A stretch of DNA of 64,000 nucleotides from Halobellus rufus (GTDB lineage: Archaea; Halobacteriota; Halobacteria; Halobacteriales; Haloferacaceae): contig NZ_BBJO01000014.1 in assembly GCF_000739575.1 (NCBI RefSeq), forward strand, positions 186,001 through 250,000. Reading direction: 5' to 3'. Below are positions 1 through 64,000 of this stretch, piece after piece. Every line of letters starts with the position of its first letter. Within the stretch, counting starts at the first letter, position 1. Under the pieces are notes generated by a model that searched no databases, was not told the origin of the DNA, and worked only from the letters and a program-made list of their open reading frames with translations. The position numbers and the translations under genes were made by a program.

Positions 1-1514
1 TCCTGATGGTCCAGTACACGGCGACCCCGTTCCGCGAGATCATCATCCTCGCGACGGTCCCGGCCGTCGTGTTCTTCTTCGGCGTCTGGGTGATGGTCCA
101 TCTGAAGGCCGTCCAGGAGGGAATCGGCGGACTCGAGGAGACGACGCCGATGCGCAAGCACCTGACGAAGGGGTGGTTCTACCTGGTCCCGATCTTCCTG
201 CTGCTGTACTACCTCATCATCGAGCGGCTCTCGGTCTCGCGGTCGGCGTGGTTCACGCTCGTCGCGCTCGTCGCCCTCATCGCGTTCATCGCGGCCTACA
301 GCGAGGAGACCCGGGCGTTCCTCCTCGGATCGCTGGCAGTCGTCTTCGGCGTCGAACTCGCGAGCTACACGCTTACCGGCACGTCCGTGCTCGGGCTCGT
401 CGGCGGCAGCGGCGGCGCGAGCGTCCCGCTCGAAACCGCCTTCTCCGTCATCGGTCCGCGGATCGGCTGGTACGCGATGCTCGCCAGCGCGGTCACGATG
501 CTCGTCCATCCGAAGATGGAGTCGAAGGTACTGGATCTGAATCCGACGGTCCAGGAGTCGGCCACGTCCGCCGGCGAGGTCACCGGTCGTGACCTCGGCG
601 AGAATCAGCTGTTCCGCGTCGGCACCTTCGTGATCAAGTCGATGGAGGAGGGCGCGCGAACCGCCGTCCCGGTCGTGATCGCCGTCGCCGCCGCGGGCAT
701 CATCCCCGGCGTCATCAGCGTCTCGGGGCTGGGGCCGAACCTCACCTCACTGCTGCTCGCGCTCTCGGGCGGGTCGATCGTGGTGATGCTGCTCGTGACC
801 GCCGTCGCGAGCATCATCCTCGGGATGGGGATGCCCACGACCGTCACCTACATCATCCTGATCTCGATGCTCGCGACGCCGCTCGTCGAGTTCGGGATCC
901 CGCTGCTCGCGGCGCACCTGTTCATCCTCTACTTCGGCGTCATCGCCGACATCACGCCCCCGGTCGCCGTCGCCGCCTACGCGGCCAGCGGCGTCGCGAA
1001 GTCCGACCCCTTCGAGACGGGCGTGAAGGCGTTCTCCCTGTCGCTGAACAAGGCGATCGTGCCCTTCGCGTTCGTGCTCGCGCCGGGGATCGTCCTGCTC
1101 AGACAGAAGGACAACGCCGCGGAGTTACCGATCCGCGAGCAGTACCGCGTCGTCAACTTCGCCGACCTCGCGGAGCTCTCCTACTCCGTGCCCGAGATCC
1201 TCGTCCCCGTCGTCGGGGTATTCCTCGGGGTCATCGCACTCGGCGCGACGGTCATCGGGACGCTCTACGGACAGATTAACCGCCTCGAACGGACCGGTTT
1301 CGCGCTCAGTTCGCTGCTGCTGATGGCACCGGGGCTCCTCTCTGCGACGGTGTTCGACCTGCTCGGACTCGTCGGCGTGAGCGTCTCCGTCGACGCGCTC
1401 CTGCTTGACCTCGCACTCCGTGGTGTCGGGTTCGTGCTGTTCGTCGTGCTGGTCGCGAAGAACAAGCGGGAGACCGCCTCGGCGCGCGGTCGAGCAGAGG
1501 GCGTGTCGGCGTAA
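1..1514 (+). CDS. TRAP transporter fused permease (DctQM/4TM-12TM type), 5'-truncated
   Basis: The frame is open to the left edge (its first complete codon begins at base 3), so the N-terminus lies outside the window; the ATG at base 6 is internal. At least 502 residues are visible, almost all hydrophobic, with many membrane segments. The segment GMGMPTTVTYIILISMLATPL and the following ADITPPVAVAAYAASGVAKSD are typical of the DctM-like domain of TRAP 4TM/12TM fusion permeases, which import organic acids or other small solutes with a periplasmic-type binding protein, driven by an ion gradient. The binding protein is not visible downstream and may lie upstream. Substrate unknown. Near residues 180-200 is a charged loop, followed by the second half of the permease. 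High confidence in family, none in substrate. Confidence 0.88.
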   Translation, partial: LMVQYTATPFREIIILATVPAVVFFFGVWVMVHLKAVQEGIGGLEETTPMRKHLTKGWFYLVPIFLLLYYLIIERLSVSRSAWFTLVALVALIAFIAAYSEETRAFLLGSLAVVFGVELASYTLTGTSVLGLVGGSGGASVPLETAFSVIGPRIGWYAMLASAVTMLVHPKMESKVLDLNPTVQESATSAGEVTGRDLGENQLFRVGTFVIKSMEEGARTAVPVVIAVAAAGIIPGVISVSGLGPNLTSLLLALSGGSIVVMLLVTAVASIILGMGMPTTVTYIILISMLATPLVEFGIPLLAAHLFILYFGVIADITPPVAVAAYAASGVAKSDPFETGVKAFSLSLNKAIVPFAFVLAPGIVLLRQKDNAAELPIREQYRVVNFADLAELSYSVPEILVPVVGVFLGVIALGATVIGTLYGQINRLERTGFALSSLLLMAPGLLSATVFDLLGLVGVSVSVDALLLDLALRGVGFVLFVVLVAKNKRETASARGRAEGVSA

Positions 1515-1715
1515 CGTCGCGGTTCCGTTCTGTCGGGTCGAGCCCGTTCGATCCGTCCCGATCCCGTTCCGTTCGCCCGAGAGACATCTATCGGGTATTC
1601 TGCCCGGCTCCGAACCGACAGACACTATTAGTCGGCAGAAAATCCCACGGTATCGGTCGGCTCGTCGGGGGAGCCAACGCGATCGAAGGCGGCTGCGAAC
1701 GGAGATCCACGAACC

Positions 1716-2366
1716 ATGTCGATCACAGCAAAGGTACACATCGAACACGAACACCTCGCCCTCGTGCCCACGCTGCAGCGGCTCGACGGCATCAAGATAC
1801 GGGTGCTCACGCAGGGGACGACCGATCCCGGCTCGACGCACTTCCCGTTCTTGATCGAGTACCACGATCACGACGCGCTCGAATCGATGCTCGAGACCGA
1901 CGTCACCGTCGACGAGTTCGAGTTGATCGATCGGACCGGCGACACCGCCATCTACTACATCGAACACACGCCGCAGACGAAGCTTATCAGCAGCGTCGTC
2001 ACCCGAGAGAACGGCATCCTCGTCCACACCGAGACGGAGAACGCCGGCTGGATGGTGCACCTGTTGTTGCCGGACCGCAGCGCGCTCAACGCCATCTGGG
2101 AGTACGCGAGAGAGAACGACATCGAACTCGACATCATCGAGATCTACAGCAACGAGGACGCCGGCGGCGAGTCCTCCTACGGTCTCACGGACGAGCAGCG
2201 GGAGGCGTTACAACTCGCCTTCGCAGCGGGCTACTTCAACGAGCCCCGGGACACCTCTCTCAGCGAGGTCGCCGACGAGATGGGCCTCTCCTCGACGGCG
2301 ATGAGCGGGCGGCTCCGCCGCGGGATGCGGAACCTCATCGCCGCGACCATCGCCGAGCGGGAGTGA
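1716..2366 (+). CDS. Bat-type HTH transcriptional regulator (HTH_10)
   Basis: A 216-residue protein with an N-terminal alpha/beta region of about 150 residues and a C-terminal helix-turn-helix of the bacterio-opsin-activator type (about residues 155-210: LTDEQREALQLAF, then SLSEVADEMGLSSTAMSGRLRRG). This layout is common among haloarchaeal regulators in which the N-terminal part senses an unknown signal. It begins 201 bases after the TRAP permease stop on the same strand and could be an independent unit. ATG start chosen; the N-terminal SITAKVHIEHEHLAL is the usual start of this family. Target genes unknown. Confidence 0.85.
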   Translation: MSITAKVHIEHEHLALVPTLQRLDGIKIRVLTQGTTDPGSTHFPFLIEYHDHDALESMLETDVTVDEFELIDRTGDTAIYYIEHTPQTKLISSVVTRENGILVHTETENAGWMVHLLLPDRSALNAIWEYARENDIELDIIEIYSNEDAGGESSYGLTDEQREALQLAFAAGYFNEPRDTSLSEVADEMGLSSTAMSGRLRRGMRNLIAATIAERE

Positions 2367-2411
2367 GACGCGGGCGTGGAGCCACCTCTCCGACGTGGAG
2401 AGGACACAGTA

Positions 2412-3188
2412 TCACGCCGTATCGAGAATTCTGACCCCATCGCCGACGCGGAGCCGTCGCCCTCGGTCCCGTTCGGGGACCTCGGCGATCAGCATCGCGG
2501 TGAAGAAGTGCTCGAAGTCGGACGGGTCGGCCCACTCGGGAAACGTCTCGCGGCGCTTTTCGACGAACTGCTCGCGGAAGTTCGGCGTGACGGCACCCGT
2601 GTCGGGGTCGCGGCCGGGGACGACGCAGCGGCCGCAGGAGGTCACGCCCTCGAACCGGACGCCGCCGATCTCGAAGGCCGGGGCGTCGTCCCCGACGAAC
2701 CGATCCTCCCAGAACGCGGGGACGCCGGATATTTCGAGGTTCGCGCGGAGGCGGCGACGCGCGCCGTCGACGGTCAGTTCCTCGAACCACGTCGCGATCG
2801 TTTCGAGCGTCGCCGTGCTCACGACCGAGGGGCCCATCTCACGGCGGTCGACGAACCCGCGGTCCTCGTCGCTCCTGAGCGAGAGGTCCGCGTCGAAGTA
2901 GTCGCCGAACCACGCCTCCGCTCGCGCCGCGTCCCGCGAGAGGTCGAACTGTTCAGTCTCACCGTGGGGCGTCTCGACGGTCAGTGTTCCCGTACTCGGA
3001 TCGAAGTCCACGTCGAGTTCGTGAACGAGCGCGGAGCGCTTGCCGTTGAGCACGGTGCCGTCGGCGTCGAAGAAGGCGAACTCGCGGTCGCCCTCGATCG
3101 TCCCCCCGGCGAGCACGTCGGCGGCGCGGACGTCGATGCCGTCGAACCCTTTCACCGGGAACACCCTGATTCGGTCGAGTTCTGCCAT
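2412..3188 (-). CDS. MOSC domain protein
   Basis: A protein of 258 residues. The N-terminus (DRIRVFPVKGFDGIDV) is the MOSC N-terminal beta-barrel, and a C-terminal MOSC domain contains the conserved cysteine segment SCGRCVVPGRDPDTG. MOSC proteins are predicted to bind sulfur or molybdenum cofactor, as in mARC/YiiM-type enzymes. I chose the ATG at 3188 because the upstream extension (MDRGCHLSA) does not look like family sequence. It ends 45 bases from the convergent Bat-type regulator. A molybdopterin enzyme, formate dehydrogenase, is encoded elsewhere in the window, but no direct link is visible. Confidence 0.85.
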   Translation of the reverse strand: MAELDRIRVFPVKGFDGIDVRAADVLAGGTIEGDREFAFFDADGTVLNGKRSALVHELDVDFDPSTGTLTVETPHGETEQFDLSRDAARAEAWFGDYFDADLSLRSDEDRGFVDRREMGPSVVSTATLETIATWFEELTVDGARRRLRANLEISGVPAFWEDRFVGDDAPAFEIGGVRFEGVTSCGRCVVPGRDPDTGAVTPNFREQFVEKRRETFPEWADPSDFEHFFTAMLIAEVPERDRGRRLRVGDGVRILDTA

Positions 3189-3296
3189 TGCCGAGAGGTG
3201 GCACCCCCGATCCATTACAGTAGCGTTCGTGGCGAGGTTTCCAGAAGGGGTGATCGAGACGTTCCAACGTCGAGAATTCGGCGGGACGACGAGCAG

Positions 3297-3554
3297 TTAC
3301 CGCTCGGTTCGATACACCGGCCGGAGAGACGTGGCGTCCTGATCGTAGCCTAGCCACACGCTGAGGGCCGTCGCGACGAGGACCAAGTAGACGGGGAAGA
3401 CGAGCAGGAAGATGTACCCGAACGCGAATACGTTCATCGTGCCGAACCAGTACAACGCCGCGGCGAACGTGAGCCCGATCAGTCCACCCGCGGCGATGCC
3501 GAGGCGGAACGCGCGGGCGGCGTCCGGTCCCGGGCGGGGTCGATAGGGAGTCAT
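3297..3554 (-). CDS. small two-segment membrane protein, uncharacterised
   Basis: An 85-residue product, MTPYRPRPGPDAARAF..., with two hydrophobic segments (LGIAAGGLIGLTFAAALYW and FGYIFLLVFPVYLVLVATAL) and a short charged tail. The ATG at 3554 is preferred; an upstream in-frame extension to 3611 is not supported by composition. No function can be assigned. It lies between the MOSC gene (108 bases downstream) and the divergent DmdA-like gene. Confidence 0.65.
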   Translation of the reverse strand: MTPYRPRPGPDAARAFRLGIAAGGLIGLTFAAALYWFGTMNVFAFGYIFLLVFPVYLVLVATALSVWLGYDQDATSLRPVYRTER

Positions 3555-3869
3555 ACGTTCGGTTCGGGACGCGGGAAAATAAGGGAAGCGAGTCGGCGGC
3601 GTATCGATCACATTCGTTGCGTACAGATGTTCAACTCCTGGATCACGCCTCGAACGCCGGCGAGCAATTCGTCACGCGAACGAGTCTGTCGTCCGCGTCA
3701 TCGCGACTGCGGCAGCGTCGCGCCGGAAATGACTGCCTCGAGAGCCTCGCGAGGCGGGCTTCACTCGGCCGCGTCGGAGGGGCGAGTGTGGAGGATTTCC
3801 ACTACTATCATAAAAGTACGATACTATCAGGGTCCCATTTTATTGAGGTGTGATATCTTGTTTCAGAGG
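3555..3869. promoter_or_regulatory. divergent intergenic region upstream of the DmdA-like gene
   Basis: 315 bases between two divergent starts, with no credible gene. The last 80 bases before the DmdA-like ATG are AT-rich for this genome: CATAAAAG near 3809, then CCCATTTTAT followed directly by TGAGGTGTGATAT at 3844-3856, 14 bases before the start codon. Nearly the same 13-mer follows an AT-rich box upstream of the second DMG dehydrogenase gene (21733-21745, minus strand). This is compatible with a shared operator or core promoter; function is inferred. Confidence 0.45.
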
Positions 3870-5246
3870 ATGTCAGGGGACTACGATCATCCGAACCATC
3901 CGAGTGTAGACCAATCCGATAGAACGCTCCCGCGGAACCTCCGACAGACCGGAGACCCCGGGATCGAGATGCTGGTGTCGACGCGAGTACGAAAGTCCCC
4001 CTTCTTCGATAAGTCGTTCAACGAGGAGGGAGCGTGGCGGTGTACGGTGTACAACCGGATCTACCACCCGCGCGGACTCGTCGAGCCCGAGGACGGCGGT
4101 GCGATGGCGGAGTACGAGGCGCTGACGAACACGGTCACGCTGTGGGACGTCGCAGTCGAGCGTCAGATCCGCGTGAAGGGCCCCGACGCGGAGGCGCTCA
4201 CCGACTACGTCATCACCCGTGACGCGACGGAAATCGAGCCGATGCACGGCAAGTACGTCATCCTCTGCAACGAGGACGGCGGCATCCTCAACGACCCGAT
4301 TCTGCTGCGTATCTCCGAGGACGAGTTCTGGTTCTCGATCTCCGATTCGACGCTGATGCAGTGGATCCAGGGCGTCAACGTCGGGAAGGACTTCGACGTC
4401 GAGGTCGACGAGATCGACGTCGCCCCGATGCAGATTCAGGGGCCGCGCTCCGAGGACGTGATGCGGGAAGTCGTCGGTGAAGAAGTCTCCGACATTCCCT
4501 ACTACGGCCTGATGGAGGCCGAGATCAACGGTGCGTCGGTGCTGGTGAGCCAGACCGGCTTCTCCGGCGAGAAAGGCTTCGAGGTCTACGTCCGCGACGC
4601 GATGGAGAACGCCGAGCGCGTGTGGGACCCGGTGCTCGACACGGTCAAAGACCACGGCGGTCGTCAGATCGCTCCCGGTCACCACCGCCGCATCGCCGCG
4701 GGGATCCTCTCGTGGGGCCAGGACATGGACCACGAGACCTCGCCGTTCCAGGTCAACCTCGGCTATCAGGTGCCCGACGACAAGGAGGGCGACTACATCG
4801 GCAAGGAGGAGCTCGAACGGCAGAAGGAGCTCATCGAGAACGGCGAGTACCCGTTCAACCTCAAGCTGGTCGGACTCAAGATGGCCGGCGAGCCGATCCG
4901 CGATTACGCCTCGGACTTCTGGCTCATCTCCGACCCCGAGACGGGCGAGGAGTGCGGCTACATGACGTCGCCGTGGTGGAACCCGGATCTGGAGACGAAC
5001 ATCGGCCTCGGCTTCGTCCCCGCGGAGAAGCTCGAGGACGCCGCGCAGGCCACGCTCGACGACGAGATCTACGAGAACGACCTGGATCTCGAATTCGAGG
5101 TCCACCTCCCCGACGAGTACGCCGAGGAGGAGGGCGAACCGGTGTTCGCCACGGTCTCGGAAGTGCCGTTCAAGGAGTCGGTCAATCCGAGCGCCCGCGA
5201 ACAGGCGAAGCTCGGCGCGAAGCAGGAAGCCCAGCAGAACGACTGA
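3870..5246 (+). CDS. DmdA/GcvT-like THF-dependent demethylase
   Basis: A 458-residue aminomethyltransferase-family protein. An N-terminal STRVRKSPF followed by TVYNRIYHP, then WDVAVERQIRVKGPDA, NDPILLRISEDEFWFSISDS and VAPMQIQGPRSEDV follow the layout I recognise from dimethylsulfoniopropionate demethylase (DmdA) more than from glycine-cleavage T protein; a GCV_T C-terminal barrel occupies roughly 350-450. DmdA moves a methyl group from DMSP to tetrahydrofolate, giving 5-methyl-THF. That product would need the MetF-type enzyme encoded at 7909-8766. Substrate here is unproven; glycine betaine or another methylated osmolyte is possible. The start at 3870 (ATGTCAGGG) is preferred over the long upstream extension, which has no family character. 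Confidence 0.82.
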   Translation: MSGDYDHPNHPSVDQSDRTLPRNLRQTGDPGIEMLVSTRVRKSPFFDKSFNEEGAWRCTVYNRIYHPRGLVEPEDGGAMAEYEALTNTVTLWDVAVERQIRVKGPDAEALTDYVITRDATEIEPMHGKYVILCNEDGGILNDPILLRISEDEFWFSISDSTLMQWIQGVNVGKDFDVEVDEIDVAPMQIQGPRSEDVMREVVGEEVSDIPYYGLMEAEINGASVLVSQTGFSGEKGFEVYVRDAMENAERVWDPVLDTVKDHGGRQIAPGHHRRIAAGILSWGQDMDHETSPFQVNLGYQVPDDKEGDYIGKEELERQKELIENGEYPFNLKLVGLKMAGEPIRDYASDFWLISDPETGEECGYMTSPWWNPDLETNIGLGFVPAEKLEDAAQATLDDEIYENDLDLEFEVHLPDEYAEEEGEPVFATVSEVPFKESVNPSAREQAKLGAKQEAQQND

Positions 5247-5423
5247 GGCAGTCGACGTCGCTGGCTCGGAGATCGGCGATCGAAACTGGCCGGTTTCGTT
5301 TTTTGACGTCCGAGCGATCCGAGAGCGACGAGTGTAGACGGTTCATCGGCCACAAGTGGGACAGGAATGCGTCCCGCCGGAGAGACGACCGGTGCGGCGT
5401 CCCCGCCCCAGTGGACAGCGACG

Positions 5424-6242
5424 CTATCCCGTGAGCGTCACCGGCCGGTCGGCCGACAGCATCACGTCCTGAGCGATGCTCCCGAGGAGAACCTTCTGGA
5501 CGCCCGAGCGCTTCCGCCCGCCCATCACGATTCCGTCGGCCTCGCGGTCCTCTGCCGCCGCGAGGATCTTTCTGGTCACCTCCCCGCCGGTCGCGACGCG
5601 CTCGACCGCGACTCCCTCCGCTTCGAGCCGATCTGCCGCCGCCACCGCGGCACCGATCTCCGCGAACTCGTGCGGCGGCGCGCCGGCGTAGTCCTGATGG
5701 GGGAACACGTACAGCACCGTCGCGGAAACGTTGTTCGCGGGGTCGGGAAGGCCCGCGACGTAGTCGGCCTGCTGCCGCGCTCGCTCGACGTTGCGATCGA
5801 CCGGGACGAGTAGTTCCCGCGGCCCGCCGTCGAACGCCATCCCGGTACCCGTGATCGTCACTGGGCGTTCGGTCGAGACGAACACCTCGCGGACGGTGCT
5901 GCCGAGCAGCAGCGGCGCGACGCCGGATCGCTTCCGCCCGCCCATCACGATCTCGTCGCTGTCGAGTTCGTCGGCGATCCTGACGATCTCCTCGCCGACG
6001 CCGCCGTCACCGACGCGACGGGCTACCTGTACCCCCTGCGATTCGAGGTGCGCCGCGGCCGCCATCGCCGCCTCGAACTCCGCGAATTCGACGTCTTCGG
6101 CGGTGCCGAGACTACTCGGAGGAGCCACCGCCAGCACCGTGGCCTCGATCGCGGATTCGGCGTCGGGGAGGCTCGCCACGTACCGCGCCTGATTGAGCGC
6201 CCTGTTCTCGTCGTCGTCGACGGGGACGAGCATCTGATACAT
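5424..6242 (-). CDS. tandem universal stress protein (two UspA domains)
   Basis: A 272-residue product with two UspA repeats: MYQMLVPVDDDENRAL... and ELLVPVDRNVERAR.... Each ends with the nucleotide-binding signature GGRKRSGVxxxLLGS followed by RPVTITG or RPVTLTG. UspA domains of this GxxG type bind ATP and are linked to stress or transporter regulation. I start it at the ATG at 6242. The same frame stays open far upstream only because the frameshifted rimK-like gene runs into it, so a predicted 771-residue fusion would be an artefact. Confidence 0.85.
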   Translation of the reverse strand: MYQMLVPVDDDENRALNQARYVASLPDAESAIEATVLAVAPPSSLGTAEDVEFAEFEAAMAAAAHLESQGVQVARRVGDGGVGEEIVRIADELDSDEIVMGGRKRSGVAPLLLGSTVREVFVSTERPVTITGTGMAFDGGPRELLVPVDRNVERARQQADYVAGLPDPANNVSATVLYVFPHQDYAGAPPHEFAEIGAAVAAADRLEAEGVAVERVATGGEVTRKILAAAEDREADGIVMGGRKRSGVQKVLLGSIAQDVMLSADRPVTLTG

Positions 6243-6346
6243 CTCACAGTAAAGTTCGTGATAGACACGGATATAGCCGAGGTGTCGTTCTAGCAGAACA
6301 AAAACGACGCCAGCAAGGGGGACGGACCGCTTGGCGCGGTGGGGAC

Positions 6347-7682
6347 TCACTCCTCGTCGTCCACCTCGGCGTGGTCTTCGACCCTCCGACTGACGTCGAG
6401 GCGGTAGTGCTTCAGAATGTCCCGTCCCAGCAGGAGCGGGTGAGTCATGTGCGTCCGGTCCTCGATGTTGGCCGCGACCGTGTACTGGTCGCCGCCGATG
6501 CCGACGACGAGGTCGACGACGGGGCGGGTCTTGGCCTGTTTCGAACTCCCCGAGCGCACGCGCGAGTGTCGTGTGGATCGGCCCCGCGCCGATGGCCGCG
6601 GCGAGTCGGAGGTCGATACTCGTGCTGGCGGCCCCTGTGTCCGATTTGGCGATCACGGTTTTCGTGCCGCTGCTCCCGCTGACGACGACGCGCTCGGTGA
6701 ATCCGATCGTCACCACGCTCTCGGAGGACTCCGCCTCCGGGACGGGCTTGCAGGCGGGCACCGAATCGTCGAGCGTCGAGGCGAGCTGTTCGACCCGCTC
6801 GTCGGCGACGCTTCCGCCGGCGAGTTCGATCGCCTGTCTCGCGATGTACGGGGCGGGGCTCCGACCCGTCGCCTCGTAGAAGCCCTTGAACCCGGCGGTC
6901 GGGTTGACCTCCAGGACGTACCACGTGTCGCCGGAGCCGATCAGATCGACGCCCGCGTAGTCGAGCCCCAGCGCCGACGTGGCACGACGGGCCATATCGA
7001 GGACTTCCGGGGGCGCGGTCTCGCTCGCGTTCTCGACGCGCCCGCCGCGTGCGACGTTCGTCCGCCAGTCGCTCTCGGCGGCGTAGCGGAACATCGCCCC
7101 GATCACCTCGTCGTCGACGACGTACACCCGGAGGTCACGCGGCGTGTCGCGATCCCGACCGATCAGCTCCTGGAGAAACGCCCGACGCTTGCCGACGCTC
7201 GCTGTCAGCGGATCGTCCGTCTTGACCCGCCAGACGCCGCCGCCGTGGGTCCCGATGGCGGTCTTGTACACCGCCTCCTCGCCGAACTCCCCGCGCAGCC
7301 GGTTTAGCTGCGCGTTCGAGAGCGCCAGCGCCGTCTTCGGCACCGGAATACCCTCGTTGAGCAGCGCGATCGCGCCGGCGGTCTTGTGTGCCGCCCGAGC
7401 GGTCGCGCCCGGCGCGTTCAGCATCGGTCGGATGCCGGCGAGCGTGTGCGCGAGTCCCAGTTCCTCGGCCGGCTGCTCGCTGTTCGAGAGCAGCAGCCGG
7501 TTCACGATCACGTCGACGTCCGGACTGAACTGGGCGTCACCGTCCCCGAAGCGGACGACCGTGTTCTCCTCGCGGAGCCACTCCGTCTCGTGGCCGAGTG
7601 CGTCGATGGCGTTCAGGATGGCTTTGGTTTCCTTGCTGTTGTGGAGGCTCAACACGCCGATGCGCGCCGCGGAATCAGCCAT
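6347..7682 (-). CDS. RimK-like ATP-grasp ligase fused to retropepsin-like (Zn-protease) domain; frameshifted near 6559
   Basis: The first part (7682 to about 6560) is a RimK-family ATP-grasp protein: N-terminal RIGVLSLHNSKETKAIL, then KTAIGTHGGGVW, and the metal/ATP site WYVLEVNPTAGFKGFYEATG. A RimK-linked protease-like domain follows with the aspartic motif SDTGAASTSIDLRLAAAIGAG. The domain continues in a second frame from about 6559 (VRSGSSKQAKTRPVVDLVVG to the TGA at 6347). A net +1 base (or -2) near 6559 separates the halves; removing one base gives a 444-residue protein. RimK relatives ligate glutamate to proteins or small molecules; the fused domain occurs in haloarchaeal homologues. 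Either a sequencing indel or real disruption. Confidence 0.75.
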
Positions 7683-7908
7683 CCTCGACCCCGCAGTAGC
7701 GACTGTCGCCGTTCGAGTGCATACTCCGACGCAGCGCACTGAGCGCCATTGTTACAGACACGCAAGTGCGAGAGGCCGCGTTTTCAACACCTAAGAACGG
7801 CGGTACATCCGTCCTACTCCGAAGACCGGGGTCCCGGGCGGGCGCGACGCGGCGGACGGTACACGGAGAGGGGAAGAAGGGGAGAGGTCTGGAGAGGGGT
7901 GAGAACAG

Positions 7909-8766
7909 CTACTGAGCCAGTTTCCGCTGCCGCCACTCTTCGAGGTCGGGCGTCTGATTGAACGTGTAGAGGTGCAGACCCCGGAGCTTGTACGTGTCGT
8001 CGCCGACGTACGGGGCGAGCCCCTCCACGAGGTCGTCGGGCTTGTAGCGGCCGCGAGAGCCGATGAACTGCTTGATGAAGCCCACGATACCCGTCGTCTT
8101 CCGGAGGAACTTCACCGAGTCGCCGACGCCCACCTTCCGCGAGATGCCGATGAGCTTCTCGTATTTCATCACGCCGGGGATCCCGACTTCCACCGGGAGG
8201 TCGATCCCGCGGTCGCGGATCTCCTCGATCCACTCGATGATGGTGTCCGGGTCGTAACACAGTTGCGTGACGATGTACGTGGCGTAGGGCGCTTTCTTCT
8301 CCATCGACTCCACCAGTTCGGCGTCGGAGATGAAGTCGTGTCCCTCGGGGTAGCCCGTGATTCCGATCTCCTCGAACTCGTGGTCGAGGTCGTCGAGGGC
8401 GACCAGCAGGTCGTAGGCGGACTCGAACTCTCCGACCGGCTCTTCCTTGTCGCCGCCGGGGACGAAGATGTCCGTGATGCCGACCTCTCGCAGTCGCCCG
8501 CAGATCTCGTCGAGTTCGTCGGGCCCTTCGATGTATCGCGCGGCGATGTGCGGGATCACCTCGTATCCCGCCTCCGCGGCCGCGACGCACTTTTCGACCG
8601 TTCGGTCGATGCCCAGTTGCGGCGAGGTCGTGATCGCGACGCTCGCCCCCTCCGGGAGGTGTGAGAGCTCCTCCTCGAAGCTATCGAAGGGCATCAACTC
8701 GAACCGAACCGAGGTCAGGAGTTGGCTAACACCGTCTGAACTTCCGTGCTGGGTGGCTACAGACAT
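7909..8766 (-). CDS. methylenetetrahydrofolate reductase family protein (MetF-like)
   Basis: A 285-residue TIM-barrel protein with MTHFR-like segments: FELMPFDSFEEEL, VAITTSPQLGIDRTVE, IPHIAARYI (the HITCRD-like strand), IFVPGGDKEE, and TQLCYDPDTIIEWIEEIRDRGIDLPVEVGIPGVM. MetF interconverts 5,10-methylene-THF and 5-methyl-THF using flavin. In DMSP demethylation pathways a MetF-type enzyme runs in the oxidative direction to recycle 5-methyl-THF. Its position about 2.7 kb from the DmdA-like gene fits this, although the two are on opposite strands. It could alternatively serve methionine synthesis. Confidence 0.82.
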   Translation of the reverse strand: MSVATQHGSSDGVSQLLTSVRFELMPFDSFEEELSHLPEGASVAITTSPQLGIDRTVEKCVAAAEAGYEVIPHIAARYIEGPDELDEICGRLREVGITDIFVPGGDKEEPVGEFESAYDLLVALDDLDHEFEEIGITGYPEGHDFISDAELVESMEKKAPYATYIVTQLCYDPDTIIEWIEEIRDRGIDLPVEVGIPGVMKYEKLIGISRKVGVGDSVKFLRKTTGIVGFIKQFIGSRGRYKPDDLVEGLAPYVGDDTYKLRGLHLYTFNQTPDLEEWRQRKLAQ

Positions 8767-8838
8767 CGATATTGAACGAACGTATGGGGTCTACTTTTGT
8801 CTACTGGCGAGCGGTACGGCTGCTCGGACGTGTGGCGG

Positions 8839-9984
8839 TCACGACCCATCGGGTGCTGACTCCCGTATTCTGGCGGCCACGTCCTCGGCGGTGACTTCGC
8901 GGTCGGGGGCCGACGCCACCCGTCGCAAGACCAGATCGAGGACGTTGAGCTGCCGCAGGAGCTGTCGAGTGCGGTCGTGCTCCAACCCGAGTTCCCGCTG
9001 GACCTCGTGGACCGTCCGCGCGTCGAGAACGGCGTCGACGACGTCGTGCAGCGTCAGTCGCTCCGGGAGCCCGATCCCGTCGGTGACCAACTGCTCGTCG
9101 GGGAGTGACTCCGTCGAAACGGCGTCGGATTCCGGTTCGCGGTCGGTTCCTCCGGCGTTCGGTCCTTCCACCGAATGCGCTTCGTGGCTTCTCGAAGCCG
9201 TTGAGTCGTCCGCGCCGTCAGCCTCCGCCGCTTCGGCCGGGTCAGGATCCTCCGCAGCGCCGGTCTCGTACGACGCCGGAGAGTGAACGCCCGCGTCGAT
9301 CATATACCGGCGGACGGTCTCCGCGGAGACGTCCATCTCGATCCGTCGGCTCATCTCCTCGAAGGTGTCGCAGACGTCGTACAGTCGGGCGAGATAGCCC
9401 GTGTCGTCGTACGGCGGCACCGACTCGTCGCGGACGGCCGCGAGCGACGTCGGATCCGCCTCGTTCTCCGTTCCCGGAGAGCCACCTCGGGCCGCCGACG
9501 TTCCGCCGCGGGTGAAGTCCTCTGTCGGTTCGAGATCCTCGGGTGAACCGGTCTGCTCCTGTGCGTCGGTCGCGGCCGCCGGTTCCGTCGGGGTGCCCAC
9601 GGCCGCCGCGTCGATCGTGACCGTCAGCGTGAGGATCACTCCGTCGTCTTCGAGTCGGACGTCCGTCGTCGTCGTCGACATCGAGATGTCCTCCGGCAGA
9701 TCCACGGCCGGCCCGCCGTCGGGATTCGACGGGAACACCGGGAGCCGGACCGCGATTTCGAGGTCGTCGACACCGCCGTCCGGCGACGACCGATCGGAAT
9801 CGTCGCTCGCCTCCACGCCGAGCGCCTCCGAGAGCGGAACTGCGACCTCGACCGTCGAGCGCAGCGGTCCGTCCGCGTCGCCACCGGCAGCCGCCTCGGC
9901 CCGTCGCACGGTCCGGTCCCCCGAACCGAGGCGATCGAGCACCCGCGAGAGCGCGTCGAACGAAGACTGCGGCTGCATCGCCAT
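8839..9984 (-). CDS. uncharacterised haloarchaeal HTH-like protein
   Basis: A 381-residue acidic protein. The N-terminal half ends in a beta-rich stretch (LEIAVRLPVFP, VRLEDDGVILTLTVTID), followed by a low-complexity linker. The middle segment LYDVCDTFEEMSRRIEMDVSAETVRRYMIDAGVH looks like a DNA-binding helix-turn-helix seen in other haloarchaeal proteins. A second predicted HTH-like region, LTLHDVVDAVLDARTVHEVQRELGLEHDRTRQLLRQLNVLDL, lies near the C-terminus. The ATG at 9984 (MAMQPQSSFDALSRVL) is preferred over an upstream extension. I infer DNA binding but cannot name a target; it lies directly upstream of metF on the same strand, 72 bases away. Confidence 0.7.
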   Translation of the reverse strand: MAMQPQSSFDALSRVLDRLGSGDRTVRRAEAAAGGDADGPLRSTVEVAVPLSEALGVEASDDSDRSSPDGGVDDLEIAVRLPVFPSNPDGGPAVDLPEDISMSTTTTDVRLEDDGVILTLTVTIDAAAVGTPTEPAAATDAQEQTGSPEDLEPTEDFTRGGTSAARGGSPGTENEADPTSLAAVRDESVPPYDDTGYLARLYDVCDTFEEMSRRIEMDVSAETVRRYMIDAGVHSPASYETGAAEDPDPAEAAEADGADDSTASRSHEAHSVEGPNAGGTDREPESDAVSTESLPDEQLVTDGIGLPERLTLHDVVDAVLDARTVHEVQRELGLEHDRTRQLLRQLNVLDLVLRRVASAPDREVTAEDVAARIRESAPDGS

Positions 9985-10096
9985 TGTACTGCTAGCAACC
10001 AACACATTGTGATTGGTTAACGCTACGTGCGGAATGGTGAGGGTATTAAAAACCGGTACAGACGTCGACCCGTCCAGAGCCGTCGGCTCGACAGCG

Positions 10097-11049
10097 TCAG
10101 GAATCAGCGGCGATGCTCGCGACCCGTTCGCCGGTGACGACGACGCCGCCCCGCGAGACGGAGTACAGAATGCCAGCGCCGCTCGCGGTGACGGTCTCCA
10201 GCCGTTCGAAGGACGACGGGTCGAACACGGCACCCAGTTCCTCGTCGGCGTCGACGGCGTCGCCGACGGCGAGGTCGGCCCGCAGCTCGAAGAGACCCGA
10301 CATCTCGGCGACGACCCGCGGGACGTCGTCGGAGAGGACCCGTTGGTCCGAGGTCGACTCGACGGGTTCGTCTACGACGCCGAGTTCGCGGAGGACGTTC
10401 CAGACGCCCTCGACTCCGGACTGGACGGCCGGGCGTCGCACGGTTCGGCTGTTCGAGAGCTCCGCGGTGATCGCCGGAACGCCGGCCCGTGCCGCCGCGA
10501 GACGGAACTTCCCGGCGAAGTCGTCGCCCTCGAAGGGGTCGTCGTCAGCGAGGAGTGCTCGGTCCCGAACGCCTCCGCGAGCGCCCGCGCGTCGTCGTCG
10601 CCGCGGCTGAACCGGACGTGTTCGAGCATCTGCGGCATCCCGGTGTGGAGATCGACCGCGACGTCGCTCTCCTCGACGAGCGGCCAGAGGTTCGCGACCA
10701 GCCGCTCCTGAAAGCTGCCGTCGCGGTCGCCGGGCCAGATGCGGTTGAAGTTCGAGTGAAACGCGTCGTAGGCCTCCGGCGTCAGATACGAGCGGTGGTC
10801 GAACGCGAGCGGGTTCGTGACCGGGACGGCGACGACCGTCCCCGCTATCTCGGCGTCGAGGAGGCGGTCGTGGAGTCGCCGGAGCGCCGCGGGGCCGTTG
10901 AGTTCGATGCCGTGCTGGGCCGCCTGCGCGAACACCGTCGGCCCGTCGCCGCCCTCGTAGCGGTGGACGGTCACGGAGACGTCGCGGCCCGAGGGAAATC
11001 GCCCGAGCAACCGATCGGACGCCGTGTGGGTCACCGAGTCGTAGGTCAT
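10097..11049 (-). CDS. succinylglutamate desuccinylase/aspartoacylase family protein; frameshifted near 10553
   Basis: The first frame carries the zinc-peptidase-like core of the AstE/AspA family: QAAQHGIELNGPAALRRL (HxxE motif), VVAVPVTNPLAF, FNRIWPGD, and DVAVDLHTGMPQ. After FGTEH the frame degenerates; the sibling frame continues sensibly as LADDDPFEGDDFAGKFRLAA, then AITAELSNSRTVRR and the C-terminal barrel, ending at 10097. A single missing base near 10553-10554 explains the switch; restoring it gives 317 residues. Family members deacylate N-acyl amino acids; the substrate here is unknown. It is divergent from the creatininase-family gene. Confidence 0.75.
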
Positions 11050-11180
11050 ATCCGAGAAGGCGCGTCCGCGGGGTAAAAATCTCTGGACGGAACGAGCGAC
11101 CTCGTGTTGATCGCCGCTCGAACGGCGCGAGTTACGAGCGCGCCGCGTCTTTTATCCGGCCGCTCGGTGAAGCGCCGCGT

Positions 11181-11912
11181 ATGCACCTGGAGCGAGAGAC
11201 GTGGACCGACGCCGAGGAGTCGGCGGCGGAGGTGGCGCTGCTCCCCGTCGGGAGCACGGAACAACACGGCCCGCACGCCCCGCTCGGCACCGACACGCTG
11301 GACGCGGAAGCCGTCGCCGAAGCCGCCGCCGAGCGGTACGCCGACCCCGTGGTCGTCGCGCCCGCGATTCCGGTCGGGATCGCCGAGGAGCACCGGGAGT
11401 TCGCGGGGACGCTGTGGACGACCGAATCGACCTTCCGCGCGTACGTCCGCGACGTCGTCGGGAGCCTCGCCTCGCACGGCTGGGACCGCGTCGTCGTCGT
11501 GAACGGCCACGGCGGCAACATCGCGGCGCTAAAGGAGGTCACGGCCCAGATCGTCCGCCACGACGACGCCTACGCCGTCCCGTTCACGTGGTTCGACGAG
11601 GTGGGCGAGCACAGTTCGGAGATGGGCCACGCCGGGCCGCTGGAGACCTCGCTGCTGCGTCACACGAACCCCGAAACAGTGCACGAGGACCGCCTCGACG
11701 AGGCCGCCGAGGGGGGAAGCGCCCGCTGGGGGAACTGGCAGGGCCGGGTCAACCTCGCCGTCGACTCCCACGAGTTCACCGACAACGGGGTCGTCGGCGA
11801 CCCGCGCGAATCGAGCGCGGAACTCGGCGCGGAACTGTTGGAGCGGTCCGCCGACGCGCTCTGTGCGCTGCTCGACGAGGTCCGCGAGCGCGACCCCGGG
11901 CCGCGGATCTGA
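11181..11912 (+). CDS. creatininase family amidohydrolase
   Basis: A 243-residue protein with the metal-binding segments of the creatininase family: LLPVGSTEQHGPHAPLGTDT near the N-terminus, VVVVNGHGGN in the middle, and GHAGPLETS. Creatininase opens creatinine to creatine, which other enzymes convert to sarcosine. An archaeal relative, ArfB, instead deformylates an intermediate of riboflavin/F420 synthesis, and sequence reading alone cannot decide between them. Its place 213 bases upstream of a DMG/sarcosine dehydrogenase on the same strand makes a link to methylated amines possible but unproven. Confidence 0.8.
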   Translation: MHLERETWTDAEESAAEVALLPVGSTEQHGPHAPLGTDTLDAEAVAEAAAERYADPVVVAPAIPVGIAEEHREFAGTLWTTESTFRAYVRDVVGSLASHGWDRVVVVNGHGGNIAALKEVTAQIVRHDDAYAVPFTWFDEVGEHSSEMGHAGPLETSLLRHTNPETVHEDRLDEAAEGGSARWGNWQGRVNLAVDSHEFTDNGVVGDPRESSAELGAELLERSADALCALLDEVRERDPGPRI

Positions 11913-12085
11913 ACCGAATCAGCTCGCCTCGTTTTGTCGGGTCGATGTCAGACTGTGTCGACGGCCGTAGCTCAAAAAGCGACTGAAATATTCGGCTCGT
12001 TTCGGTCTGCGCGCATCCGTCGTTTTTCCTGTTTTCGTCGCTCGTAACGCTCGTTTCCGATTCCGCGTTTGATCGGTCACCGTGG

Positions 12086-12092
12086 TATTTAA
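12086..12092 (+). promoter_or_regulatory. TATA-like box upstream of DMG dehydrogenase 1
   Basis: TATTTAA lies 34 bases before the ATG at 12126, in an otherwise GC-rich region. An archaeal TATA box about 25-27 bases before transcription start would give a very short leader here. Position-based inference only. Confidence 0.4.
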
Positions 12093-12125
12093 GCCCGTGA
12101 CACCGTCACCCTGAGACGAACACGA

Positions 12126-14675
12126 ATGAGCACACCGGAACTTCCGTCGCAGGCGGAGACAGTCATCGTCGGCGCTGGCGCGGTCGGCTGCAGCGTCGCC
12201 TACCACCTCCACGAACTCGGCGCAGAGGACGTCGTCGTCGTCGATCAGGGGCCGCTCCCGGTCACCGGCGGGTCGTCGGTGCACGCGCCGGGGATCATGT
12301 TCCAGACGTCCCCGTCGAAGCTCCAGACGAAGGCGGCCCACTACACGAGTCGGCTGCTCTCGGACGCGGGCGTCTACAACGAGGTCGGAGGCATCGAACT
12401 CGCGCGCAGCGAGGAGCGGATGGACTTCCTCGAACGGCGCGTCGAGTGGGCCGAGTCCTACGGCCTTCCCGACCCGCAACTGCTCTCGCCCGAGGAGGTC
12501 ACAGAGCAGCTCCCGCTGGTGAACGAAGACGAGATCCTCGGCGGCTACTACTCCCCGACGGACGGCCGGGTCGACGGGATCGCCGCCCTGCAGTGGTACA
12601 TCGCGAACTCGGGCGCGGACTTCTTCGGCAACACGGAGGTGACGGACCTCGACGTCTCCGGCGGCGAGGTCACCGCCGTCGAGACCGACCGCGGCACGAT
12701 CGAGTGCGACCGCTGCGTGATGGCGACGAACAACTGGGGCTATCAGACGGCGCAGATGGCCGGACTGGACCTGCCGATCGCGCCCGTCGAACACCAGTAC
12801 GTCGTCACCGAGCCGCTGGCGGAACTCGCCGAGGCGGACTCGACCATCGGCGAGAACACCGACGGCCTGCTGGTTCCGGGAGACCGCAGCATCCAGGAGT
12901 ACATGAGCGAAGCCCCGCACCAGCCCGTCGGTCGCGACCAGGACAACTCGCTGTACTTCCGCACGCACGAGGATTCGCTCGGGCTCGGTTCGTACAACCA
13001 CGAGACGCTCTCTGTCGACCCCGACGCGATGGGGAAGAACGACGACCGACAGGCGTCGGTGCGCGGGTTCACCCGCGAGCACTGGGAGGAGCCGACGCAC
13101 CCGGACCGCGAGAAGTCCGCGAAGCAGGCGTTCGACGAACTGCTCCCGATGACCGAGGACGTCGACTACGAGATGACCGAGAACGGCATCTTCGTGTTCA
13201 CCCCCGACGGGATGCCCGCCGTCGGGCCGACCGCGCAGGTCGACGGCCTCTGGAGCGCGCTGGCGATCTGGTGGACCCACTCCGGCGGCTACGGCAAGAT
13301 CGTCGCCGAGTGGATGGAGAACGGCGTGCCGCGGCTGCCCTCCGGCCCGGTCGACACCGGCGGCGTCCACGTCCGCCGCTTCGAGCCCCACGCCGGCGAG
13401 AAGGAGTACTTCGTCGACAAGGGCGCGAAGCGCTACCAGCAGGTCTACAGCATCGTCGAGCCGCGCTGGCAGCCGAGCGAACACCGCGGCCTCCGCACGA
13501 GCCCGTTCTACCACCAGCAGAAAGCGTTGGGCGCGGAGTTCTACCAGTCCGGCGGCTGGGAGTCCGCGCAGTGGTACGAGTCGAACGCCGACCTCGTCGA
13601 CGAGTACGAGGAGGAGATCCCCGAGCAGGACGGCTGGCAGGGGATCAACCGCTCGGCGATCGAGGGCGCAGAGCACCTCCACACCCGCGATGCGGTCTCG
13701 ATGTTCGACATGACCTCCTTCAGCAGCATCGTCGTCGAGGGGGAGGGAGCCACCGACTTCCTCCAGCGGATGTGCAGCAACGACGTTGACAGTGCGGTCG
13801 GCAAGGTCCGCTACTCGCTGCTGTTGAACGAGGGCGGGGGCATCCTCGCGGACGTCACGGTCGTCCGCCTCGACGAGGAGCGGTTCCTCGTGACCACCGG
13901 CGGCGGCAACTCCCCCGGCATCCACGGCGGCTGGCTGAAGGAGCACGCCCCCGAGAGCGTCTCCGTGCACATCGAGGAGGGCGCGCGGAGCACGATCGGC
14001 CTATGGGGGCCGAAATCGCGGCTGCTGCTCCAGCGCGTCACCGACGCCGACGTCTCGAACGACGGCTTCCCGTACTTCACGGCGAAGCAGATCTACGTCG
14101 GCGAGGTGCCGGTCATCGCGCTGCGCGTCTCCTACGTGGGCGAACTCGGCTGGGAGCTGTGGGCCCCCACCGAGTACGGCCAGCGCCTCTGGGAGACGCT
14201 CTGGGAGGCCGGCCAGGACCTCGACGTCCGGCCGATGGGCGGCGGCGCGCTCGAATCGATGCGGCTGGAGAAGGGCTTCCGCCTCTGGGGCACCGACATC
14301 GACACCGACTCGAACCCCTACGAGGCGGGGCTGGGCTTCGCCGTCGACCTCGACACCGACTTCATCGGCAAGGAGGCGCTCGAGGCCGCGAAGGAGTCGG
14401 GGATCGACGACGAGATCACGCCGATCACGCTGGACGACTCCGACGACGTGCTCCTGAGCGGCCGGCCGGTGCTCGTCGACGGCGAGCCGCAGGGGTACGT
14501 GCAGGCCGCCGACTTCGGCTACAGCGTCGGCGAGTCGATCGCCTACACGTACCTCCCGACGGAGTACACCGAAGCGGGCACCGACGTGCAGGTCCGCTGT
14601 GAGGGCGAACTGTACGACGCGACCGTCAGGGACGAACCGCTGTTCGACCCCGGCCGCGAAAAGATCATCCGGTAG
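12126..14675 (+). CDS. dimethylglycine/sarcosine dehydrogenase-like flavoprotein with GcvT module (1)
   Basis: An 849-residue protein. An N-terminal FAD-binding DAO fold (VIVGAGAVGCSVAYHL at 13-28) is followed by GGSSVHAPG, where His53 sits at the covalent-FAD histidine position of DMGDH/SARDH. The oxidoreductase part ends near residue 390, a linking FAO_M segment follows, and a GcvT domain with C-terminal barrel fills about 450-845 (LRVSYVGELGWELWAP, MRLEKGFRLWGTDI). Such enzymes oxidatively demethylate dimethylglycine or sarcosine and pass the methylene group to THF, with electrons going to ETF. The serine/threonine ammonia-lyase gene starts 58 bases downstream, suggesting an operon. Exact substrate undetermined. 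Confidence 0.88.
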   Translation: MSTPELPSQAETVIVGAGAVGCSVAYHLHELGAEDVVVVDQGPLPVTGGSSVHAPGIMFQTSPSKLQTKAAHYTSRLLSDAGVYNEVGGIELARSEERMDFLERRVEWAESYGLPDPQLLSPEEVTEQLPLVNEDEILGGYYSPTDGRVDGIAALQWYIANSGADFFGNTEVTDLDVSGGEVTAVETDRGTIECDRCVMATNNWGYQTAQMAGLDLPIAPVEHQYVVTEPLAELAEADSTIGENTDGLLVPGDRSIQEYMSEAPHQPVGRDQDNSLYFRTHEDSLGLGSYNHETLSVDPDAMGKNDDRQASVRGFTREHWEEPTHPDREKSAKQAFDELLPMTEDVDYEMTENGIFVFTPDGMPAVGPTAQVDGLWSALAIWWTHSGGYGKIVAEWMENGVPRLPSGPVDTGGVHVRRFEPHAGEKEYFVDKGAKRYQQVYSIVEPRWQPSEHRGLRTSPFYHQQKALGAEFYQSGGWESAQWYESNADLVDEYEEEIPEQDGWQGINRSAIEGAEHLHTRDAVSMFDMTSFSSIVVEGEGATDFLQRMCSNDVDSAVGKVRYSLLLNEGGGILADVTVVRLDEERFLVTTGGGNSPGIHGGWLKEHAPESVSVHIEEGARSTIGLWGPKSRLLLQRVTDADVSNDGFPYFTAKQIYVGEVPVIALRVSYVGELGWELWAPTEYGQRLWETLWEAGQDLDVRPMGGGALESMRLEKGFRLWGTDIDTDSNPYEAGLGFAVDLDTDFIGKEALEAAKESGIDDEITPITLDDSDDVLLSGRPVLVDGEPQGYVQAADFGYSVGESIAYTYLPTEYTEAGTDVQVRCEGELYDATVRDEPLFDPGREKIIR

Positions 14676-14733
14676 GGGCGAGTCCTCACGGACAACGGCG
14701 GATCGCTCCGATCCCGACTCACTATCGCATCCC

Positions 14734-15996
14734 ATGACCGACACAGAATCCGACACCGAACACGACGCATTGCCCGTGCAGTACGTTGACATCGAACGCG
14801 CACGCGAACGCCTCGACGACGACACCGTCGTCAAGCAGACGCCCGTCGAGAAGAGCACCTCCCTCGGCGCGCTCGTCGACGCGGAGGTGTACCTCAAGAT
14901 GGAACACCTCCAGTGGACCGGCTCGTTCAAGACCCGCGGCGCGTACAACAAGATCAGCCAGGACGTCGCCGAGGGCGTCGAGGAGTTCGTCGCCGCCAGC
15001 GCCGGCAACCACGCCCAGGGCGTCGCGCTCGCCGCGACGAAGTGCGGCGCGGACTCGACGATCTACATGCCCGAAGACGCCCCGCAGGCGAAAGTCGACG
15101 CCACGCGGAGCTACGGCGCGACGGTGAAGTTGGAGGGCAAGGACTTCCAGGAGACGATGAGCCACGCCCAGGCGGCCGTAGAGGAGAGCGACGCCGCCTT
15201 CGTCCACGCCTACGACGATCCCGACATCATCGCCGGGCAGGGCACGCTCGGCACCGAGATGTACCACGACAACCCCGACGTCGACACCGTGATCGTCCCC
15301 ATCGGCGGCGGCGGCCTGATCAGCGGGATCTCCACGGCGCTGAAGCACCTCTCGCCGGAGACGCGCGTCGTCGGCGTGCAGGCCACCGGGGCGGAGACCG
15401 TTCACGAGAGCCTCGACAAGGGCATTCCGGTCACGCTCGACGAGGTCGACACCATCGCCGACGGCATCGCGACCGGCGGGATCTCGGAGGCCACCCTGTC
15501 GATCATCCAAGCGAACGTCGACGAGGTCGTCACCGTCACCGACACCCAGATCGCGCAAGCGATCCTCTTCCTGATGGAGCGCGCCAAACAGGTCGTCGAG
15601 GGCGCGGGCGCGGCCTCCGTGGCGGCGCTCCTTTCCGACGACCTCGACGTCTCCGGCGAGACCGTGATGCCGCTGCTCTGCGGCGGCAACCTCGACATGA
15701 CGCAGTTACAGACGGTGGTCGTCCACGCGCTCACCCAGCGGAAGCAGCGCATCCGCCTGCGCGTCCGCATCGACGACCGCCCGGGGAAGATGCACGAACT
15801 CTCCGGCATCATCGCCGAACAGGAGGCGAACATCCACGACGTGCGTCACGACCGCTCGGTCGAGGACCTGGAAGTCGGCGAGGCCTACCTCGTGTTCACC
15901 GTCGAGACGAGCGGTGCCGAACACGCCGCGTCCATCGTCGACGCGATCGAGAGCGCGGACTACAGCGTCGACGACGTGACGCGGGCCGACGCGTAG
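14734..15996 (+). CDS. threonine/serine ammonia-lyase with ACT domain
   Basis: A 420-residue PLP enzyme of the IlvA/TdcB group: LKMEHLQWTGSFKTRGAYNK contains the PLP lysine (SFKTRGA), ASAGNHAQGVA is the phosphate/substrate loop, IGGGGLISG binds the PLP phosphate, and an ACT domain covers about 330-415 (LRVRIDDRPGKMHELSGIIAEQ). It deaminates threonine or serine. Directly downstream of a DMG/sarcosine dehydrogenase, a plausible role is converting serine, formed from glycine plus methylene-THF, to pyruvate. The alternative is ordinary isoleucine synthesis. ATG at 14734 chosen over longer upstream extensions. Confidence 0.88.
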   Translation: MTDTESDTEHDALPVQYVDIERARERLDDDTVVKQTPVEKSTSLGALVDAEVYLKMEHLQWTGSFKTRGAYNKISQDVAEGVEEFVAASAGNHAQGVALAATKCGADSTIYMPEDAPQAKVDATRSYGATVKLEGKDFQETMSHAQAAVEESDAAFVHAYDDPDIIAGQGTLGTEMYHDNPDVDTVIVPIGGGGLISGISTALKHLSPETRVVGVQATGAETVHESLDKGIPVTLDEVDTIADGIATGGISEATLSIIQANVDEVVTVTDTQIAQAILFLMERAKQVVEGAGAASVAALLSDDLDVSGETVMPLLCGGNLDMTQLQTVVVHALTQRKQRIRLRVRIDDRPGKMHELSGIIAEQEANIHDVRHDRSVEDLEVGEAYLVFTVETSGAEHAASIVDAIESADYSVDDVTRADA

Positions 15997-16083
15997 ATTC
16001 CGAGCGAGGGACCGACTTCGACGGCGGAGTGAGTAATCGGCGACGAACGCTGCGACACCCGATCGCGGGGCTCGGCGGTTCGA

Positions 16084-17130
16084 TCACTCGGCTCGGGGGA
16101 GTTGGACGACGACAACCGTCCCGGTCGGGTCGTTGTCCTCGATCCAGACGTCGCCACCGTACTGCCGGACCAACTGGTCGACGAGGTAGAGCCCGATGCC
16201 CGTCCCGGAACTACCGAGTCCGCTCTCGCCCTTCCCGAACACGACGTCCTTCTGGCGGTCCGGAATCCCCGGCCCGTTGTCGGCGACCCGGACCGCGACG
16301 TGTTCCTCGCGTACCTCACAGGAGACCTCGACGACGGGCGTCTCCTTGTCGTTGTGCTGGACAGCGTTGTTCAGCAGGTTTCGGAACACGGAACTGAGCA
16401 TCGTGTTCGCGGTCACCGCCACGTCCGACGGGACGCCGTCGAACCTGAACTCGGCCTCCGGGAACGACTCCTCCCGAAGCGACAGTTCGGTCGTGAGGAC
16501 CGCGTGTAACGAGACCGGTTCGACGGTGAGGTCCGTCCCCGAGGTGATGGTCTCCACGTAGTCGCGCGCGACCTCGGTCAGTTCGATGATGTGTTCGCCG
16601 CTGGCGAGGATCTTCTGCAGGTACTCCTGTCGCTCCTCGTCGACGTGTTCGTCGAGCAGTTCGGCCCAGCCGAGCACGACCGCCATGTCGTTTCGGATGT
16701 CGTGTCGGACGATCCGGTTCAACAGTTCGAGTTCCCGCTCGCGGCGCTTCTGCTCCGTGATGTCGATGGTGATACCGACGGCCTCCGTCAGGTTGCCCTC
16801 GCTATCTCGGAGGAGGACCTGGCGCGTGAGCCCCCAGCGTACCGTTCCGTCCGGCCGGACGATGCGGGCCTCGTAGGAGTCGGCCATCTCCTGTGGATCC
16901 GACGACTCGATGTTGTCCCGAACGCGCTCTCGGTCGTCGGGGTGGATGGTTTCGAGCAGCCGATCGACGTCGTCTTTCACCTCTTCGGACGGGATGCCCC
17001 AGATGTCCTCGAACCCGTCGCTGATGTACTCGAATTCGTCAGGTTGACTCGCCGTCCAGAGCGCGACTCCCTCGAGCTGATCGAACAACGTCCGAAAATC
17101 GCGACGTTGACCGAGCGAGGTGTCCGTCAT
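16084..17130 (-). CDS. PAS domain sensor histidine kinase
   Basis: A 348-residue soluble kinase. An N-terminal PAS/PAC region at about 12-125 (FEYISDGFEDIWGIPSEEV, then RWGLTRQVLLRDSEGNLTEAVGITIDITE) is followed by a dimerisation helix with the phospho-acceptor His143 (IVRHDIRND), the N box NLLNNAVQHN, DNGPGIPDRQ and GSSGTGIGLYLV. No transmembrane segment is visible and no response regulator lies beside it. It converges with the ammonia-lyase gene. Signal unknown. Confidence 0.9.
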   Translation of the reverse strand: MTDTSLGQRRDFRTLFDQLEGVALWTASQPDEFEYISDGFEDIWGIPSEEVKDDVDRLLETIHPDDRERVRDNIESSDPQEMADSYEARIVRPDGTVRWGLTRQVLLRDSEGNLTEAVGITIDITEQKRRERELELLNRIVRHDIRNDMAVVLGWAELLDEHVDEERQEYLQKILASGEHIIELTEVARDYVETITSGTDLTVEPVSLHAVLTTELSLREESFPEAEFRFDGVPSDVAVTANTMLSSVFRNLLNNAVQHNDKETPVVEVSCEVREEHVAVRVADNGPGIPDRQKDVVFGKGESGLGSSGTGIGLYLVDQLVRQYGGDVWIEDNDPTGTVVVVQLPRAE

Positions 17131-17303
17131 AGGGATTCATTCACACCCGGGGAAATAAATCCCGCACACGGCTCCTCCGTGGAGCGGTCAGTCGTGCAAA
17201 AGATTCGACGTGTGCGGCTCGGCCGTCACCCCCGACGCCGATCCGCTGGCGGTTCGACGACGCGTTCCGGGCGTCGGTCGCAAAAGGTCGGTGACCGAGA
17301 GAT

Positions 17304-18275
17304 CTACTCTGCGTGTCCGCGGGCCTCGAGTTCCTCGGCGATCGCGGGCGCGACCTCGTGGAGGTCGGCGATCACCGCGTAGTCGGCCTTCTGGATGATC
17401 GCGGCCTCCGGATCGGTGTTGATCGCGAGGATGTTCTCCGCGCCCTTACAGCCGACCATGTGCTGGACGGCCCCGCTGATCCCGGCGGGGATGTAGATCT
17501 CCGGGGCGATCTTCGCGCCGGTCTGGCCGATCTGGTCGTCGTGCGGCCGCCAGCCCTCGTTGACCGCCGCCCGCGAGGATCCGAGTGCGGCGTTCGGGAC
17601 GCGCTCGACCAGCGCTTCCAGCTCCGAGAAGTCGCCGTCGGTGCCGCGGCCGCCGGAGACGACCACCCGGGCCTCTCCGAGCGGGACGCCCTCGACGTCG
17701 GACTGCTCGATATCGGTGAGCTGCACGCGGAGGTCGCCGTCGTCTACGTCCGGCGCGAACGGCTCGACCGCGGCCGCGTCGCCGCCGGTCTCGCTCGGCG
17801 AGACCTCGTTGGCCGCGACGGTGAGCAGGTTCGTGTCGGCGGTGAGCTTCGAGTGCTCGATGAGCGTGCCGCCCCAGCGCTGCCGGGTGAGCTCGTAGGC
17901 CTCGCCGACCTCGACGTCGGTGACCTCCGCGGCCATCGGCTCGTCGAGTTTCGCGGCCGCGTGCGAGAGCGTCTCCGCGCCGCGGTCCGTGCCGGGTGCG
18001 ATCACGGCCTCCGTGCCGAGTTCCTCGGCGCACTGGACGACCGCCCGTCCGTACGCTTCCGGCGCGTAGTCCGCGAGCGCGTCGTCCTCGACGGTGTGCA
18101 GCGTCTCGACGCCGTGTGCGCCGGCCGCCTCGGCGACCGCGTCGGCTCCGGGGCCGAACGCGACCGCGTCCAGCGATTCGCCTGTCTGTTCGGCGACGTC
18201 GCGAGCGAGCGCGAGCGCCTGCAGCGAGACGTCGTCGAGTTCGCCGTCGTCGTGTTCGACGATCGTGAGTACCAT
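17304..18275 (-). CDS. etfA: electron transfer flavoprotein alpha subunit
   Basis: A 323-residue EtfA. The C-terminal FAD domain is canonical: GSSRAAVNEGWRPHDDQIGQTG, KIAPEIYIPAGISGAVQHM and NILAINTDPEAAIIQKADY. With EtfB it forms the heterodimer that accepts electrons from flavin dehydrogenases and passes them to a membrane oxidoreductase. It starts one base after the etfB stop, so the two are co-transcribed, with the second DMG dehydrogenase upstream. This placement makes the dehydrogenase the likely electron donor. Confidence 0.95.
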   Translation of the reverse strand: MVLTIVEHDDGELDDVSLQALALARDVAEQTGESLDAVAFGPGADAVAEAAGAHGVETLHTVEDDALADYAPEAYGRAVVQCAEELGTEAVIAPGTDRGAETLSHAAAKLDEPMAAEVTDVEVGEAYELTRQRWGGTLIEHSKLTADTNLLTVAANEVSPSETGGDAAAVEPFAPDVDDGDLRVQLTDIEQSDVEGVPLGEARVVVSGGRGTDGDFSELEALVERVPNAALGSSRAAVNEGWRPHDDQIGQTGAKIAPEIYIPAGISGAVQHMVGCKGAENILAINTDPEAAIIQKADYAVIADLHEVAPAIAEELEARGHAE

Positions 18276-18276
18276 C

Positions 18277-19032
18277 TCAGACCACCTCCAGTTCCTCGAG
18301 GACGTCGACGACGTCCTCGGCCGCCTCGGAGCTCTCTCCGAGAATCTCCGCGGGGCTGTCGTCGGTCTCGGGCACTTCGAGTTCGACGAGTTCGAGACCC
18401 TCAGCGCGCGGCTCCGGCGACTGCTGGTCGACGGAGGCCTTCCGCGCCTGCATCTTCGCGCGCATCGAGGGGTACCGCGGCTCGTTTAGACCTTCCTTGA
18501 CCGTGATGACGGCCGGGAGGTCGATCTCGTAGACCTCGGAGCCGCCGGGGATCTCGCGTTTCGCCGTCGCGGTCCCGTCGGCGACTTCGAGGTCTTTGAT
18601 GCCCGTGACGCAGGGCAGCCCGAGCTGTTCTGCCACGCGGACGCCGACTTGGTGGTTCGCCGCGTCGGCGGACTCGTTGCCGAACAGCAGCAGGTCGTAG
18701 CCCGTGTCGCTTCCCTCGACCGCCTCGGCGATGGCGCTGGCCGTGCCGACGGGGCCCCACTCCTCGTCGCCGCCGTCCAGCAGGATGCCGTCGTCGGCTC
18801 CCATCGCGATGGACGAGCGGAGCTGTTCGGTCGCGTCCTCCGGGCCGAGCGTGAGGACGGTGACGTTGCCGCCGTGTTCCTCGACGAGCTGGACGCTCTC
18901 CTCGACGGCGCACTCCTCGTGGGGGCTGAACGTGAAGCCCAGCGACGTCGTGTCGATGTCCCGCTTGTCGTCGGTCAGTGAGACCTTCGCGCCCGTTTCC
19001 GGAACGCGCTTGATTGCTGTGAGTATCTCCAT
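18277..19032 (-). CDS. etfB: electron transfer flavoprotein beta subunit
   Basis: A 251-residue EtfB: N-terminal MEILTAIKRVPETGAKVS, then HEECAVEESVQLVEEHGG, GADDGILLDGG, and the conserved NEPRYPSMRAKMQARK segment. It begins 22 bases after the DMG dehydrogenase 2 stop, with a purine-rich Shine-Dalgarno-like GGAGGG in the gap, and is followed after one base by etfA. An acidic C-terminal tail (about residues 215-251) is probably a halophilic extension. Confidence 0.94.
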   Translation of the reverse strand: MEILTAIKRVPETGAKVSLTDDKRDIDTTSLGFTFSPHEECAVEESVQLVEEHGGNVTVLTLGPEDATEQLRSSIAMGADDGILLDGGDEEWGPVGTASAIAEAVEGSDTGYDLLLFGNESADAANHQVGVRVAEQLGLPCVTGIKDLEVADGTATAKREIPGGSEVYEIDLPAVITVKEGLNEPRYPSMRAKMQARKASVDQQSPEPRAEGLELVELEVPETDDSPAEILGESSEAAEDVVDVLEELEVV

Positions 19033-19054
19033 AGTGTGTCTCCGTTCCCTCCGT

Positions 19055-21591
19055 TCAGTACTCGTTGCGGAAGAGACGGTCGTTCTCGGGGTCGAAGACG
19101 CCGCCGTTGCCGGCGACCTCGACCTCGACGGGGTACTGCTGGCCGAAGTACTCGACCTGGAGCTGTTCGCCCTCGTTGGCGTACTCCTGCGGCAGGTAAG
19201 AGAGGAGAAGGTGCTTGCCGACCGAGGGGCCGGTTCCGGCGGAGGTGACGTAGGAGCGGCGGCCCTCGTCGTCGATGAGGACGTTCCCGTCCTGATCGAG
19301 GACGGGTTCGCCGCCGGTCATGAACCGCGGCTCGCCGCCGTCGGGCGTGTGGTCCGTGACCGACAGCGTACACAGCGTCGCCGTGTTCTCCTCGTCGATC
19401 GCCGCCGCGTAGGCCTCCTTGCCGATGAAGTCGGCGTCCTTGACGCCGTGGAAGGTCAGCCCCGCCTCGGCGGGGTTGTAGTCGATCTCGAGCTCCGCGC
19501 CCATCAGGCGGTAGCTCTTCTCCATCCGGCCTGTCTCGCCGTAGACGCCGGTGCCGACGGGACGGATGTCGTGTTCCTGACCGGCCTCGTAGATCGTATC
19601 CCAGAGGCGCTGGCCGCGGTCCATCGGCGCGTAGATCTCCCAGCCGAACTCGCCGACGTAGGAGATCCGCAGCGCCTTGGCGCTGACGCCGTTGATCGTG
19701 ACGTCCTTCATCTCCGCGAAGTCGAAGGAGTCGGCGGTCATCGGCTCCTCGCTGATGGAGTCCATCAGCGCTTCGGCGTTCGGACCCCACACGCCGAGCG
19801 TGCAGAGTTCGGAGGAGCGACCGATGAGTTCGGCGTCGCCCTCGAGGTGGTTCCCGAACCACGTGCGGTCTTGGCCGGCGTGGGCACCGCCGGTGATGAC
19901 GCGGTAGTGGTTCTCGCCGAGACGCGCGACGGTCAGGTCAGCGACGAACCCCGCGTTCGGTGCGAGGATCGGCGTGTAGACCGCGTCGTCGACGTCGATG
20001 TCCATCCGCGCGACGCAGAGCCGCTCCATATTCTCCTCGGCGTCGCTGCCGATGATGTCGAAGATTCCGAAGCCGGTGTCGCCGACCATCCCGACGTTGT
20101 TCCGCAGGTGCAGGTGCTCGCCGAGGATGATGTCCGACCACCAGCGACTGTCCCACTCGTTGGGGCGCTGGAGGTCTTCGATCTGATCCTCGTACTTGTC
20201 GACGAGGTCGGCGTTCGACTCGTACCAGCGGGGTCGCTCCCAGCCGCCGGCCTCGAAGAATTCGGCGTCCAAGTCCTCCTGACGGTTGTAGAACGCGCTG
20301 GTCCGGAGCGGCCGCGTGGACTGCCACTGCTCGCGCGGGTGGACGATGCCGTAGATCTTCTGGTAGCCCTCGTGGGCGCGGCTCTTGACGAACTCGTTCG
20401 TCTCGCCGTACTCGTCGAAGCGGGCGACGTGGTCGTGGGCGACGATGTCGATGTCGGGGTGACCCTGCGTCATCCACTTCGAGACCTCACGAGCGATCGC
20501 GGGCGCTTCCTTGATCCAGATGGCCGCACAGGACCAGAGCCCGTCGACCTCCGGGATCGGACCGAGCAGCGGGTGCCCGTCGGGCGTGACCGAGAGCAGC
20601 CCGTCGATCGAGTGGCGGACGCCCGCGCTGGGATCGTCGAGCAGGTCGGGGATGATTTCGAGCGCGTGCTCCATCGACTGCTCGAAGGCGTCCTCGGTCA
20701 GCGGCGGCTGCGTCGGCGACAGCGGCGACTCCTCGATGGAGGGGACGTCCTCGACGTCCCAGAGGATGGGTCGGTGCTCGTAGGAGCCGACCTCGATGTC
20801 GTTGCCGTGCTGGCGCTCGTACATCTGGGTGTCCATATCCCGGATGACCGGGTAGTTGATCTCGCCCTCGGGCCCCTCCTCGAAGCGGTCGATGGGACCC
20901 ACGGAGACCATCTGGTGGACGGCCGGAGTGAGCGGGATGTCGACGCCGGCCATGTCGGCGATCTTCGGGCTCCACAGCCCGGCGGCGATGATGACCTCGT
21001 CGGCCTCGACGGTCCCCTTGTCCGTCTCGACGGCCTGGATCTCACCGCCCTCGACGTGCATGTCCAGCACTTCGGTGTTCGCCGCCGTGCTGAGCGCGCC
21101 CTTTTCTTTCGCCTGCTGGCGGTAGAGTTCCCCGGCGCGAAGCGGGTCACACGTTCCCGCGCCCTTGCTGTAGAAGCCGCCTTTGATGATGTCCGTGTTG
21201 ACGTACGGAACGAGCTCCTCGACCTCTTCGGGCGTCAGAAGCTCCGCGTCCTCGCCGAAGGACTTCGCGGAGACGACGCGCCGTTTGAGCTCCTCCATCC
21301 GCTCGTCGGTGCGGGCGACCTCGATCCCGCCGGAGTTCGTGAAGGTGTCGAACTCGCGGTAGATGTCCCGGCTGTCGGAGGTCAGCTGGGTCATATCCTT
21401 GCTGTGTTCGACCGGGAAAATGAAGTTCGACGCGTGTCCGGTCGATCCGCCGGGGTCCGAGAGCGGCCCCTTGTCGATCAGGAGGATGTCCTCGCGGCCT
21501 CGCTCGGCCAGTTCCCCCGCCAGGAACTGCCGACGATTCCGGCCCCGATAATTACTGTACCTGCGCTTTCTGGAAGTTCGTTCGTGCTCAT
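19055..21591 (-). CDS. dimethylglycine/sarcosine dehydrogenase-like flavoprotein with GcvT module (2); frameshifted near 21523
   Basis: The ATG at 21591 opens with MSTNELPESAGTVIIGAGIVGSS. The frame then shifts by one missing base at about 21523-21525 and continues as LAGELAERGREDILLIDKG, GGSTGHASNFIF (His53 at the covalent-FAD position) and a complete DAO, FAO_M and GcvT protein (LRISYVGEFGWEIYAP). Restoring one base gives 845 residues, near-equal to the 849-residue paralogue at 12126. It is the first gene of a unit with etfB and etfA, so electrons probably go to that ETF. Without correction the FAD-binding strand is detached, and translation from an internal start would give an inactive protein. 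Confidence 0.85.
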
Positions 21592-21732
21592 AGACGTCTA
21601 ACCTCGAGTTTGCGTTCGTTCATCTTGGTTTTTGGTGTCACGCGACACGGCCCCACACGTCTGTCCGCTGGTAACACCCATACTCCGTACGCGTGTAGAT
21701 TTCCTACCTAACAATAATTAACCACGCCCTCA

Positions 21733-21760
21733 ATACTACACCTCATTTTATACGGCCGTG
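21733..21760 (-). promoter_or_regulatory. AT-rich box plus TGAGGTGTAGTAT motif upstream of DMG dehydrogenase 2
   Basis: On the minus strand, GTATAAAA is followed directly by TGAGGTGTAGTAT (21745-21733), 142 bases before the start codon of DMG dehydrogenase 2. The motif matches 11 of 13 positions of TGAGGTGTGATAT in front of the DmdA-like gene, where it also follows an AT-rich stretch. A shared regulator is inferred. Confidence 0.4.
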
Positions 21761-21765
21761 CTCGC

Positions 21766-21900
21766 TCAGACGAGGAGAAACAGCAGGAACGGCACGACGA
21801 ACAGCAGCACGAACAACCCGAGCAATCCGAGGCCGTAGCTGAGAACTGTCGCGAGGCCGGCGGTCCACACTTCGTGGTCGAATCGAGCGGGAGCGTTCAT
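21766..21900 (-). CDS. 44-residue single-span membrane protein
   Basis: MNAPARFDHEVWTAGLATVL... with one long hydrophobic stretch (YGLGLLGLFVLLFVVPFLLFLL) reaching the C-terminus. The ATG at 21900 and stop at 21766 define 44 residues. Many haloarchaea encode such short tail-hydrophobic proteins of unknown role. It precedes the DMG dehydrogenase 2 gene on the same strand, but the intervening TATA-like element argues for separate transcription. Confidence 0.5.
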   Translation of the reverse strand: MNAPARFDHEVWTAGLATVLSYGLGLLGLFVLLFVVPFLLFLLV

Positions 21901-22235
21901 TTCGCCGTTCGCTTCGTGGGGCCGACGTATAATTGTAGGGACAACCCCGCCGGAGACGCTGTCGACGCATCCGGGACGGACAGCACCGCCACAGAACGTC
22001 AAAGGGCCGATAGGATGAGATTAACCACACGGCGGCTGATGAGTTCTCAAACGCCGCTGACAGCTACCGGGTCCGTCGTGGTCCGAGCCAACCCTCTTCG
22101 CGGTCGCAAGCCCCTCGCGCGCCCGCGAGACGGGAAACCGGATCGGGAGATCGAGCCGGCGAAAACGACAGACGACGAATGCGTCCGGCCTTTCGTGCCA
22201 AGATTTATGCCGAGATTGGCGAATTACCAATCGTT
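21901..22235. promoter_or_regulatory. divergent intergenic region with inverted repeat at the Fe-S oxidoreductase start
   Basis: 335 bases with no credible gene. Near its right end, AGATTTATG (22201-22209) is a TATA-like element about 30 bases before the ATG at 22236. A perfect 6-base inverted repeat GATTGG/CCAATC (22214-22219 and 22227-22232, 7-base spacer CGAATTA) lies between them, over the expected transcription start. This placement fits a repressor operator or a hairpin at the 5' end of a nearly leaderless mRNA. Confidence 0.4.
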
Positions 22236-24440
22236 ATGGTTGCCGAGGAAACAGTAACGAGGCCCACGTTCTGGGGGATCAGTCACCTCGGCGAGATCGT
22301 GTTCTACGTGCTCGCCGCGGTAACGATCCTCGTGTTCTGCTACGGCGTGTACCGGCGTGTCGACCGACTCACGACCGGACAGGAAGACTGGTTCGACCGG
22401 CTCGACGACCTCCCCGGTCGGATCGTCTCCAGCGCCCGAATCGTCCTCTCGAACCGCAAGCTCTTCGACCGCGACACGGTCGGCGGGCTGATGCACGCGT
22501 TCATCCTCTGGGGCTTTCTGACGCTGCTTATCGGGACGACGATCCTCGCGATCGACATGGACATCTACCAGCCGATCACGGGGCTCGTCGGCACCGAGCA
22601 GTCCTTCTTCGTCGGCGACTTCTACCTCTCGTACTCGCTGGTGATGGACGCGATGGGGCTGCTCTTCGTCGTCGGCGTCGGCGTCGCGCTGTACCGCCGG
22701 TACGCCGCGCGCAAGTGGCGGCTCCACGGAAAGCACACGAGCCTCGAAGACGACCTCTTCATCTGGGCGCTCTTTCTCCTCGGCGTCGGCGGCTACCTCA
22801 CCGAGGGGCTCCGCATCCTCGGCACCGGCTTCCCGGAGTTCGAGACGGTCAGCTTCGTCGGCTGGTTCGTCGCCGACGTGCTCGCGCTCGCCGGGATGAC
22901 GCAGTTGACGGCGGAGGCGATCTACCCCGCCGTCTGGTGGTCTCACGCGCTGCTGGCGTTCGCGTTCATCGCGGCGATCCCGTTCGGCAAGCCGTTCCAC
23001 ATGCTCTCCTCGTACGCGAACATCGTCACCCGCGACGAGAAGGCCGGGGCGCGGCTGCCGGGCATCCCCGCCGATCTCGACGCCGACACCGGGGCCGAGG
23101 AGGTCTCGGACTTCACGTGGAAGGAACTGCTCGATCAGGACGCCTGCACGAAGTGCGGCCGGTGTTCGTCGGCCTGTCCCGCGGAGTCCTCGGGGCGGCC
23201 GCTGGACCCGAGGGACGTCATCTTGGACCTCAAGCAGTACCGCGACGCGCTGGACGCCGGCGAGGCCGAGGAGGTCGACATCGTCGCCGACGGCGGCGAG
23301 AGCGTCGTCGACGGCGGCGAGAGCGTCGTCGACGCCGCGACGATGGAGTCCTGTATGGCCTGCATGGCCTGTATGGACGCCTGTCCGGTCGACATCGAGC
23401 ACCTCAGTTCGTTCACGCGAATGAACCGTCAGCTGACGGACCAGGGCGACGTCGACTCCAACGTCCAGGACACCTTCGACAACATCATGGGGATGGGCAA
23501 CACCTTCGGCGACCCGCCGGAGCAGCGCGCCGACTGGGCCGACGAACTCGACTTCGAGGTCACCGACGCCCGCGAGGAGGACGTCGAGTACCTCTGGTAC
23601 GTCGGCGACTACCCGAGCTACGACGAGCGGAACAAGAAGGTGGCCCGCTCGCTGGCGAAGATCCTCGAACACGCCGACGTGGAGTACGGCATCCTCTTCG
23701 AGGAGGAGAAGTACGACGGCAACGACATCCGGCGGCTGGGCGAGGAGTTCCTCTACGTCGACCTCGCGGGCTATCACGTCGAGCGCTTCGAGGAAGTCGA
23801 CCCCGAGAAGATCATCTGCACGGACCCGCACTCGTACAACACGTTCAAGAACGAGTACCCGGAGATCGAGTACGCCGACTTCGCCGAGGAGCCGCTGATG
23901 CAGTTCGAGTTCGACGGCGAGTGGAACAAGGACGGGAAAATCGAGGTGCTCCACTGGACGCAGGCGATCGAGGAACTCGTCGACGAGGGTCGGTTAGGGC
24001 TACAGGGCACCGAACTGGATTACACGGTGACGTACCACGATCCGTGTCACCTCGGTCGGTACAACGACGAGTACGAGGCCCCGCGGTCGCTCATCCGCGC
24101 GACCGGCGCGACGCTCTCTGAGATGCCCCGAAACCGCAACGAGTCGTTCTGCTGCGGCGGCGGGGGCGGGGGCCTCTGGATGGACATCGACGAGGAATCG
24201 AAACCGAGCGAGGAGCGGATGCGGGAGGCCCTCGAGGACACCGACGCCGGATCGGCCGTCGAGAAGTTCGTCGTCGCCTGCCCGATGTGTATGACGATGT
24301 ACGAGGACGGGATGAAGACCGGCGGCTACGAGGACGACATCGAGATCGTCGACGTCGCCGAACTGCTCGTCGAGGCGATCGAGGCGGGCCCGGGTGTCGA
24401 TGCGACGGGCGCAGCGGGCGCGACCAGCCAGGCCGACTGA
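22236..24440 (+). CDS. membrane-bound Fe-S oxidoreductase (NarI-like/HdrD-like), probable ETF-to-membrane electron acceptor
   Basis: A 734-residue protein. Residues 1-280 contain several membrane spans of the NarI-like type (SHLGEIVFYVLAAVTILVFCYG; LMHAFILWGFLTLLIGTTIL). Two 4Fe-4S motifs follow, CTKCGRCSSACP and CMACMACMDACP, then a C-terminal HdrD/GlpC-type region with DPCHLGRYNDEYEAPR and ESFCCGGGGGG. The first cysteine-rich repeat is degenerate: TDPHSYNTFKNEYPE replaces the usual TCPHCFNT. Similar proteins (DgcB-like, EtfC-like) carry electrons from dehydrogenase/ETF to quinones. It is divergent from the DMGDH2-etfBA unit, supporting that partnership. ATG at 22236 is chosen because MVAEETV starts the soluble leader. 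Confidence 0.88.
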   Translation: MVAEETVTRPTFWGISHLGEIVFYVLAAVTILVFCYGVYRRVDRLTTGQEDWFDRLDDLPGRIVSSARIVLSNRKLFDRDTVGGLMHAFILWGFLTLLIGTTILAIDMDIYQPITGLVGTEQSFFVGDFYLSYSLVMDAMGLLFVVGVGVALYRRYAARKWRLHGKHTSLEDDLFIWALFLLGVGGYLTEGLRILGTGFPEFETVSFVGWFVADVLALAGMTQLTAEAIYPAVWWSHALLAFAFIAAIPFGKPFHMLSSYANIVTRDEKAGARLPGIPADLDADTGAEEVSDFTWKELLDQDACTKCGRCSSACPAESSGRPLDPRDVILDLKQYRDALDAGEAEEVDIVADGGESVVDGGESVVDAATMESCMACMACMDACPVDIEHLSSFTRMNRQLTDQGDVDSNVQDTFDNIMGMGNTFGDPPEQRADWADELDFEVTDAREEDVEYLWYVGDYPSYDERNKKVARSLAKILEHADVEYGILFEEEKYDGNDIRRLGEEFLYVDLAGYHVERFEEVDPEKIICTDPHSYNTFKNEYPEIEYADFAEEPLMQFEFDGEWNKDGKIEVLHWTQAIEELVDEGRLGLQGTELDYTVTYHDPCHLGRYNDEYEAPRSLIRATGATLSEMPRNRNESFCCGGGGGGLWMDIDEESKPSEERMREALEDTDAGSAVEKFVVACPMCMTMYEDGMKTGGYEDDIEIVDVAELLVEAIEAGPGVDATGAAGATSQAD
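23289..23330 (+). repeat. 21-bp tandem duplication inside the Fe-S oxidoreductase gene
   Basis: Two identical 21-base copies encode DGGESVV twice in the loop between the two 4Fe-4S motifs (GGESVVDGGESVVD). In-frame, so the protein is only lengthened. Probably replication slippage. Confidence 0.8.
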
Positions 24441-24627
24441 GCGTCCCGGGGTCCGTCTCGGTCGGTAGTCGGTCTGACCGATCGTCGTTCCGTTCGGAGA
24501 GCCGACGTGTCTGATCCCGGTCGGTGCGCCCTCTATCGCGATTCTCTGCCAGATTTCGTTCGTTCGTGTCGATAAACGCGGAAAGTTATTTGTGAGCGGG
24601 TCGTGTCAGTGCGAATGGTTCGCAGGG

Positions 24628-25071
24628 ATGTACGATCAAATACTGATACCCTACGACGGGAGCGACGAAGCCGAAAAGGGCGCTAAACACGGGATCGAAC
24701 TCGCCGCTGCACTCGGATCGACCGTTCACGGCCTCTACGTCATCGACTTACCCGGCGCACCGCGGGCGTTGGCACTGCGGGACGACGAGGAGAAGATGCG
24801 GGAGGACTACCGCCGATACGGCGATCAGGTGCTCTCGGAGCTCTCGGAGATGGCCGGAGAGCACGGCGTCGACATCGTCACAGAGATGCGGACGGGCACG
24901 CCGAGCGAGGAGATCGTCGACTACGCGAAAGACGAGGGAATGGACGCCATCGTGATGGGGTCGGCCTACCGCGGGAAGATCGGCGGCCTCCTCGGCGGCA
25001 CGATGGACAAGGTGGTGCGCAGCGCGACGGTTCCGGTCGTCAGCCAGCGGATGCGGATGGAAGAAATCTGA
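24628..25071 (+). CDS. universal stress protein (single UspA domain)
   Basis: A 147-residue UspA: MYDQILIPYDGSDEAEKGAKH, then the ATP-binding signature IVMGSAYRGKIGGLLGGTMDKVVRSATVPVV. An in-frame GTG at 24592 would add a cysteine-containing stretch without family support, so the ATG at 24628 is preferred. Short UspA proteins are frequent next to transporters and redox genes in haloarchaea. No direct partner visible. Confidence 0.88.
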   Translation: MYDQILIPYDGSDEAEKGAKHGIELAAALGSTVHGLYVIDLPGAPRALALRDDEEKMREDYRRYGDQVLSELSEMAGEHGVDIVTEMRTGTPSEEIVDYAKDEGMDAIVMGSAYRGKIGGLLGGTMDKVVRSATVPVVSQRMRMEEI

Positions 25072-25142
25072 CGTGGAACGAAGCGCGACTGAGACGAACG
25101 ACCCGGCGGCTTACCGGTCGGAAGCCGCCTGTTGCGGACGTC

Positions 25143-25304
25143 TCAGGGATTGACTAACCGCTTTTCTCGGAGGTAGATGACGAGGCTCGCCGAGAGGAAG
25201 AACACACCGGCAGCGGCGTAGTTACCGATCGTCATCGCGCCCAGCGCGACGACGAAGAGCACCACGACGAGGACGGCCGCCGCCGTCGCGAGTGGATTGT
25301 CCAT
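25143..25304 (-). CDS. 53-residue two-span membrane protein
   Basis: MDNPLATAAAVLVVVLFVVA... and GNYAAAGVFFLSASLVIYLREKRLVNP give two hydrophobic segments and a positively charged C-terminus. ATG at 25304 and TGA at 25143 define the frame; the gene is too short for ordinary ORF length cut-offs. Haloarchaeal genomes contain many such proteins. Function unknown. Confidence 0.6.
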   Translation of the reverse strand: MDNPLATAAAVLVVVLFVVALGAMTIGNYAAAGVFFLSASLVIYLREKRLVNP

Positions 25305-25348
25305 ACACCGAGACGACACGAGAGAGAAATAATACTATCGTCGCCTCG

Positions 25349-25762
25349 TCAGAAGTCGTGTCGGAACTCCCAGTGGTATCGACAGCCGTGGCAGGTGGCC
25401 CACTCCGGGACGTCGATGACGTCCGGGTGTCGCCGTCCGTGTTCCATCTCGCTTCCGCAGACGGGACAGAGGAAATGCTGGAGTTCGAGGTCGGCGAACT
25501 CGTCGTAGTCGTACGTGGCCACGCAGCGGGTGCAATCGATGTCGTCGAGCGGGTACCGCTGGCTGATGTCGCTGTCACACCGGTTGCAACGCAACAGCGC
25601 GGGTGGTCGAGACGCCCACCCCACGTCACCGTCCAGCGTCGTCGTGCTCGTCTCGGGACTCGACAGTCGGAACCCGGAGTTGTCCGGATCGACGCGGAGC
25701 GGGGCGAGAACCCGGGCGCCAATGTGCTTCACCCACCCGAACACAACACGTAAAGAATCCAT
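25349..25762 (-). CDS. zinc-ribbon protein, uncharacterised
   Basis: A 137-residue protein with three CxxC-type pairs: LRCNRCDSD, IDCTRCVAT and FLCPVCGSE, followed by ATCHGCRYHWEFRHDF. This suggests zinc-ribbon or rubredoxin-like knuckles. The ATG at 25762 is preceded in frame by a GTG; the ATG is preferred. No function assigned. Confidence 0.7.
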   Translation of the reverse strand: MDSLRVVFGWVKHIGARVLAPLRVDPDNSGFRLSSPETSTTTLDGDVGWASRPPALLRCNRCDSDISQRYPLDDIDCTRCVATYDYDEFADLELQHFLCPVCGSEMEHGRRHPDVIDVPEWATCHGCRYHWEFRHDF

Positions 25763-26252
25763 CACGATGAGTATTTAGGTTTGCGTGTGTTTGATCTTGC
25801 AGTGCCTGGGGGAGGCCATCAGAGCCGATCACCGCGTAAACGTCGGGTTTCGCCCCCTAGTCCACATATTCAGTCAATTACGCCACAGGAAGAGTGAGCC
25901 GTTGCACCGTAGTAAACGCACTGGCCGATAAAAAACCCGGTACGAACGAACAAGTGCTCCCCTCATATGGTGGTATTAGACGGGTTTCAGTCGCTCAATG
26001 GCGAATATTGCCCAAGTTTTATTATATCTCAACGATTGTTAATGTGTGAGGTTGTGTAACACTCCACCCAAGAGTGTCTCAACCGACGTAAGCGGCGGTG
26101 GGACACTCGCAGCGTCGATCGTACAGTCAAACGACCGAATAGGGCGGGAATGGGGCAGTGTGAGCGGGACGACGCAGTCCGCTCACCCCGAATCGAACGC
26201 AAGACGATGATACCAGAAATTCACAACAATCGCGGTTCAGCGGAGGTAGCGT
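25763..26252. promoter_or_regulatory. 490-bp leader/promoter region of BCCT transporter 1
   Basis: No credible gene is seen. TTTATTATATCT at about 26017-26028 is the best TATA-like box, followed by TGAGGTTGTGTAA at 26047-26059, a weak relative of the TGAGGTGT motif at 3844 and 21745. This would leave a leader of about 200 bases. GGAGGT at 26242-26247 is a Shine-Dalgarno site five bases before the ATG. Confidence 0.4.
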
Positions 26253-27998
26253 ATGTCAGATAGCGACGACGGAGGGATGTCCGACGGGTTGCAAGTAGAA
26301 CTGTTCCATCCGGAATCGGACCGGAGCCCGGGAGACACCAACATCCAGCGGTTCGGGTTCGACATTCACCCGATCGTCTTCCCGGTCGCACTGCTGTTGA
26401 TCGCGGTGTTCATCGCCGTCACCATCCTTCTCGGAGACCAAGCGGCGCAGGCGTACAGCGCGGTTCGTGGGTTCTTCGAGGGCAACTTCGGATGGTTCTA
26501 CCTACTCGCGGTGAACATCTTCATCGTAACCATCCTGTACTTCGCGCTCGGCCGGTTCGGAACGATCCGGATCGGCGGCGTCGAAGCCGAAAAGGAGTTC
26601 TCCGACTTCGCGTGGATGGCGATGCTGTTCAGCGCCGGTATGGGGATCGGCCTGATGTTCTTCAGCGTCTCGGAACCGCTGTACTACGTCTCGAACGTGC
26701 CAGGGTTCTTCGGCGCTGAGGCAGGGACCGGCGCAGCCGGTGTCGCCGCGATGACGCAGACGTTCTTCCACTGGGGCTTCCACCCGTGGGCGATCTACGG
26801 CCTCGTGGGACTCGGGTTGGCGTTCTTCTCGTTCAACCGCGGGCTCCCGTTGACGTTCCGATCGATCTTCTGGCCGCTCCTCGGTGAGCGAATTTACGGG
26901 TGGCCGGGTCACCTCATCGACCTGGTGACCGTCTTCGCGACGCTGTTCGGACTGGCGACGTCGCTCGGACTGGGTGTCGCACAGGTCAACACCGGTCTCT
27001 CGTACGTCCTCGGCGATATGCTCGGTCTCGTGAGCATCCCGACCGGGACGATGCCGCAGGTAGTGCTGATCGCCGGGATCACCCTGATCGCGACGATTTC
27101 GGTCGCCGCCGGTCTCGAAAGCGGCGTCAAGCGGCTGAGCACGATCAACCTCTATCTGATGTTGACCCTGCTCGGCTTCCTCATCGTCGTCGGCCCCACG
27201 CTCTACATCTTCGGTGCGTGGGTCGAAGGCCTCGGCGCGTACTTCGGTAACTTCCTCTCGCTCGCGTTCTTCACCGGGACGCTCGGCGAGGGTGGCGGCA
27301 CCGTCGGCGCGTGGACCGTGTTCTACTGGGCGTGGTGGATCGCCTGGTCGCCGTTCGTCGGGATGTTCATCGCGCGTATCTCGAAGGGCCGGACGGTCCG
27401 CGAGTTCGTGATGGGCGTGCTGTTCCTGCCGTCGCTGTTCTCGACGCTGTGGCTCGCCGCGTTCGGCGGGAGCGCACTGCAGAACACCCTCGTCGGTAAC
27501 GGTGCGGCGCTGGCGACGTACAACGAACTCGGACAGACCGTCGCGATGTTCGCCCTGCTGGAGCAGTTCCCGCTCGGGGCCATCTCCGGGCTGCTCGCGA
27601 CGCTCCTGGTGATCACCTTCTTCGTCACGTCCTCTGACTCGGGGTCGCTCGTCATCGACCACCTCACCTCCGGTGGCAAACACGACGTCCCGAAGGTCCA
27701 GCGGATCTTCTGGGCCGTCACCGAGGGCGCGGTCGCTGCGGTCCTGCTCATCGGTGGCGGACTCAACGCGCTGCAGACGGCGGCGATCGCGACCGGCTTC
27801 CCGTTCGCGATCATCCTCGTGTTGATGTGCTACACCGTCTATCAGGGACTGAAGAACGAACACGAGATCCTCTCCTCCGAGCAGTTCGCCGAGCGGATCC
27901 AGGATCTCACGGAGCAAGACGAGGTCGACGTCGTCACCTCGGGTAACGAGACCGTAACGGAGATTCGCGGCGGCGCAGAAACCGAGGGAGGTGACTGA
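26253..27998 (+). CDS. BCCT family betaine/choline/carnitine transporter (1)
   Basis: A 581-residue protein with 12 predicted spans. Segment FSAGMGIGLMFFSVSEPLYY carries the GMGIG glycine motif of Na+-coupled betaine carriers, and FYWAWWIAWSPFVGMFIARISKGRTVREF is the BCCT aromatic-box signature. The soluble ends are acidic. It probably imports glycine betaine or a similar osmolyte, which supplies the demethylation enzymes encoded on both sides. Haloarchaea also use such carriers purely for osmoprotection. Strong SD sequence and a long AT-rich leader precede it. Confidence 0.92.
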   Translation: MSDSDDGGMSDGLQVELFHPESDRSPGDTNIQRFGFDIHPIVFPVALLLIAVFIAVTILLGDQAAQAYSAVRGFFEGNFGWFYLLAVNIFIVTILYFALGRFGTIRIGGVEAEKEFSDFAWMAMLFSAGMGIGLMFFSVSEPLYYVSNVPGFFGAEAGTGAAGVAAMTQTFFHWGFHPWAIYGLVGLGLAFFSFNRGLPLTFRSIFWPLLGERIYGWPGHLIDLVTVFATLFGLATSLGLGVAQVNTGLSYVLGDMLGLVSIPTGTMPQVVLIAGITLIATISVAAGLESGVKRLSTINLYLMLTLLGFLIVVGPTLYIFGAWVEGLGAYFGNFLSLAFFTGTLGEGGGTVGAWTVFYWAWWIAWSPFVGMFIARISKGRTVREFVMGVLFLPSLFSTLWLAAFGGSALQNTLVGNGAALATYNELGQTVAMFALLEQFPLGAISGLLATLLVITFFVTSSDSGSLVIDHLTSGGKHDVPKVQRIFWAVTEGAVAAVLLIGGGLNALQTAAIATGFPFAIILVLMCYTVYQGLKNEHEILSSEQFAERIQDLTEQDEVDVVTSGNETVTEIRGGAETEGGD

Positions 27999-28156
27999 TC
28001 GAAACCCGAAAGTTCGCTGAACGGACCCGTTTCGACGACGAGAACCGACACTTTCCTTCCTATCTCGAATCCGAGACCGTCGACAGCGACTGCTCGGACC
28101 GGTCGCGCGTTCAGTTCGCCCAAGTGGGCGGTTCTAGTCACACCCGTCCGTCGGGT

Positions 28157-28405
28157 TCAATAAAACTTCCACTCGTCCTCTTCGTCGTCGCCCGGCGGGC
28201 GTCGGCTGACGCCGTCGTCGTCCTGTTCGACGTCGTCGGGCCACTGGATCCCGTCGCCTCGCACGCTGCGGTACAGCACGCCCGCAAAGGCGACGAGTAA
28301 GAGGAGCAGGACCAACGTGCCGGCGATGCTCACGAGGTCGGGGAGCGACTCGAACGGGAACTGCAGGATCCGTGCGTCGTCGGCGAGGGGGAGGGGAGGG
28401 TGCAT
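28157..28405 (-). CDS. 82-residue single-span membrane protein
   Basis: MHPPLPLADDARILQFPFES..., one hydrophobic segment (IAGTLVLLLLLVAFAGVLYRSV) and an acidic C-terminal tail ending DDEEDEWKFY. Unknown function; the acidic tail is typical of haloarchaeal cytoplasmic segments. It converges with the BCCT gene. Confidence 0.6.
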   Translation of the reverse strand: MHPPLPLADDARILQFPFESLPDLVSIAGTLVLLLLLVAFAGVLYRSVRGDGIQWPDDVEQDDDGVSRRPPGDDEEDEWKFY

Positions 28406-28495
28406 ACCTCACACTACGGGCTGGAGGCGTTTAGGTTCGGGCGGTGGCTCGTCGGTCGGAAGGGAGTGCCGAGCATCGGTCCCCGGACGTGTGCC

Positions 28496-29104
28496 TCAGC
28501 GCCCCTTGGCCTCGCGTTCGGCCGCGTCGGCGTGAACCCACCGACGGACCGACCCCCCGATGCCGAACGCCGCGATGCCGAACCAGGCGACGGCCCCCAG
28601 CGCGACCGGGAGAACGAGGACCGCGACTGCGCCGAGGAGACCGACGCCGACCAGACCGATCCAGGGGTCGCCGAGGCCGGCGCTCTCGGCGAGCCACGCG
28701 CCGACGACGACGTATCCGATCCCACCGAGCGTGAGCAACGCGCCGGCGAGGGCGACCGCCGCGACCGTCAGCACCGCAGACGAGTCGACGCCGAGTCCGG
28801 CGAGTTGCGTGAGCCCGTAGGCGACGAGAAAGCCCGCCAGCGCGTACGCGAACAGTCCGTAGAGCACCGAGAGCGGGACGCTCTCTGTCGAGGCGCGTAC
28901 GGCAGTCCGCAGCCGGTTTCCGTACAGATAGAGGACGGCACCGCCCACGATCGTACTGCTCATAAAGGCCAGCGCCGCCCGGTAGGAAGCGGGGACCGTC
29001 GTGACCGCCGACGGGTCGACTAGCTGTAGTGATACCGCCAACGCCGTCGCGAGCGCGTCGACGGGGAGCAACGCTGTCTGGAAAATCACGACACGAGATA
29101 TCAC
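28496..29104 (-). CDS. integral membrane protein, uncharacterised
   Basis: 202 residues, about six hydrophobic segments (for example ALAFMSSTIVGGAVLYLYG; LYGLFAYALAGFLVAYGL; GLLGAVAVLVLPVALGAVAWF). GTG start at 29104. No recognisable motif. Lies 60 bases downstream of the folC-folP gene on the same strand and may be co-transcribed with it. Confidence 0.65.
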   Translation of the reverse strand: MISRVVIFQTALLPVDALATALAVSLQLVDPSAVTTVPASYRAALAFMSSTIVGGAVLYLYGNRLRTAVRASTESVPLSVLYGLFAYALAGFLVAYGLTQLAGLGVDSSAVLTVAAVALAGALLTLGGIGYVVVGAWLAESAGLGDPWIGLVGVGLLGAVAVLVLPVALGAVAWFGIAAFGIGGSVRRWVHADAAEREAKGR

Positions 29105-29164
29105 AGCGCGTGGTGAAAGTGTATCGATCGAGCGCGGCGCAGTCGGTGCGTATCCCGCGTGCCG

Positions 29165-31621
29165 TCACTCCCGGGTCAGTCGACCTTCCGCCACGCGGAG
29201 CGCCGAGGTGTTTTCCTCGACGTCGTGGACGCGGACGACGTCAGCGCCCCGGTCGGCAGCGATCGCCGTTCCCGCGACCGTCGGCGTCAGTCGCCCGTCG
29301 TCGGCGTAATCGACGCCCTCGAACATCGACTTCCGCGAGTGCCCGATCAGTACCGGACAGCCCAGCGCCCGTAACTCCGCGGCGCGGTCGATGAGGGCGA
29401 ACGACTCCTCGGGGGACTTCCCGAATCCGCAACCGGGGTCGACGACGACCTTCTCCGGGTCGATCCCGGCCCGTTCGGCCCGGATGAGCTGTTCGTTGAG
29501 CGCGTCGATGACGTCTTCGACGACGTCGTCGTAGACCGGGGTGTCGTCGGGGTCGACGGGGATCGAGTGGCTGTGCATCAACACGAGGGACGCGTCGTGC
29601 TCGGCTATGACGAACGGCATCTCCGGATCCGCGAGCCCGGAGACGTCGTTGACGATGTCCGCGCCGGCCGCGAGGGCCGCGTCGGCCACCTCGGCCTTCC
29701 ACGTGTCGACGGAGATTGGGGCGTCGAGGTCGGCGAGCGCCTCGATCACCGGGACGACTCGGTCGATCTCCTCGGCGGCCGGGACCGGGTCCGCGCCGGG
29801 GCGGGTGCTTTCGCCGCCGACGTCGATGATCTCCGCGCCCGCGTCGACCAGCTCCTGCGCGCGGTCGACGGCCGCGTCGACCGCCTCGTACTCCCCGCCG
29901 TCGTGAAAGCTGTCCGGCGTCACGTTGAGAATGCCCATCACGGCCGTGTCGTCGCCGCCGAGCGGGCCCAAGCCGGCCTCGTTCGGAGGGTCCTGCGGTC
30001 CGAGCTGTTCGCGCAGTTGCGTCGCGACGTGCCGGAGTCCCAAGTCCGCGTCCGCGAGTTCGGAGACGAGCTCTCGGAGCCCCGTGGTCGTGCCCGCGAT
30101 CACCGTCGCGACCAGTTTCTGTGGGCTGCCCGCCCGCGAGCGGCGGCAGTCGACGCCGACTGCCGTTGCGAGGTCTGCGACCCGTTCGGCCTGGTCGGGC
30201 CGGAGGTAGGTCCTGAACACGCGTCGGTCGACGTCCGCGGCGGTCACTGGTCCGCCCGGTGAACCCGCGGTCGGGACGTCGAAGGCCGCACCCACGAAGG
30301 ACGCGTCCACGTGCGCCTCCCGGGGTCGAACGACGGGCACCAGCGTGCGGGCCCAGCGGTCCCGCGCCTCCGCGACGGCGTACAGCGAGCCCGTGACGAG
30401 GACGAAATCGTCGGGGTCGGCGGCTTCGATGGCGGCCTCGGTGGCTTCGGCGACCGACGGCACGACCTCGACGGCGTCGGCGCGGGATTCGAGCGTTTCG
30501 GCCAGCGCGTCGGGCTCTGCGGCCCGATCGAGGTCCGGTCGGGTCGCGTACGCCGACGCAACCGGCGGGAGTGACGCGACCATCTCGTCGTGGTCTTTGT
30601 CCGCCATCGCGCCGAAGACGAGATGGAGGTCGTCGTAGGTGTAGCGGTCGAGGAGGGCCGAGAGCGTCTCCGCCGCGCCGGGGTTGTGCGAGCCGTCGAG
30701 GACGGTCATCGGCTCCGTGGACATAATCTCGAAGCGCCCCGGCCAGACGACCGATCGGAGTCCCATGGCGATGGTTTCGGGATCGACGTCCGCGATCTGT
30801 CGTGCGAGCGTCGCCGCGACGCCGGCGTTGGCGGCCTGGTGTGCGCCCAGAAGTGGAAGCTGCGTCTCGACCGACCAGTCCGGACCGGCGATCCGCACGT
30901 CGCTTTCGACCGCCGAGTGCATCCCGCGTTCAATCGCGACGACGTCCGGGCGATCCCCGTCGGTCCCCTCCTCCGTCCCCACCGCGACGACCTCGGTGAT
31001 CTCGCGGATCGCCTCGAGGGCCGCGCCGGTCGCTCCCGTGACGAGCGGGGCGTTGGCGGGCGCGACCTGCGCCTTGTCGCGCGCGATCTCCTCGACGGTG
31101 TCGCCCAGCAGTTCGGTGTGTTCGAGGCTGACGCTCGTGACGGCGCTCGCGATCGGGTCGACCGCGCTCGTCGCGTCGTACCGCCCGCCGATCCCGACCT
31201 CGAGGATAGCCACGTCGACGTCCATCTCGCTGAAGTGCCGTAGCGCGAGGGCGGTCAGGACCTCGAAGTGGGTCGGTTCGTCGTCGATCTCGCGGAGTCG
31301 GTCGATGCAGGGAGCGATCTCCTCGACGTACGTCGCGAGTTGGGACTTCGGAATCTTTCGGCCGTCGACCTGCACCTGTTCGCGGAAGTCGTTCAAGCCC
31401 GGCGAGGTGAAGATACCCACGCTGACGCCCGCTCGCCGCAGCACGCTGTCCAGCATCCGGGCGGTGCTCCCCTTCCCGTTCGATCCCGCGATCTGCACGC
31501 AGTCGACGTCGTCCTGTGGGTCGTCGAAGTGCGCGAGCATCTGCGCCGTGGTCTCGATACCGAGTTTCGGCCGCCGCTGCTGGAACGAGGTGAGGTAGTC
31601 GGCCGCCTCGTGGTATTTCAT
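29165..31621 (-). CDS. folylpolyglutamate synthase/dihydropteroate synthase fusion (FolC-FolP)
   Basis: 818 residues. N-terminal FolC (about 1-430): VQIAGSNGKGSTARML P-loop, GIFTSPGLNDFREQV, TSVSLEHTELLG, and VLDGSHNPGAAE. C-terminal FolP (about 540-818): MGILNVTPDSFHDGGEYE, GGESTRPGADPV, VVDPGCGFGKSPEES and IGHSRKSMFEG. Such fusions are known in haloarchaea, where FolP joins pterin to p-aminobenzoate and FolC adds glutamate. It supports THF supply for the surrounding one-carbon genes. It shares a divergent intergenic region with formate-THF ligase. Confidence 0.95.
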   Translation of the reverse strand: MKYHEAADYLTSFQQRRPKLGIETTAQMLAHFDDPQDDVDCVQIAGSNGKGSTARMLDSVLRRAGVSVGIFTSPGLNDFREQVQVDGRKIPKSQLATYVEEIAPCIDRLREIDDEPTHFEVLTALALRHFSEMDVDVAILEVGIGGRYDATSAVDPIASAVTSVSLEHTELLGDTVEEIARDKAQVAPANAPLVTGATGAALEAIREITEVVAVGTEEGTDGDRPDVVAIERGMHSAVESDVRIAGPDWSVETQLPLLGAHQAANAGVAATLARQIADVDPETIAMGLRSVVWPGRFEIMSTEPMTVLDGSHNPGAAETLSALLDRYTYDDLHLVFGAMADKDHDEMVASLPPVASAYATRPDLDRAAEPDALAETLESRADAVEVVPSVAEATEAAIEAADPDDFVLVTGSLYAVAEARDRWARTLVPVVRPREAHVDASFVGAAFDVPTAGSPGGPVTAADVDRRVFRTYLRPDQAERVADLATAVGVDCRRSRAGSPQKLVATVIAGTTTGLRELVSELADADLGLRHVATQLREQLGPQDPPNEAGLGPLGGDDTAVMGILNVTPDSFHDGGEYEAVDAAVDRAQELVDAGAEIIDVGGESTRPGADPVPAAEEIDRVVPVIEALADLDAPISVDTWKAEVADAALAAGADIVNDVSGLADPEMPFVIAEHDASLVLMHSHSIPVDPDDTPVYDDVVEDVIDALNEQLIRAERAGIDPEKVVVDPGCGFGKSPEESFALIDRAAELRALGCPVLIGHSRKSMFEGVDYADDGRLTPTVAGTAIAADRGADVVRVHDVEENTSALRVAEGRLTRE

Positions 31622-31976
31622 ACCAACGTATCGTCGTCGGTTACCTGATTAACCTATCGCAGCGGAGTCGATCCGCGGAAACTATTACAAATCAGATATT
31701 TATACGGTGGCCGACAGATTGCGAGTATATCGGATATACTTAAATCAGTCAACCGCGACCGACAGCAATCTGGGCGATGGAAATATCCAGCGGTCGTCGG
31801 TATATTCTCCAGAGCCGAGCCGTCTCCGAGCCCAGCTTCGAAAAATGTATCCCTCTTTTGGACAGCTATTTCCGATATATCCGGAGCCCAACGAAACGCG
31901 CTCGAAACACGTCTTATCTGATTTCTGTAAATTTTTTCCGATACGCTTACGTGGCCTCCGCGGGTCACCGCAAAGT
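31622..31976. promoter_or_regulatory. AT-rich divergent control region of folC-folP and formate-THF ligase
   Basis: 355 bases, unusually AT-rich for this genome and without a gene. ATATTTATAC at 31696-31705 can serve as a TATA-like box in either direction. A perfect 17-base palindrome, AGTATATCGGATATACT, spans 31724-31740. Related TCGGTATATT (about 31797) and TTCCGATATATCC (31870-31882) repeat the ATATCGG theme. The fhs leader may therefore be long, or the palindromes may be operators. Confidence 0.5.
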
Positions 31977-33698
31977 ATGGCCTCCGAAGACGAGGGCGGT
32001 TTCCCAACAGATTACGAGATTGCAACGAAAGCGGAGAAACAACCGATCGGCGACGTCCTCGAACCGTGGGGCGTCGGCGACGACGACGTCGAACTGTACG
32101 GCGACTATAAGGCGAAACTGTCGCACGACGCCGTAAGCCGGCTTCGTGACAACGCCGAGAACAAGGAGGGCAACCTCGTGCTCGTGACGGGGATGACCCC
32201 GACGCCGATGGGCGAGGGCAAGACGGTCACCACCGTCGGCCTCGGCCAGACGCTCAACCACGTCGGCGAGGACGCGATGATCGCGATCCGCGAACCGTCG
32301 CTCGGGCCGGTCTTCGGCGTGAAGGGCGGCGCGGCCGGCGGCGGCTACTCGCAGGTGCTCCCGATGGAGGACATCAACCTCCACTTCACCGGCGACCTCC
32401 ACGCGCTCACCTCCGCGCACAACCTCATCGCGGCGATGCTCGACGCGAAGATCTCCCAGAGCGACGAGATCGACATCGACGTCAACGACGTCGCGTGGCC
32501 GCGCGCGATGGATATGAACGAGCGCGCACTCCGCGACATCGTCATCGGCCTCGGCGGGTCCTCCGGCGGCACTCCCCGCGAGAGCCGCTTCCTCCTCACG
32601 GCCGCCTCCGAGCTGATGGCCGTCCTCTGTCTCGCCGAGGACCTCGCCGATCTCAAAGAGCGGGTCGCCCGCATCATCGTCGCCTACACCGAGGACGGCG
32701 ACCCCGTCACCGTCGACGACATCGACGCGACCGGCCCGGCCTCGATGCTGCTGAAGGACGCGATCAAGCCGAACCTCGTTCAGACGCTCGAGGGCACGCC
32801 CGCGTTCGTCCACGGCGGCCCCTTCGCGAACATCGCCCACGGGACGAACTCCCTCATCGCCGACAAGGCCGCCTTCGGGATGGGCGATTACCTCGTCACT
32901 GAGGCAGGCTTCGGCTCCGATCTCGGCGCGGAGAAGTTCATGAACATCGTCTGCCGCCTCGGCGACATGACGCCGAACGCGGTCGTGCTCGTCTCGACTG
33001 TCCGCGCGCTGAAGTACCACGGGATGGGCATGTGGCCCGCCGACCTCGAAGAGGTCAAGGAAGCCGGCGTCGACGAACTCGAAGCCGGGTTCGCGAACCT
33101 GGACAAGCACGTCCGGAACCTCCAGAAGTTCGGCGTCCCGGTCGTCGTCGCGCTCAACCGCTTCCCCGACGACTCGGACGAGGAGGTCCAGGCGGTGCTC
33201 GATCACTGCCGCGAGGACCTCGGCGTCCGCATCGCCGAGTCGAACGTCTTCGCCGAGGGCAGCGAGGGCGGCGTCGACCTCGCCGAGAACGTCATCGAGG
33301 CCGTCGACGAGGGCGACGAGGACGAGTTCGACCACCTCTACCCCGACGACGCCCCGATCAAAGAGAAGATCGAGACCGTCGCGACCGAGGTCTACGGTGC
33401 CGACGGCGTCAACTTCACGGGCGGCGCGGAGGACGACATCGAACGGCTCGAAGACCTCGGCTTCGACGACGTCCCGGTCTGTCTCTCGAAGACGTTCCAC
33501 TCCCTGAGCGACGACCCCTCGAAGAAGGGCGCGCCCTCGGGCTGGGAGCTGGAAGTCCGCGAGCTGTACCCCTCCGCGGGTGCCGGCTTCATTGTCGCGC
33601 TAACGGGCGACGTCCTCGACATGCCGGGCCTCCCGGCCGTGCCCGCCGCCGCGGGGATGGACATCGACGAGGACGGCAACATCAGCGGCCTGTTCTGA
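31977..33698 (+). CDS. fhs: formate-tetrahydrofolate ligase
   Basis: 573 residues, close to the family length. VTGMTPTPMGEGKTVTTVGLG is the ATP-binding P-loop; EPSLGPVFGVKGGAAGGGYSQV, MEDINLHFTGD, TGPASMLLKDAIKPNLVQT and FANIAHGTNSL are conserved. The enzyme links formate, ATP and THF with 10-formyl-THF; in methyl catabolism it runs toward formate and ATP. The start at 31977 (MASEDEGG) removes a long unsupported extension through the AT-rich control region. Formate dehydrogenase lies about 2 kb downstream on the same strand. Confidence 0.96.
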   Translation: MASEDEGGFPTDYEIATKAEKQPIGDVLEPWGVGDDDVELYGDYKAKLSHDAVSRLRDNAENKEGNLVLVTGMTPTPMGEGKTVTTVGLGQTLNHVGEDAMIAIREPSLGPVFGVKGGAAGGGYSQVLPMEDINLHFTGDLHALTSAHNLIAAMLDAKISQSDEIDIDVNDVAWPRAMDMNERALRDIVIGLGGSSGGTPRESRFLLTAASELMAVLCLAEDLADLKERVARIIVAYTEDGDPVTVDDIDATGPASMLLKDAIKPNLVQTLEGTPAFVHGGPFANIAHGTNSLIADKAAFGMGDYLVTEAGFGSDLGAEKFMNIVCRLGDMTPNAVVLVSTVRALKYHGMGMWPADLEEVKEAGVDELEAGFANLDKHVRNLQKFGVPVVVALNRFPDDSDEEVQAVLDHCREDLGVRIAESNVFAEGSEGGVDLAENVIEAVDEGDEDEFDHLYPDDAPIKEKIETVATEVYGADGVNFTGGAEDDIERLEDLGFDDVPVCLSKTFHSLSDDPSKKGAPSGWELEVRELYPSAGAGFIVALTGDVLDMPGLPAVPAAAGMDIDEDGNISGLF

Positions 33699-33845
33699 GG
33701 CCGCCGACGCGCTGTCTCTCCCGACGGCAGTTCGAGAATCGGCGACGGTCGAACGAGCGGTGATTTTTTGCGGCTGACGGCGTCGAGAACGATAGCGCCG
33801 CCAGCAGCGACCACACGGCGACGACCGGATGGACCGGGGCGCTTG

Positions 33846-34406
33846 TCACCGCTCTTCGGCGAATACCCAGAGCGCCCGATAGAGGTCCCACAGCGAACGG
33901 TCACAGCGGTCGGCGATCGCCCGATACGTCTCCAGATACTCCTCGTAGTCCGCCGCCGTCGGTGAGTCGGGGTAGTCGTCGTCGAGTTCGCCCAGCGCCC
34001 GCAGCGTCGACCACTGCCGCTCGTCGATAACGACGTACCGATCGGGGTCGATGAACTGGCAGAACGCCGATCCGATCTGGACGTCGACGCCCGAGAGCGC
34101 GGTCAACCGCCTCAGCATCTCCGCCGCCGTGTCGGCCTCGACGGCGGCCGATATCGCCTCGTGGACGTCCTCGTAATCGTTTTCGTCGTAGGCGTCCTCG
34201 ATCGCGCGGCGGTCGGCGTTCGGGACCGCACCCAGGAACCGACGGCCGTACCACTGAACGACCCACTCGGGGTCGCGCCAGCCGTAGTCGCCGTCGGCGA
34301 ACGTCCCGGGCAACAGGTCGACGTGCTCGTCCTCGACTGTCGAGAGCGGCTGGTAATCGGGATACCGTTCGACCCGCTCGTCGATCGCTTCCGCGGTGAG
34401 TTCCAT
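33846..34406 (-). CDS. conserved haloarchaeal protein, uncharacterised
   Basis: A 186-residue protein (MELTAEAIDERVERYP...). It contains AFCQFIDPDRYVVIDERQWSTLRALG and ends DRSLWDLYRALWVFAEER. The composition is soluble and acidic, with several aromatic residues, and no membrane segment. I recognise no catalytic motif. ATG at 34406, just before a divergent extradiol dioxygenase-like gene. Function unknown. Confidence 0.65.
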   Translation of the reverse strand: MELTAEAIDERVERYPDYQPLSTVEDEHVDLLPGTFADGDYGWRDPEWVVQWYGRRFLGAVPNADRRAIEDAYDENDYEDVHEAISAAVEADTAAEMLRRLTALSGVDVQIGSAFCQFIDPDRYVVIDERQWSTLRALGELDDDYPDSPTAADYEEYLETYRAIADRCDRSLWDLYRALWVFAEER

Positions 34407-34571
34407 ACGCCAACCTCGGGCGCGAGGGTTCTCAGACTGTCGGCTCACAGCCGTCGGGGTGAACGCAGGCAGCTGTCGCGGACGTCGAACGCGAGCCTCG
34501 ATGGTTCGGGCGAATCCAAGAATCTGAGGATCTGCGGGTCCGTTTTTATTTGCGATGTCGAAGTCGGTGGT

Positions 34572-35513
34572 ATGTCGCCAGAAGTCGCACGGCTGGGGCA
34601 CGTCGCGCTGGAAACGCCGGACGTCGAGGAGTCGCTGTCGTTCTTCTCTGACACCGTGGGGTTGGAGGTCGTCGAGCGGACGGCCGAGACCGCCTACCTG
34701 CGCGGCGTCGAGGAGTACGACCACCACACGCTCAGCCTGACGGCCGCCGAGGAGTCGGGCGTCGACCACGTCGGCTGGCAGACCGAAGAACCGGAACACG
34801 TCGCGGCGTTCGCCGACCGCCTCGAAGCGGAGGGAATCGACGTCTCGTGGGTCGAGGAAGGCGTCGAGGCGGGGCAGGGCGAGGCGATCCGCTTCGAGGT
34901 GCCGAACGGACACCGCTTCGAGCTTTACGGCGAGATGGCGAAGCCCGAACCGCCGAAGGAGCGCCGCTCGAAGCTCAAGAACCGCCAGTACGACCCCACG
35001 GAGAACCACCCCACCGCACCGAATCGGATCGATCACCTGCAGATCTGGGACGGCGACGCGCTGGAGTGCGCCGAGTGGATCCGCGACGTCCTCGGGTTCG
35101 ACGAGCAGGAGTACTACGACCTCGAGGACGGCTCCCGGTGGGGGACCTTCCTCAGCGCCTGCGGCGTGAAGATCGACCTCGCGATCGTCCAGTCCGAACA
35201 CGCCGACGACGACGCCGCCGTCCACCACGTCGCCTTCGAGGTCGACGGCGTCAGAGACCTCTTCGAGGCGCACAACGTGATGAACGAGAACGGCGTCCCG
35301 GTCGACGGGATCGGCCAGCACGGGATCTCGCGGGGCGAGTTTATGTACGCACGAGACCCCACCAGCGGCCACCGGATCGAGTTCAACACCGGGAGTTACC
35401 TCACGCTCGACCCCCACTGGGAGCCGGTCGAGTGGGAGGAAAACGACATCAGCGACGGCGACGACCACCAGTGGGTCGGCGGCATCGACTCGCTGGAGCG
35501 CGTCACGTACTGA
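34572..35513 (+). CDS. VOC/extradiol dioxygenase (catechol 2,3-dioxygenase-like)
   Basis: 313 residues with two VOC repeats (about 1-125 and 150-313). Likely metal ligands are His155 (IDHLQIWD), a histidine of VHHVAFEV near 218-219, and Glu270 in GHRIEFNTG. The C-terminal GQHGISRGEFMYARDP followed by TLDPHWEPVEW resembles XylE-like catechol 2,3-dioxygenases. It could cleave an aromatic diol; the substrate is unknown. It sits between formate-THF ligase and formate dehydrogenase, with no obvious link to them. ATG at 34572. Confidence 0.82.
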   Translation: MSPEVARLGHVALETPDVEESLSFFSDTVGLEVVERTAETAYLRGVEEYDHHTLSLTAAEESGVDHVGWQTEEPEHVAAFADRLEAEGIDVSWVEEGVEAGQGEAIRFEVPNGHRFELYGEMAKPEPPKERRSKLKNRQYDPTENHPTAPNRIDHLQIWDGDALECAEWIRDVLGFDEQEYYDLEDGSRWGTFLSACGVKIDLAIVQSEHADDDAAVHHVAFEVDGVRDLFEAHNVMNENGVPVDGIGQHGISRGEFMYARDPTSGHRIEFNTGSYLTLDPHWEPVEWEENDISDGDDHQWVGGIDSLERVTY

Positions 35514-35754
35514 ATCGGGTCCCGGGAACGCCAGACACCGCTATCGACCCCTAGCAGCGAGCCTCACTGAGACGCCCGTCGACGGCGGCGTATCGAGCAC
35601 GGTTTTTCACCGCTGGTCATTACTTGTATTCCGGGTAAAACGGCGACCTGACGCTTTCGTCCGGGATTCTCGGCTGAGGTATGTGAGAAAGATTCATACG
35701 CTTGGCAGGGAAGGATTCGAACAGAGATGAGCCACAACGCGGAGGGAACACAGT

Positions 35755-37869
35755 ATGTCGAGTGAAGAACAGGAACCGGTGAAAACGATCTGTCCGTACT
35801 GCGGCGTCGGCTGCGGCATCCAAGTGATGCCCGGCGAGGAGCCCAGCGATATGCGCTTCATGCCGTGGGGCGACGCGCCGGTCAACGACGGCCGGGTCTG
35901 CATCAAAGGCGGCGCGGCGACGCAGGTCGTCGACCACGAGGACCGACTCACCACGCCGCAGATCAAAGAGGACGGCGAGTTCCGCGAGGCGACGTGGGAG
36001 GAGGCCTACGAGCGCATCGTCGAGGAGATGGAGGGGATCCGAGAGGAGTTCGGCCCCGACGCGATGGGCTTCTTCGGCTCCTCGAAGACGATGAACGAGG
36101 AGAACTACCTCCTCCAGAAGCTCGCGCGACGCTACGGCACCAACAACGTCGACAACTGCACGCGGATGTGCCACGCCTCGACCGTCTGGGCGCTCCGGAC
36201 GAGCCTCGGCGCGGGCGCGATGACCAACAGTATGGAGGACCTCCAGAACGAGGCCGACGTGCTGTGGATCCAGGGCGCGAACCCCGCCGAACAGCACCCC
36301 ATCGCCAACAGCAACTACTTCCGACAGGCGGTCCTCGACGGCGCGACCGTCATTCAGGTCGACCCCCACGCGAACAAGACGACCCGCTCGTTCGACATCG
36401 AGGAGACCGAGCGCCACCAGCACCTCCAACTGGAGCCCGGCACCGACATCCCGCTCCTCAACATCGTCCTCAAGACGGTGCTGGAGAACGACTGGGTCGA
36501 CGAGGAGTTCGTCGAGGAGCGCACCGAGGGCATCGAGCACCTCCGCGAGACGCTCGAAGACTTCGACAAGGAGGCCGCCGCCGAGGAGTGCGGCGTCCCG
36601 CTCGAAGACATCGAACTCGCGGCCGAGAAGTACGCGAAGGCCGACAACGCCGCCATCTTCACCGGGATGGGGATGAGCCAGCACACCTGCGGCGTCGACA
36701 ACGTCCAAAACGAGATCAACCTCGCGCTCATCACCGGCAACCTCGGCCGGCCCGGCACCGGCGTCAACCCGCTGCGCGGCCAGAACAACGTGCAGGGGAC
36801 CTCCGACGTCGGCGCGATGCCGAACGTCCTGCCCGGCTACCAGCTCGTCGACGACGACGAGGCGCGCGAGAGCGTCGAGGACGTCTGGGGATTCGAGATC
36901 CCCGACGAGCCCGGCCTGACGAACGTCGAGATCACCGGCGCGATCGGCGAGCAGATCCAGGGGATGTACGTGATGGGCGAGAACCCGATCATGTCCGAGC
37001 CCAACGCGAACCACGTCGCCGACCTGCTCGACGAACTCAACTTCCTCGTCGTTCAGGACATCTTCATGACCGAGACCGCGGAGTACGCCGACGTGCTGCT
37101 GCCGGCCACGACGTGGGCAGAGCGCGGCGGGACCGTCACCAACACCGACCGTCGCGTCCAGCGGATGCGCGGCGTGGAGAAGGTCCACGAGAACACCAAG
37201 CACGACCTCGAGATCCTCTGTGAGGTCGGCACGCGCCTCTTCGGCGAGGGCTTCGACTTCGACACCCCCGAAGAGGTCTTCGAGGAGCTTCGACAGGTCT
37301 GCCCGAGCTACCACGGGATGACCTACGACGCGCTCGGCGAAGAGGGCATCCACTGGCCCTGCTACGAGCCCGGCGACGAGGGCGACCAGTTCCTCTACGA
37401 GGACAGCTTCGACACCGAGAGCGGACTCGGCCACATCGAGGGCGTCACCCACCAGCCCCCGAAGGAGGTGCCCGACGACGAGTACCCGCTCATCCTCACC
37501 ACCGCGCGCCTCGAAGAGCACTACAACACCGGGACGATGAGTCGCCGGTCGCCGCGGCTCAACAACCAGTACCCGGAGAACTTCGTGGACGTCCACCCGA
37601 ACGACGCCGAGCGCTACGGCATCGAGGACGGCGAGACGATCAAAGTCAAGTCCCGCCGCGGCGAGATCGAACTCGAAGCGCACGTGACCGAGGACATCAA
37701 GGAAGGCGTCATCTGGACGACGCCGCACTTCGCCGCCGCATCGGCGAACAGACTCACCAACGACGTCCTCGACGAGCGGGCGAAGATCCCCGAGTACAAG
37801 GCCGCCGCGGCCGAGATCGAGGTCGGCGTCGAGCCGAGCGGATCCGAGAACGCACCCGCGGACGACTGA
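35755..37869 (+). CDS. formate dehydrogenase alpha subunit-like molybdoenzyme (Cys type)
   Basis: 704 residues. N-terminal 4Fe-4S ligands are Cys13, Cys16, Cys20 (CPYCGVGC) and Cys49 (VCIKGG). NCTRMCHASTVWAL carries Cys139 at the Mo/W-ligand position that is Sec140 in E. coli FdhH. Later segments GMGMSQHTCGVDNVQNEINLAL, NPLRGQNNVQG and MGENPIMSEPN are typical of FdhA/FdhF, and the C-terminal molydop-binding domain is complete. It would oxidise formate to CO2. No beta or gamma subunit or FdhD lies next to it, so its electron acceptor is unclear. Likely partner of Fhs in methyl-group oxidation. Confidence 0.9.
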   Translation: MSSEEQEPVKTICPYCGVGCGIQVMPGEEPSDMRFMPWGDAPVNDGRVCIKGGAATQVVDHEDRLTTPQIKEDGEFREATWEEAYERIVEEMEGIREEFGPDAMGFFGSSKTMNEENYLLQKLARRYGTNNVDNCTRMCHASTVWALRTSLGAGAMTNSMEDLQNEADVLWIQGANPAEQHPIANSNYFRQAVLDGATVIQVDPHANKTTRSFDIEETERHQHLQLEPGTDIPLLNIVLKTVLENDWVDEEFVEERTEGIEHLRETLEDFDKEAAAEECGVPLEDIELAAEKYAKADNAAIFTGMGMSQHTCGVDNVQNEINLALITGNLGRPGTGVNPLRGQNNVQGTSDVGAMPNVLPGYQLVDDDEARESVEDVWGFEIPDEPGLTNVEITGAIGEQIQGMYVMGENPIMSEPNANHVADLLDELNFLVVQDIFMTETAEYADVLLPATTWAERGGTVTNTDRRVQRMRGVEKVHENTKHDLEILCEVGTRLFGEGFDFDTPEEVFEELRQVCPSYHGMTYDALGEEGIHWPCYEPGDEGDQFLYEDSFDTESGLGHIEGVTHQPPKEVPDDEYPLILTTARLEEHYNTGTMSRRSPRLNNQYPENFVDVHPNDAERYGIEDGETIKVKSRRGEIELEAHVTEDIKEGVIWTTPHFAAASANRLTNDVLDERAKIPEYKAAAAEIEVGVEPSGSENAPADD

Positions 37870-37964
37870 TAGGTCCCCGAAGCGGGTTTCCGGACGGGAC
37901 GCTCATTTTTTGTAGCAGAAATCGGAGAACGACAGCGGTCACACCAGCAGGGCCATCTGGCCGC

Positions 37965-39794
37965 TCAGTCGCTCGGACGCGCGATCGAACCGCGGGCGAC
38001 GGGCGTGTCGTCGTCGACGACGTCCGAGAGGTTCAGTCGGTCGAGTAGTTCGCGCGTCGGAATCCCCTCTTCGTTCCACCCACGGGCCGCGTAGTAGCGG
38101 CGGCGCAGGCCGTCGAACCAGTCCGTGTCGATGGCCTCGCCCGCGGCGGGCCCGCCCGAGAGCGGGCGCTCGAAGACCGACGGGAGCGTCTCGTCGGCCG
38201 CGTCGAACCCCTCTCTGACGTTGAACAGCCGCGTCAGCGTCCACGCGCGCTCGCCGACGCGGAGGAGTTCCGCGGGGTCGCTCGGAGCCGGCGAGTCGAC
38301 GGCGGCGAGCCACTCCGCCCCGAGATCGTCTTCGAGAACCGCGCCCGCGAAGTCGTCGGCGACGAGGCTCCACAGCACCGCCGAGATGGTCTGTTCGCGT
38401 ATCACGAGCCGAACCCGGTCGGTGTCGTCCCAGGAGTCGCCCTCGAATACCTCCGTTTCGGCGGGGAGCGACCGCCTGTGGCAGGCACCGCGATCGCTCG
38501 TCGCGTACGCCAGCGCCATCGTGGGCGCGCCGCGGGGGTCGTACGCGGGCAGTTCCATCGACTTAATCGTCGGCACCAGTTCCGTCCCGCCGAGGCGGTC
38601 GGCCGCGGCGTCGACGCCGTCGGCGAGGACGTCTGAGAGCTCCGAACCGCGCCGTGCGATCGATTCGATGAGTCGGCGGGCCGCCCGCTCGTCGCCGAAG
38701 TCGAGCGCAGTTTCGAGACCGAGGTCGTCGGCGGGGTCGACGAGGCCGGTCTCGGCCGCCCGGACCGTCCACGCGACGGCGTTGCCCGCGCTGATGACGT
38801 CGAGGCCGAGGCGGTCACAGGTCTGCCCGAGCGCGGCGACCGCGTCGAAGTCGTCGATCCCGAGCCCCGCCCCGAGCGACATCGGGGTCGCACCCCGAGG
38901 GACGGACTCGCCCGTCGGGGTATCGACGCGGAAGCCGCCGGGGATCTCGCTCTCCTCGCCGCGCTCGCGATCGTGCGCCGCCTCGCGAACGGCGTCGATG
39001 CCGATCCGATCCGCGCCGTCGAAGGAGCCCTCCTGCCAGCCGCGCGTCGAGAGCACGCCGACCTCGTCCGCGAAATCGACGGTTTCGAGCGTCGCGCTCG
39101 CGGCGTGCCACCGGCCGACGTCGGTCTCCCGGAAGCGGCGTTCGTACGTCGACTGAAGCGCAGCGACTTCCGGATTCGGTTGCGGGACGGCCCCGCGGGC
39201 GACGACCGCCTTCAGCCCCTTCGCGCCCATCACCGCCCCCGCGCCCCCGCGACCGGCGTGGTGGTCGCCGCCGTCGGAGGCGATCGTCGCGTAGCGGACG
39301 CGGTTCTCGCCCGCCGGGCCGACGCAGGCGACCGCGCCGTCGAGCGCGTCGCAGGTCTCGACGACGTCGCGACCCCAGAGTTCGTCAGCGGCGGAGAGCG
39401 TCGCCTCGCCGCCCTCGATTTCGAGGACTTTCGGTTCGTCCGCCGCGCCGGTCACGGCGACGCCGAGCGCGCCGTCGAGCGCGCCGACGAGCGACGACGC
39501 GAAGTTCCCGCCGCTGTAGGAGTCGAGGAACGTCCCCGTCAGCGGCGAGCGGGTGATCGCCGCGAACTGGGGCTCACCCGGGAGCAGTCCCGAGAGCGGG
39601 CCGAGCATAAACAGCAGGTAGTTGTCCGTTCCGAGCGGGTCCGTCCCCGGGTCGAGCCGATCGTAGAGGTAGCGCGCGCCGAGTCCCTTCCCCCCGACGT
39701 ACTCGGCGAGCCACCGCTCGGGAAGCGGCTCCCGGCGCACCGCTCCCGCCGAGAGGTCGACGTGGAGGACGTGAGATGAGGACCCGTCGGTCAT
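37965..39794 (-). CDS. aldehyde ferredoxin oxidoreductase-like protein lacking the CxxCxxxC motif
   Basis: 609 residues of AOR type: HVLHVDLSAGAVRREPLPERWLAEYVGGKGLGARYLYD, GPLSGLLPGEPQFAAITRSPLTGTF, YSGGNFASSLVGA, and HHAGRGGAGAVMGAKGLKAVV (tungstopterin-binding region). However, between residues 255 and 320, where AOR proteins carry the CxxCxxxC ligands of the 4Fe-4S cluster, the sequence reads DRERGEESEIPGGFRV without cysteine. Only about four cysteines remain in the whole protein. It may be a divergent paralogue with altered electron transfer or an inactive relative. It converges with formate dehydrogenase. Confidence 0.82.
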   Translation of the reverse strand: MTDGSSSHVLHVDLSAGAVRREPLPERWLAEYVGGKGLGARYLYDRLDPGTDPLGTDNYLLFMLGPLSGLLPGEPQFAAITRSPLTGTFLDSYSGGNFASSLVGALDGALGVAVTGAADEPKVLEIEGGEATLSAADELWGRDVVETCDALDGAVACVGPAGENRVRYATIASDGGDHHAGRGGAGAVMGAKGLKAVVARGAVPQPNPEVAALQSTYERRFRETDVGRWHAASATLETVDFADEVGVLSTRGWQEGSFDGADRIGIDAVREAAHDRERGEESEIPGGFRVDTPTGESVPRGATPMSLGAGLGIDDFDAVAALGQTCDRLGLDVISAGNAVAWTVRAAETGLVDPADDLGLETALDFGDERAARRLIESIARRGSELSDVLADGVDAAADRLGGTELVPTIKSMELPAYDPRGAPTMALAYATSDRGACHRRSLPAETEVFEGDSWDDTDRVRLVIREQTISAVLWSLVADDFAGAVLEDDLGAEWLAAVDSPAPSDPAELLRVGERAWTLTRLFNVREGFDAADETLPSVFERPLSGGPAAGEAIDTDWFDGLRRRYYAARGWNEEGIPTRELLDRLNLSDVVDDDTPVARGSIARPSD

Positions 39795-39935
39795 TCGGGA
39801 GAGGCTAGCAGACGCAGACTCATTAAGCGTTTGTTATGGGTCGTCTCGGCGAGCAGAGCACGCAGACGGCGGAAAAACGGGATTAAATTGGGGGAGAGTC
39901 GAACGGGTGATCCGGGTTCACCCGCGGTGGCGGGC

Positions 39936-40316
39936 TCACTCGGTCGTCGCGATCGCCTCGATCTCGACGGCCGCGCCCTTCGGAACCGCACCTGCACCGA
40001 CGGCGCTCCGGGCCGGCGGTTCCTCCTCGAAGAACTCGCTGTAGGCCTCGTTGAACTCGTCGAAGTCGTCGATGTCGTCGAGGAAGACGGTCGTCTTCAA
40101 CACGTCCGACAGCGAGAGCCCCTCGGACTCGAGGATCGCCTCGACGTTCCGGAGACACTGTCGCGTCTGGACGGCGACCGACTCGTCGTCGAGCAGTTCG
40201 CCGTCCGTCGTCAGCGGGAGCTGCCCCGCCGTGATCAGGAGGCTGCCGTTGGTCGTCGCCTGACTGTACGCGCCCACTGCGGCCGGGGCGTCGTCCGTGC
40301 TGATAGTCCGCTTCAT
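39936..40316 (-). CDS. RidA family enamine/imine deaminase
   Basis: 126 residues, full family length. VGAYSQATTNGSLLITAGQLPL is the N-terminal signature, and the catalytic pair Arg103 (PARSAVGAG) and Glu120 (VEIEAIA) is present. RidA hydrolyses reactive 2-aminoacrylate-type enamines made by PLP dehydratases such as serine/threonine ammonia-lyase; one is encoded at 14734. The link is functional knowledge, not local synteny. Compact, single gene. Confidence 0.92.
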   Translation of the reverse strand: MKRTISTDDAPAAVGAYSQATTNGSLLITAGQLPLTTDGELLDDESVAVQTRQCLRNVEAILESEGLSLSDVLKTTVFLDDIDDFDEFNEAYSEFFEEEPPARSAVGAGAVPKGAAVEIEAIATTE

Positions 40317-40444
40317 ACGGTTCGGGGTATCCAGCCGACCGACTTAAAACTCGGTTGGTCGGATCGGACGCCACACAACGTGAAGGGAGACCGAGAGATC
40401 GTGTCGACCGGCGTCGTCTTGGAGGACAGACGCAGCGTCGAGCC

Positions 40445-40855
40445 TCACTGATTGATGACGACGATCGCGACGAGCGCCAACCCGATTCCGGCCGCCTTCT
40501 GCATCGAGAGCGGTTCGCCGAGCGCGACGATGCTGATCACCGCGGCGGTCACGAAGTACATCCCGCCGATCGTCGAGACGATCGCCGTCGAGCCGACAGT
40601 GACGCCGATAAACGTCGAGAGGACGCCGATCGCAGCCGCGACGCCGGCGACCGCCGAGTAGAGAAGCCCGCGGTTGGTCACCGCCACCGACGCGTCGGAG
40701 GCGACCACGTACACCCCGGCGACGATCGTCGCCGTGAGATAGGAGACGAACGCCGCCATCTCCGGATCGATGCTGTTGGAGGCGACGTCGCCGAAGGTGA
40801 TCCAAAACCCCCACGCGAGCATCGTCCCGAGGCCGAAGACGATCGCCGGGTTCAC
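40445..40855 (-). CDS. small EamA/DMT-family permease
   Basis: 136 residues with one EamA repeat of five or so hydrophobic segments: IVFGLGTMLAWGFWITFGDVA, MAAFVSYLTATIVAGVYVV, TIGGMYFVTAAVISIVALGEPLSMQKAAGIGLALVAIVVI. Half-length EamA proteins work as dimers. GTG start at 40855. Substrate unknown. Confidence 0.82.
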   Translation of the reverse strand: MNPAIVFGLGTMLAWGFWITFGDVASNSIDPEMAAFVSYLTATIVAGVYVVASDASVAVTNRGLLYSAVAGVAAAIGVLSTFIGVTVGSTAIVSTIGGMYFVTAAVISIVALGEPLSMQKAAGIGLALVAIVVINQ

Positions 40856-41047
40856 GCGGGATCCCCCAGATTACCGCTGCTCGACCACGAAGAGATCCGT
40901 GCGAAGTCCAAACCCGATCCGCCTGCTGATAGCAGTCCGATGTGCATACGGACTGTTCGAAAACGGGGTCAATCAGAGTGCCGATGAACCACAATTAGTA
41001 GGTTAACTGACAGTACAGTTTTATTCCGGGTTCGAGTATGTCTGATA

Positions 41048-42289
41048 GTGGTTGACTCACAGGGACAGTCCGACGAGCGTCCGTTCGAGGAGGTGTTCTA
41101 CCCGGCGGACAGGGTCCCGCTCGTCGCGTGGCGGGAGTTCACGGGGGCGAAATCGGCGGTCGCGCTGATGGGCGTCATCACCGTGTTGGCGTTCGTGACC
41201 GGCCTCTCGAACCTCAGTCAACCCGACCCGATCGTCGAGGGACCACTGGCCGCGTTCCTGCCGATGGCCGAGGGGTTCGCGAGGTTCGCCGGCGTGCTGT
41301 TCGCGTTCCCGCTGGGGCTGGTCACTGTCGGTCTCCAGCGGCGAAAGCGGATCGCCTGGCGGGTCGGACTGGCGCTGCTTCCGGGCCTGGTGCTGCTGCC
41401 GCTCGTGACCGGTCGGGCGACCGAACTCCCGCTCTTCGTCCTCAGTCTCTCGGCGATACCGCTGCTCGTGCTCAACCGCGAGGGGTTCGAGCAGCGGATC
41501 GACCTCTCGTCGCTGCAGATCGCATCGCTCGCGGCCATCGTCGGCGTCGGTCTCTACGGGACCGTCGGCGCGTACGGGCTTCGCGGGCAGTTCCTCGAAC
41601 TGAACGGCTGGGGCGACGCGTTCTACTACGTCGTCGTCACCATCGCGACGGTGGGCTACGGGGACATCACGCCGGTCACGCTCGAAGCGAGACTGTTCTC
41701 GCTGTCGGTGATCCTGTTCGGAACCGGCGCGTTCACCGTCGCCGTCGGCGCGCTCATCGGCCCGGCGATCGAATCGCGGATGGCGGCAGCCTTCGGAACA
41801 ATGACCGCATCAGAGCTTTCACTTCTCGAGGACCACGTCGTGGTGCTCGGGTCCGGCGACGTGACAGAATCGTTCCTCGACAGCGTCGGCGACGAGACCG
41901 ACGTCGTCGTCGTGACTGCCGACGCCGACGTGGCCGCAGAACTCGCCGAGGCCGGCGTCGAGGTGCTGACGGACGATCCGACCGACGAGTCCGCGCTTCG
42001 AGACGCGCAAGTCGACGTGGCGCGCGGCGTGGCCGTCGCGAGCGACGACGACGCCGTCAACGTCCTCGCCGTGTTGGCGACCCGAAACGTCAACCCCGAC
42101 GTGAGAGTCGTCGCCGTCGCGAACGAGGAGACGCACGTGGAGAAGTTGACCGCCGTCGGTGCCGACGAGATCATCGACCTGCGCGCGATCGGCGGGCGGT
42201 TACTGGGCGAATCACTGCTCGATACGGAGCCGGAAGCGAGCGAGGAATCGGCTTCTGAGGGAACGACAAACCGGGGATCCACCGAGTGA
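41048..42289 (+). CDS. potassium channel with RCK/TrkA-N domain
   Basis: 413 residues. About six membrane segments are followed by the pore loop YYVVVTIATVGYGDITPVT (TVGYGD selectivity filter) and a cytoplasmic TrkA-N domain, DHVVVLGSGDVTESFLDSV..., with DAVNVLAVLATRNVNPDVRVVAVA. It should conduct K+ with gating by a nucleotide-binding RCK domain. The GTG at 41048 is used; an ATG at 41038 in another frame runs into a stop after five codons, so a small indel at the start is possible. Confidence 0.88.
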   Translation: MVDSQGQSDERPFEEVFYPADRVPLVAWREFTGAKSAVALMGVITVLAFVTGLSNLSQPDPIVEGPLAAFLPMAEGFARFAGVLFAFPLGLVTVGLQRRKRIAWRVGLALLPGLVLLPLVTGRATELPLFVLSLSAIPLLVLNREGFEQRIDLSSLQIASLAAIVGVGLYGTVGAYGLRGQFLELNGWGDAFYYVVVTIATVGYGDITPVTLEARLFSLSVILFGTGAFTVAVGALIGPAIESRMAAAFGTMTASELSLLEDHVVVLGSGDVTESFLDSVGDETDVVVVTADADVAAELAEAGVEVLTDDPTDESALRDAQVDVARGVAVASDDDAVNVLAVLATRNVNPDVRVVAVANEETHVEKLTAVGADEIIDLRAIGGRLLGESLLDTEPEASEESASEGTTNRGSTE

Positions 42290-42367
42290 CGTACAGAGCT
42301 ATCGATCGCCTCGATTCGGGTTCCCGCCGGCAACAGAATAATAGCAGTTCGTGCTAACACCCCACAT

Positions 42368-44229
42368 ATGAGCGGATCCGACGGGACCGAGTCGCCACGG
42401 CTGCTGCTCCGGGTGCTCTCGCTGACGTTCGTCGGCGCGGGAGCGGTCGTGCTCGTCGGGTTCTTCTTCCCCTCGATCGTCGCGGACGCGCTCGGCGGCC
42501 GCTCGTGGCTCCTGCTGTCGCTCTTGTTCTTCGGCTCCGGGCTCGGATACCTCGCGGCGCTGCCCTACGAGGAAGTCCGCTCTGAGGGTTCCAGCGCGGG
42601 ATCGCTGCTTCACATCCGTCGAGAGTCGCTGTGGTCAGTCGTCTCCAATCTCGTCAGGATGCATGATCCGGTCGTCCTCGGACTGCCGGTTGCCGTGTTC
42701 GCGCTCTACTTCGCCCTCCAGACGGGCGCGCCCGCGGCGACCACCGAGGGCGTCGAACTCGTCACCGACGTCGTCCTTCGCGGGTTCGGTCCGGTGCTCG
42801 TCGGGACCGTGTTGCTCGCGGTCGGGTTCTCGGCGTTTCTGGTGTTGGGTTCGTGGGGTGACATCAGACTCGGCGGCGACGTCGAACCGGCCTACACGTT
42901 TCCGACGTACTTCGCGCTGGTGTTCACCGCGGGCATCGCTGCGGGGATCGTGTTCTGGGGGCCCGCCGAAGCGCTCTTTCACTATCAGTCGCCGCCGCCG
43001 TACTTCGACGTCGCCCCGCAGTCGGACGCCGCGATCGACGCTGCACTCACGTACGCGCTCTTTCACTGGGGCGTCAGCGCGTGGAGCGCGTACGCGGTCG
43101 TCGGCGTCCCGATCGCGTACTTCGTCTTCGAACGCGGCGCGCCGCTGCGAGTCTCCTCGATACTGACACCGTTTCTGGGCGTCGACGGCCTCGACTCCCG
43201 GTGGAGCCGCGTCGTCGACACGATGGCGGTGTTCGCGACAATCGGTGGCATCGCGACCTCGATGGCGCTGGTCTCCCAGCAGTTTCTGACCGGCGTCGAG
43301 TTCCACTGGAGCGGACGGCGGGTCCGATCGCGCCCGTGCTGTTCGCCGTCGGACTCGCCGTCGTGTACGTGCTGTCGGCGGTCACCGGGCTACACCGCGG
43401 GATCAGGCGGATCGCCGCGGTCTGTGTCGTGTTGTTCGCGGTGTTCGCGGTTCTGCTGGTCGCAGTCGGGCCGCGGTCCTTCGTCGTCGACCGCGGCAGC
43501 GGCGCTATCGGCTCCTACCTAGTCAATTTCGTACCGATGAGCCTCCGCTCCTCGGGGGCGTGGGTGACCGACTGGACGATCTGGAACTGGGCGTGGTGGT
43601 TCTCGTGGGCCCCGTTCGCCGGGACGTTCCTCGCGGCGCTCTCGCGCGGCCGACGCATCCGGACCGTGGTGTTGACGACCGTCGGAGCGACGTCTGCCGC
43701 GACGATGGCGTGGTTCCTCGTCGTCGGCGGGACGTCGCTGTCGATGCAGCACCGCGGGGTGGTCGACGTCCTCGCCGCCGTCGAGGCGAGAGGCGGGACC
43801 GAGGCCGTGGCCGGCTTTCCGCTGCTCTCGGGGCTGCCACTGGGCGACGTCCTGATATTCCTCTTTTTGGGGCTCATCGTCGTGTTCATCGTCACATCCG
43901 CAGACACCTCGACGATGATCGCGGCGATCCTGGCCTCCCGTCGCGGCGTCGCACCCTCACGCGGAGGAATCGCGCTCTGGGGCGCGTTTCAAGCCGCCGT
44001 CGCGCTCGGCGTCGTGCTGGTCGGCGGGGGCGAGACACTCCAGGCCCTGGCGGTGCTCACGGGCGCGCCGTTCGCCGTGCTGGCACTGGTCGCGATGGTC
44101 GGGTTCGCCCTCGCGTGCGTCCGGGAAGAGCGCGGACGGGGCCACACGTCGCTGGTGAGTCGCGTGAGAGGGCGTCTCCCCGCGATTCAACTGCATCACG
44201 ACGTCGATCCCGGAGACAGAGAGGAGTGA
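42368..44229 (+). CDS. BCCT family transporter (2); frameshifted near 43316
   Basis: The first frame holds spans 1-7 (VFTAGIAAGIVFWGPAEALFHY, YALFHWGVSAWSAYAVVG, FATIGGIATSMALVSQQFL). After GVEFHWSG the frame shifts by one missing base at about 43316 and continues as AGPIAPVLFAVGLAVVYV, WNWAWWFSWAPFAGTFLAAL and VTSADTSTMIAAIL to the TGA at 44229. Restoring one base gives 620 residues. Its glycine motif differs from the GMGIG of the other BCCT protein (AGIAAG), so its coupling ion or substrate may differ. Convergent with pabA, which begins 30 bases after the stop. Confidence 0.85.
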
Positions 44230-44259
44230 TCTGGGTCGAAGACGCCGGAGCGTGACGGC

Positions 44260-44832
44260 TCAGGCGGTCGCGATCGACCGGCAGAAGTTCTCGACGATCC
44301 GCTTTCCGGCGTCGGTGAGGATGCTCTCGGGGTGGAACTGCACGCCGTAATGGGGTTTCTCCCTGTGTTCGACGCCCATCACGACCCCCTGTTCGTCGTC
44401 GGTCGCGGCGGTCTCGACGAGAACGTCCGGGATGGAGCCGGGTTCGACAGCCAGCGAGTGGTACCGACCGACCTCGAACGTCTCGTCGACGCCCTCGTAG
44501 AGGAGACCGCCGTCGTGACGCACGAGCGACGGCTTTCCGTGGACGACGTCCGGCGCGTGGCCGACGGGCGCGCCGTGGACCGCACAGAGCGCCTGGTGGC
44601 CGAGACAGACGCCGAGGGCCGGATAGTCGGTCTCCGAGAACACGTCCATCGAAATCCCGGCGTCCCGCGGCGTTCCCGGCCCGGGAGAGACGACGATACC
44701 GTCGGGATCGAGATCCCGGATCCCGGACACGTCGATGGCGTCGTTGCGGCGGACGGCGACGTCCGCGAACTCGCCGACGTACTGGACGAGGTTGTACGCG
44801 AACGAGTCGTAGTTGTCGACGATGAGGATCAT
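44260..44832 (-). CDS. pabA: aminodeoxychorismate synthase component II (glutamine amidotransferase)
   Basis: 190 residues: [31 protein letters not shown], the nucleophile-containing [20 protein letters not shown], and [14 protein letters not shown], i.e. Cys-His-Glu class I amidotransferase. It starts four bases inside the pabB stop (ATGA), showing translational coupling. It feeds ammonia to PabB for p-aminobenzoate. TrpG has the same fold; the PabB partner decides the assignment. Confidence 0.85.
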
Positions 44833-46423
44833 CGCGACTCGTCCACCTCCAGTGGTCGCGGGTTTTCGGACCCTCTCGATTCGGTTCGTTCGGATCCATC
44901 CGATTCTGTCTGGTCGGATCCGCTCGATTCTGTTCGTTCGGAGCCCTCGACGGCGAAAGAGGCCTGCGCGCCGAGCGCCTCGTCGACGGCGGTGATGAGC
45001 GCTCGCGCCTTGTCGAGGGTCTCCTGGTACTCGTCTTCGGGGACCGAGTCGTGGACGATTCCCGCACCGACGCGGAGCCGATACTCGTCGCCGCGGCGGA
45101 CGAGCGTGCGGATGACGATGTTCAGCGTCGCCCGGTCGTCGAACCCGAAGATCCCGATGCTGCCGGTGTAGGGTCCCCGACGAGTGGCCTCGACCTCGTC
45201 GATGATCTCCATCGTCCGCGGCTTCGGCGCGCCGGTGATCGTCCCGCCTGGGAACACCGCCGCGACGGCGTCTGCGATCGTCGTCTCGGGGCGGCGGACG
45301 CCCTCGACGAGCGACACGAGGTGCATCACCTCCGAATACCGATCGATCCGGCGGTACTCGGACACCTCGACGGTGCCGTACTCGCTGACCTTCCCGAGGT
45401 CGTTGCGTTCGAGGTCGACGAGCATCGCGTGCTCGGCGCGCTCTTTCTCGTTCGAGCGCAGATTCGCCTCCAGTTCGGCGTCCTCCTCTGACGTCTCGCC
45501 CCTCGGGCGCGTTCCGGCGATCGGTTCCGTGACGAGTCGGTCGCCGTCGACCTCCAAGAGCAGTTCCGGGCTGGCGCTGACGAGGTCCACACCCGGGAAC
45601 TCGAGCAGTCCCGAGTACGGCGCGGGATTGACCCGCCGGAGCGCGTCGAACGCATCCACCGGGTGGACCGCCGCCGGCGCGACGAGGCGGTGGGAGACGT
45701 TCGTCTGGAAGGTGTCGCCGTCGCGGATGTGGCGTTTGATCGTCGAAACCCGGTCGGCGAACGCGGACTCCCCGCACTCGCTCTCGAAGGTCGCGCTGCT
45801 CGCGCTCACCGGAGGGCTCGGTATCGTTTCCGGTTCCGAGTGGACGGCCTCGGATATATCGAGCGCCCGATCGAGAGCAGCTTCGTAGCTGGCCTCGTGG
45901 TCGTCGCCGACGACGGGACACGTCGTGATCCGGAGTTCGACGCCGTCGTCCTCGCGGGGTTCTTTCCACGCCACGACGCGGTCGAAGACGCCGAGTTGGA
46001 GTCGGGGGAGGCCGTCGTCCGCCGTGGTGTCGGGAAGCGATTCCAGTTCGCGGGCCACGTCGTAGGAGAGCCAGCCGAAGGCACCGCAGGGTAGGGTACC
46101 TCGCAGTCGCCACGAACGAGGGACTCGCGATCGAGCAGCGAGTCGATCGTGTCGATGGTAGGGGTTTCACCGAACGATGCGTCCGGCTCGGCGGAGACGT
46201 CGACACGCTCGATCGGATCGACGGCGAAGTAGCCCCATCCCGACTGTCCGCCCGTCGTTTCGAGGTAGACGCCGTCCGCGCCGTCGTGACGAACACGCCG
46301 ATACGCATCGAACGGGTCAGAGACCACTGTTCGAACCTCGACCGGAACGCGGGCCCCGTCGGGGGCGGAGGCCGCGGTCTCGAGGAACTCCTCTCGCTCG
46401 GTTACGACCGTGGTTTCGCTCAT
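44829..46423 (-). CDS. pabB: aminodeoxychorismate synthase component I; frameshifted near 46092
   Basis: The N-terminal frame ([15 protein letters not shown]...) runs to [12 protein letters not shown], then one missing base near 46092-46093 shifts to [18 protein letters not shown] and the catalytic part. That part contains [63 protein letters not shown], and [22 protein letters not shown]. The FPGG(T/S)ITGAPK signature is PabB-like; TrpE usually has GTLSGAPK. Restored length 531. The C-terminus ends in a Ser/Glu-rich repetitive tail. It makes aminodeoxychorismate from chorismate, feeding folate synthesis and the FolP enzyme in this window. Confidence 0.82.
44870..44950. repeat. imperfect tandem repeat encoding the PabB C-terminal tail
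   Basis: Repeated units of about 18-24 bases around GATTCTGTTCGTTCGGA and GATCC encode [22 protein letters not shown] near the end of pabB. Disordered acidic tail; slippage-prone. Confidence 0.6.
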
Positions 46424-46687
46424 CTGATACGAAGTACTCCCGCCGACGGTCACGGGACGTGACCCGGCAATTTCTATCGGAGGTGGATCGTATACACGAA
46501 AAAATCTTGCGTGACCGGACAGCTTGGGTCAGCTTGTGTGATGAGATATCCTTTCACATCGAGACGTTCGGGTGGGCTCCAGCAAATACGAGGTAAGTAA
46601 AGATTTTCTGATGGTTTTGTGTGTGATCTGTTCGGGTACGAGTCGACCGTTCGATGGGATTTTCACTCGGAGGCTCGCAGATTCGTT

Positions 46688-47131
46688 ATGTCCGAACTGA
46701 CGGCACATCACGTCGGCGTCACTGTCGACGATCTCGAACGGTCCGTCGCGTTCTACCGCGATACGCTCGGGTTACCGGAGCTCGCTCGGTTCACGGTCGG
46801 CGGAGAGGCCTTCGCGAAGGGAGTTGGGATCGAGGGTGCGGAGGCCTCGTTCGTGCATCTCGACGGGGGAGACGTCCGAATCGAACTGGTCTCCTACGAG
46901 TCCACCGGTGGATCTCCCGATGGTACCGACGACGAGGGGGGAGCGGAGTCACGCCTCGATCAGGCGGGAGCGACGCACATCGGACTCACTGTCGACGACG
47001 TGGTCGGGTTTTACGACTCGCTTTCCGACGACGTCGAAACGATAAGCCGACCACAGACCACAGAATCCGGAACGACGATTTTCTTCGTTCGCGATCCCGA
47101 AGGGAATCTCGTCGAAGTGCTCTCGACGTGA
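46688..47131 (+). CDS. VOC family (glyoxalase/bleomycin-resistance fold) protein
   Basis: 147 residues. MSELTAHHVGVTVDDLERSVAFYRDTLGL is the VOC beta-alpha opening, GATHIGLTVDDVVGFYDSL the second half, and IFFVRDPEGNLVEVLST the closing strand with the usual metal-ligand Glu. Related to methylmalonyl-CoA epimerase or glyoxalase I by fold. Function undetermined. ATG at 46688. Confidence 0.82.
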   Translation: MSELTAHHVGVTVDDLERSVAFYRDTLGLPELARFTVGGEAFAKGVGIEGAEASFVHLDGGDVRIELVSYESTGGSPDGTDDEGGAESRLDQAGATHIGLTVDDVVGFYDSLSDDVETISRPQTTESGTTIFFVRDPEGNLVEVLST

Positions 47132-47266
47132 CTTCGTTCCGTCTCAGATAGACACAGATATTGGGAACTCATTCAATATAAACCGTTAACAATGGATGAG
47201 ATGTAAAAATACCCGAACGAGTACTGACAAAGCCTCAGGTACGTGTGGTCCCAAAGAGTAGGTACG

Positions 47267-47434
47267 ATGGCAACAGCCAACGAATTCGAACGAACGCGAA
47301 CCGCTGCAGAAGAGACCGACTTCTATCTCCCGGCGTCGTCGATCTCGACGGCCCTCGACCGTATCGAGACGGTGGTCGGTCGGTTTGTCAGGCGCCACGG
47401 CGTCGTCCTGATCCCCGACACGTACAACAAGTAA
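47267..47434 (+). CDS. 55-residue haloarchaeal protein, uncharacterised
   Basis: MATANEFERTRTAAEETDFY... ending RFVRRHGVVLIPDTYNK. The ATG at 47267 is preferred over an upstream GTG or other start. Short, charged, no membrane segment. Located immediately before the origin region. Moderate support from composition only. Confidence 0.45.
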   Translation: MATANEFERTRTAAEETDFYLPASSISTALDRIETVVGRFVRRHGVVLIPDTYNK

Positions 47435-47578
47435 CCACGACGCGCCGTTTTCCGGAGATTACGTCACGTCGGCGGTTTCGATGCGAATTTTCGAGGCGGT
47501 TCACGCTGGGTTGGGTGTGAGAGATCCGTTTCGACAGTATGGGTAGCGTACGGTCGAATAATCCGAGCCGACGACACA

Positions 47579-47597
47579 CCCCCTCCACTTTGTCCGC
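47579..47597 (+). repeat. ORB-like element 1 (long form)
   Basis: CCCCCTCCACTTTGTCCGC; flanks ACACA and AGT match the inverted copy at 48313. Confidence 0.7.
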
Positions 47598-47739
47598 AGT
47601 ACTCCGCGAGTGGGAGGGGGATGATCGCGAGGTCGCCCCTCTGGAAACAGATTCGCCCCCGGCGAAGCACAGCTTCTCGTATGTGACTCTCCGATAACGA
47701 CTCGCTCACACTGACTTGCGTCTGCGCGATTGACACCCA

Positions 47740-47754
47740 CACCACGATGTCCGC
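47740..47754 (+). repeat. ORB-like element (short form)
   Basis: CACCACGATGTCCGC, identical to the copy at 47843. Confidence 0.6.
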
Positions 47755-47842
47755 TGAAAGCCCACTAGGAGACTCAGTTGCAGTCTCCTCAAGGACAGAT
47801 AGGCCATCGAACAGAGCGAGTCGTTCCCGCGGCGTTCGGGAA

Positions 47843-47857
47843 CACCACGATGTCCGC
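47843..47857 (+). repeat. ORB-like element (short form)
   Basis: CACCACGATGTCCGC, 89 bases from the previous short copy. Confidence 0.6.
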
Positions 47858-47932
47858 AGTTCTATCCATCGGACGCTTCCGATCGGCCTCGGAGTGGTAT
47901 TCGCCGCACTGTTCGGATGTGCACCCGACCCT

Positions 47933-47951
47933 CCCCCTCCACTTTGTCCGC
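47933..47951 (+). repeat. ORB-like element 2 (long form)
   Basis: CCCCCTCCACTTTGTCCGC, same orientation as element 1, left of the AT-rich stretch. Confidence 0.7.
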
Positions 47952-48211
47952 TGTTGTTGGAAGAAACGCCACCGTTGTCAGGGGGAACTCCGCTGTTGGT
48001 AGTGAAACCGAGCGAGTGAAGGAATACCGAAGTGGCAAGCAAAACCTCGATCGACGACGAGGATCGCGAAATCACGTCACGCGACGATAGCGTCAGTGCT
48101 GAGTTCGGTCGCCACGCCGGACCGAGGATCACGGCGAACGGAAATCACAGTCAGTGGCGACGAAGAACACGGACACGCGCGAATAGGCGGTTGAACGTGA
48201 TCCCACGTCAA

Positions 48212-48280
48212 CCGCTATTAATTGAGACCACGGACCAATTAAATCTAACTAGTAATAAAACCTGTGTTAACAAATAGACG
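48212..48280. other. AT-rich putative duplex unwinding element
   Basis: About 70 bases rich in A and T (CTATTAATTGAG, AATTAAATCTAACTAGTAA, TGTTAACAAATAG) within a GC-rich genome, between oppositely oriented ORB-like repeats. Placement fits a DUE; unproven. Confidence 0.55.
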
Positions 48281-48312
48281 GATTCGACCCCCCACCCAAT
48301 ACCCGGTTAACT

Positions 48313-48331
48313 GCGGACAAAGTGGAGGGGG
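48313..48331 (-). repeat. ORB-like element 3 (long form, inverted)
   Basis: GCGGACAAAGTGGAGGGGG, the reverse complement of elements 1 and 2, immediately right of the AT-rich stretch. Confidence 0.7.
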
Positions 48332-48374
48332 TGTGTTCGACCACCCTTTATTTCAACGAGAACAGCGGACACTC

Positions 48375-48388
48375 CGGACACCGTGGTT
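48375..48388 (-). repeat. ORB-like element (short form, inverted)
   Basis: CGGACACCGTGGTT, inverted relative of CACCACGATGTCCG, 33 bases before the orc1/cdc6 ATG. Confidence 0.45.
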
Positions 48389-48420
48389 TTATTTATGTAG
48401 TGCTCGAATACTGGTGTGTA

Positions 48421-49680
48421 ATGGTCCTCTTCGAGCGGGACAACGATATCTATCGTGATCGAGACGCCTTACGGGAGGACTACCAGCCGGAAGCGCTCGT
48501 GGGACGAGACGAGGAGTTACAGACGTATCAAGCTGCCCTGCAGCCGGTAATCAACGGGGAGCAACCGAACAACATCTTCCTGTACGGGAAGACCGGCGTC
48601 GGGAAGACGGCGGCGACGAAGTACCTCCTCGCGCACCTCAAAGAGGACGCCGCACAGTACGACGACATCGACCTCTCCGTGATCTTCCTGAACTGCGACG
48701 GCCTCACGAGTTCCTACCAGATCGCCACACGTCTCGTGAACAACCTCCGATCCGAGGCCAACCAGATCTCGACGACCGGGTACCCGCTGGCGTCCGTCTA
48801 CGAGATGCTCTGGGAGGACCTCGACGACCGCGGTGGGACCGTCCTCGTCGTTCTCGACGAGATCGATCACGTCAACGACGACAGCATCCTCTATCAGCTC
48901 CCGAGGGCTCGCGCGAACGGCGACCTCGAAGTCGCCAAAATCGGACTCATCGGCATTTCGAACGACTTCTCGTTCCGCGACGACCTCTCACCGAAGGTCA
49001 AAAGCTCCCTCTGTGAACAGGAGCTTCACTTCCCCGCGTACAACGCGGAGAACCTCCGGGCGATCCTCGAACAGCGGAGCGAGGTGGCCTTCCACGACGA
49101 CGTCCTCAGCGACGAGGTCATCCCGTTGTGTGCGGCCTACGGTGCGAAGGACGCCGGTGACGCGCGACAGTCGATCGACCTCTTGATGAAGGCCGGCGAC
49201 CTGGCCCGGGACGAGGAGACGGCTCAAGTCACCGAAGAACACGTCCGTCGCGGTCGACGCGCGCTGGAACGCGGACGGATCAAAGAGGGGATCAACGGCC
49301 TCACCGAACACGGCCACCTCGTCCTCTACGCGCTCTTGACGCTCGATCTCGAAGGCGAAGCGCCCATCCGGTCTCGCGACGTGAGGCCTCGATACACTCG
49401 CTTCGCCGAACTCGCTAACCGCGATCCCCTCGTCCCGCGTCGGATGCGCGATCACCTCAGCGAGTTGGCTATGTTGGGCATCGTCTCGGTCACCGAGCGC
49501 AACGAGGGTCGACGCGGCGGCACCTACCGCGAGTACGCGCTCGATATGGACGTCGAACTGATCCTCTCGGCGATGACGGACACGGTCGAAGTCGTGGGCG
49601 TCCACGACTCGATCACGCCGTACGTCGACACGGACGACGATCAGGAACCGCCGACGCTCGAAGACTTCTCACAGGTCTAA
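48421..49680 (+). CDS. Orc1/Cdc6 family replication initiator
   Basis: 419 residues of the archaeal AAA+ Orc1/Cdc6 family. LYGKTGVGKTAATKYLL is Walker A (56-63), VLVVLDEIDHVNDDSILYQL is Walker B (141-150), IGISNDFSFRDDLSPKVKSSL is the sensor-1 region, and a C-terminal winged helix (about 310-400) ends the protein. It binds origin recognition boxes and loads the MCM helicase. The ATG at 48421 gives the usual MVLFERDNDIYRDRDALREDYQPE start. Origin-like repeats lie on both sides, so this protein probably recognises them. Haloarchaea have several paralogues; the number cannot be told from the window. Confidence 0.95.
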   Translation: MVLFERDNDIYRDRDALREDYQPEALVGRDEELQTYQAALQPVINGEQPNNIFLYGKTGVGKTAATKYLLAHLKEDAAQYDDIDLSVIFLNCDGLTSSYQIATRLVNNLRSEANQISTTGYPLASVYEMLWEDLDDRGGTVLVVLDEIDHVNDDSILYQLPRARANGDLEVAKIGLIGISNDFSFRDDLSPKVKSSLCEQELHFPAYNAENLRAILEQRSEVAFHDDVLSDEVIPLCAAYGAKDAGDARQSIDLLMKAGDLARDEETAQVTEEHVRRGRRALERGRIKEGINGLTEHGHLVLYALLTLDLEGEAPIRSRDVRPRYTRFAELANRDPLVPRRMRDHLSELAMLGIVSVTERNEGRRGGTYREYALDMDVELILSAMTDTVEVVGVHDSITPYVDTDDDQEPPTLEDFSQV

Positions 49681-50088
49681 CCCGATCGACCCGGGACGCC
49701 GACGGCCTGCGACACGGAGCGATCTACGACACTGAGCGACCCGCCGAGTACCATCGCTGCGGCACGCGTTACGGTTCGCCGACCGATTCGTCTCTCCTGG
49801 TACCACACCACGATGTCCGTAGCTATCGACTCGATCGTCCCGGAGCGACGCGCTCTCACTGCTTCTCCGGACACTGTGGTGTGTCCGCGTTCACAGCCTA
49901 TCACTATGCTGCTGGCTTTCACCGACTTTTCTCAGGACGTCGTGGTGTCTCGCGATCGAGGTAACAGCGGACACCGAGGGGTCCTAACAGCAAACTACCC
50001 CCAATCGACCACGTGGCGTCCACCGTTACCAGTTACTTGTCGGATCAGTCGGCTTATCATCCGCCCCCCTGACTGTGGACGTATCTGT
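49681..50088. other. origin region (right part) with further ORB-like repeats
   Basis: 408 bases without a believable gene. Short ORB-like copies occur at 49806-49820 (CACCACGATGTCCGT), and inverted at 49868-49881 (CGGACACTGTGGTG), 49934-49947 (AGGACGTCGTGGTG) and 49967-49981 (partial). Their presence on the far side of orc1/cdc6 extends the origin locus. Confidence 0.6.
49806..49820 (+). repeat. ORB-like element (short form), right flank
   Basis: CACCACGATGTCCGT, one mismatch from the 47740 and 47843 copies. Confidence 0.55.
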
Positions 50089-51549
50089 ATGTTCGGTACG
50101 AGCGGGATACGCGGACCAGTCGGCGAAGCGGTGGACGCCCGGCTCGCTGTCGACGTGGGTCGCGGCGTCGCGAGCGAGGCGGATAAAGTCGTCGTCGGAC
50201 GCGACGTACGAGAGACCGGGGCCGTCCTCGCAGACGCACTCTCCGCGGGCCTGCGCGAGTGTGGGACCGACGTGATTCGCCTTGGAATCGTTTCGACGCC
50301 GACGCTCGCGAGGAGCGTCCGGTGGTTCGGCGCTGACGCCGGAGTCGGCATCACCGCATCGCACAACCCCGCCTCCGACAACGGAATCAAACTGTGGAAC
50401 CCCTCGGGCCAGGCGTTCACGCCCGCCCAGACGGACGCGATCGAGGAGCGTCTCGACGCCGACGACGCCCAGACGGCCCCGTGGGACGAGTTCGGAACCG
50501 AACGGCCCGTCGATGACGCCTCCGCGAGACACGTCGACCAACTCGTGGCGACGGTCACGGAATCGGACTCGTTGTCGGCGACAGTTTCGGAATCGGATCT
50601 ACCCGAATCGGTTACCTCGAAAGCGTCCCCGTTCGAGGGACTGACGATCGTCGTCGACTTGGGCAACGGCACTGGCCGGGTCACCGTCGACGCGCTGTAC
50701 GAGCTGGGCGCGACCGTTCACACACTCGATGGACAACCGGACGGTCGCTTTCCGGCCCGGAAGAGCGAACCGAACGCCGAGACCCTCGGCGCGCTCCGAT
50801 CGGCGGTCCCGGCCCTCGACGCCGACCTCGGAATCGCTCACGACGGCGACGCAGACAGGATGGTCGCCGTCACCGCCGAGGGGGAGTACGTCCCCGGCGA
50901 CGTCCTCCTGGCGCTTTTCGCACGCGACGCCGTCGACGGTGCCGTGCCTTCCGACCCCGAGTCCGCCCGTGCGGCTCCCGACACGAAAACGACCGGGACG
51001 GGCACCGGACCCGCGCGCGTCGCCGTCCCAGTCGACACGAGCTTACTGGTCGCCGACGCAGTGACCGAGGTCGGCGGCGAGGTCGCGTACACACCCGTCG
51101 GCGACGTCCACGTGGCGGAGGCGGTCTCACGGGAGGGGTTCGTCTTCGGCGGAGAGCCCTCCGGCGCGTGGATCTGGCCCGAGCAGACGCTCGCGCCGGA
51201 CGGCCACCTCGCGGCGCTCCGCCTCGTCTCGCTCCTCGCGCGGCGCGGGTCTCTCGACGGGCTCCTCGATGCACTTCCGACCGACGCCTACGTCACCCGT
51301 CGCGAGAATATCCCTGTCGAGGACCGATCCGCGTCGATGGAGGCCGTCGAGCGGGAACTCCGCGACCGGTACAACGACATCGACTCCATCGACGGCCTCC
51401 GCGTCGAGACCGACGACGGATGGTTCCTGGTCCGACCGAGCGGAACGGAACCGCTCGTTCGGGTGACGGCGGAAGCCCGAGAAGACCGGGCCGCAGACGA
51501 ACTCCTCGAATCGGCGCTCGACGTCGTCTCGGCCAACGCCGTCCGCTGA
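50089..51549 (+). CDS. phosphoglucomutase/phosphomannomutase family protein
   Basis: 486 residues of the alpha-D-phosphohexomutase family. MFGTSGIRGPVGEAV is the N-terminal signature; catalytic Ser91 lies in ITASHNPASDNGIKLW; the metal loop is HDGDADRMVAV; the sugar loop is FGGEPSGAWIWPE; the phosphate loop is VRPSGTEPLVRVT. It moves phosphate between C1 and C6 of a hexose or hexosamine. A low-complexity insert (ESDSLSATVSESDLPES) sits between domains 1 and 2. Start at 50089. It often neighbours haloarchaeal cell-surface glycosylation genes, which are not visible here. Confidence 0.93.
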   Translation: MFGTSGIRGPVGEAVDARLAVDVGRGVASEADKVVVGRDVRETGAVLADALSAGLRECGTDVIRLGIVSTPTLARSVRWFGADAGVGITASHNPASDNGIKLWNPSGQAFTPAQTDAIEERLDADDAQTAPWDEFGTERPVDDASARHVDQLVATVTESDSLSATVSESDLPESVTSKASPFEGLTIVVDLGNGTGRVTVDALYELGATVHTLDGQPDGRFPARKSEPNAETLGALRSAVPALDADLGIAHDGDADRMVAVTAEGEYVPGDVLLALFARDAVDGAVPSDPESARAAPDTKTTGTGTGPARVAVPVDTSLLVADAVTEVGGEVAYTPVGDVHVAEAVSREGFVFGGEPSGAWIWPEQTLAPDGHLAALRLVSLLARRGSLDGLLDALPTDAYVTRRENIPVEDRSASMEAVERELRDRYNDIDSIDGLRVETDDGWFLVRPSGTEPLVRVTAEAREDRAADELLESALDVVSANAVR

Positions 51550-51588
51550 CGATCGGTCTTTCAAACGGGGGAGGTCGACCTTTCTAAC

Positions 51589-51607
51589 AGCGGACATACT
51601 GGTGTTC
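51589..51607 (-). repeat. outlying ORB-like element downstream of the phosphohexomutase gene
   Basis: AGCGGACATACTGGTGTTC on the plus strand is an inverted relative of AACACCACGATGTCCGCT with one extra change. It lies about 1.6 kb past the origin core. Confidence 0.4.
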
Positions 51608-51756
51608 GAAACGGAGAAAAACGGCTGGAGAAACCTCCTATCGCGGGGATCAGACTAGGAGCACGTTTGGCACGTTCGCATAGGGGCCGATCCGAACCCG
51701 ACGGAGCTGTGTGCGCTGGATTCCGCCCGATGTGGCCGTCAGTACGCCGGCCCTCT

Positions 51757-54410
51757 TCAGCGGAACAGGCCGAGTAGATCGTAGTCGTGATCGGGTTCGT
51801 ACCGACGGAACAGCAGGCTGTTCGTCAGCACCGACACCGACGAGAACGCCATCGCGCCGGCGGCGAGCACGGGCTGGAGTAACCCGAGGGAGGCGAGCGG
51901 AATCATCGCGGTGTTGTACCCCAGCGCCCAGACGAGGTTCTGCTTGATCTTCTGGAGGGTCGCATCGGAGATACGGATGGCCTTCACGACGTCCAGGGGG
52001 TCGTCGCGCATCAGCGTCACGTCCGCCGCTTCGATGGCGACGTCGGTCCCCGAACCGATGGCGGTGCCGACGTAGGCGACCGCCAGTGCGGGGGCGTCGT
52101 TGACCCCGTCGCCGACCATCATCGCCTTCCGGCCCTCGTCTTGGATCGATTCTACGGCGTCGGACTTGTCCTCGGGGAGGACCTCCGCGCGGACGTTCTC
52201 GGGATCGATGCCGACTCGTTCGGCGACGGCGCGGGCGGTCCGCTCGTTGTCGCCGGTGATCATCATCACGTCGATACCGCGCTCTCGGAGCTGGCTCACG
52301 GCGTCTCTCGCGCTGTCCTTGACGGTATCGGCGTCGGCGAGGACCCCGATCAGTTGGCCCTCGCTCCCGTCGCCGTCCGAATCGGCGGGTACTCGGGCGA
52401 CGAGCATCGCGGTCTTGCCCTCGTTTTCGAGCCGCTCCATCGTCTCCGCGGCGGGCGAGGGATCGATCCCGTTGTCCTCGAGCAGCTTCCGATTGCCGAC
52501 GAGGATCTCGTCGCCGTCGACGGTCGCTTCGACCCCGTGGCCGGGGACGTTCTCGAACGCCTCGGGTTCGCTCACCTCGAGACCGCGCGCTTCCGCTCCG
52601 TCGACGATGGCGCGAGCGAGGGGGTGTTCACTGCCGCTCTCGGCGGACGCGGCCAGTCGGAGGACGTCGTCCTCGGAGAGCGAGTCGCGGGAGAGGAGTT
52701 GGCCGCCGTCGGTCGCCGAAGCGCCGTCCTCCGGGGTCGCGTCCCCGCCGTCTGCCGCGAGACTGCTGTCGTCACCGAATACGACGACGTCGGTGAGCTC
52801 CATCTCTCCCTCGGTGAGCGTTCCGGTCTTGTCGAAGACGACTGTGTCGACGTCCTTGGCGCGTTCGAGCACGTCGCCGCCCTTGAACAGGACGCCGTTC
52901 TGCGCGCCGATGGTCGTGCCCACCATCGTCGCGGCGGGCGTCGCGAGCCCCAGCGCACAGGGACAGGCGATCAGGACCGCCGAGGCGAAGACGATGACCG
53001 CGAACTCGAAGACCGAGACTGCCCCGCCCGCGATCGCCGGTCCGCCGGCGACGAGTCCCCACAGGGGGAGCCACTCGACGACGCTCGCGAGCGTTCCGGG
53101 GAACAGGTACCAGACGACGCCCCAGAGGAGCGCGTTCGCGATGACCGCGGGCACGAAGTACGCCGAGATGCGGTCCGCGAGATTCTGGATCTCGGGCTGG
53201 CGGGACTGGGCCTCCTTGACGGTTTGGACGATCTGCTGGAGGGCCGTATCGGAGCCGACCTTCGTCGCCTCGACGACGAGCACGCCGTTCTCGTTGATCG
53301 TCGAGCCGACGACCTCGTCGCCCTCCTCCTTCTCGACGGGGACGGACTCGCCGGTCACCATCGACTCGTCGACGGCGGACTGGCCGTCGACGACCACGCC
53401 GTCGGTCGGGATCTGCTCGCCCGGGCGGACCTTCATCCGGTCGCCGACCTCGACGTCTTCGAGCGGGATCTCGCGCTCGTTGCCGTCCTCGTCGACGACG
53501 GTCGCCGTGTCCGCTTCCATCTCCAGTAGCTTCCGGAGCGCCTCGCCGGCCTGCCCCTTCGAGCGGGCCTCGAGGTAGTTGCCGAGGGTGATGAACACGA
53601 GGATCAACGCCGCCGTGTCGAAGTAGAGACTCCCGGCGATGGCACCAGCGAGGACAGACACGGAGTAGACGTACGCCGTCGTGGAGCCGAGAGCGATGAG
53701 CACGTCCATGTTCGCCCGGCCGTTCGTCACGATCGCCTTGTAGGAGTTCTTGTAGAAGGGCCACCCGAGAACGACCTGAACGGGCGTCGCGAGCGCGAAC
53801 TCGACCCAGCCGAACTCGACGCCGAAGACCGTTTCCGGGAACACGGCACCGCCGAGCAGGAGTTTGTCGACGATGAAGAACAGAAGCGGCGTCGAAAGCG
53901 CCGCGCCGAACAGCGTGAGCCGGCGCTGCTTGCGGATCTCGGCCTCCCGAGCGGCGTCGCGTGCGTCCCCGCCGGACTCCTCGGTATCGTCCTCTCGAAC
54001 CGGCGAGTAGCCCGCGTCCTCGATGGCGTCGTACATCTCCTCGCGGGAGACGTCCGCCGGGTTGTACCGCACCTGGGCCTCGTCGGTCGCGTAGTTCACC
54101 TCGCGTCGATGACGCCGGGAAGGTTTTCAAGAGCCTCTCGGTTGGTGTCGGCGCAGTTCGCACACGTCATGTCCGAGATCGCGATCGAGACGGTCTCGGA
54201 GACGACGCCGTAGCCGGCGTTCTCGATGGCCGCGTATATCTCTCCGAGCGATACGGTGTCGGGATCGTACTCGACGGAGCCCTCGTCCGTCGCGAAGTTG
54301 ACGTTCGCCTCGACGACGCCGTCGAGGGTCTCGAGGGCGTCCCCGACCGTCGCCGAACAGTTGGCACACGACATCCCCGTGATGTCGAGGTGGGCAGTTC
54401 TCGTGTTCAT
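51757..54410 (-). CDS. copper-type P1B ATPase with two N-terminal HMA domains; frameshifted near 54100
   Basis: Frame 1 (54410 to 54096) encodes two heavy-metal-associated domains, [11 protein letters not shown] and [24 protein letters not shown]. One missing base at about 54100-54101 separates it from [30 protein letters not shown] and the rest. The remainder has the CPC ion motif ([18 protein letters not shown]), phosphorylation motif [24 protein letters not shown], and [13 protein letters not shown]. Restored length 884. As sequenced, the second HMA domain is split and a GTG overlaps the stop (GTGA), so re-initiation is conceivable. It exports Cu+ (or Ag+). Confidence 0.88.
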
Positions 54411-54959
54411 CTTACTGTACACTACGGGTCCCTCTCTTAGTGCAGTTGTCCCTTCGAAAGCGAAGCTAAGCAGCGTACGAAATTCACAATCGAATCCAGT
54501 CTGCGAATCTTAGCTGAAAGTGAACGGTCCTCGAACGTCACTCCGACAATGCCGCTCCGGGCGACACTCGGCGTACTTCGCTCACTCTGTCCCACGTCGC
54601 GACGAGCTCTTGTTGGACAGGGGGCGTCCGTCCTCACTGCGAGTGCCTCCGTAAGACTGTCACCGGGTCGGACGGCTTTGGATTCGAAAGCTGACTTCCG
54701 GCCGTAGACGGCCATCGGTAGGTCTGTGGAGGACGTGCACCCGCCTGGATTCTGCGACGACATCTCTTTTCCCGACGAAATCTTCGGCTGATAGTCGCCC
54801 GAACAGCGAAAAACGTTTATATACGCTGTCGGATAGATCAAACTGAACGATTTCGTCCGTTCGGTCGCGTCGCAGCTTTCGACGACGACCCAGCAACAAC
54901 GATTCCGGTGGTGGGGGCTACGGATTTTGGTGGCTCTCGCCCACGGCTTTCCACTATGT
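54411..54959. other. intergenic region between the copper ATPase and aCPSF1
   Basis: 549 bases. A frame on the minus strand is open but its composition is not haloarchaeal-like (many Ser, Arg, Cys) and I see no family motif. GTTTATATACG near 54813-54823 is a good TATA-like box for the downstream plus-strand gene. Nothing else is recognised. Confidence 0.5.
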
Positions 54960-56879
54960 ATGAGCACTAACGACACCACGGATCCGCTCGAAGCGGTCAG
55001 AGCCGAACTCGAAGAAGAAATCCCCGAAGACCTCGTCGTCTCCCGCGTCGCCTACGAGGGCCCCGAACTCGTCATCTACACCGAGACCCCCCGCGCGTTC
55101 GCCGAGCGAGACGGGCTGATTCGGCGACTCGCGAGCAGCCTCCGGAAGCGCATCACGGTCAGGCCGGCGGCGGGAACGCAGCTGGACCCCGCGGAAGCGA
55201 AACCGAAGATCCTCGATCTGATCCCCGAGGAGGCCGGCATCACGAACCTCCAGTTCTATCCGGCGACGGGCGAGGTGCTGATCGAGGCGCAGAAACCGGG
55301 CCTCGTCATCGGTCGACGAGCGAGCACGCTGCGGGAGATCACTCAGGAGGTCGGTTGGACGCCCGACGTCCTCCGGACCCCGCCGATGGAGTCCTCGACG
55401 GTCGACAACGTCCGCAACTTCCTGATGCAGGAGCGCGACGACCGCCGCGACTTCCTCGAGCGCGTCGGGAAGCGAATCCACCGCGAACAGACCGAAGAGA
55501 CCGAGTGGGTCCGCGTCACGACGCTCGGTTGCTGCCGGGAGGTCGGCCGCGCGAGTTTCGTGCTCAGTACTCCCGAGACGCGCATCCTCGTCGACTGCGG
55601 CGACAAACCCGGCGCGGAGGGCGAAGTCCCCTACCTGCAGGTGCCGGAGGCGAACCCGATCGCCGACCTCGACGCGGTCGTGCTGACGCACGCGCACCTC
55701 GATCACTCGGCGCTGCTCCCGCTGCTCTTCAAATACGGATACGACGGCCCGGTCTACACGACCGAGCCGACGCGGGATCTGATGGGGCTGCTGCAACTGG
55801 ACTACCTCGACGTGGCCGCCAAAGAGGGGCGGACGCCCCCCTACGAGTCCGAGATGGTCCGCGAGGAGCTCAAACACACGATCACAGTCGATTACGGCGA
55901 CGTCACCGACATCGCGCCGGACGTGAAGCTGACGTTCCACAACGCCGGCCACATTCTCGGCTCGGCGGTCACGCACTTCCACATCGGCGACGGCTTCCAC
56001 AACATCGTCTTCTCCGGCGACATCCACTACGACGACACCCGACTGTTCAACGGGGCCTCGAACGACTTCCCCCGCGTCGAGTCGCTGGTGATGGAGTCGA
56101 CGTACGGCGGCCGCAACGACTACCAGACAGACCAGGAGGACTCCGAGCGCAAACTGATCGAACTCATCCGAGAGACGTACGACCGCGACGGAAAGGTCGT
56201 CATCCCCGCCTTCGCCGTTGGGCGCTCACAGGAGCTTATGTTGGTCCTCGAGGAGGCGATGCGAGAGGGGAAGCTCCCCACGATGCCGATCTACCTCGAC
56301 GGGATGATCCGAGAGGCCACCGCGATCCACACGGCGTATCCCGAGTTCCTCCGCGACGGGCTCCGGGACCGCATCCTCCACGAGAACGAGAACCCTTTCC
56401 TCGCCGAGCAGTTCCAGCAGGTCGACGGCGGTCAGGAGATGCGCGAGGAGATCGCCGGTGGGGAGCCCTGCATCGTGCTCTCGACCTCCGGGATGGTCAC
56501 CGGCGGCCCGATTATGTCGTGGCTCGAACTCCTCGGCGGCGACGAGGAGAACCAGCTCATCTTCGTCGGCTACCAGGCGCAGGGGACGCTCGGTCGCCGG
56601 ATCCAGAGCGGCCGACGAGAGATCCCGTTCAGCGACCGGGGCAGCCGGTCCGAACAACTGACGCTCAGGTTCGACGTCGAGTCCGTCAGCGGGTTCTCCG
56701 GGCACGCTGACAGGAGCGGGCTCGAGAACTTCGTCGGGACGATGAACCCCCGCCCCGAGGAGATCATCTGCGTTCACGGCGACGAGTCCTCGACCGACCA
56801 GCTCTCATCGGGGCTGTATCAGAAGTACAACGTCCGGACGTACGCCCCCCGGAACCTCGAGACGTTCAGGTTCGACTGA
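54960..56879 (+). CDS. beta-CASP RNase/transcription termination factor aCPSF1 (FttA)
   Basis: 639 residues, family length. Two N-terminal KH-like domains (about 1-150: ...FYPATGEVLIEAQKPGLVIGRRASTLREITQEVGW), then metallo-beta-lactamase with HAHLDHSALLPLL (HxHxDH), FHNAGHILGSAVTHF, VFSGDIHYDDT, and a beta-CASP module ending VSGFSGHADRSGLENF and VHGDESSTDQLS. The archaeal protein cleaves nascent RNA downstream of U-rich tracts and terminates transcription. The ATG at 54960 (MSTNDTTDPLE) is chosen over an upstream extension. Confidence 0.95.
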   Translation: MSTNDTTDPLEAVRAELEEEIPEDLVVSRVAYEGPELVIYTETPRAFAERDGLIRRLASSLRKRITVRPAAGTQLDPAEAKPKILDLIPEEAGITNLQFYPATGEVLIEAQKPGLVIGRRASTLREITQEVGWTPDVLRTPPMESSTVDNVRNFLMQERDDRRDFLERVGKRIHREQTEETEWVRVTTLGCCREVGRASFVLSTPETRILVDCGDKPGAEGEVPYLQVPEANPIADLDAVVLTHAHLDHSALLPLLFKYGYDGPVYTTEPTRDLMGLLQLDYLDVAAKEGRTPPYESEMVREELKHTITVDYGDVTDIAPDVKLTFHNAGHILGSAVTHFHIGDGFHNIVFSGDIHYDDTRLFNGASNDFPRVESLVMESTYGGRNDYQTDQEDSERKLIELIRETYDRDGKVVIPAFAVGRSQELMLVLEEAMREGKLPTMPIYLDGMIREATAIHTAYPEFLRDGLRDRILHENENPFLAEQFQQVDGGQEMREEIAGGEPCIVLSTSGMVTGGPIMSWLELLGGDEENQLIFVGYQAQGTLGRRIQSGRREIPFSDRGSRSEQLTLRFDVESVSGFSGHADRSGLENFVGTMNPRPEEIICVHGDESSTDQLSSGLYQKYNVRTYAPRNLETFRFD

Positions 56880-57027
56880 CGGAGACGTACGTCCGATCGG
56901 TCGCCGGAGAACGACCGTTCAGCGTCGAAAAGTAGAGGGAAAAGGTTCGAGAACCGCATCGTGGACCCGACAGCCACGCCCACCCGGGCCGCCGTAGAGC
57001 GACCGCGGTCGGGCGGACACCGCCGAG

Positions 57028-57435
57028 CTATCCTTTGATCGGGACTTCCGTGTCCGCGTCGGGCTGTTCGTACTTGTCCTCGAACTCCTGGATGAGCTGT
57101 CCCATCTTCGCGTACCAGTCGTTGAGCATCCGCTGCATACTGTCGGAGATCTTCTCCGGATCCGTCGGCGAGTACACGTGGTAGTACCCGCCCTGCTCGT
57201 AGTTGACCTGTTCCTTCTGGATGAATCCCGACTGCAGCAGTCGCTGGATGGACCGGTAGGCCGTCGAGCGCTCCCGTTCGACGATGTCTGCGACCTCGTC
57301 GACGGTCAGGGGCTCGTTGGCTCTCACGAGCACCTGAAAGCACTGCTTGTCGAGCTGCTTGAGGCCGTGGAAACACTCCAAGAGCCCCTCACACTCCATA
57401 TCCTGTTTCAGTTGTTCGGACATCGAATCTGGCAT
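57028..57435 (-). CDS. winged-helix transcriptional regulator (TrmB-like)
   Basis: 135 residues. A wHTH at about 30-80 (LDKQCFQVLVRANEPLTVDEVADIVERERSTAYRSIQRLLQSGFIQKEQV) is followed by an amphipathic helical tail that could dimerise. It is upstream of, and on the same strand as, the TauE/SafE and small-protein genes, which lie just beyond its 5' end, so it may regulate them. ATG at 57435, with an in-frame alternative at 57423. Confidence 0.82.
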   Translation of the reverse strand: MPDSMSEQLKQDMECEGLLECFHGLKQLDKQCFQVLVRANEPLTVDEVADIVERERSTAYRSIQRLLQSGFIQKEQVNYEQGGYYHVYSPTDPEKISDSMQRMLNDWYAKMGQLIQEFEDKYEQPDADTEVPIKG

Positions 57436-57570
57436 TTGTTATTCCGTAGTTGGCACCGTGTGATTAAAAGGCTTGTGTGGAATCCGTACAATCTCGCCGA
57501 AATCCGAGGAGAGGGTGCGATCTCTCCGGCGAACTCGACTGTGTGGAGTCGATGCCGCCGACGTCGTGCA

Positions 57571-58601
57571 TCAGTCCGCCGTCTGTGGCTTGTTCACCAA
57601 CTCTTTGCGGATCTCGACGATGCTGCTGTAGACGACCATCCCGCTCACGAGGAGCGCGGATCCGAGGATCAGCACGAGGCTGACCATATCGAACACCGGC
57701 ATCTCGAGGTAGCCGCCGACTTCACGCACCGCGACGGCGATCGATCCGCCGAGGAGCATCAGACCGAAGTACACCTTGATCTCGCCCTCGTCGACGATGC
57801 TCGTCGCGGCCGATCCGACGCGAGCGCCGAGTGCGCTCCCCGCCAAGAGCGGCAGGACGATCGAGAGGTCCACGCCGCCGTCCATCGCGTACAGGAAGCT
57901 CCCGATCCCGCCCGAGAAAACGATCTCGAAGAGGTCGGTCCCGACGGCGATCGGCACCGGCACGCCGATCAGGTAGAACAGCGCGGGCATCCGGATGAAG
58001 CCCCCGCCGACGCCGAGGAACCCCGAGAGGAGCCCCGTCGCGAACGCGACGCCGAGGATCATCCACAGCGAGACGCTGACGCCCCCGCGAAGGCTGATCA
58101 TCGGTGGTACGCGGTATGACTGGATCTTCTTCGCGATGTCGGGGATGTCGTCTGCGTCGCTTCGCCGTCGGCGTCGTGGTCGATGCCGCCACCGTCGCCG
58201 CCCTTGAGCGCCTCGTAGGTGACGAACACGCCGATCCCGCCGAGCAGCACGACGTACGTGACGCTGATGATGTTCCCCGCTAGCCCCAGCGTCTCGAGGT
58301 GCAGGACGATCTCCTTGCCGACCTCGATACCGAGGGTGGTCCCGGCGATCATCAGTACGCCGAGTTTGTAGTCGACCTGCCCGAGGTCGCGGTGCTTCAG
58401 CGTCGCGATGACTGAGGTCCCGAAGACGAACGCGAGGCCGCTCCCGACGGCGACTCGCGACGGGTAGCCCATCACCAACAACGCGGGCGTGACGAGGAAC
58501 GACCCGCCCATCCCGAAGAATCCGAACAGGACGCCGATCAGCAGGCCGAACCCGACGAACAGCAGCAGCGTCGCGGCTCCGATTCCGAATATCTCTATCA
58601 T
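57571..58601 (-). CDS. TauE/SafE family permease; frameshifted near 58159
   Basis: Two overlapping frames form one protein. The first (MIEIFGIGAATLLLFVGFGL...) contains FGFFGMGGSFLVTPALLVMGYPSRVAVGSGLAFVFGTS and runs to ...IDHDADGEA. One base is missing at about 58159-58160; the second frame then reads DADDIPDIAKKIQSYRVPPMISLRGG and the repeat LLSGFLGVGGGFIRMPALFYLIGVPVPIAVGTDLFEIVFSG. Corrected length 343 with eight or so spans and the two GxGGGF/GxGGSF repeats of the family. Function: probable export or uptake of sulfite, sulfoacetate or other small anions; not decided. The apparent ATGA overlap is a by-product of the indel. Confidence 0.85.
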
Positions 58602-58607
58602 CGGTGG

Positions 58608-58772
58608 TTATTCATCTCCGAGTGCTTTGCGAACGGTCGGTTCGAGCGCTCGGGTCAGGGCACCGTAGCCGACGTAGAGGATCATCGCCTCCAGGAGGAC
58701 GGCACCGACGAGCGTGAGCGCTTGCATCGTTCCCTCTCCCGACGCGCTGAACAGTGCACCTACGTCCGCCAT
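58608..58772 (-). CDS. 54-residue single-span membrane protein next to tauE
   Basis: MADVGALFSASGEGTMQALT... then LVGAVLLEAMILYVGYGALTRAL and a charged tail RKALGDE. The ATG at 58772 and TAA at 58608 leave only six bases to the tauE start, so the two are almost surely co-transcribed. Too short for ordinary ORF cut-offs. It may be an accessory subunit of the permease, by position only. Confidence 0.72.
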   Translation of the reverse strand: MADVGALFSASGEGTMQALTLVGAVLLEAMILYVGYGALTRALEPTVRKALGDE

Positions 58773-59012
58773 CTCGATTCACCCTTCGAATTGTATGATT
58801 GTGTGCGTTCCATACTATTCTACTCACCACCTCGTATCCGCTTGCACCTAATAACGCTTTTGGGATTATCGCACAATACTATATTCGGCGCACATCGATT
58901 CGTTCGCTATAACGTATCGATGACTCTGAGCGAGCGCGCGCCGCTGTCGACGGGGTCGATCTCGTCTCCGGACACCGCTTGCAAGCGCTCTCGCGCGTTT
59001 CGCGCGGATCGC

Positions 59013-59417
59013 CTAGTCGTCCGTATTCGTCACCGACACTCCTCGCAACTCGCTGAGCGCGACGCAAACGTAGACGAAGCCGACCGCTCGCGTTCCCGCG
59101 TACACCCACGGTTTCCATTCTGGCTCGGAGGCCTCCGCGTAGGCTAGCGCTCCACCGTAGTTCACGTACGCCCGCGGGAACAGAAGCGCAAGCAGTCCGA
59201 CGACTCCGAGGAACCGCTTGAACGTCGTATACGACTCGTCGCTGCGCCACATCGCTGCGAGGACTACGAGCCCTTCGAGCCGAGCGCCGGGATTCACCCA
59301 CGAGCGTCGGTCGCAGTCGTCCGGGTTCTCGAGCGCGATACGCTCTGCCGCGGCGATGAGCGCTTCGGGTTTGAGGACCTCGATGGCGCATATCGCCGAG
59401 AGTACCGTTCGGAGCAT
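59013..59417 (-). CDS. membrane-associated protein, uncharacterised
   Basis: 134 residues (MLRTVLSAICAIEVLKPEALIAAAERIALENPDDCDRR...). Hydrophobic segments LEGLVVLAAMW, FLGVVGLLALLFPRAYV and a C-terminal GTRAVGFVYVCVALSELRG. It follows a PiT phosphate transporter on the same strand. No motif recognised. Confidence 0.6.
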   Translation of the reverse strand: MLRTVLSAICAIEVLKPEALIAAAERIALENPDDCDRRSWVNPGARLEGLVVLAAMWRSDESYTTFKRFLGVVGLLALLFPRAYVNYGGALAYAEASEPEWKPWVYAGTRAVGFVYVCVALSELRGVSVTNTDD

Positions 59418-59469
59418 ACCGCTATAGAGGGTTCCGGTGCCAATGAAACTACGCCGTCGACCCCGTCAA

Positions 59470-60645
59470 CTACGGGAGAATCAGCCCAGCGGCGTACCCG
59501 AGCGCTAGGGCCAGCGCCAGCGAACCGACCCACGCGCCGACGGTGAGGAGAATCTTCCTCGCGTCGACGACGTCGCGGCCGCCGACGGCGACGCCGCTCC
59601 CGATGATCCCGCTGACGATCACCTCGTTGAACGAGACGGGGACGCCGAGAAGTACCGCGGTCTGTGCAATCAGGAACGACGGAACGAGCGTCGCGATCGA
59701 GCGACGCGGGCCGAGCGAGGAGTAATCCTGCGACAGAGACTTGATCATCCGTGGGGCTCCCGTCCACGACCCGACGAGTATTCCGAGGCCGCCACCGACC
59801 AACACGGCGAACGTCGAGACCATATCGATCTGATCGGCCAGCGGGAGCAGCGGTCCGACGGCCAGTCCGACCTGACTGCCCCCGGCCGAGAAGGCTACCA
59901 GGGAACCCAGCGCCAACAGGACCCGTCGGAGACCGCCGTCCCGGTCGCGCGAGACATCCCAGTGGACGAGCGCGGCGACGGCGAGGGCGGCGGCGAGGCT
60001 CGTGGCTGCGATCGCCACGGTGGCGTCGACGCTCCCCGTCCGTGCGACCGCACCGGCGAGGGAGCCGGGCGCGCCGTCGGGGCCCAGCGTCGGGAAGTCC
60101 AGGTTCGTGATGACCGCGCCGACGAGCCCCGCGAGCACCGGCACGCTGAACCGCTCCGGAACGTCTTCGCGTGGCAGGACGCGCGCGATGGCGAAGGCGA
60201 TACCGCCGCCGACGAACGGCGTGGCGACCCACACGAGACCGATCTGTTGGTACTTCGCCCACGCGGGCGCTCCCCCGAGCGCGAGGCCGACGCCGATGAC
60301 GGCTCCGGTGACGGTAAACGCGGTCGCGATGGGGTAGCCGGTGTAGATCCCGATCGCCATCAGGCCGGCCCCGAGCAGCAACACGAGGATCACGCCCGTC
60401 GCTGGTAGCGAAACGCCCTCGATGAGTCCGCTGCCGACCGCTTCGGAGACGTTCGCTCCCTGTGTCACCGCCCCGAGGAATCCGAATATCCCGACGACGA
60501 AGGCCGCTCGCATCGTCGAGATCGCGTTCGCTCCGACCGCCGGCGCGAACGGGGTTGCACCGCTCGATCCCGCCCCGACGACCCAGGCCATAAACAGGCT
60601 CGCGAGGGAAGCCACGACGAACAGCGCGATAACGGTAGTCTCCAT
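59470..60645 (-). CDS. inorganic phosphate transporter, PiT family
   Basis: 391 residues with about ten spans and the duplicated PiT signatures: GANAISTMRAAFVVGIFGFLGA near the N-terminus and SFNEVIVSGIIGSGVAVGGRDVVDARKIL near the C-terminus. PiT proteins import phosphate with Na+ or H+. No adjacent PhoU-like gene in the window. ATG at 60645. Confidence 0.93.
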   Translation of the reverse strand: METTVIALFVVASLASLFMAWVVGAGSSGATPFAPAVGANAISTMRAAFVVGIFGFLGAVTQGANVSEAVGSGLIEGVSLPATGVILVLLLGAGLMAIGIYTGYPIATAFTVTGAVIGVGLALGGAPAWAKYQQIGLVWVATPFVGGGIAFAIARVLPREDVPERFSVPVLAGLVGAVITNLDFPTLGPDGAPGSLAGAVARTGSVDATVAIAATSLAAALAVAALVHWDVSRDRDGGLRRVLLALGSLVAFSAGGSQVGLAVGPLLPLADQIDMVSTFAVLVGGGLGILVGSWTGAPRMIKSLSQDYSSLGPRRSIATLVPSFLIAQTAVLLGVPVSFNEVIVSGIIGSGVAVGGRDVVDARKILLTVGAWVGSLALALALGYAAGLILP

Positions 60646-61089
60646 AGCGGTGTCCCTCTCAGTTGTCGCCGGTAGCCGGCCGGCTCGTTCGCTCCCGCGG
60701 TGGTTTCAGGGCGGTCTCGACGCTATGCGTAGCTCTCCAGCCGTGCGGCTTCGCGGTCGAGCTCGTACCGCTGTCGGAGGCGCATTCGCGATCGAAACGG
60801 TCGCGGGGACTCATTCAGTGCCCGTCCGTACCGGACGCCGCGGGAAAAATGTTTGCATAATGATTCAACTTCTATACACTATTATTTGGTTCCACGGGGA
60901 CGAATACTTCCTCACCTATCTCACAGAAAACCGCTTAAAACCGCGTATAGGGCCGATAGATGCAGATAGAATCGTTACTTCTCTCGAAACTGGTACGTCG
61001 AAAGCCTCTAGCAGACTACCGGTCGTGGTCGGTAGCTACACATATGCTGGTGCGACCGAGCCGCCTCGGCCAGTGGCGACGACGGCGGA
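60646..61089. other. intergenic region between PiT and MATE genes
   Basis: 444 bases. An AT-rich patch around 60850-60960 (ATACACTATTATTTGG, CCGCTTAAAACCGC) may hold the PiT promoter on the minus strand. No gene, repeat or RNA recognised. Confidence 0.5.
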
Positions 61090-62589
61090 TCAGTCGCCGT
61101 CGACGGCCGGCTCGACCGCTCGGTCGTCGATGTCGACCCTCGATTCGGTGAGATCGCTTCCCCGCCAGGTGCCCTGCCGATACCAGCCGTATGCGACGGC
61201 TGCACCGACGACGTTCGAGACGGCGAACGAGAGCCAGATTCCGGTCTCGCCGAGCGGGGCCGCGGCGACCCACGCGATCGGGAAGCGGACCACGCCGAGC
61301 ATCACCACGGAGATCACCGCCGCGGTCAGCGTCTTGCCCGCCCCGCGGAAACTGCCGGTGTACGCGCGCGTCACGCCGATGAACCCGAACGTCAACGCCA
61401 CGTATCGGAGGAACTGCGCCGTGACCTCGACGACCTCGGGGTCGGCGGTGAACAGGTCGGCGATCGGTGCGGCAGTGAACCACACTAGGACGCCGACGGC
61501 CGTGAGAATCCCGAACAGCACCGCTGCCGCCAGTCCCGCGGCGCGCTCGGCCCGGTCGGGTTTGTCCGCCCCCATATTCTGCCCGGTCATCGTCTCGACG
61601 CCGCGGGCGACCGCGATCGCGGGCAGGACGATGACGGAGAAGACGCGGGTTCCGATCCCGTAGGCGGCGACGACGGTGTCCGGGAACAGCGCGACGATGA
61701 CCAAGAGGAGGTTCATCGACAGCGCACGACCGGTGCCCTCGATCGAGGCTGGCAGGCCGATGCGGATCAGCCGCCGCAGGTAGGTGCGGTTCGGAACCAT
61801 GTCGCGGAGGCGGATCTGGACCCCCCGGTTGCCGCGGAACATGATCGCCAGGCCGACGACCAACGCCAGCGTGCGCGCGAACACGGTGGCGATTGCCGCG
61901 CCGGTGATTCCCCAGCCCGTGTACCCTGTGGCCGCCAGCAGCGAGGCTTCGAGGCCGTTCGCGCCCACCATTCCGAACAGCGGGTTCCCCTCGAACCCGA
62001 AGATGAGGAACGGGTCGAGGACGATGTTCAACACGACGGACCCGAACATCACGAGCATCGGCGTGATCGTGTCGCCGTACCCGCGCATCAGCGCCACGAA
62101 CACCATGAACCCGAACATAAACAGGAGCCCGAGCGAGATGACCTCCAAGTAGCTCGTCGCCAGCGGGAGCACGTCCTGGGATGCTCCGAGGACGCCGAGA
62201 AACGGCTCGACGACGAAGTACCCGACGACCCCGAGCGTGACCGACAGCAGGATCGCGAAGATCATCGTCTGTGAGGCGGCGTACTCGGCCTCGCGTTCGG
62301 CGTTCGCCCCCGTGTACTGCGCGACGAGAACGCTTCCGGCGACCGAGACCCCCATCCCGAGGGAGATCAAGAGGAAGACGACCGGGAATGCGAAGCTGAT
62401 CGCCGCCAGGGCGTCGGTGCTGTACTGGCCGAGCCAGAACGTGTCGGCGACGTTGTAGGCGGTCTGGAAGAGGTTGGTGACGACGATCGGCATCGAGAGG
62501 AAAAAGAGCGGCTTGCCGATGCTTCCGGACGTCAGATCGAACTCGTCGGGACCCTTGAACAGCGCGTCGATGCGGGACCGCAGCCCCAT
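61090..62589 (-). CDS. MATE family efflux transporter
   Basis: 499 residues with about twelve spans. LTSGSIGKPLFFLSMPIVVTNLFQTAYNVADTFWLGQYS is the usual MATE opening, repeated as IRIGLPASIEGTGRALSMNLLLVIVA in the second half, and RGVETMTGQNMGADKPDRAERAAG is family-typical. MATE proteins export toxic organic cations using Na+ or H+. The start shares one base with the upstream TetR gene stop (TGATG), so the two form one unit and TetR likely controls the pump. Confidence 0.93.
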   Translation of the reverse strand: MGLRSRIDALFKGPDEFDLTSGSIGKPLFFLSMPIVVTNLFQTAYNVADTFWLGQYSTDALAAISFAFPVVFLLISLGMGVSVAGSVLVAQYTGANAEREAEYAASQTMIFAILLSVTLGVVGYFVVEPFLGVLGASQDVLPLATSYLEVISLGLLFMFGFMVFVALMRGYGDTITPMLVMFGSVVLNIVLDPFLIFGFEGNPLFGMVGANGLEASLLAATGYTGWGITGAAIATVFARTLALVVGLAIMFRGNRGVQIRLRDMVPNRTYLRRLIRIGLPASIEGTGRALSMNLLLVIVALFPDTVVAAYGIGTRVFSVIVLPAIAVARGVETMTGQNMGADKPDRAERAAGLAAAVLFGILTAVGVLVWFTAAPIADLFTADPEVVEVTAQFLRYVALTFGFIGVTRAYTGSFRGAGKTLTAAVISVVMLGVVRFPIAWVAAAPLGETGIWLSFAVSNVVGAAVAYGWYRQGTWRGSDLTESRVDIDDRAVEPAVDGD

Positions 62590-63185
62590 CAGCGGGTCGC
62601 CTCCGTCGGCTCTTTGGCTACGAGCTGCGCGTCGACGTACCGTGCGATCGACTTCCGTACGTCGGCGGAGTGACCGAGTGCAACGTTCCGAGTTCGCGCG
62701 CCGATGACCGCCGTCACGAGAAAGTCCGCAGCGGCCGCTGCATCGACCTGCTCGTCGAATTGTCCGCTTTCGATCCCGTCGGCGATCACGTCTTCGACCC
62801 GTCCGAGAAGGAACTCGTCGAAGGCACGCAGACGCTCTCTGACGGCGTCGTCGTACGGGGCTTGGGCCTTCACTTCGAGCAGTGCCGTCCGGAACGGTGC
62901 TTTTGATGCCGGCTCGACCTCACCGATTGCGCGCTGCAGGAGCGAGCCCAACTCCTCCCGCGACGTCCCCCCGTCGACTGCGTCGATCCGCTCGATGTAT
63001 CTGGTGTGCAGGTGATCCAGATACTCCCGCAGTAGGGTCTCTTTGTCGTCGAAGTGATAGTGAATCGAAGAGGTACTGCGATCAGCCTCATCAGCGATCG
63101 CACCGAGCGTGAGGTCCGCGTATCCACGGCGACAGAGGGCTCTGTGCGTCGCCTCGAGGATCTCGGTAGCGGTGTCGTTCTCCAT
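62589..63185 (-). CDS. TetR family regulator of the MATE operon
   Basis: 198 residues. N-terminal HTH: ILEATHRALCRRGYADLTLGAIADEADRSTSSIHYHFDDKETLLREYLDHL. The C-terminal ligand domain follows. Overlap by one base with the MATE gene suggests repression relieved by a pump substrate. ATG at 63185; the 178-base gap upstream holds AT-rich promoter sequence shared with the divergent TetR gene at 63364. Confidence 0.92.
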   Translation of the reverse strand: MENDTATEILEATHRALCRRGYADLTLGAIADEADRSTSSIHYHFDDKETLLREYLDHLHTRYIERIDAVDGGTSREELGSLLQRAIGEVEPASKAPFRTALLEVKAQAPYDDAVRERLRAFDEFLLGRVEDVIADGIESGQFDEQVDAAAAADFLVTAVIGARTRNVALGHSADVRKSIARYVDAQLVAKEPTEATR

Positions 63186-63363
63186 TGCGTCGATACGGTA
63201 CTTACTGACTAGTTAGTCAAAAGGGTTTCGAGGGCGAATATCAAGCCGAAAATCCAATTCAATTTTATATACAACGCGAACGAAATTACCGCCCACTCAA
63301 AAAACTACGAGCGAGCCGCCCAGTGCAAAACCGTTAACCAACCGCAGGTGATTCACGCACACG

Positions 63364-63954
63364 ATGGCTGACCCTTCGGAACGGGAGTTTCCCGAGCAGA
63401 ACGAGGAGATTATGCAGGCCACCTATCGGGCGCTCCGCGAACACGGGTACGCTGATCTCACGATCAAACGGATCGCCGCGGAGTACGGCAAATCCACCGC
63501 GGCGGTGCACTACTACTACGACACCAAAGAAGAGCTGCTGGCCGCTTTCTTGGACCACCTCCTCGAACGCTTCGTCGATTCGATCCACGCCGTCGAGACG
63601 ACAGACCCGGAAAAGCGCCTGGAACTGCTGCTCGATATGCTGCTCGTCAAACCGCAGGAGAATCCCGATCTCTCCGTCGCCCTCTTAGAGATGCGGAGTC
63701 AGGCCCCCTACAAGGATGCCTTCCGCGACCGCTTCAAACAGAACGACGAGTACATCCGGTACATGCTCAAAGCCGTCATCAACCACGGTATCGACGAGGG
63801 CGTCTTCGACGACGTCGACGCCGACCACGTCACGCGGGCATTGATGACCATCGTCGACGGCGGCCGCACGCGGGCGGTCGTCTTAGACGACCTCTCGGCG
63901 CTCGAAACTGCGAGAGAGACTGCAAGGGAGTACGCCGAAGCGACGCTTCGTTGA
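63364..63954 (+). CDS. TetR family regulator (2)
   Basis: 196 residues. HTH: IMQATYRALREHGYADLTIKRIAAEYGKSTAAVHYYYDTKEELLAAFLDHLLERF. The body resembles the neighbouring TetR (for instance VALLEMRSQAPYKDAFRDRFK against TALLEVKAQAPYDDAVRERLR), so the two are paralogues facing away from a shared 178-base region. Each may regulate both. ATG at 63364; the target of this copy is not identified within the window. Confidence 0.92.
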   Translation: MADPSEREFPEQNEEIMQATYRALREHGYADLTIKRIAAEYGKSTAAVHYYYDTKEELLAAFLDHLLERFVDSIHAVETTDPEKRLELLLDMLLVKPQENPDLSVALLEMRSQAPYKDAFRDRFKQNDEYIRYMLKAVINHGIDEGVFDDVDADHVTRALMTIVDGGRTRAVVLDDLSALETARETAREYAEATLR

Positions 63955-64000
63955 TGTGACGTTGTAGAACTTCCTGACTACTCAGTAACTCCGCGACATT

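Follow-up and report, generated by a model that had tools for sequence, protein, structure and literature searches.

In saline and marine waters glycine betaine ranks among the major osmolytes. Its use by haloarchaea, together with that of dimethylglycine and sarcosine, was already raised by Anderson et al. in 2011, who described genes of the dimethylglycine oxidase type (DMGO) near BCCT carrier genes in H. marismortui, H. walsbyi, H. volcanii and H. turkmenica, a pairing also present in the locus described here; counting against such use, growth of H. walsbyi was not enhanced by betaine, and H. utahensis was unable to grow on it (PMC3102087). In SAR11 the methyl groups of betaine, DMSP and other compounds are oxidised via THF, the genes being dmgdh, sardh, metF, folD, fhs and fdh, with BHMT assigned to the first betaine methyl group and a DmdA to DMSP (Sun et al. 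2011, PMC3160333). Removal of the first methyl group by aerobic microbes is still under study. The betaine demethylation routes named in a further paper are GbcAB, Bhmt and MtgBCD, which work by oxygenase, homocysteine-coupled or cobalamin-dependent means; its available text contains neither "GcvT" nor "DmdA" (PMC12478193). In Sphingobium SYK-6 an MTHFR runs in reverse together with a LigM-type demethylase (PMC13001107), and in Halodesulfurarchaeum the genes HTSR_1736-1750 group Fdh, Fhs, MTHFR, FolD, Etf and GcvT, a GcvT ranking as the most abundant protein of the proteomes (PMC5437934).

The window, that is, the whole stretch of 64,000 nucleotides from Halobellus rufus analysed here, was predicted to carry folate-C1, DMGO-type, Etf, BCCT and ammonia-lyase genes co-located in 34 kb, and Pfam and NCBIfam scans of 30 window ORFs (positions 6 to 46058) backed the named genes at roughly matching coordinates. 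The regulator, the AspA/AstE-type and creatininase-family hydrolases, the extradiol dioxygenase and AFOR listed below were not part of the original prediction. Counts refer to 62 island-type named loci from a survey, 43 of them full-length.

1716..2366, plus strand: bat-type HTH_10 regulator (PF04967, 63 bits); homologues near DmdL in 37/62 loci
3867..5246, plus: DmdL, GcvT/DmdA-like, putative glycine betaine:THF methyltransferase (PF01571, DmdA model, orthologue starts, tree)
5424..7739, minus: RimK-like ATP-grasp and Usp domain fusion, accessory, with few relatives
7909..8766, minus: short MTHFR, putatively oxidising methyl-THF to methylene-THF (PF02219); 53/62 loci
8839..10233, minus: low-complexity protein, no Pfam match; 28/62 loci have homologues
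10372..11049, minus: AspA/AstE-type hydrolase (PF24827); 13/62 loci
11181..11912, plus: creatininase-family hydrolase (PF02633, 237 bits); 9/62 loci
12126..14675, plus: DMGO-A, dimethylglycine/sarcosine oxidase-type flavoprotein with GcvT domain (1pj5 match)
14743..15996, plus: threonine/serine ammonia-lyase, start approximate (TIGR01127, 445.9 bits, above the cut-off of 378.75)
17304..18275, minus: EtfA (PF01012, PF00766)
18277..19032, minus: EtfB (PF01012)
19055..21590, minus: DMGO-C, dimethylglycine-oxidase-type flavoprotein with out-of-frame N-terminus
22179..24440, plus: membrane Fe-S/CCG oxidoreductase, putative Etf-to-quinone route (PF02754, PF13183, PF02665)
26253..27998, plus: BCCT carrier, betaine type (PF02028, 589.7 bits; above the TIGR00842 cut-off)
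29165..31621, minus: FolC-FolP fusion (TIGR01499 and TIGR01496, above cut-off)
31995..33698, plus: formate-THF ligase Fhs, start approximate (NF010030, 812.5 bits, above the curated cut-off of 652)
34161-35513: extradiol dioxygenase
35755..37869, plus: formate dehydrogenase alpha (TIGR01591, 748.2 bits, above the cut-off of 666.25)
37965-39794: AFOR
42368..44255, plus: second BCCT gene, interrupted by a frame change
44829..46058, minus: PabB-like chorismate-binding enzyme (PF00425, 293 bits)

The family of DmdL was predicted correctly, as the protein belongs to the GcvT folate-binding superfamily (PF01571, 149.7 bits against a gathering score of 25.6). The proposed start at 3627 had to be moved to about 3867, since the matches to orthologues mostly set in around residue 80 of an over-extended ORF. 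DmdL was also considered as a glycine cleavage T protein and rejected at 136.7 bits, below the TIGR00528 cut-off of 235.85. In the tree its clade is common to haloarchaea, SAR86 and Roseovarius.

The neighbouring "MetF-type reductase" is a PF02219 protein (53.1 bits, gathering score 24) that stays far below the classical MetF cut-off, reaching 62.1 of the 293.7 bits set by TIGR00676. Its best solved relative is 7xg9 with 117.2 bits, against 25.4 for 1b5t, and we take 7xg9 to be the Sphingobium SYK-6 enzyme. An MTHFR is found in 40 of the 43 full-length loci as well, and the gap between DmdL and MTHFR is below 3.3 kb in 51 of all 62. The pairing of a putative THF demethylase with MTHFR is like that of SYK-6, although the latter is a bacterium acting on lignin-derived aromatics and not on an N-methyl osmolyte (PMC13001107).

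Two DMG/sarcosine dehydrogenase-GcvT flavoproteins were expected, and both genes are there, the second lacking an in-frame FAD-binding N-terminus (19055-21394). DMGO-A has the full DAO-FAO_M-GCV_T domain order and matches the dimethylglycine oxidase 1pj5 as its best solved relative (580.6 bits, residues 10-844 on 5-825), the His of its HAPG motif, presumably the flavin-attachment residue, being aligned with that structure. When the full-length proteins of relatives are aligned with DMGO-C, the reading frame changes near 21.5 kb; the type is full-length in genomes G068 and G033, and a full-length relative at locus L060 scores 459.2 bits against 1pj5. EtfBA adjoins DMGO-C in the window and in 9 of the 10 relatives' regions examined. 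The best model for the window BCCT is that for glycine betaine, NF047988, at 514.8 bits, below its cut-off of 650. A second BCCT gene was found as foreseen, though not as an intact ORF: the 618-aa protein of a relative aligns in two frames (tblastn) with a break near 43.3 kb. Of "PabAB", PabB stands and PabA found no confirmation.

The genes sought outside the window, folD, glyA and gcvP, are all present in the window's own genome (G000), as a SAR11-type scheme of methyl oxidation through THF would require; glyA and folD are adjacent (G000:C45:5949 and 7656) and gcvP is in two parts (G000:C66).

Two samples of 79 family and 116 class genomes, partly the same, were searched, with DMGO scored on the best 12 or fewer and the best 8 or fewer candidates per genome, respectively, so that DMGO absences are not absolute. 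Within these candidates DmdL occurred in 31 of 38 genomes with DMGO versus 1 of 41 without in the family, and in 25 of 33 versus none of 83 in the class, the single genome with DmdL and without DMGO being the only such case in both samples; pooled, 45 of 57 DMGO genomes also carry DmdL. Read by hand, 37 of these 45 genomes have DmdL and DMGO no more than 30 kb apart. G015, G039, G079 and G084 carry the two far from each other on one contig, G005 has them 110 kb apart, and in G041, G054 and G068 they are on different contigs. Besides MTHFR, the 62 loci carry DMGO in 31 cases, ammonia-lyase in 28, BCCT in 22 and Fhs in 14, and all five are absent from the 13 loci of a paralogue with about 70% identity. 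At the Haloquadratum loci L094 and L096 MTHFR, DMGO and BCCT were not found within 10 kb. Fhs tracks DmdL, being present in 29 of 31 DmdL genomes of the 79-genome sample (not found in G063 and G075) versus none of 7 Rieske-type genomes. The parts are kept together across haloarchaeal families in varying order, which supports the predicted THF-linked, integrated methylated-osmolyte island. Two window genes are not regular members of the grouping: formate dehydrogenase recurs in a minority, 7 of the 62 loci, and the extradiol dioxygenase has no match in the relatives' island regions compared.

DmdL and a GbcA-like Rieske oxygenase largely replace one another. A PF00848 protein lies within 6 kb of DMGO in 11 of the 12 DMGO genomes without DmdL versus 3 of the 45 with it (Fisher p 2e-8; by genus 7/8 versus 2/19, p 3e-4), these p-values overstating the significance because the genomes are related. 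G118 has DMGO (42% match) with neither. Where compared (9 of the 11 genomes), the best Rieske copy shares 73-82% identity with a single reference, and the best NCBIfam model for all five such proteins scanned, two of them from the 11 genomes, is GbcA (NF058607); with 131.5-138 bits they fall short of its cut-off of 670, so the swap partner is itself just a candidate. In the 14-40 kb around DMGO in ten of the 11 Rieske-type genomes, BCCT was present in nine and ammonia-lyase in eight, and DmdL, MTHFR and Fhs in none. A Rieske enzyme yields formaldehyde, and oxidation of methyl-THF is not required; the absence of MTHFR and Fhs fits this chemistry. Both genes occur together in 4 of the 62 loci (L118, L148, L149, L163), and H. 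marismortui has both. In Haloarcula hispanica, which is genetically tractable, the island contains the DmdL gene HAH_RS18290, and no Rieske gene lies within the annotated stretch examined.

A BHMT or betaine monooxygenase elsewhere in the genome had been envisaged and did not turn up. No PF02574 counterpart of the SAR11 BHMT was found in any of the 79 haloarchaeal genomes, the window's own included, and the only PF00848 protein of the window's genome (G000:C58) best matches an aromatic dioxygenase model. DmdL therefore remains the leading candidate for converting betaine to dimethylglycine. MttB was not found in the window's genome either; an MttB-family protein in 9 of 32 family DmdL genomes could perform this step too.

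We propose, with a probability of roughly 0.58, that the island degrades glycine betaine through THF. Betaine taken up via BCCT would lose its three N-methyl groups to THF, the first by direct transfer to THF by DmdL, giving dimethylglycine and methyl-THF. The adjacent short MTHFR would oxidise methyl-THF to methylene-THF, opposite to the biosynthetic direction. Counted in favour of the scheme was a MetF paralogue of Ruegeria that on N-osmolytes showed the largest difference in synthesis of all proteins (PMC12478193). The DMGO-type flavoproteins would convert dimethylglycine to sarcosine and glycine, their GcvT domains loading THF as methylene-THF, with electrons of the DMGO-C branch passing through EtfAB, and here also the membrane Fe-S protein, to quinone. 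FolD would then give formyl-THF, from which Fhs would release formate and ATP, and Fdh, if present, would yield CO2; glycine and methylene-THF would form serine (GlyA), and the ammonia-lyase would produce pyruvate.

DmdA catalyses THF-dependent methyl transfer from an onium, and a DmdL acting on DMSP or another sulfonium, in an island for DMSP plus N-methyl osmolytes, would agree with DmdA being the nearest curated family, with the ERQ and D-S stretches common to both and with the best solved relative 3tfh (153.7 bits), titled GcvT-like aminomethyltransferase, which we take to be Pelagibacter DmdA. We consider this quite improbable, as DmdL scores 241.7 bits on the DMSP demethylase model NF009133, below its cut-off of 410 and therefore not a called DmdA (266.4 for the SAR86 protein, L165), is about 31% identical to the DmdA of Phaeobacter, Antarctobacter and Marinovum, and forms a separate clade from these three (support 100/99 versus 100/100). 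The neighbours differ as well: Phaeobacter DmdA is adjoined by DmdD and an AMP-binding ligase, whereas the families named for the window ORFs scanned to 46 kb include no acyl-CoA ligase, dehydrogenase or hydratase. The DMSP-contacting Trp is W171 in the numbering of PMC7487153, its DmdL counterpart being placed only uncertainly. Of the two predicted substrates, glycine betaine is the better candidate because of the missed DmdA cut-off, the separate clade and the DMGO-type genes that mark the island.

Entry at dimethylglycine, sarcosine or a creatinine-like compound, with DmdL acting on another N-methyl compound or in GcvT-like methylene handling and MTHFR feeding methionine, is unlikely; the creatininase- and AspA/AstE-like hydrolases of some islands would suit it and DMGO alone could feed THF, but it leaves unaccounted for both the GbcA-like Rieske protein beside DMGO in DmdL-less genomes and the tracking of DmdL, not DMGO, by Fhs and MTHFR. 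A THF/formate housekeeping cluster with osmolyte genes as passengers would resemble that of Halodesulfurarchaeum, taken as formate/serine/glycine C1 metabolism in a source whose available text lacks the word "betaine" (PMC5437934), and Fhs occurs in six family genomes without DmdL or, among the candidates scored, DMGO. It is made very improbable by the repeated company of BCCT, DMGO and ammonia-lyase with DmdL in many genera and by two SAR86/gamma contigs (L165, L167) on which BCCT, DMGO-type and DmdL genes are consecutive. Against the betaine reading itself, three of the five bacterial DmdL loci (L166, L168, L169) have no BCCT or DMGO in the neighbourhood. Every gene family is common by itself, yet chance grouping can be dismissed given the co-occurrence, the proximity of DmdL to MTHFR and the content kept despite reordering.

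Haloarchaeal betaine use having been suggested in 2011, the novelty would lie in the proposed role of DmdL; the available portion of that paper makes no mention of a DmdA-like protein, MTHFR, an Fhs association or a Rieske swap (PMC3102087). Judged from sequence, there is about an even chance that DmdL represents a hitherto undescribed enzyme class in the GcvT superfamily, which would pass a methyl group directly from glycine betaine to THF with no need of O2, cobalamin or homocysteine, would have moved between haloarchaea and marine bacteria (SAR86, Roseovarius) and would be functionally interchangeable with a Rieske betaine monooxygenase. If so, DmdL would add a fourth way to begin the degradation of betaine, in which one THF-dependent methyltransferase would save the energy of the methyl group via Fhs without oxygen or B12, and DmdL in SAR86 would carry the point over to the surface ocean.

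Family scans of 30 ORFs of the window, reaching to 46 kb, bore out the gene list of the original prediction. Besides DmdL, a GcvT/DmdA-like protein, they recovered a short MTHFR, the full-length dimethylglycine-oxidase-type flavoprotein DMGO-A, a Ser/Thr ammonia-lyase, EtfAB, a further such flavoprotein (DMGO-C), a membrane Fe-S oxidoreductase, a BCCT carrier, FolC-FolP, the formate-THF ligase Fhs and formate dehydrogenase. folD, glyA and gcvP, which the prediction had noted as absent from the window and proposed to seek genome-wide, were all found in the Halobellus rufus genome (G000; 3.85 Mb, 81 contigs, ~95% complete). By DmdL, the closest named relatives are Halobellus species, with 96% identity to H. 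captivus.

Features of the window and of the G000 contigs
3867-5246: DmdL, GcvT/DmdA-like protein (family scan)
5424-7739 (-): fusion of a RimK-like ATP-grasp enzyme and universal stress domains, adjoining DmdL in Halobellus and a few others
10372-11912: AspA/AstE-like and creatininase-family hydrolases, found within some islands
19055-21590 (-): DMGO-C, its FAD-binding N-terminus out of frame compared with relatives 85-91% identical
42368-44255 (+): second BCCT gene, in two frames; the relative in G001 is a single 618-aa protein
44260-46308: ORF running over the PabB gene in a different frame, left out of the analysis
C45:7656: folD, adjoining glyA
C45:5949: glyA, adjoining folD
C66: gcvP

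The out-of-frame N-terminus of DMGO-C may reflect a draft error or recent decay, and the two hydrolases could perhaps open an N-acyl or creatinine-like precursor.

Of the 79 genomes in the family sample, 38 encode DMGO-type proteins (matching DMGO-A with an E-value no worse than 1e-100) and 32 encode DmdL (single-protein query, E 1e-60; alignment query, E 1e-120, in the class sample of 116 genomes), the DmdL counts in both samples taking in a paralogue of ~70% identity. The co-occurrence expected for an integrated pathway was observed in both: DmdL is present in 31/38 DMGO genomes versus 1/41 of those without DMGO in the family sample, the sole exception (G027) carrying the paralogue only, and in 25/33 versus 0/83 in the class sample. 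The samples overlap and, when pooled, hold 57 DMGO genomes, 45 of them with DmdL. The two genes lie at most 30 kb apart in 37 of these 45 (25/31 and 12/14), this linkage, like the Rieske distances below, being taken by hand from match tables. Regions of up to 40 kb contain a recurring set of DmdL, MTHFR, DMGO, ammonia-lyase, Usp, BCCT, FolCP and Fhs, the order and orientation of which vary and some members of which are missing from some genomes. DMGO-C is found together with EtfBA, Fhs, Fdh, BCCT, DmdL and MTHFR in two genomes from another family of the order (G117, G125). Co-occurrence and linkage across genomes rule out a chance grouping. An extradiol dioxygenase was rejected as an island member, having no match in the island regions of relatives (up to 40 kb).

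The 80 named loci were divided into 62 island-type, 13 paralogue (~70% identity) and 5 bacterial ones, counted apart. Among the island-type loci, MTHFR is located near DmdL in at least 53 (40 of the 43 full-length ones), DMGO in at least 31, ammonia-lyase in 28, BCCT in 22 and Fhs in 14, all being lower bounds because the flanks are limited to 10 kb and numerous contigs stop short of that. Immediately upstream of DmdL in Haloarcula marismortui (L170 19264-19761) and H. hispanica (L201 14266-14763) is a gene for dihydrofolate reductase. The DmdL-MTHFR pair is also present in strains A-GB7 (L121), A-GB1 (L125) and A-GB9-2 (L130), the names of which suggest glycine betaine enrichments; no paper on these strains was found.

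DmdL has motifs in common with DmdA; among solved structures it scores highest with 3tfh (153.7 bits), which we take to be the Pelagibacter DmdA. Membership in DmdA itself was rejected, as DmdL scores below the curated cut-off and falls outside the DmdA clade. In a tree of 35 selected rows, nine of them island-type haloarchaeal DmdL, with two forks drawn open and some deep rows long, the DmdL clade includes proteins from SAR86, other gammaproteobacteria and Roseovarius (63-66% identity; support 100/99), and the haloarchaeal rows form a clade inside it (98/95). BCCT, a DMGO-type gene and DmdL follow one another on one strand in bacterial loci L165 and L167, the former having an Fhs match too at the locus edge; no BCCT or DMGO-type neighbours were found in the other three of the five bacterial loci.

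The paralogue (L074 on G000:C73, L150-L162) has altered motifs in the rows aligned, namely NDF for NDP and LGQD for WGQD. Neither MTHFR, DMGO, ammonia-lyase, BCCT nor Fhs was found near it in any of the 13 loci (10-kb flanks), and its conserved neighbours, as taken from three loci, comprise, besides DmdL, one ORF only, in 4/13 loci. A further DmdA-like clade occurs in alphaproteobacteria (L171, L173, L178, L179), adjoining OsmC, enoyl-CoA hydratase and acyl-CoA synthetase genes in roseobacters and MTHFR, purU and folD in Lichenihabitans.

The window MTHFR scores 117.2 bits to its closest match 7xg9, presumably the Sphingobium SYK-6 MTHFR, versus 25.4 bits to the distant 1b5t, presumably E. coli MetF. 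The SYK-6 enzyme is placed by PMC13001107 in a subfamily favouring methyl-THF oxidation that co-evolved with a LigM-type demethylase. The dimethylglycine oxidase 1pj5 is the best match for DMGO-A (580.6 bits), DMGO-B (L054; 580.2 bits) and a full-length DMGO-C relative (L060; 459.2 bits). DMGO-B stands in tandem with DMGO-A in relatives (L054) and was not found in the G000 draft among the two DMGO matches listed, with 12 of 32 candidates scored. EtfB and EtfA adjoin DMGO-C in 9/10 haloarchaeal regions read (exception G015), so DMGO-C probably hands electrons to Etf; DMGO-A and DMGO-B, unlike DMGO-C, may be oxidases.

DmdL is absent from 12/57 DMGO genomes (G018, G028, G036, G042, G055, G058, G060, G118, G123, G139, G148, G159), and in 11 of these a PF00848 Rieske oxygenase gene lies within 6 kb of a DMGO gene, the exception being G118, where there is no such gene and the DMGO match is just 42%. 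A linked Rieske gene is present in only 3/45 DmdL genomes (G024, G074, G116; Fisher p = 2e-8 counting genomes and 3e-4 counting genera, both optimistic given that the genomes are related), with proportions without versus with DmdL of 7/7 versus 2/31 in the family sample and 4/5 versus 1/14 in the class genomes beyond it. Such a gene is also linked to DmdL in 4/62 island-type named loci; both genes are carried by H. marismortui pNG700, and H. hispanica pHH400 carries DmdL, with no Rieske gene in the annotated stretch covered. Compared with one reference (9/11 genomes, G055 and G060 left out), the best Rieske copies are 73-82% identical and the second copies 63-65%. The best NCBIfam model for the five scanned (G028, G139, G074, G033, H. 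marismortui) is the glycine betaine monooxygenase GbcA, at 131.5-138 bits against a cut-off of 670. Fhs tracks DmdL and not DMGO, being present in 29/31 DMGO genomes with DmdL versus 0/7 without it (family sample); G063 and G075 have DmdL but no Fhs. Ten Rieske-type regions were inspected: nine contain BCCT and eight the ammonia-lyase, and neither DmdL nor MTHFR nor Fhs turned up in any of them. The chemistry fits such a swap, as a monooxygenase would release formaldehyde and a THF methyltransferase would yield methyl-THF, which needs reoxidation.

Other enzymes could remove the first betaine methyl. No BHMT-family protein was found in the 79 family genomes by a search positive in 9/14 control genomes. 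MttB-family proteins, for which a corrinoid route is possible, occur in 9/79 genomes, all nine with DmdL (G004, G011, G015, G017, G037, G039, G041, G054, G056), and several of their genes are near Fhs or DMGO; none was found in G000. Pyrrolysine in the linked MttB was rejected: a first scan gave a single in-frame TAG for each of G004, G017 and G041, yet L049 (G004) and L050 (G017) are free of stops where they were aligned. The sole PF00848 match in G000 scores highest with a model for phenylpropionate dioxygenase (248.7 bits, cut-off 830; GbcA 123.6).

Use of betaine, dimethylglycine and sarcosine was already raised for DMGO adjoining BCCT (PMC3102087), a THF-linked model is given for SAR11 (PMC3160333), genes of C1 metabolism are reported for Halodesulfurarchaeum (PMC5437934), and PMC4325475 and PMC8581802 provide general background. 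PMC7487153 treats DmdA evolution with no occurrence of 'archae', and PMC12478193 names GbcAB, Bhmt and MtgBCD with none of GcvT or DmdA. The literature surveyed (open-licence PMC, mostly by listing) names neither a GcvT-type betaine demethylase nor, at any haloarchaeal betaine locus, a protein resembling DmdA. We consider the island real and best read as THF-linked betaine degradation, with a probability of about 0.8. On the most economical reading, which we hold at somewhat better than even odds, DmdL is a candidate betaine:THF methyltransferase, a role that is new as far as the literature searched reaches.
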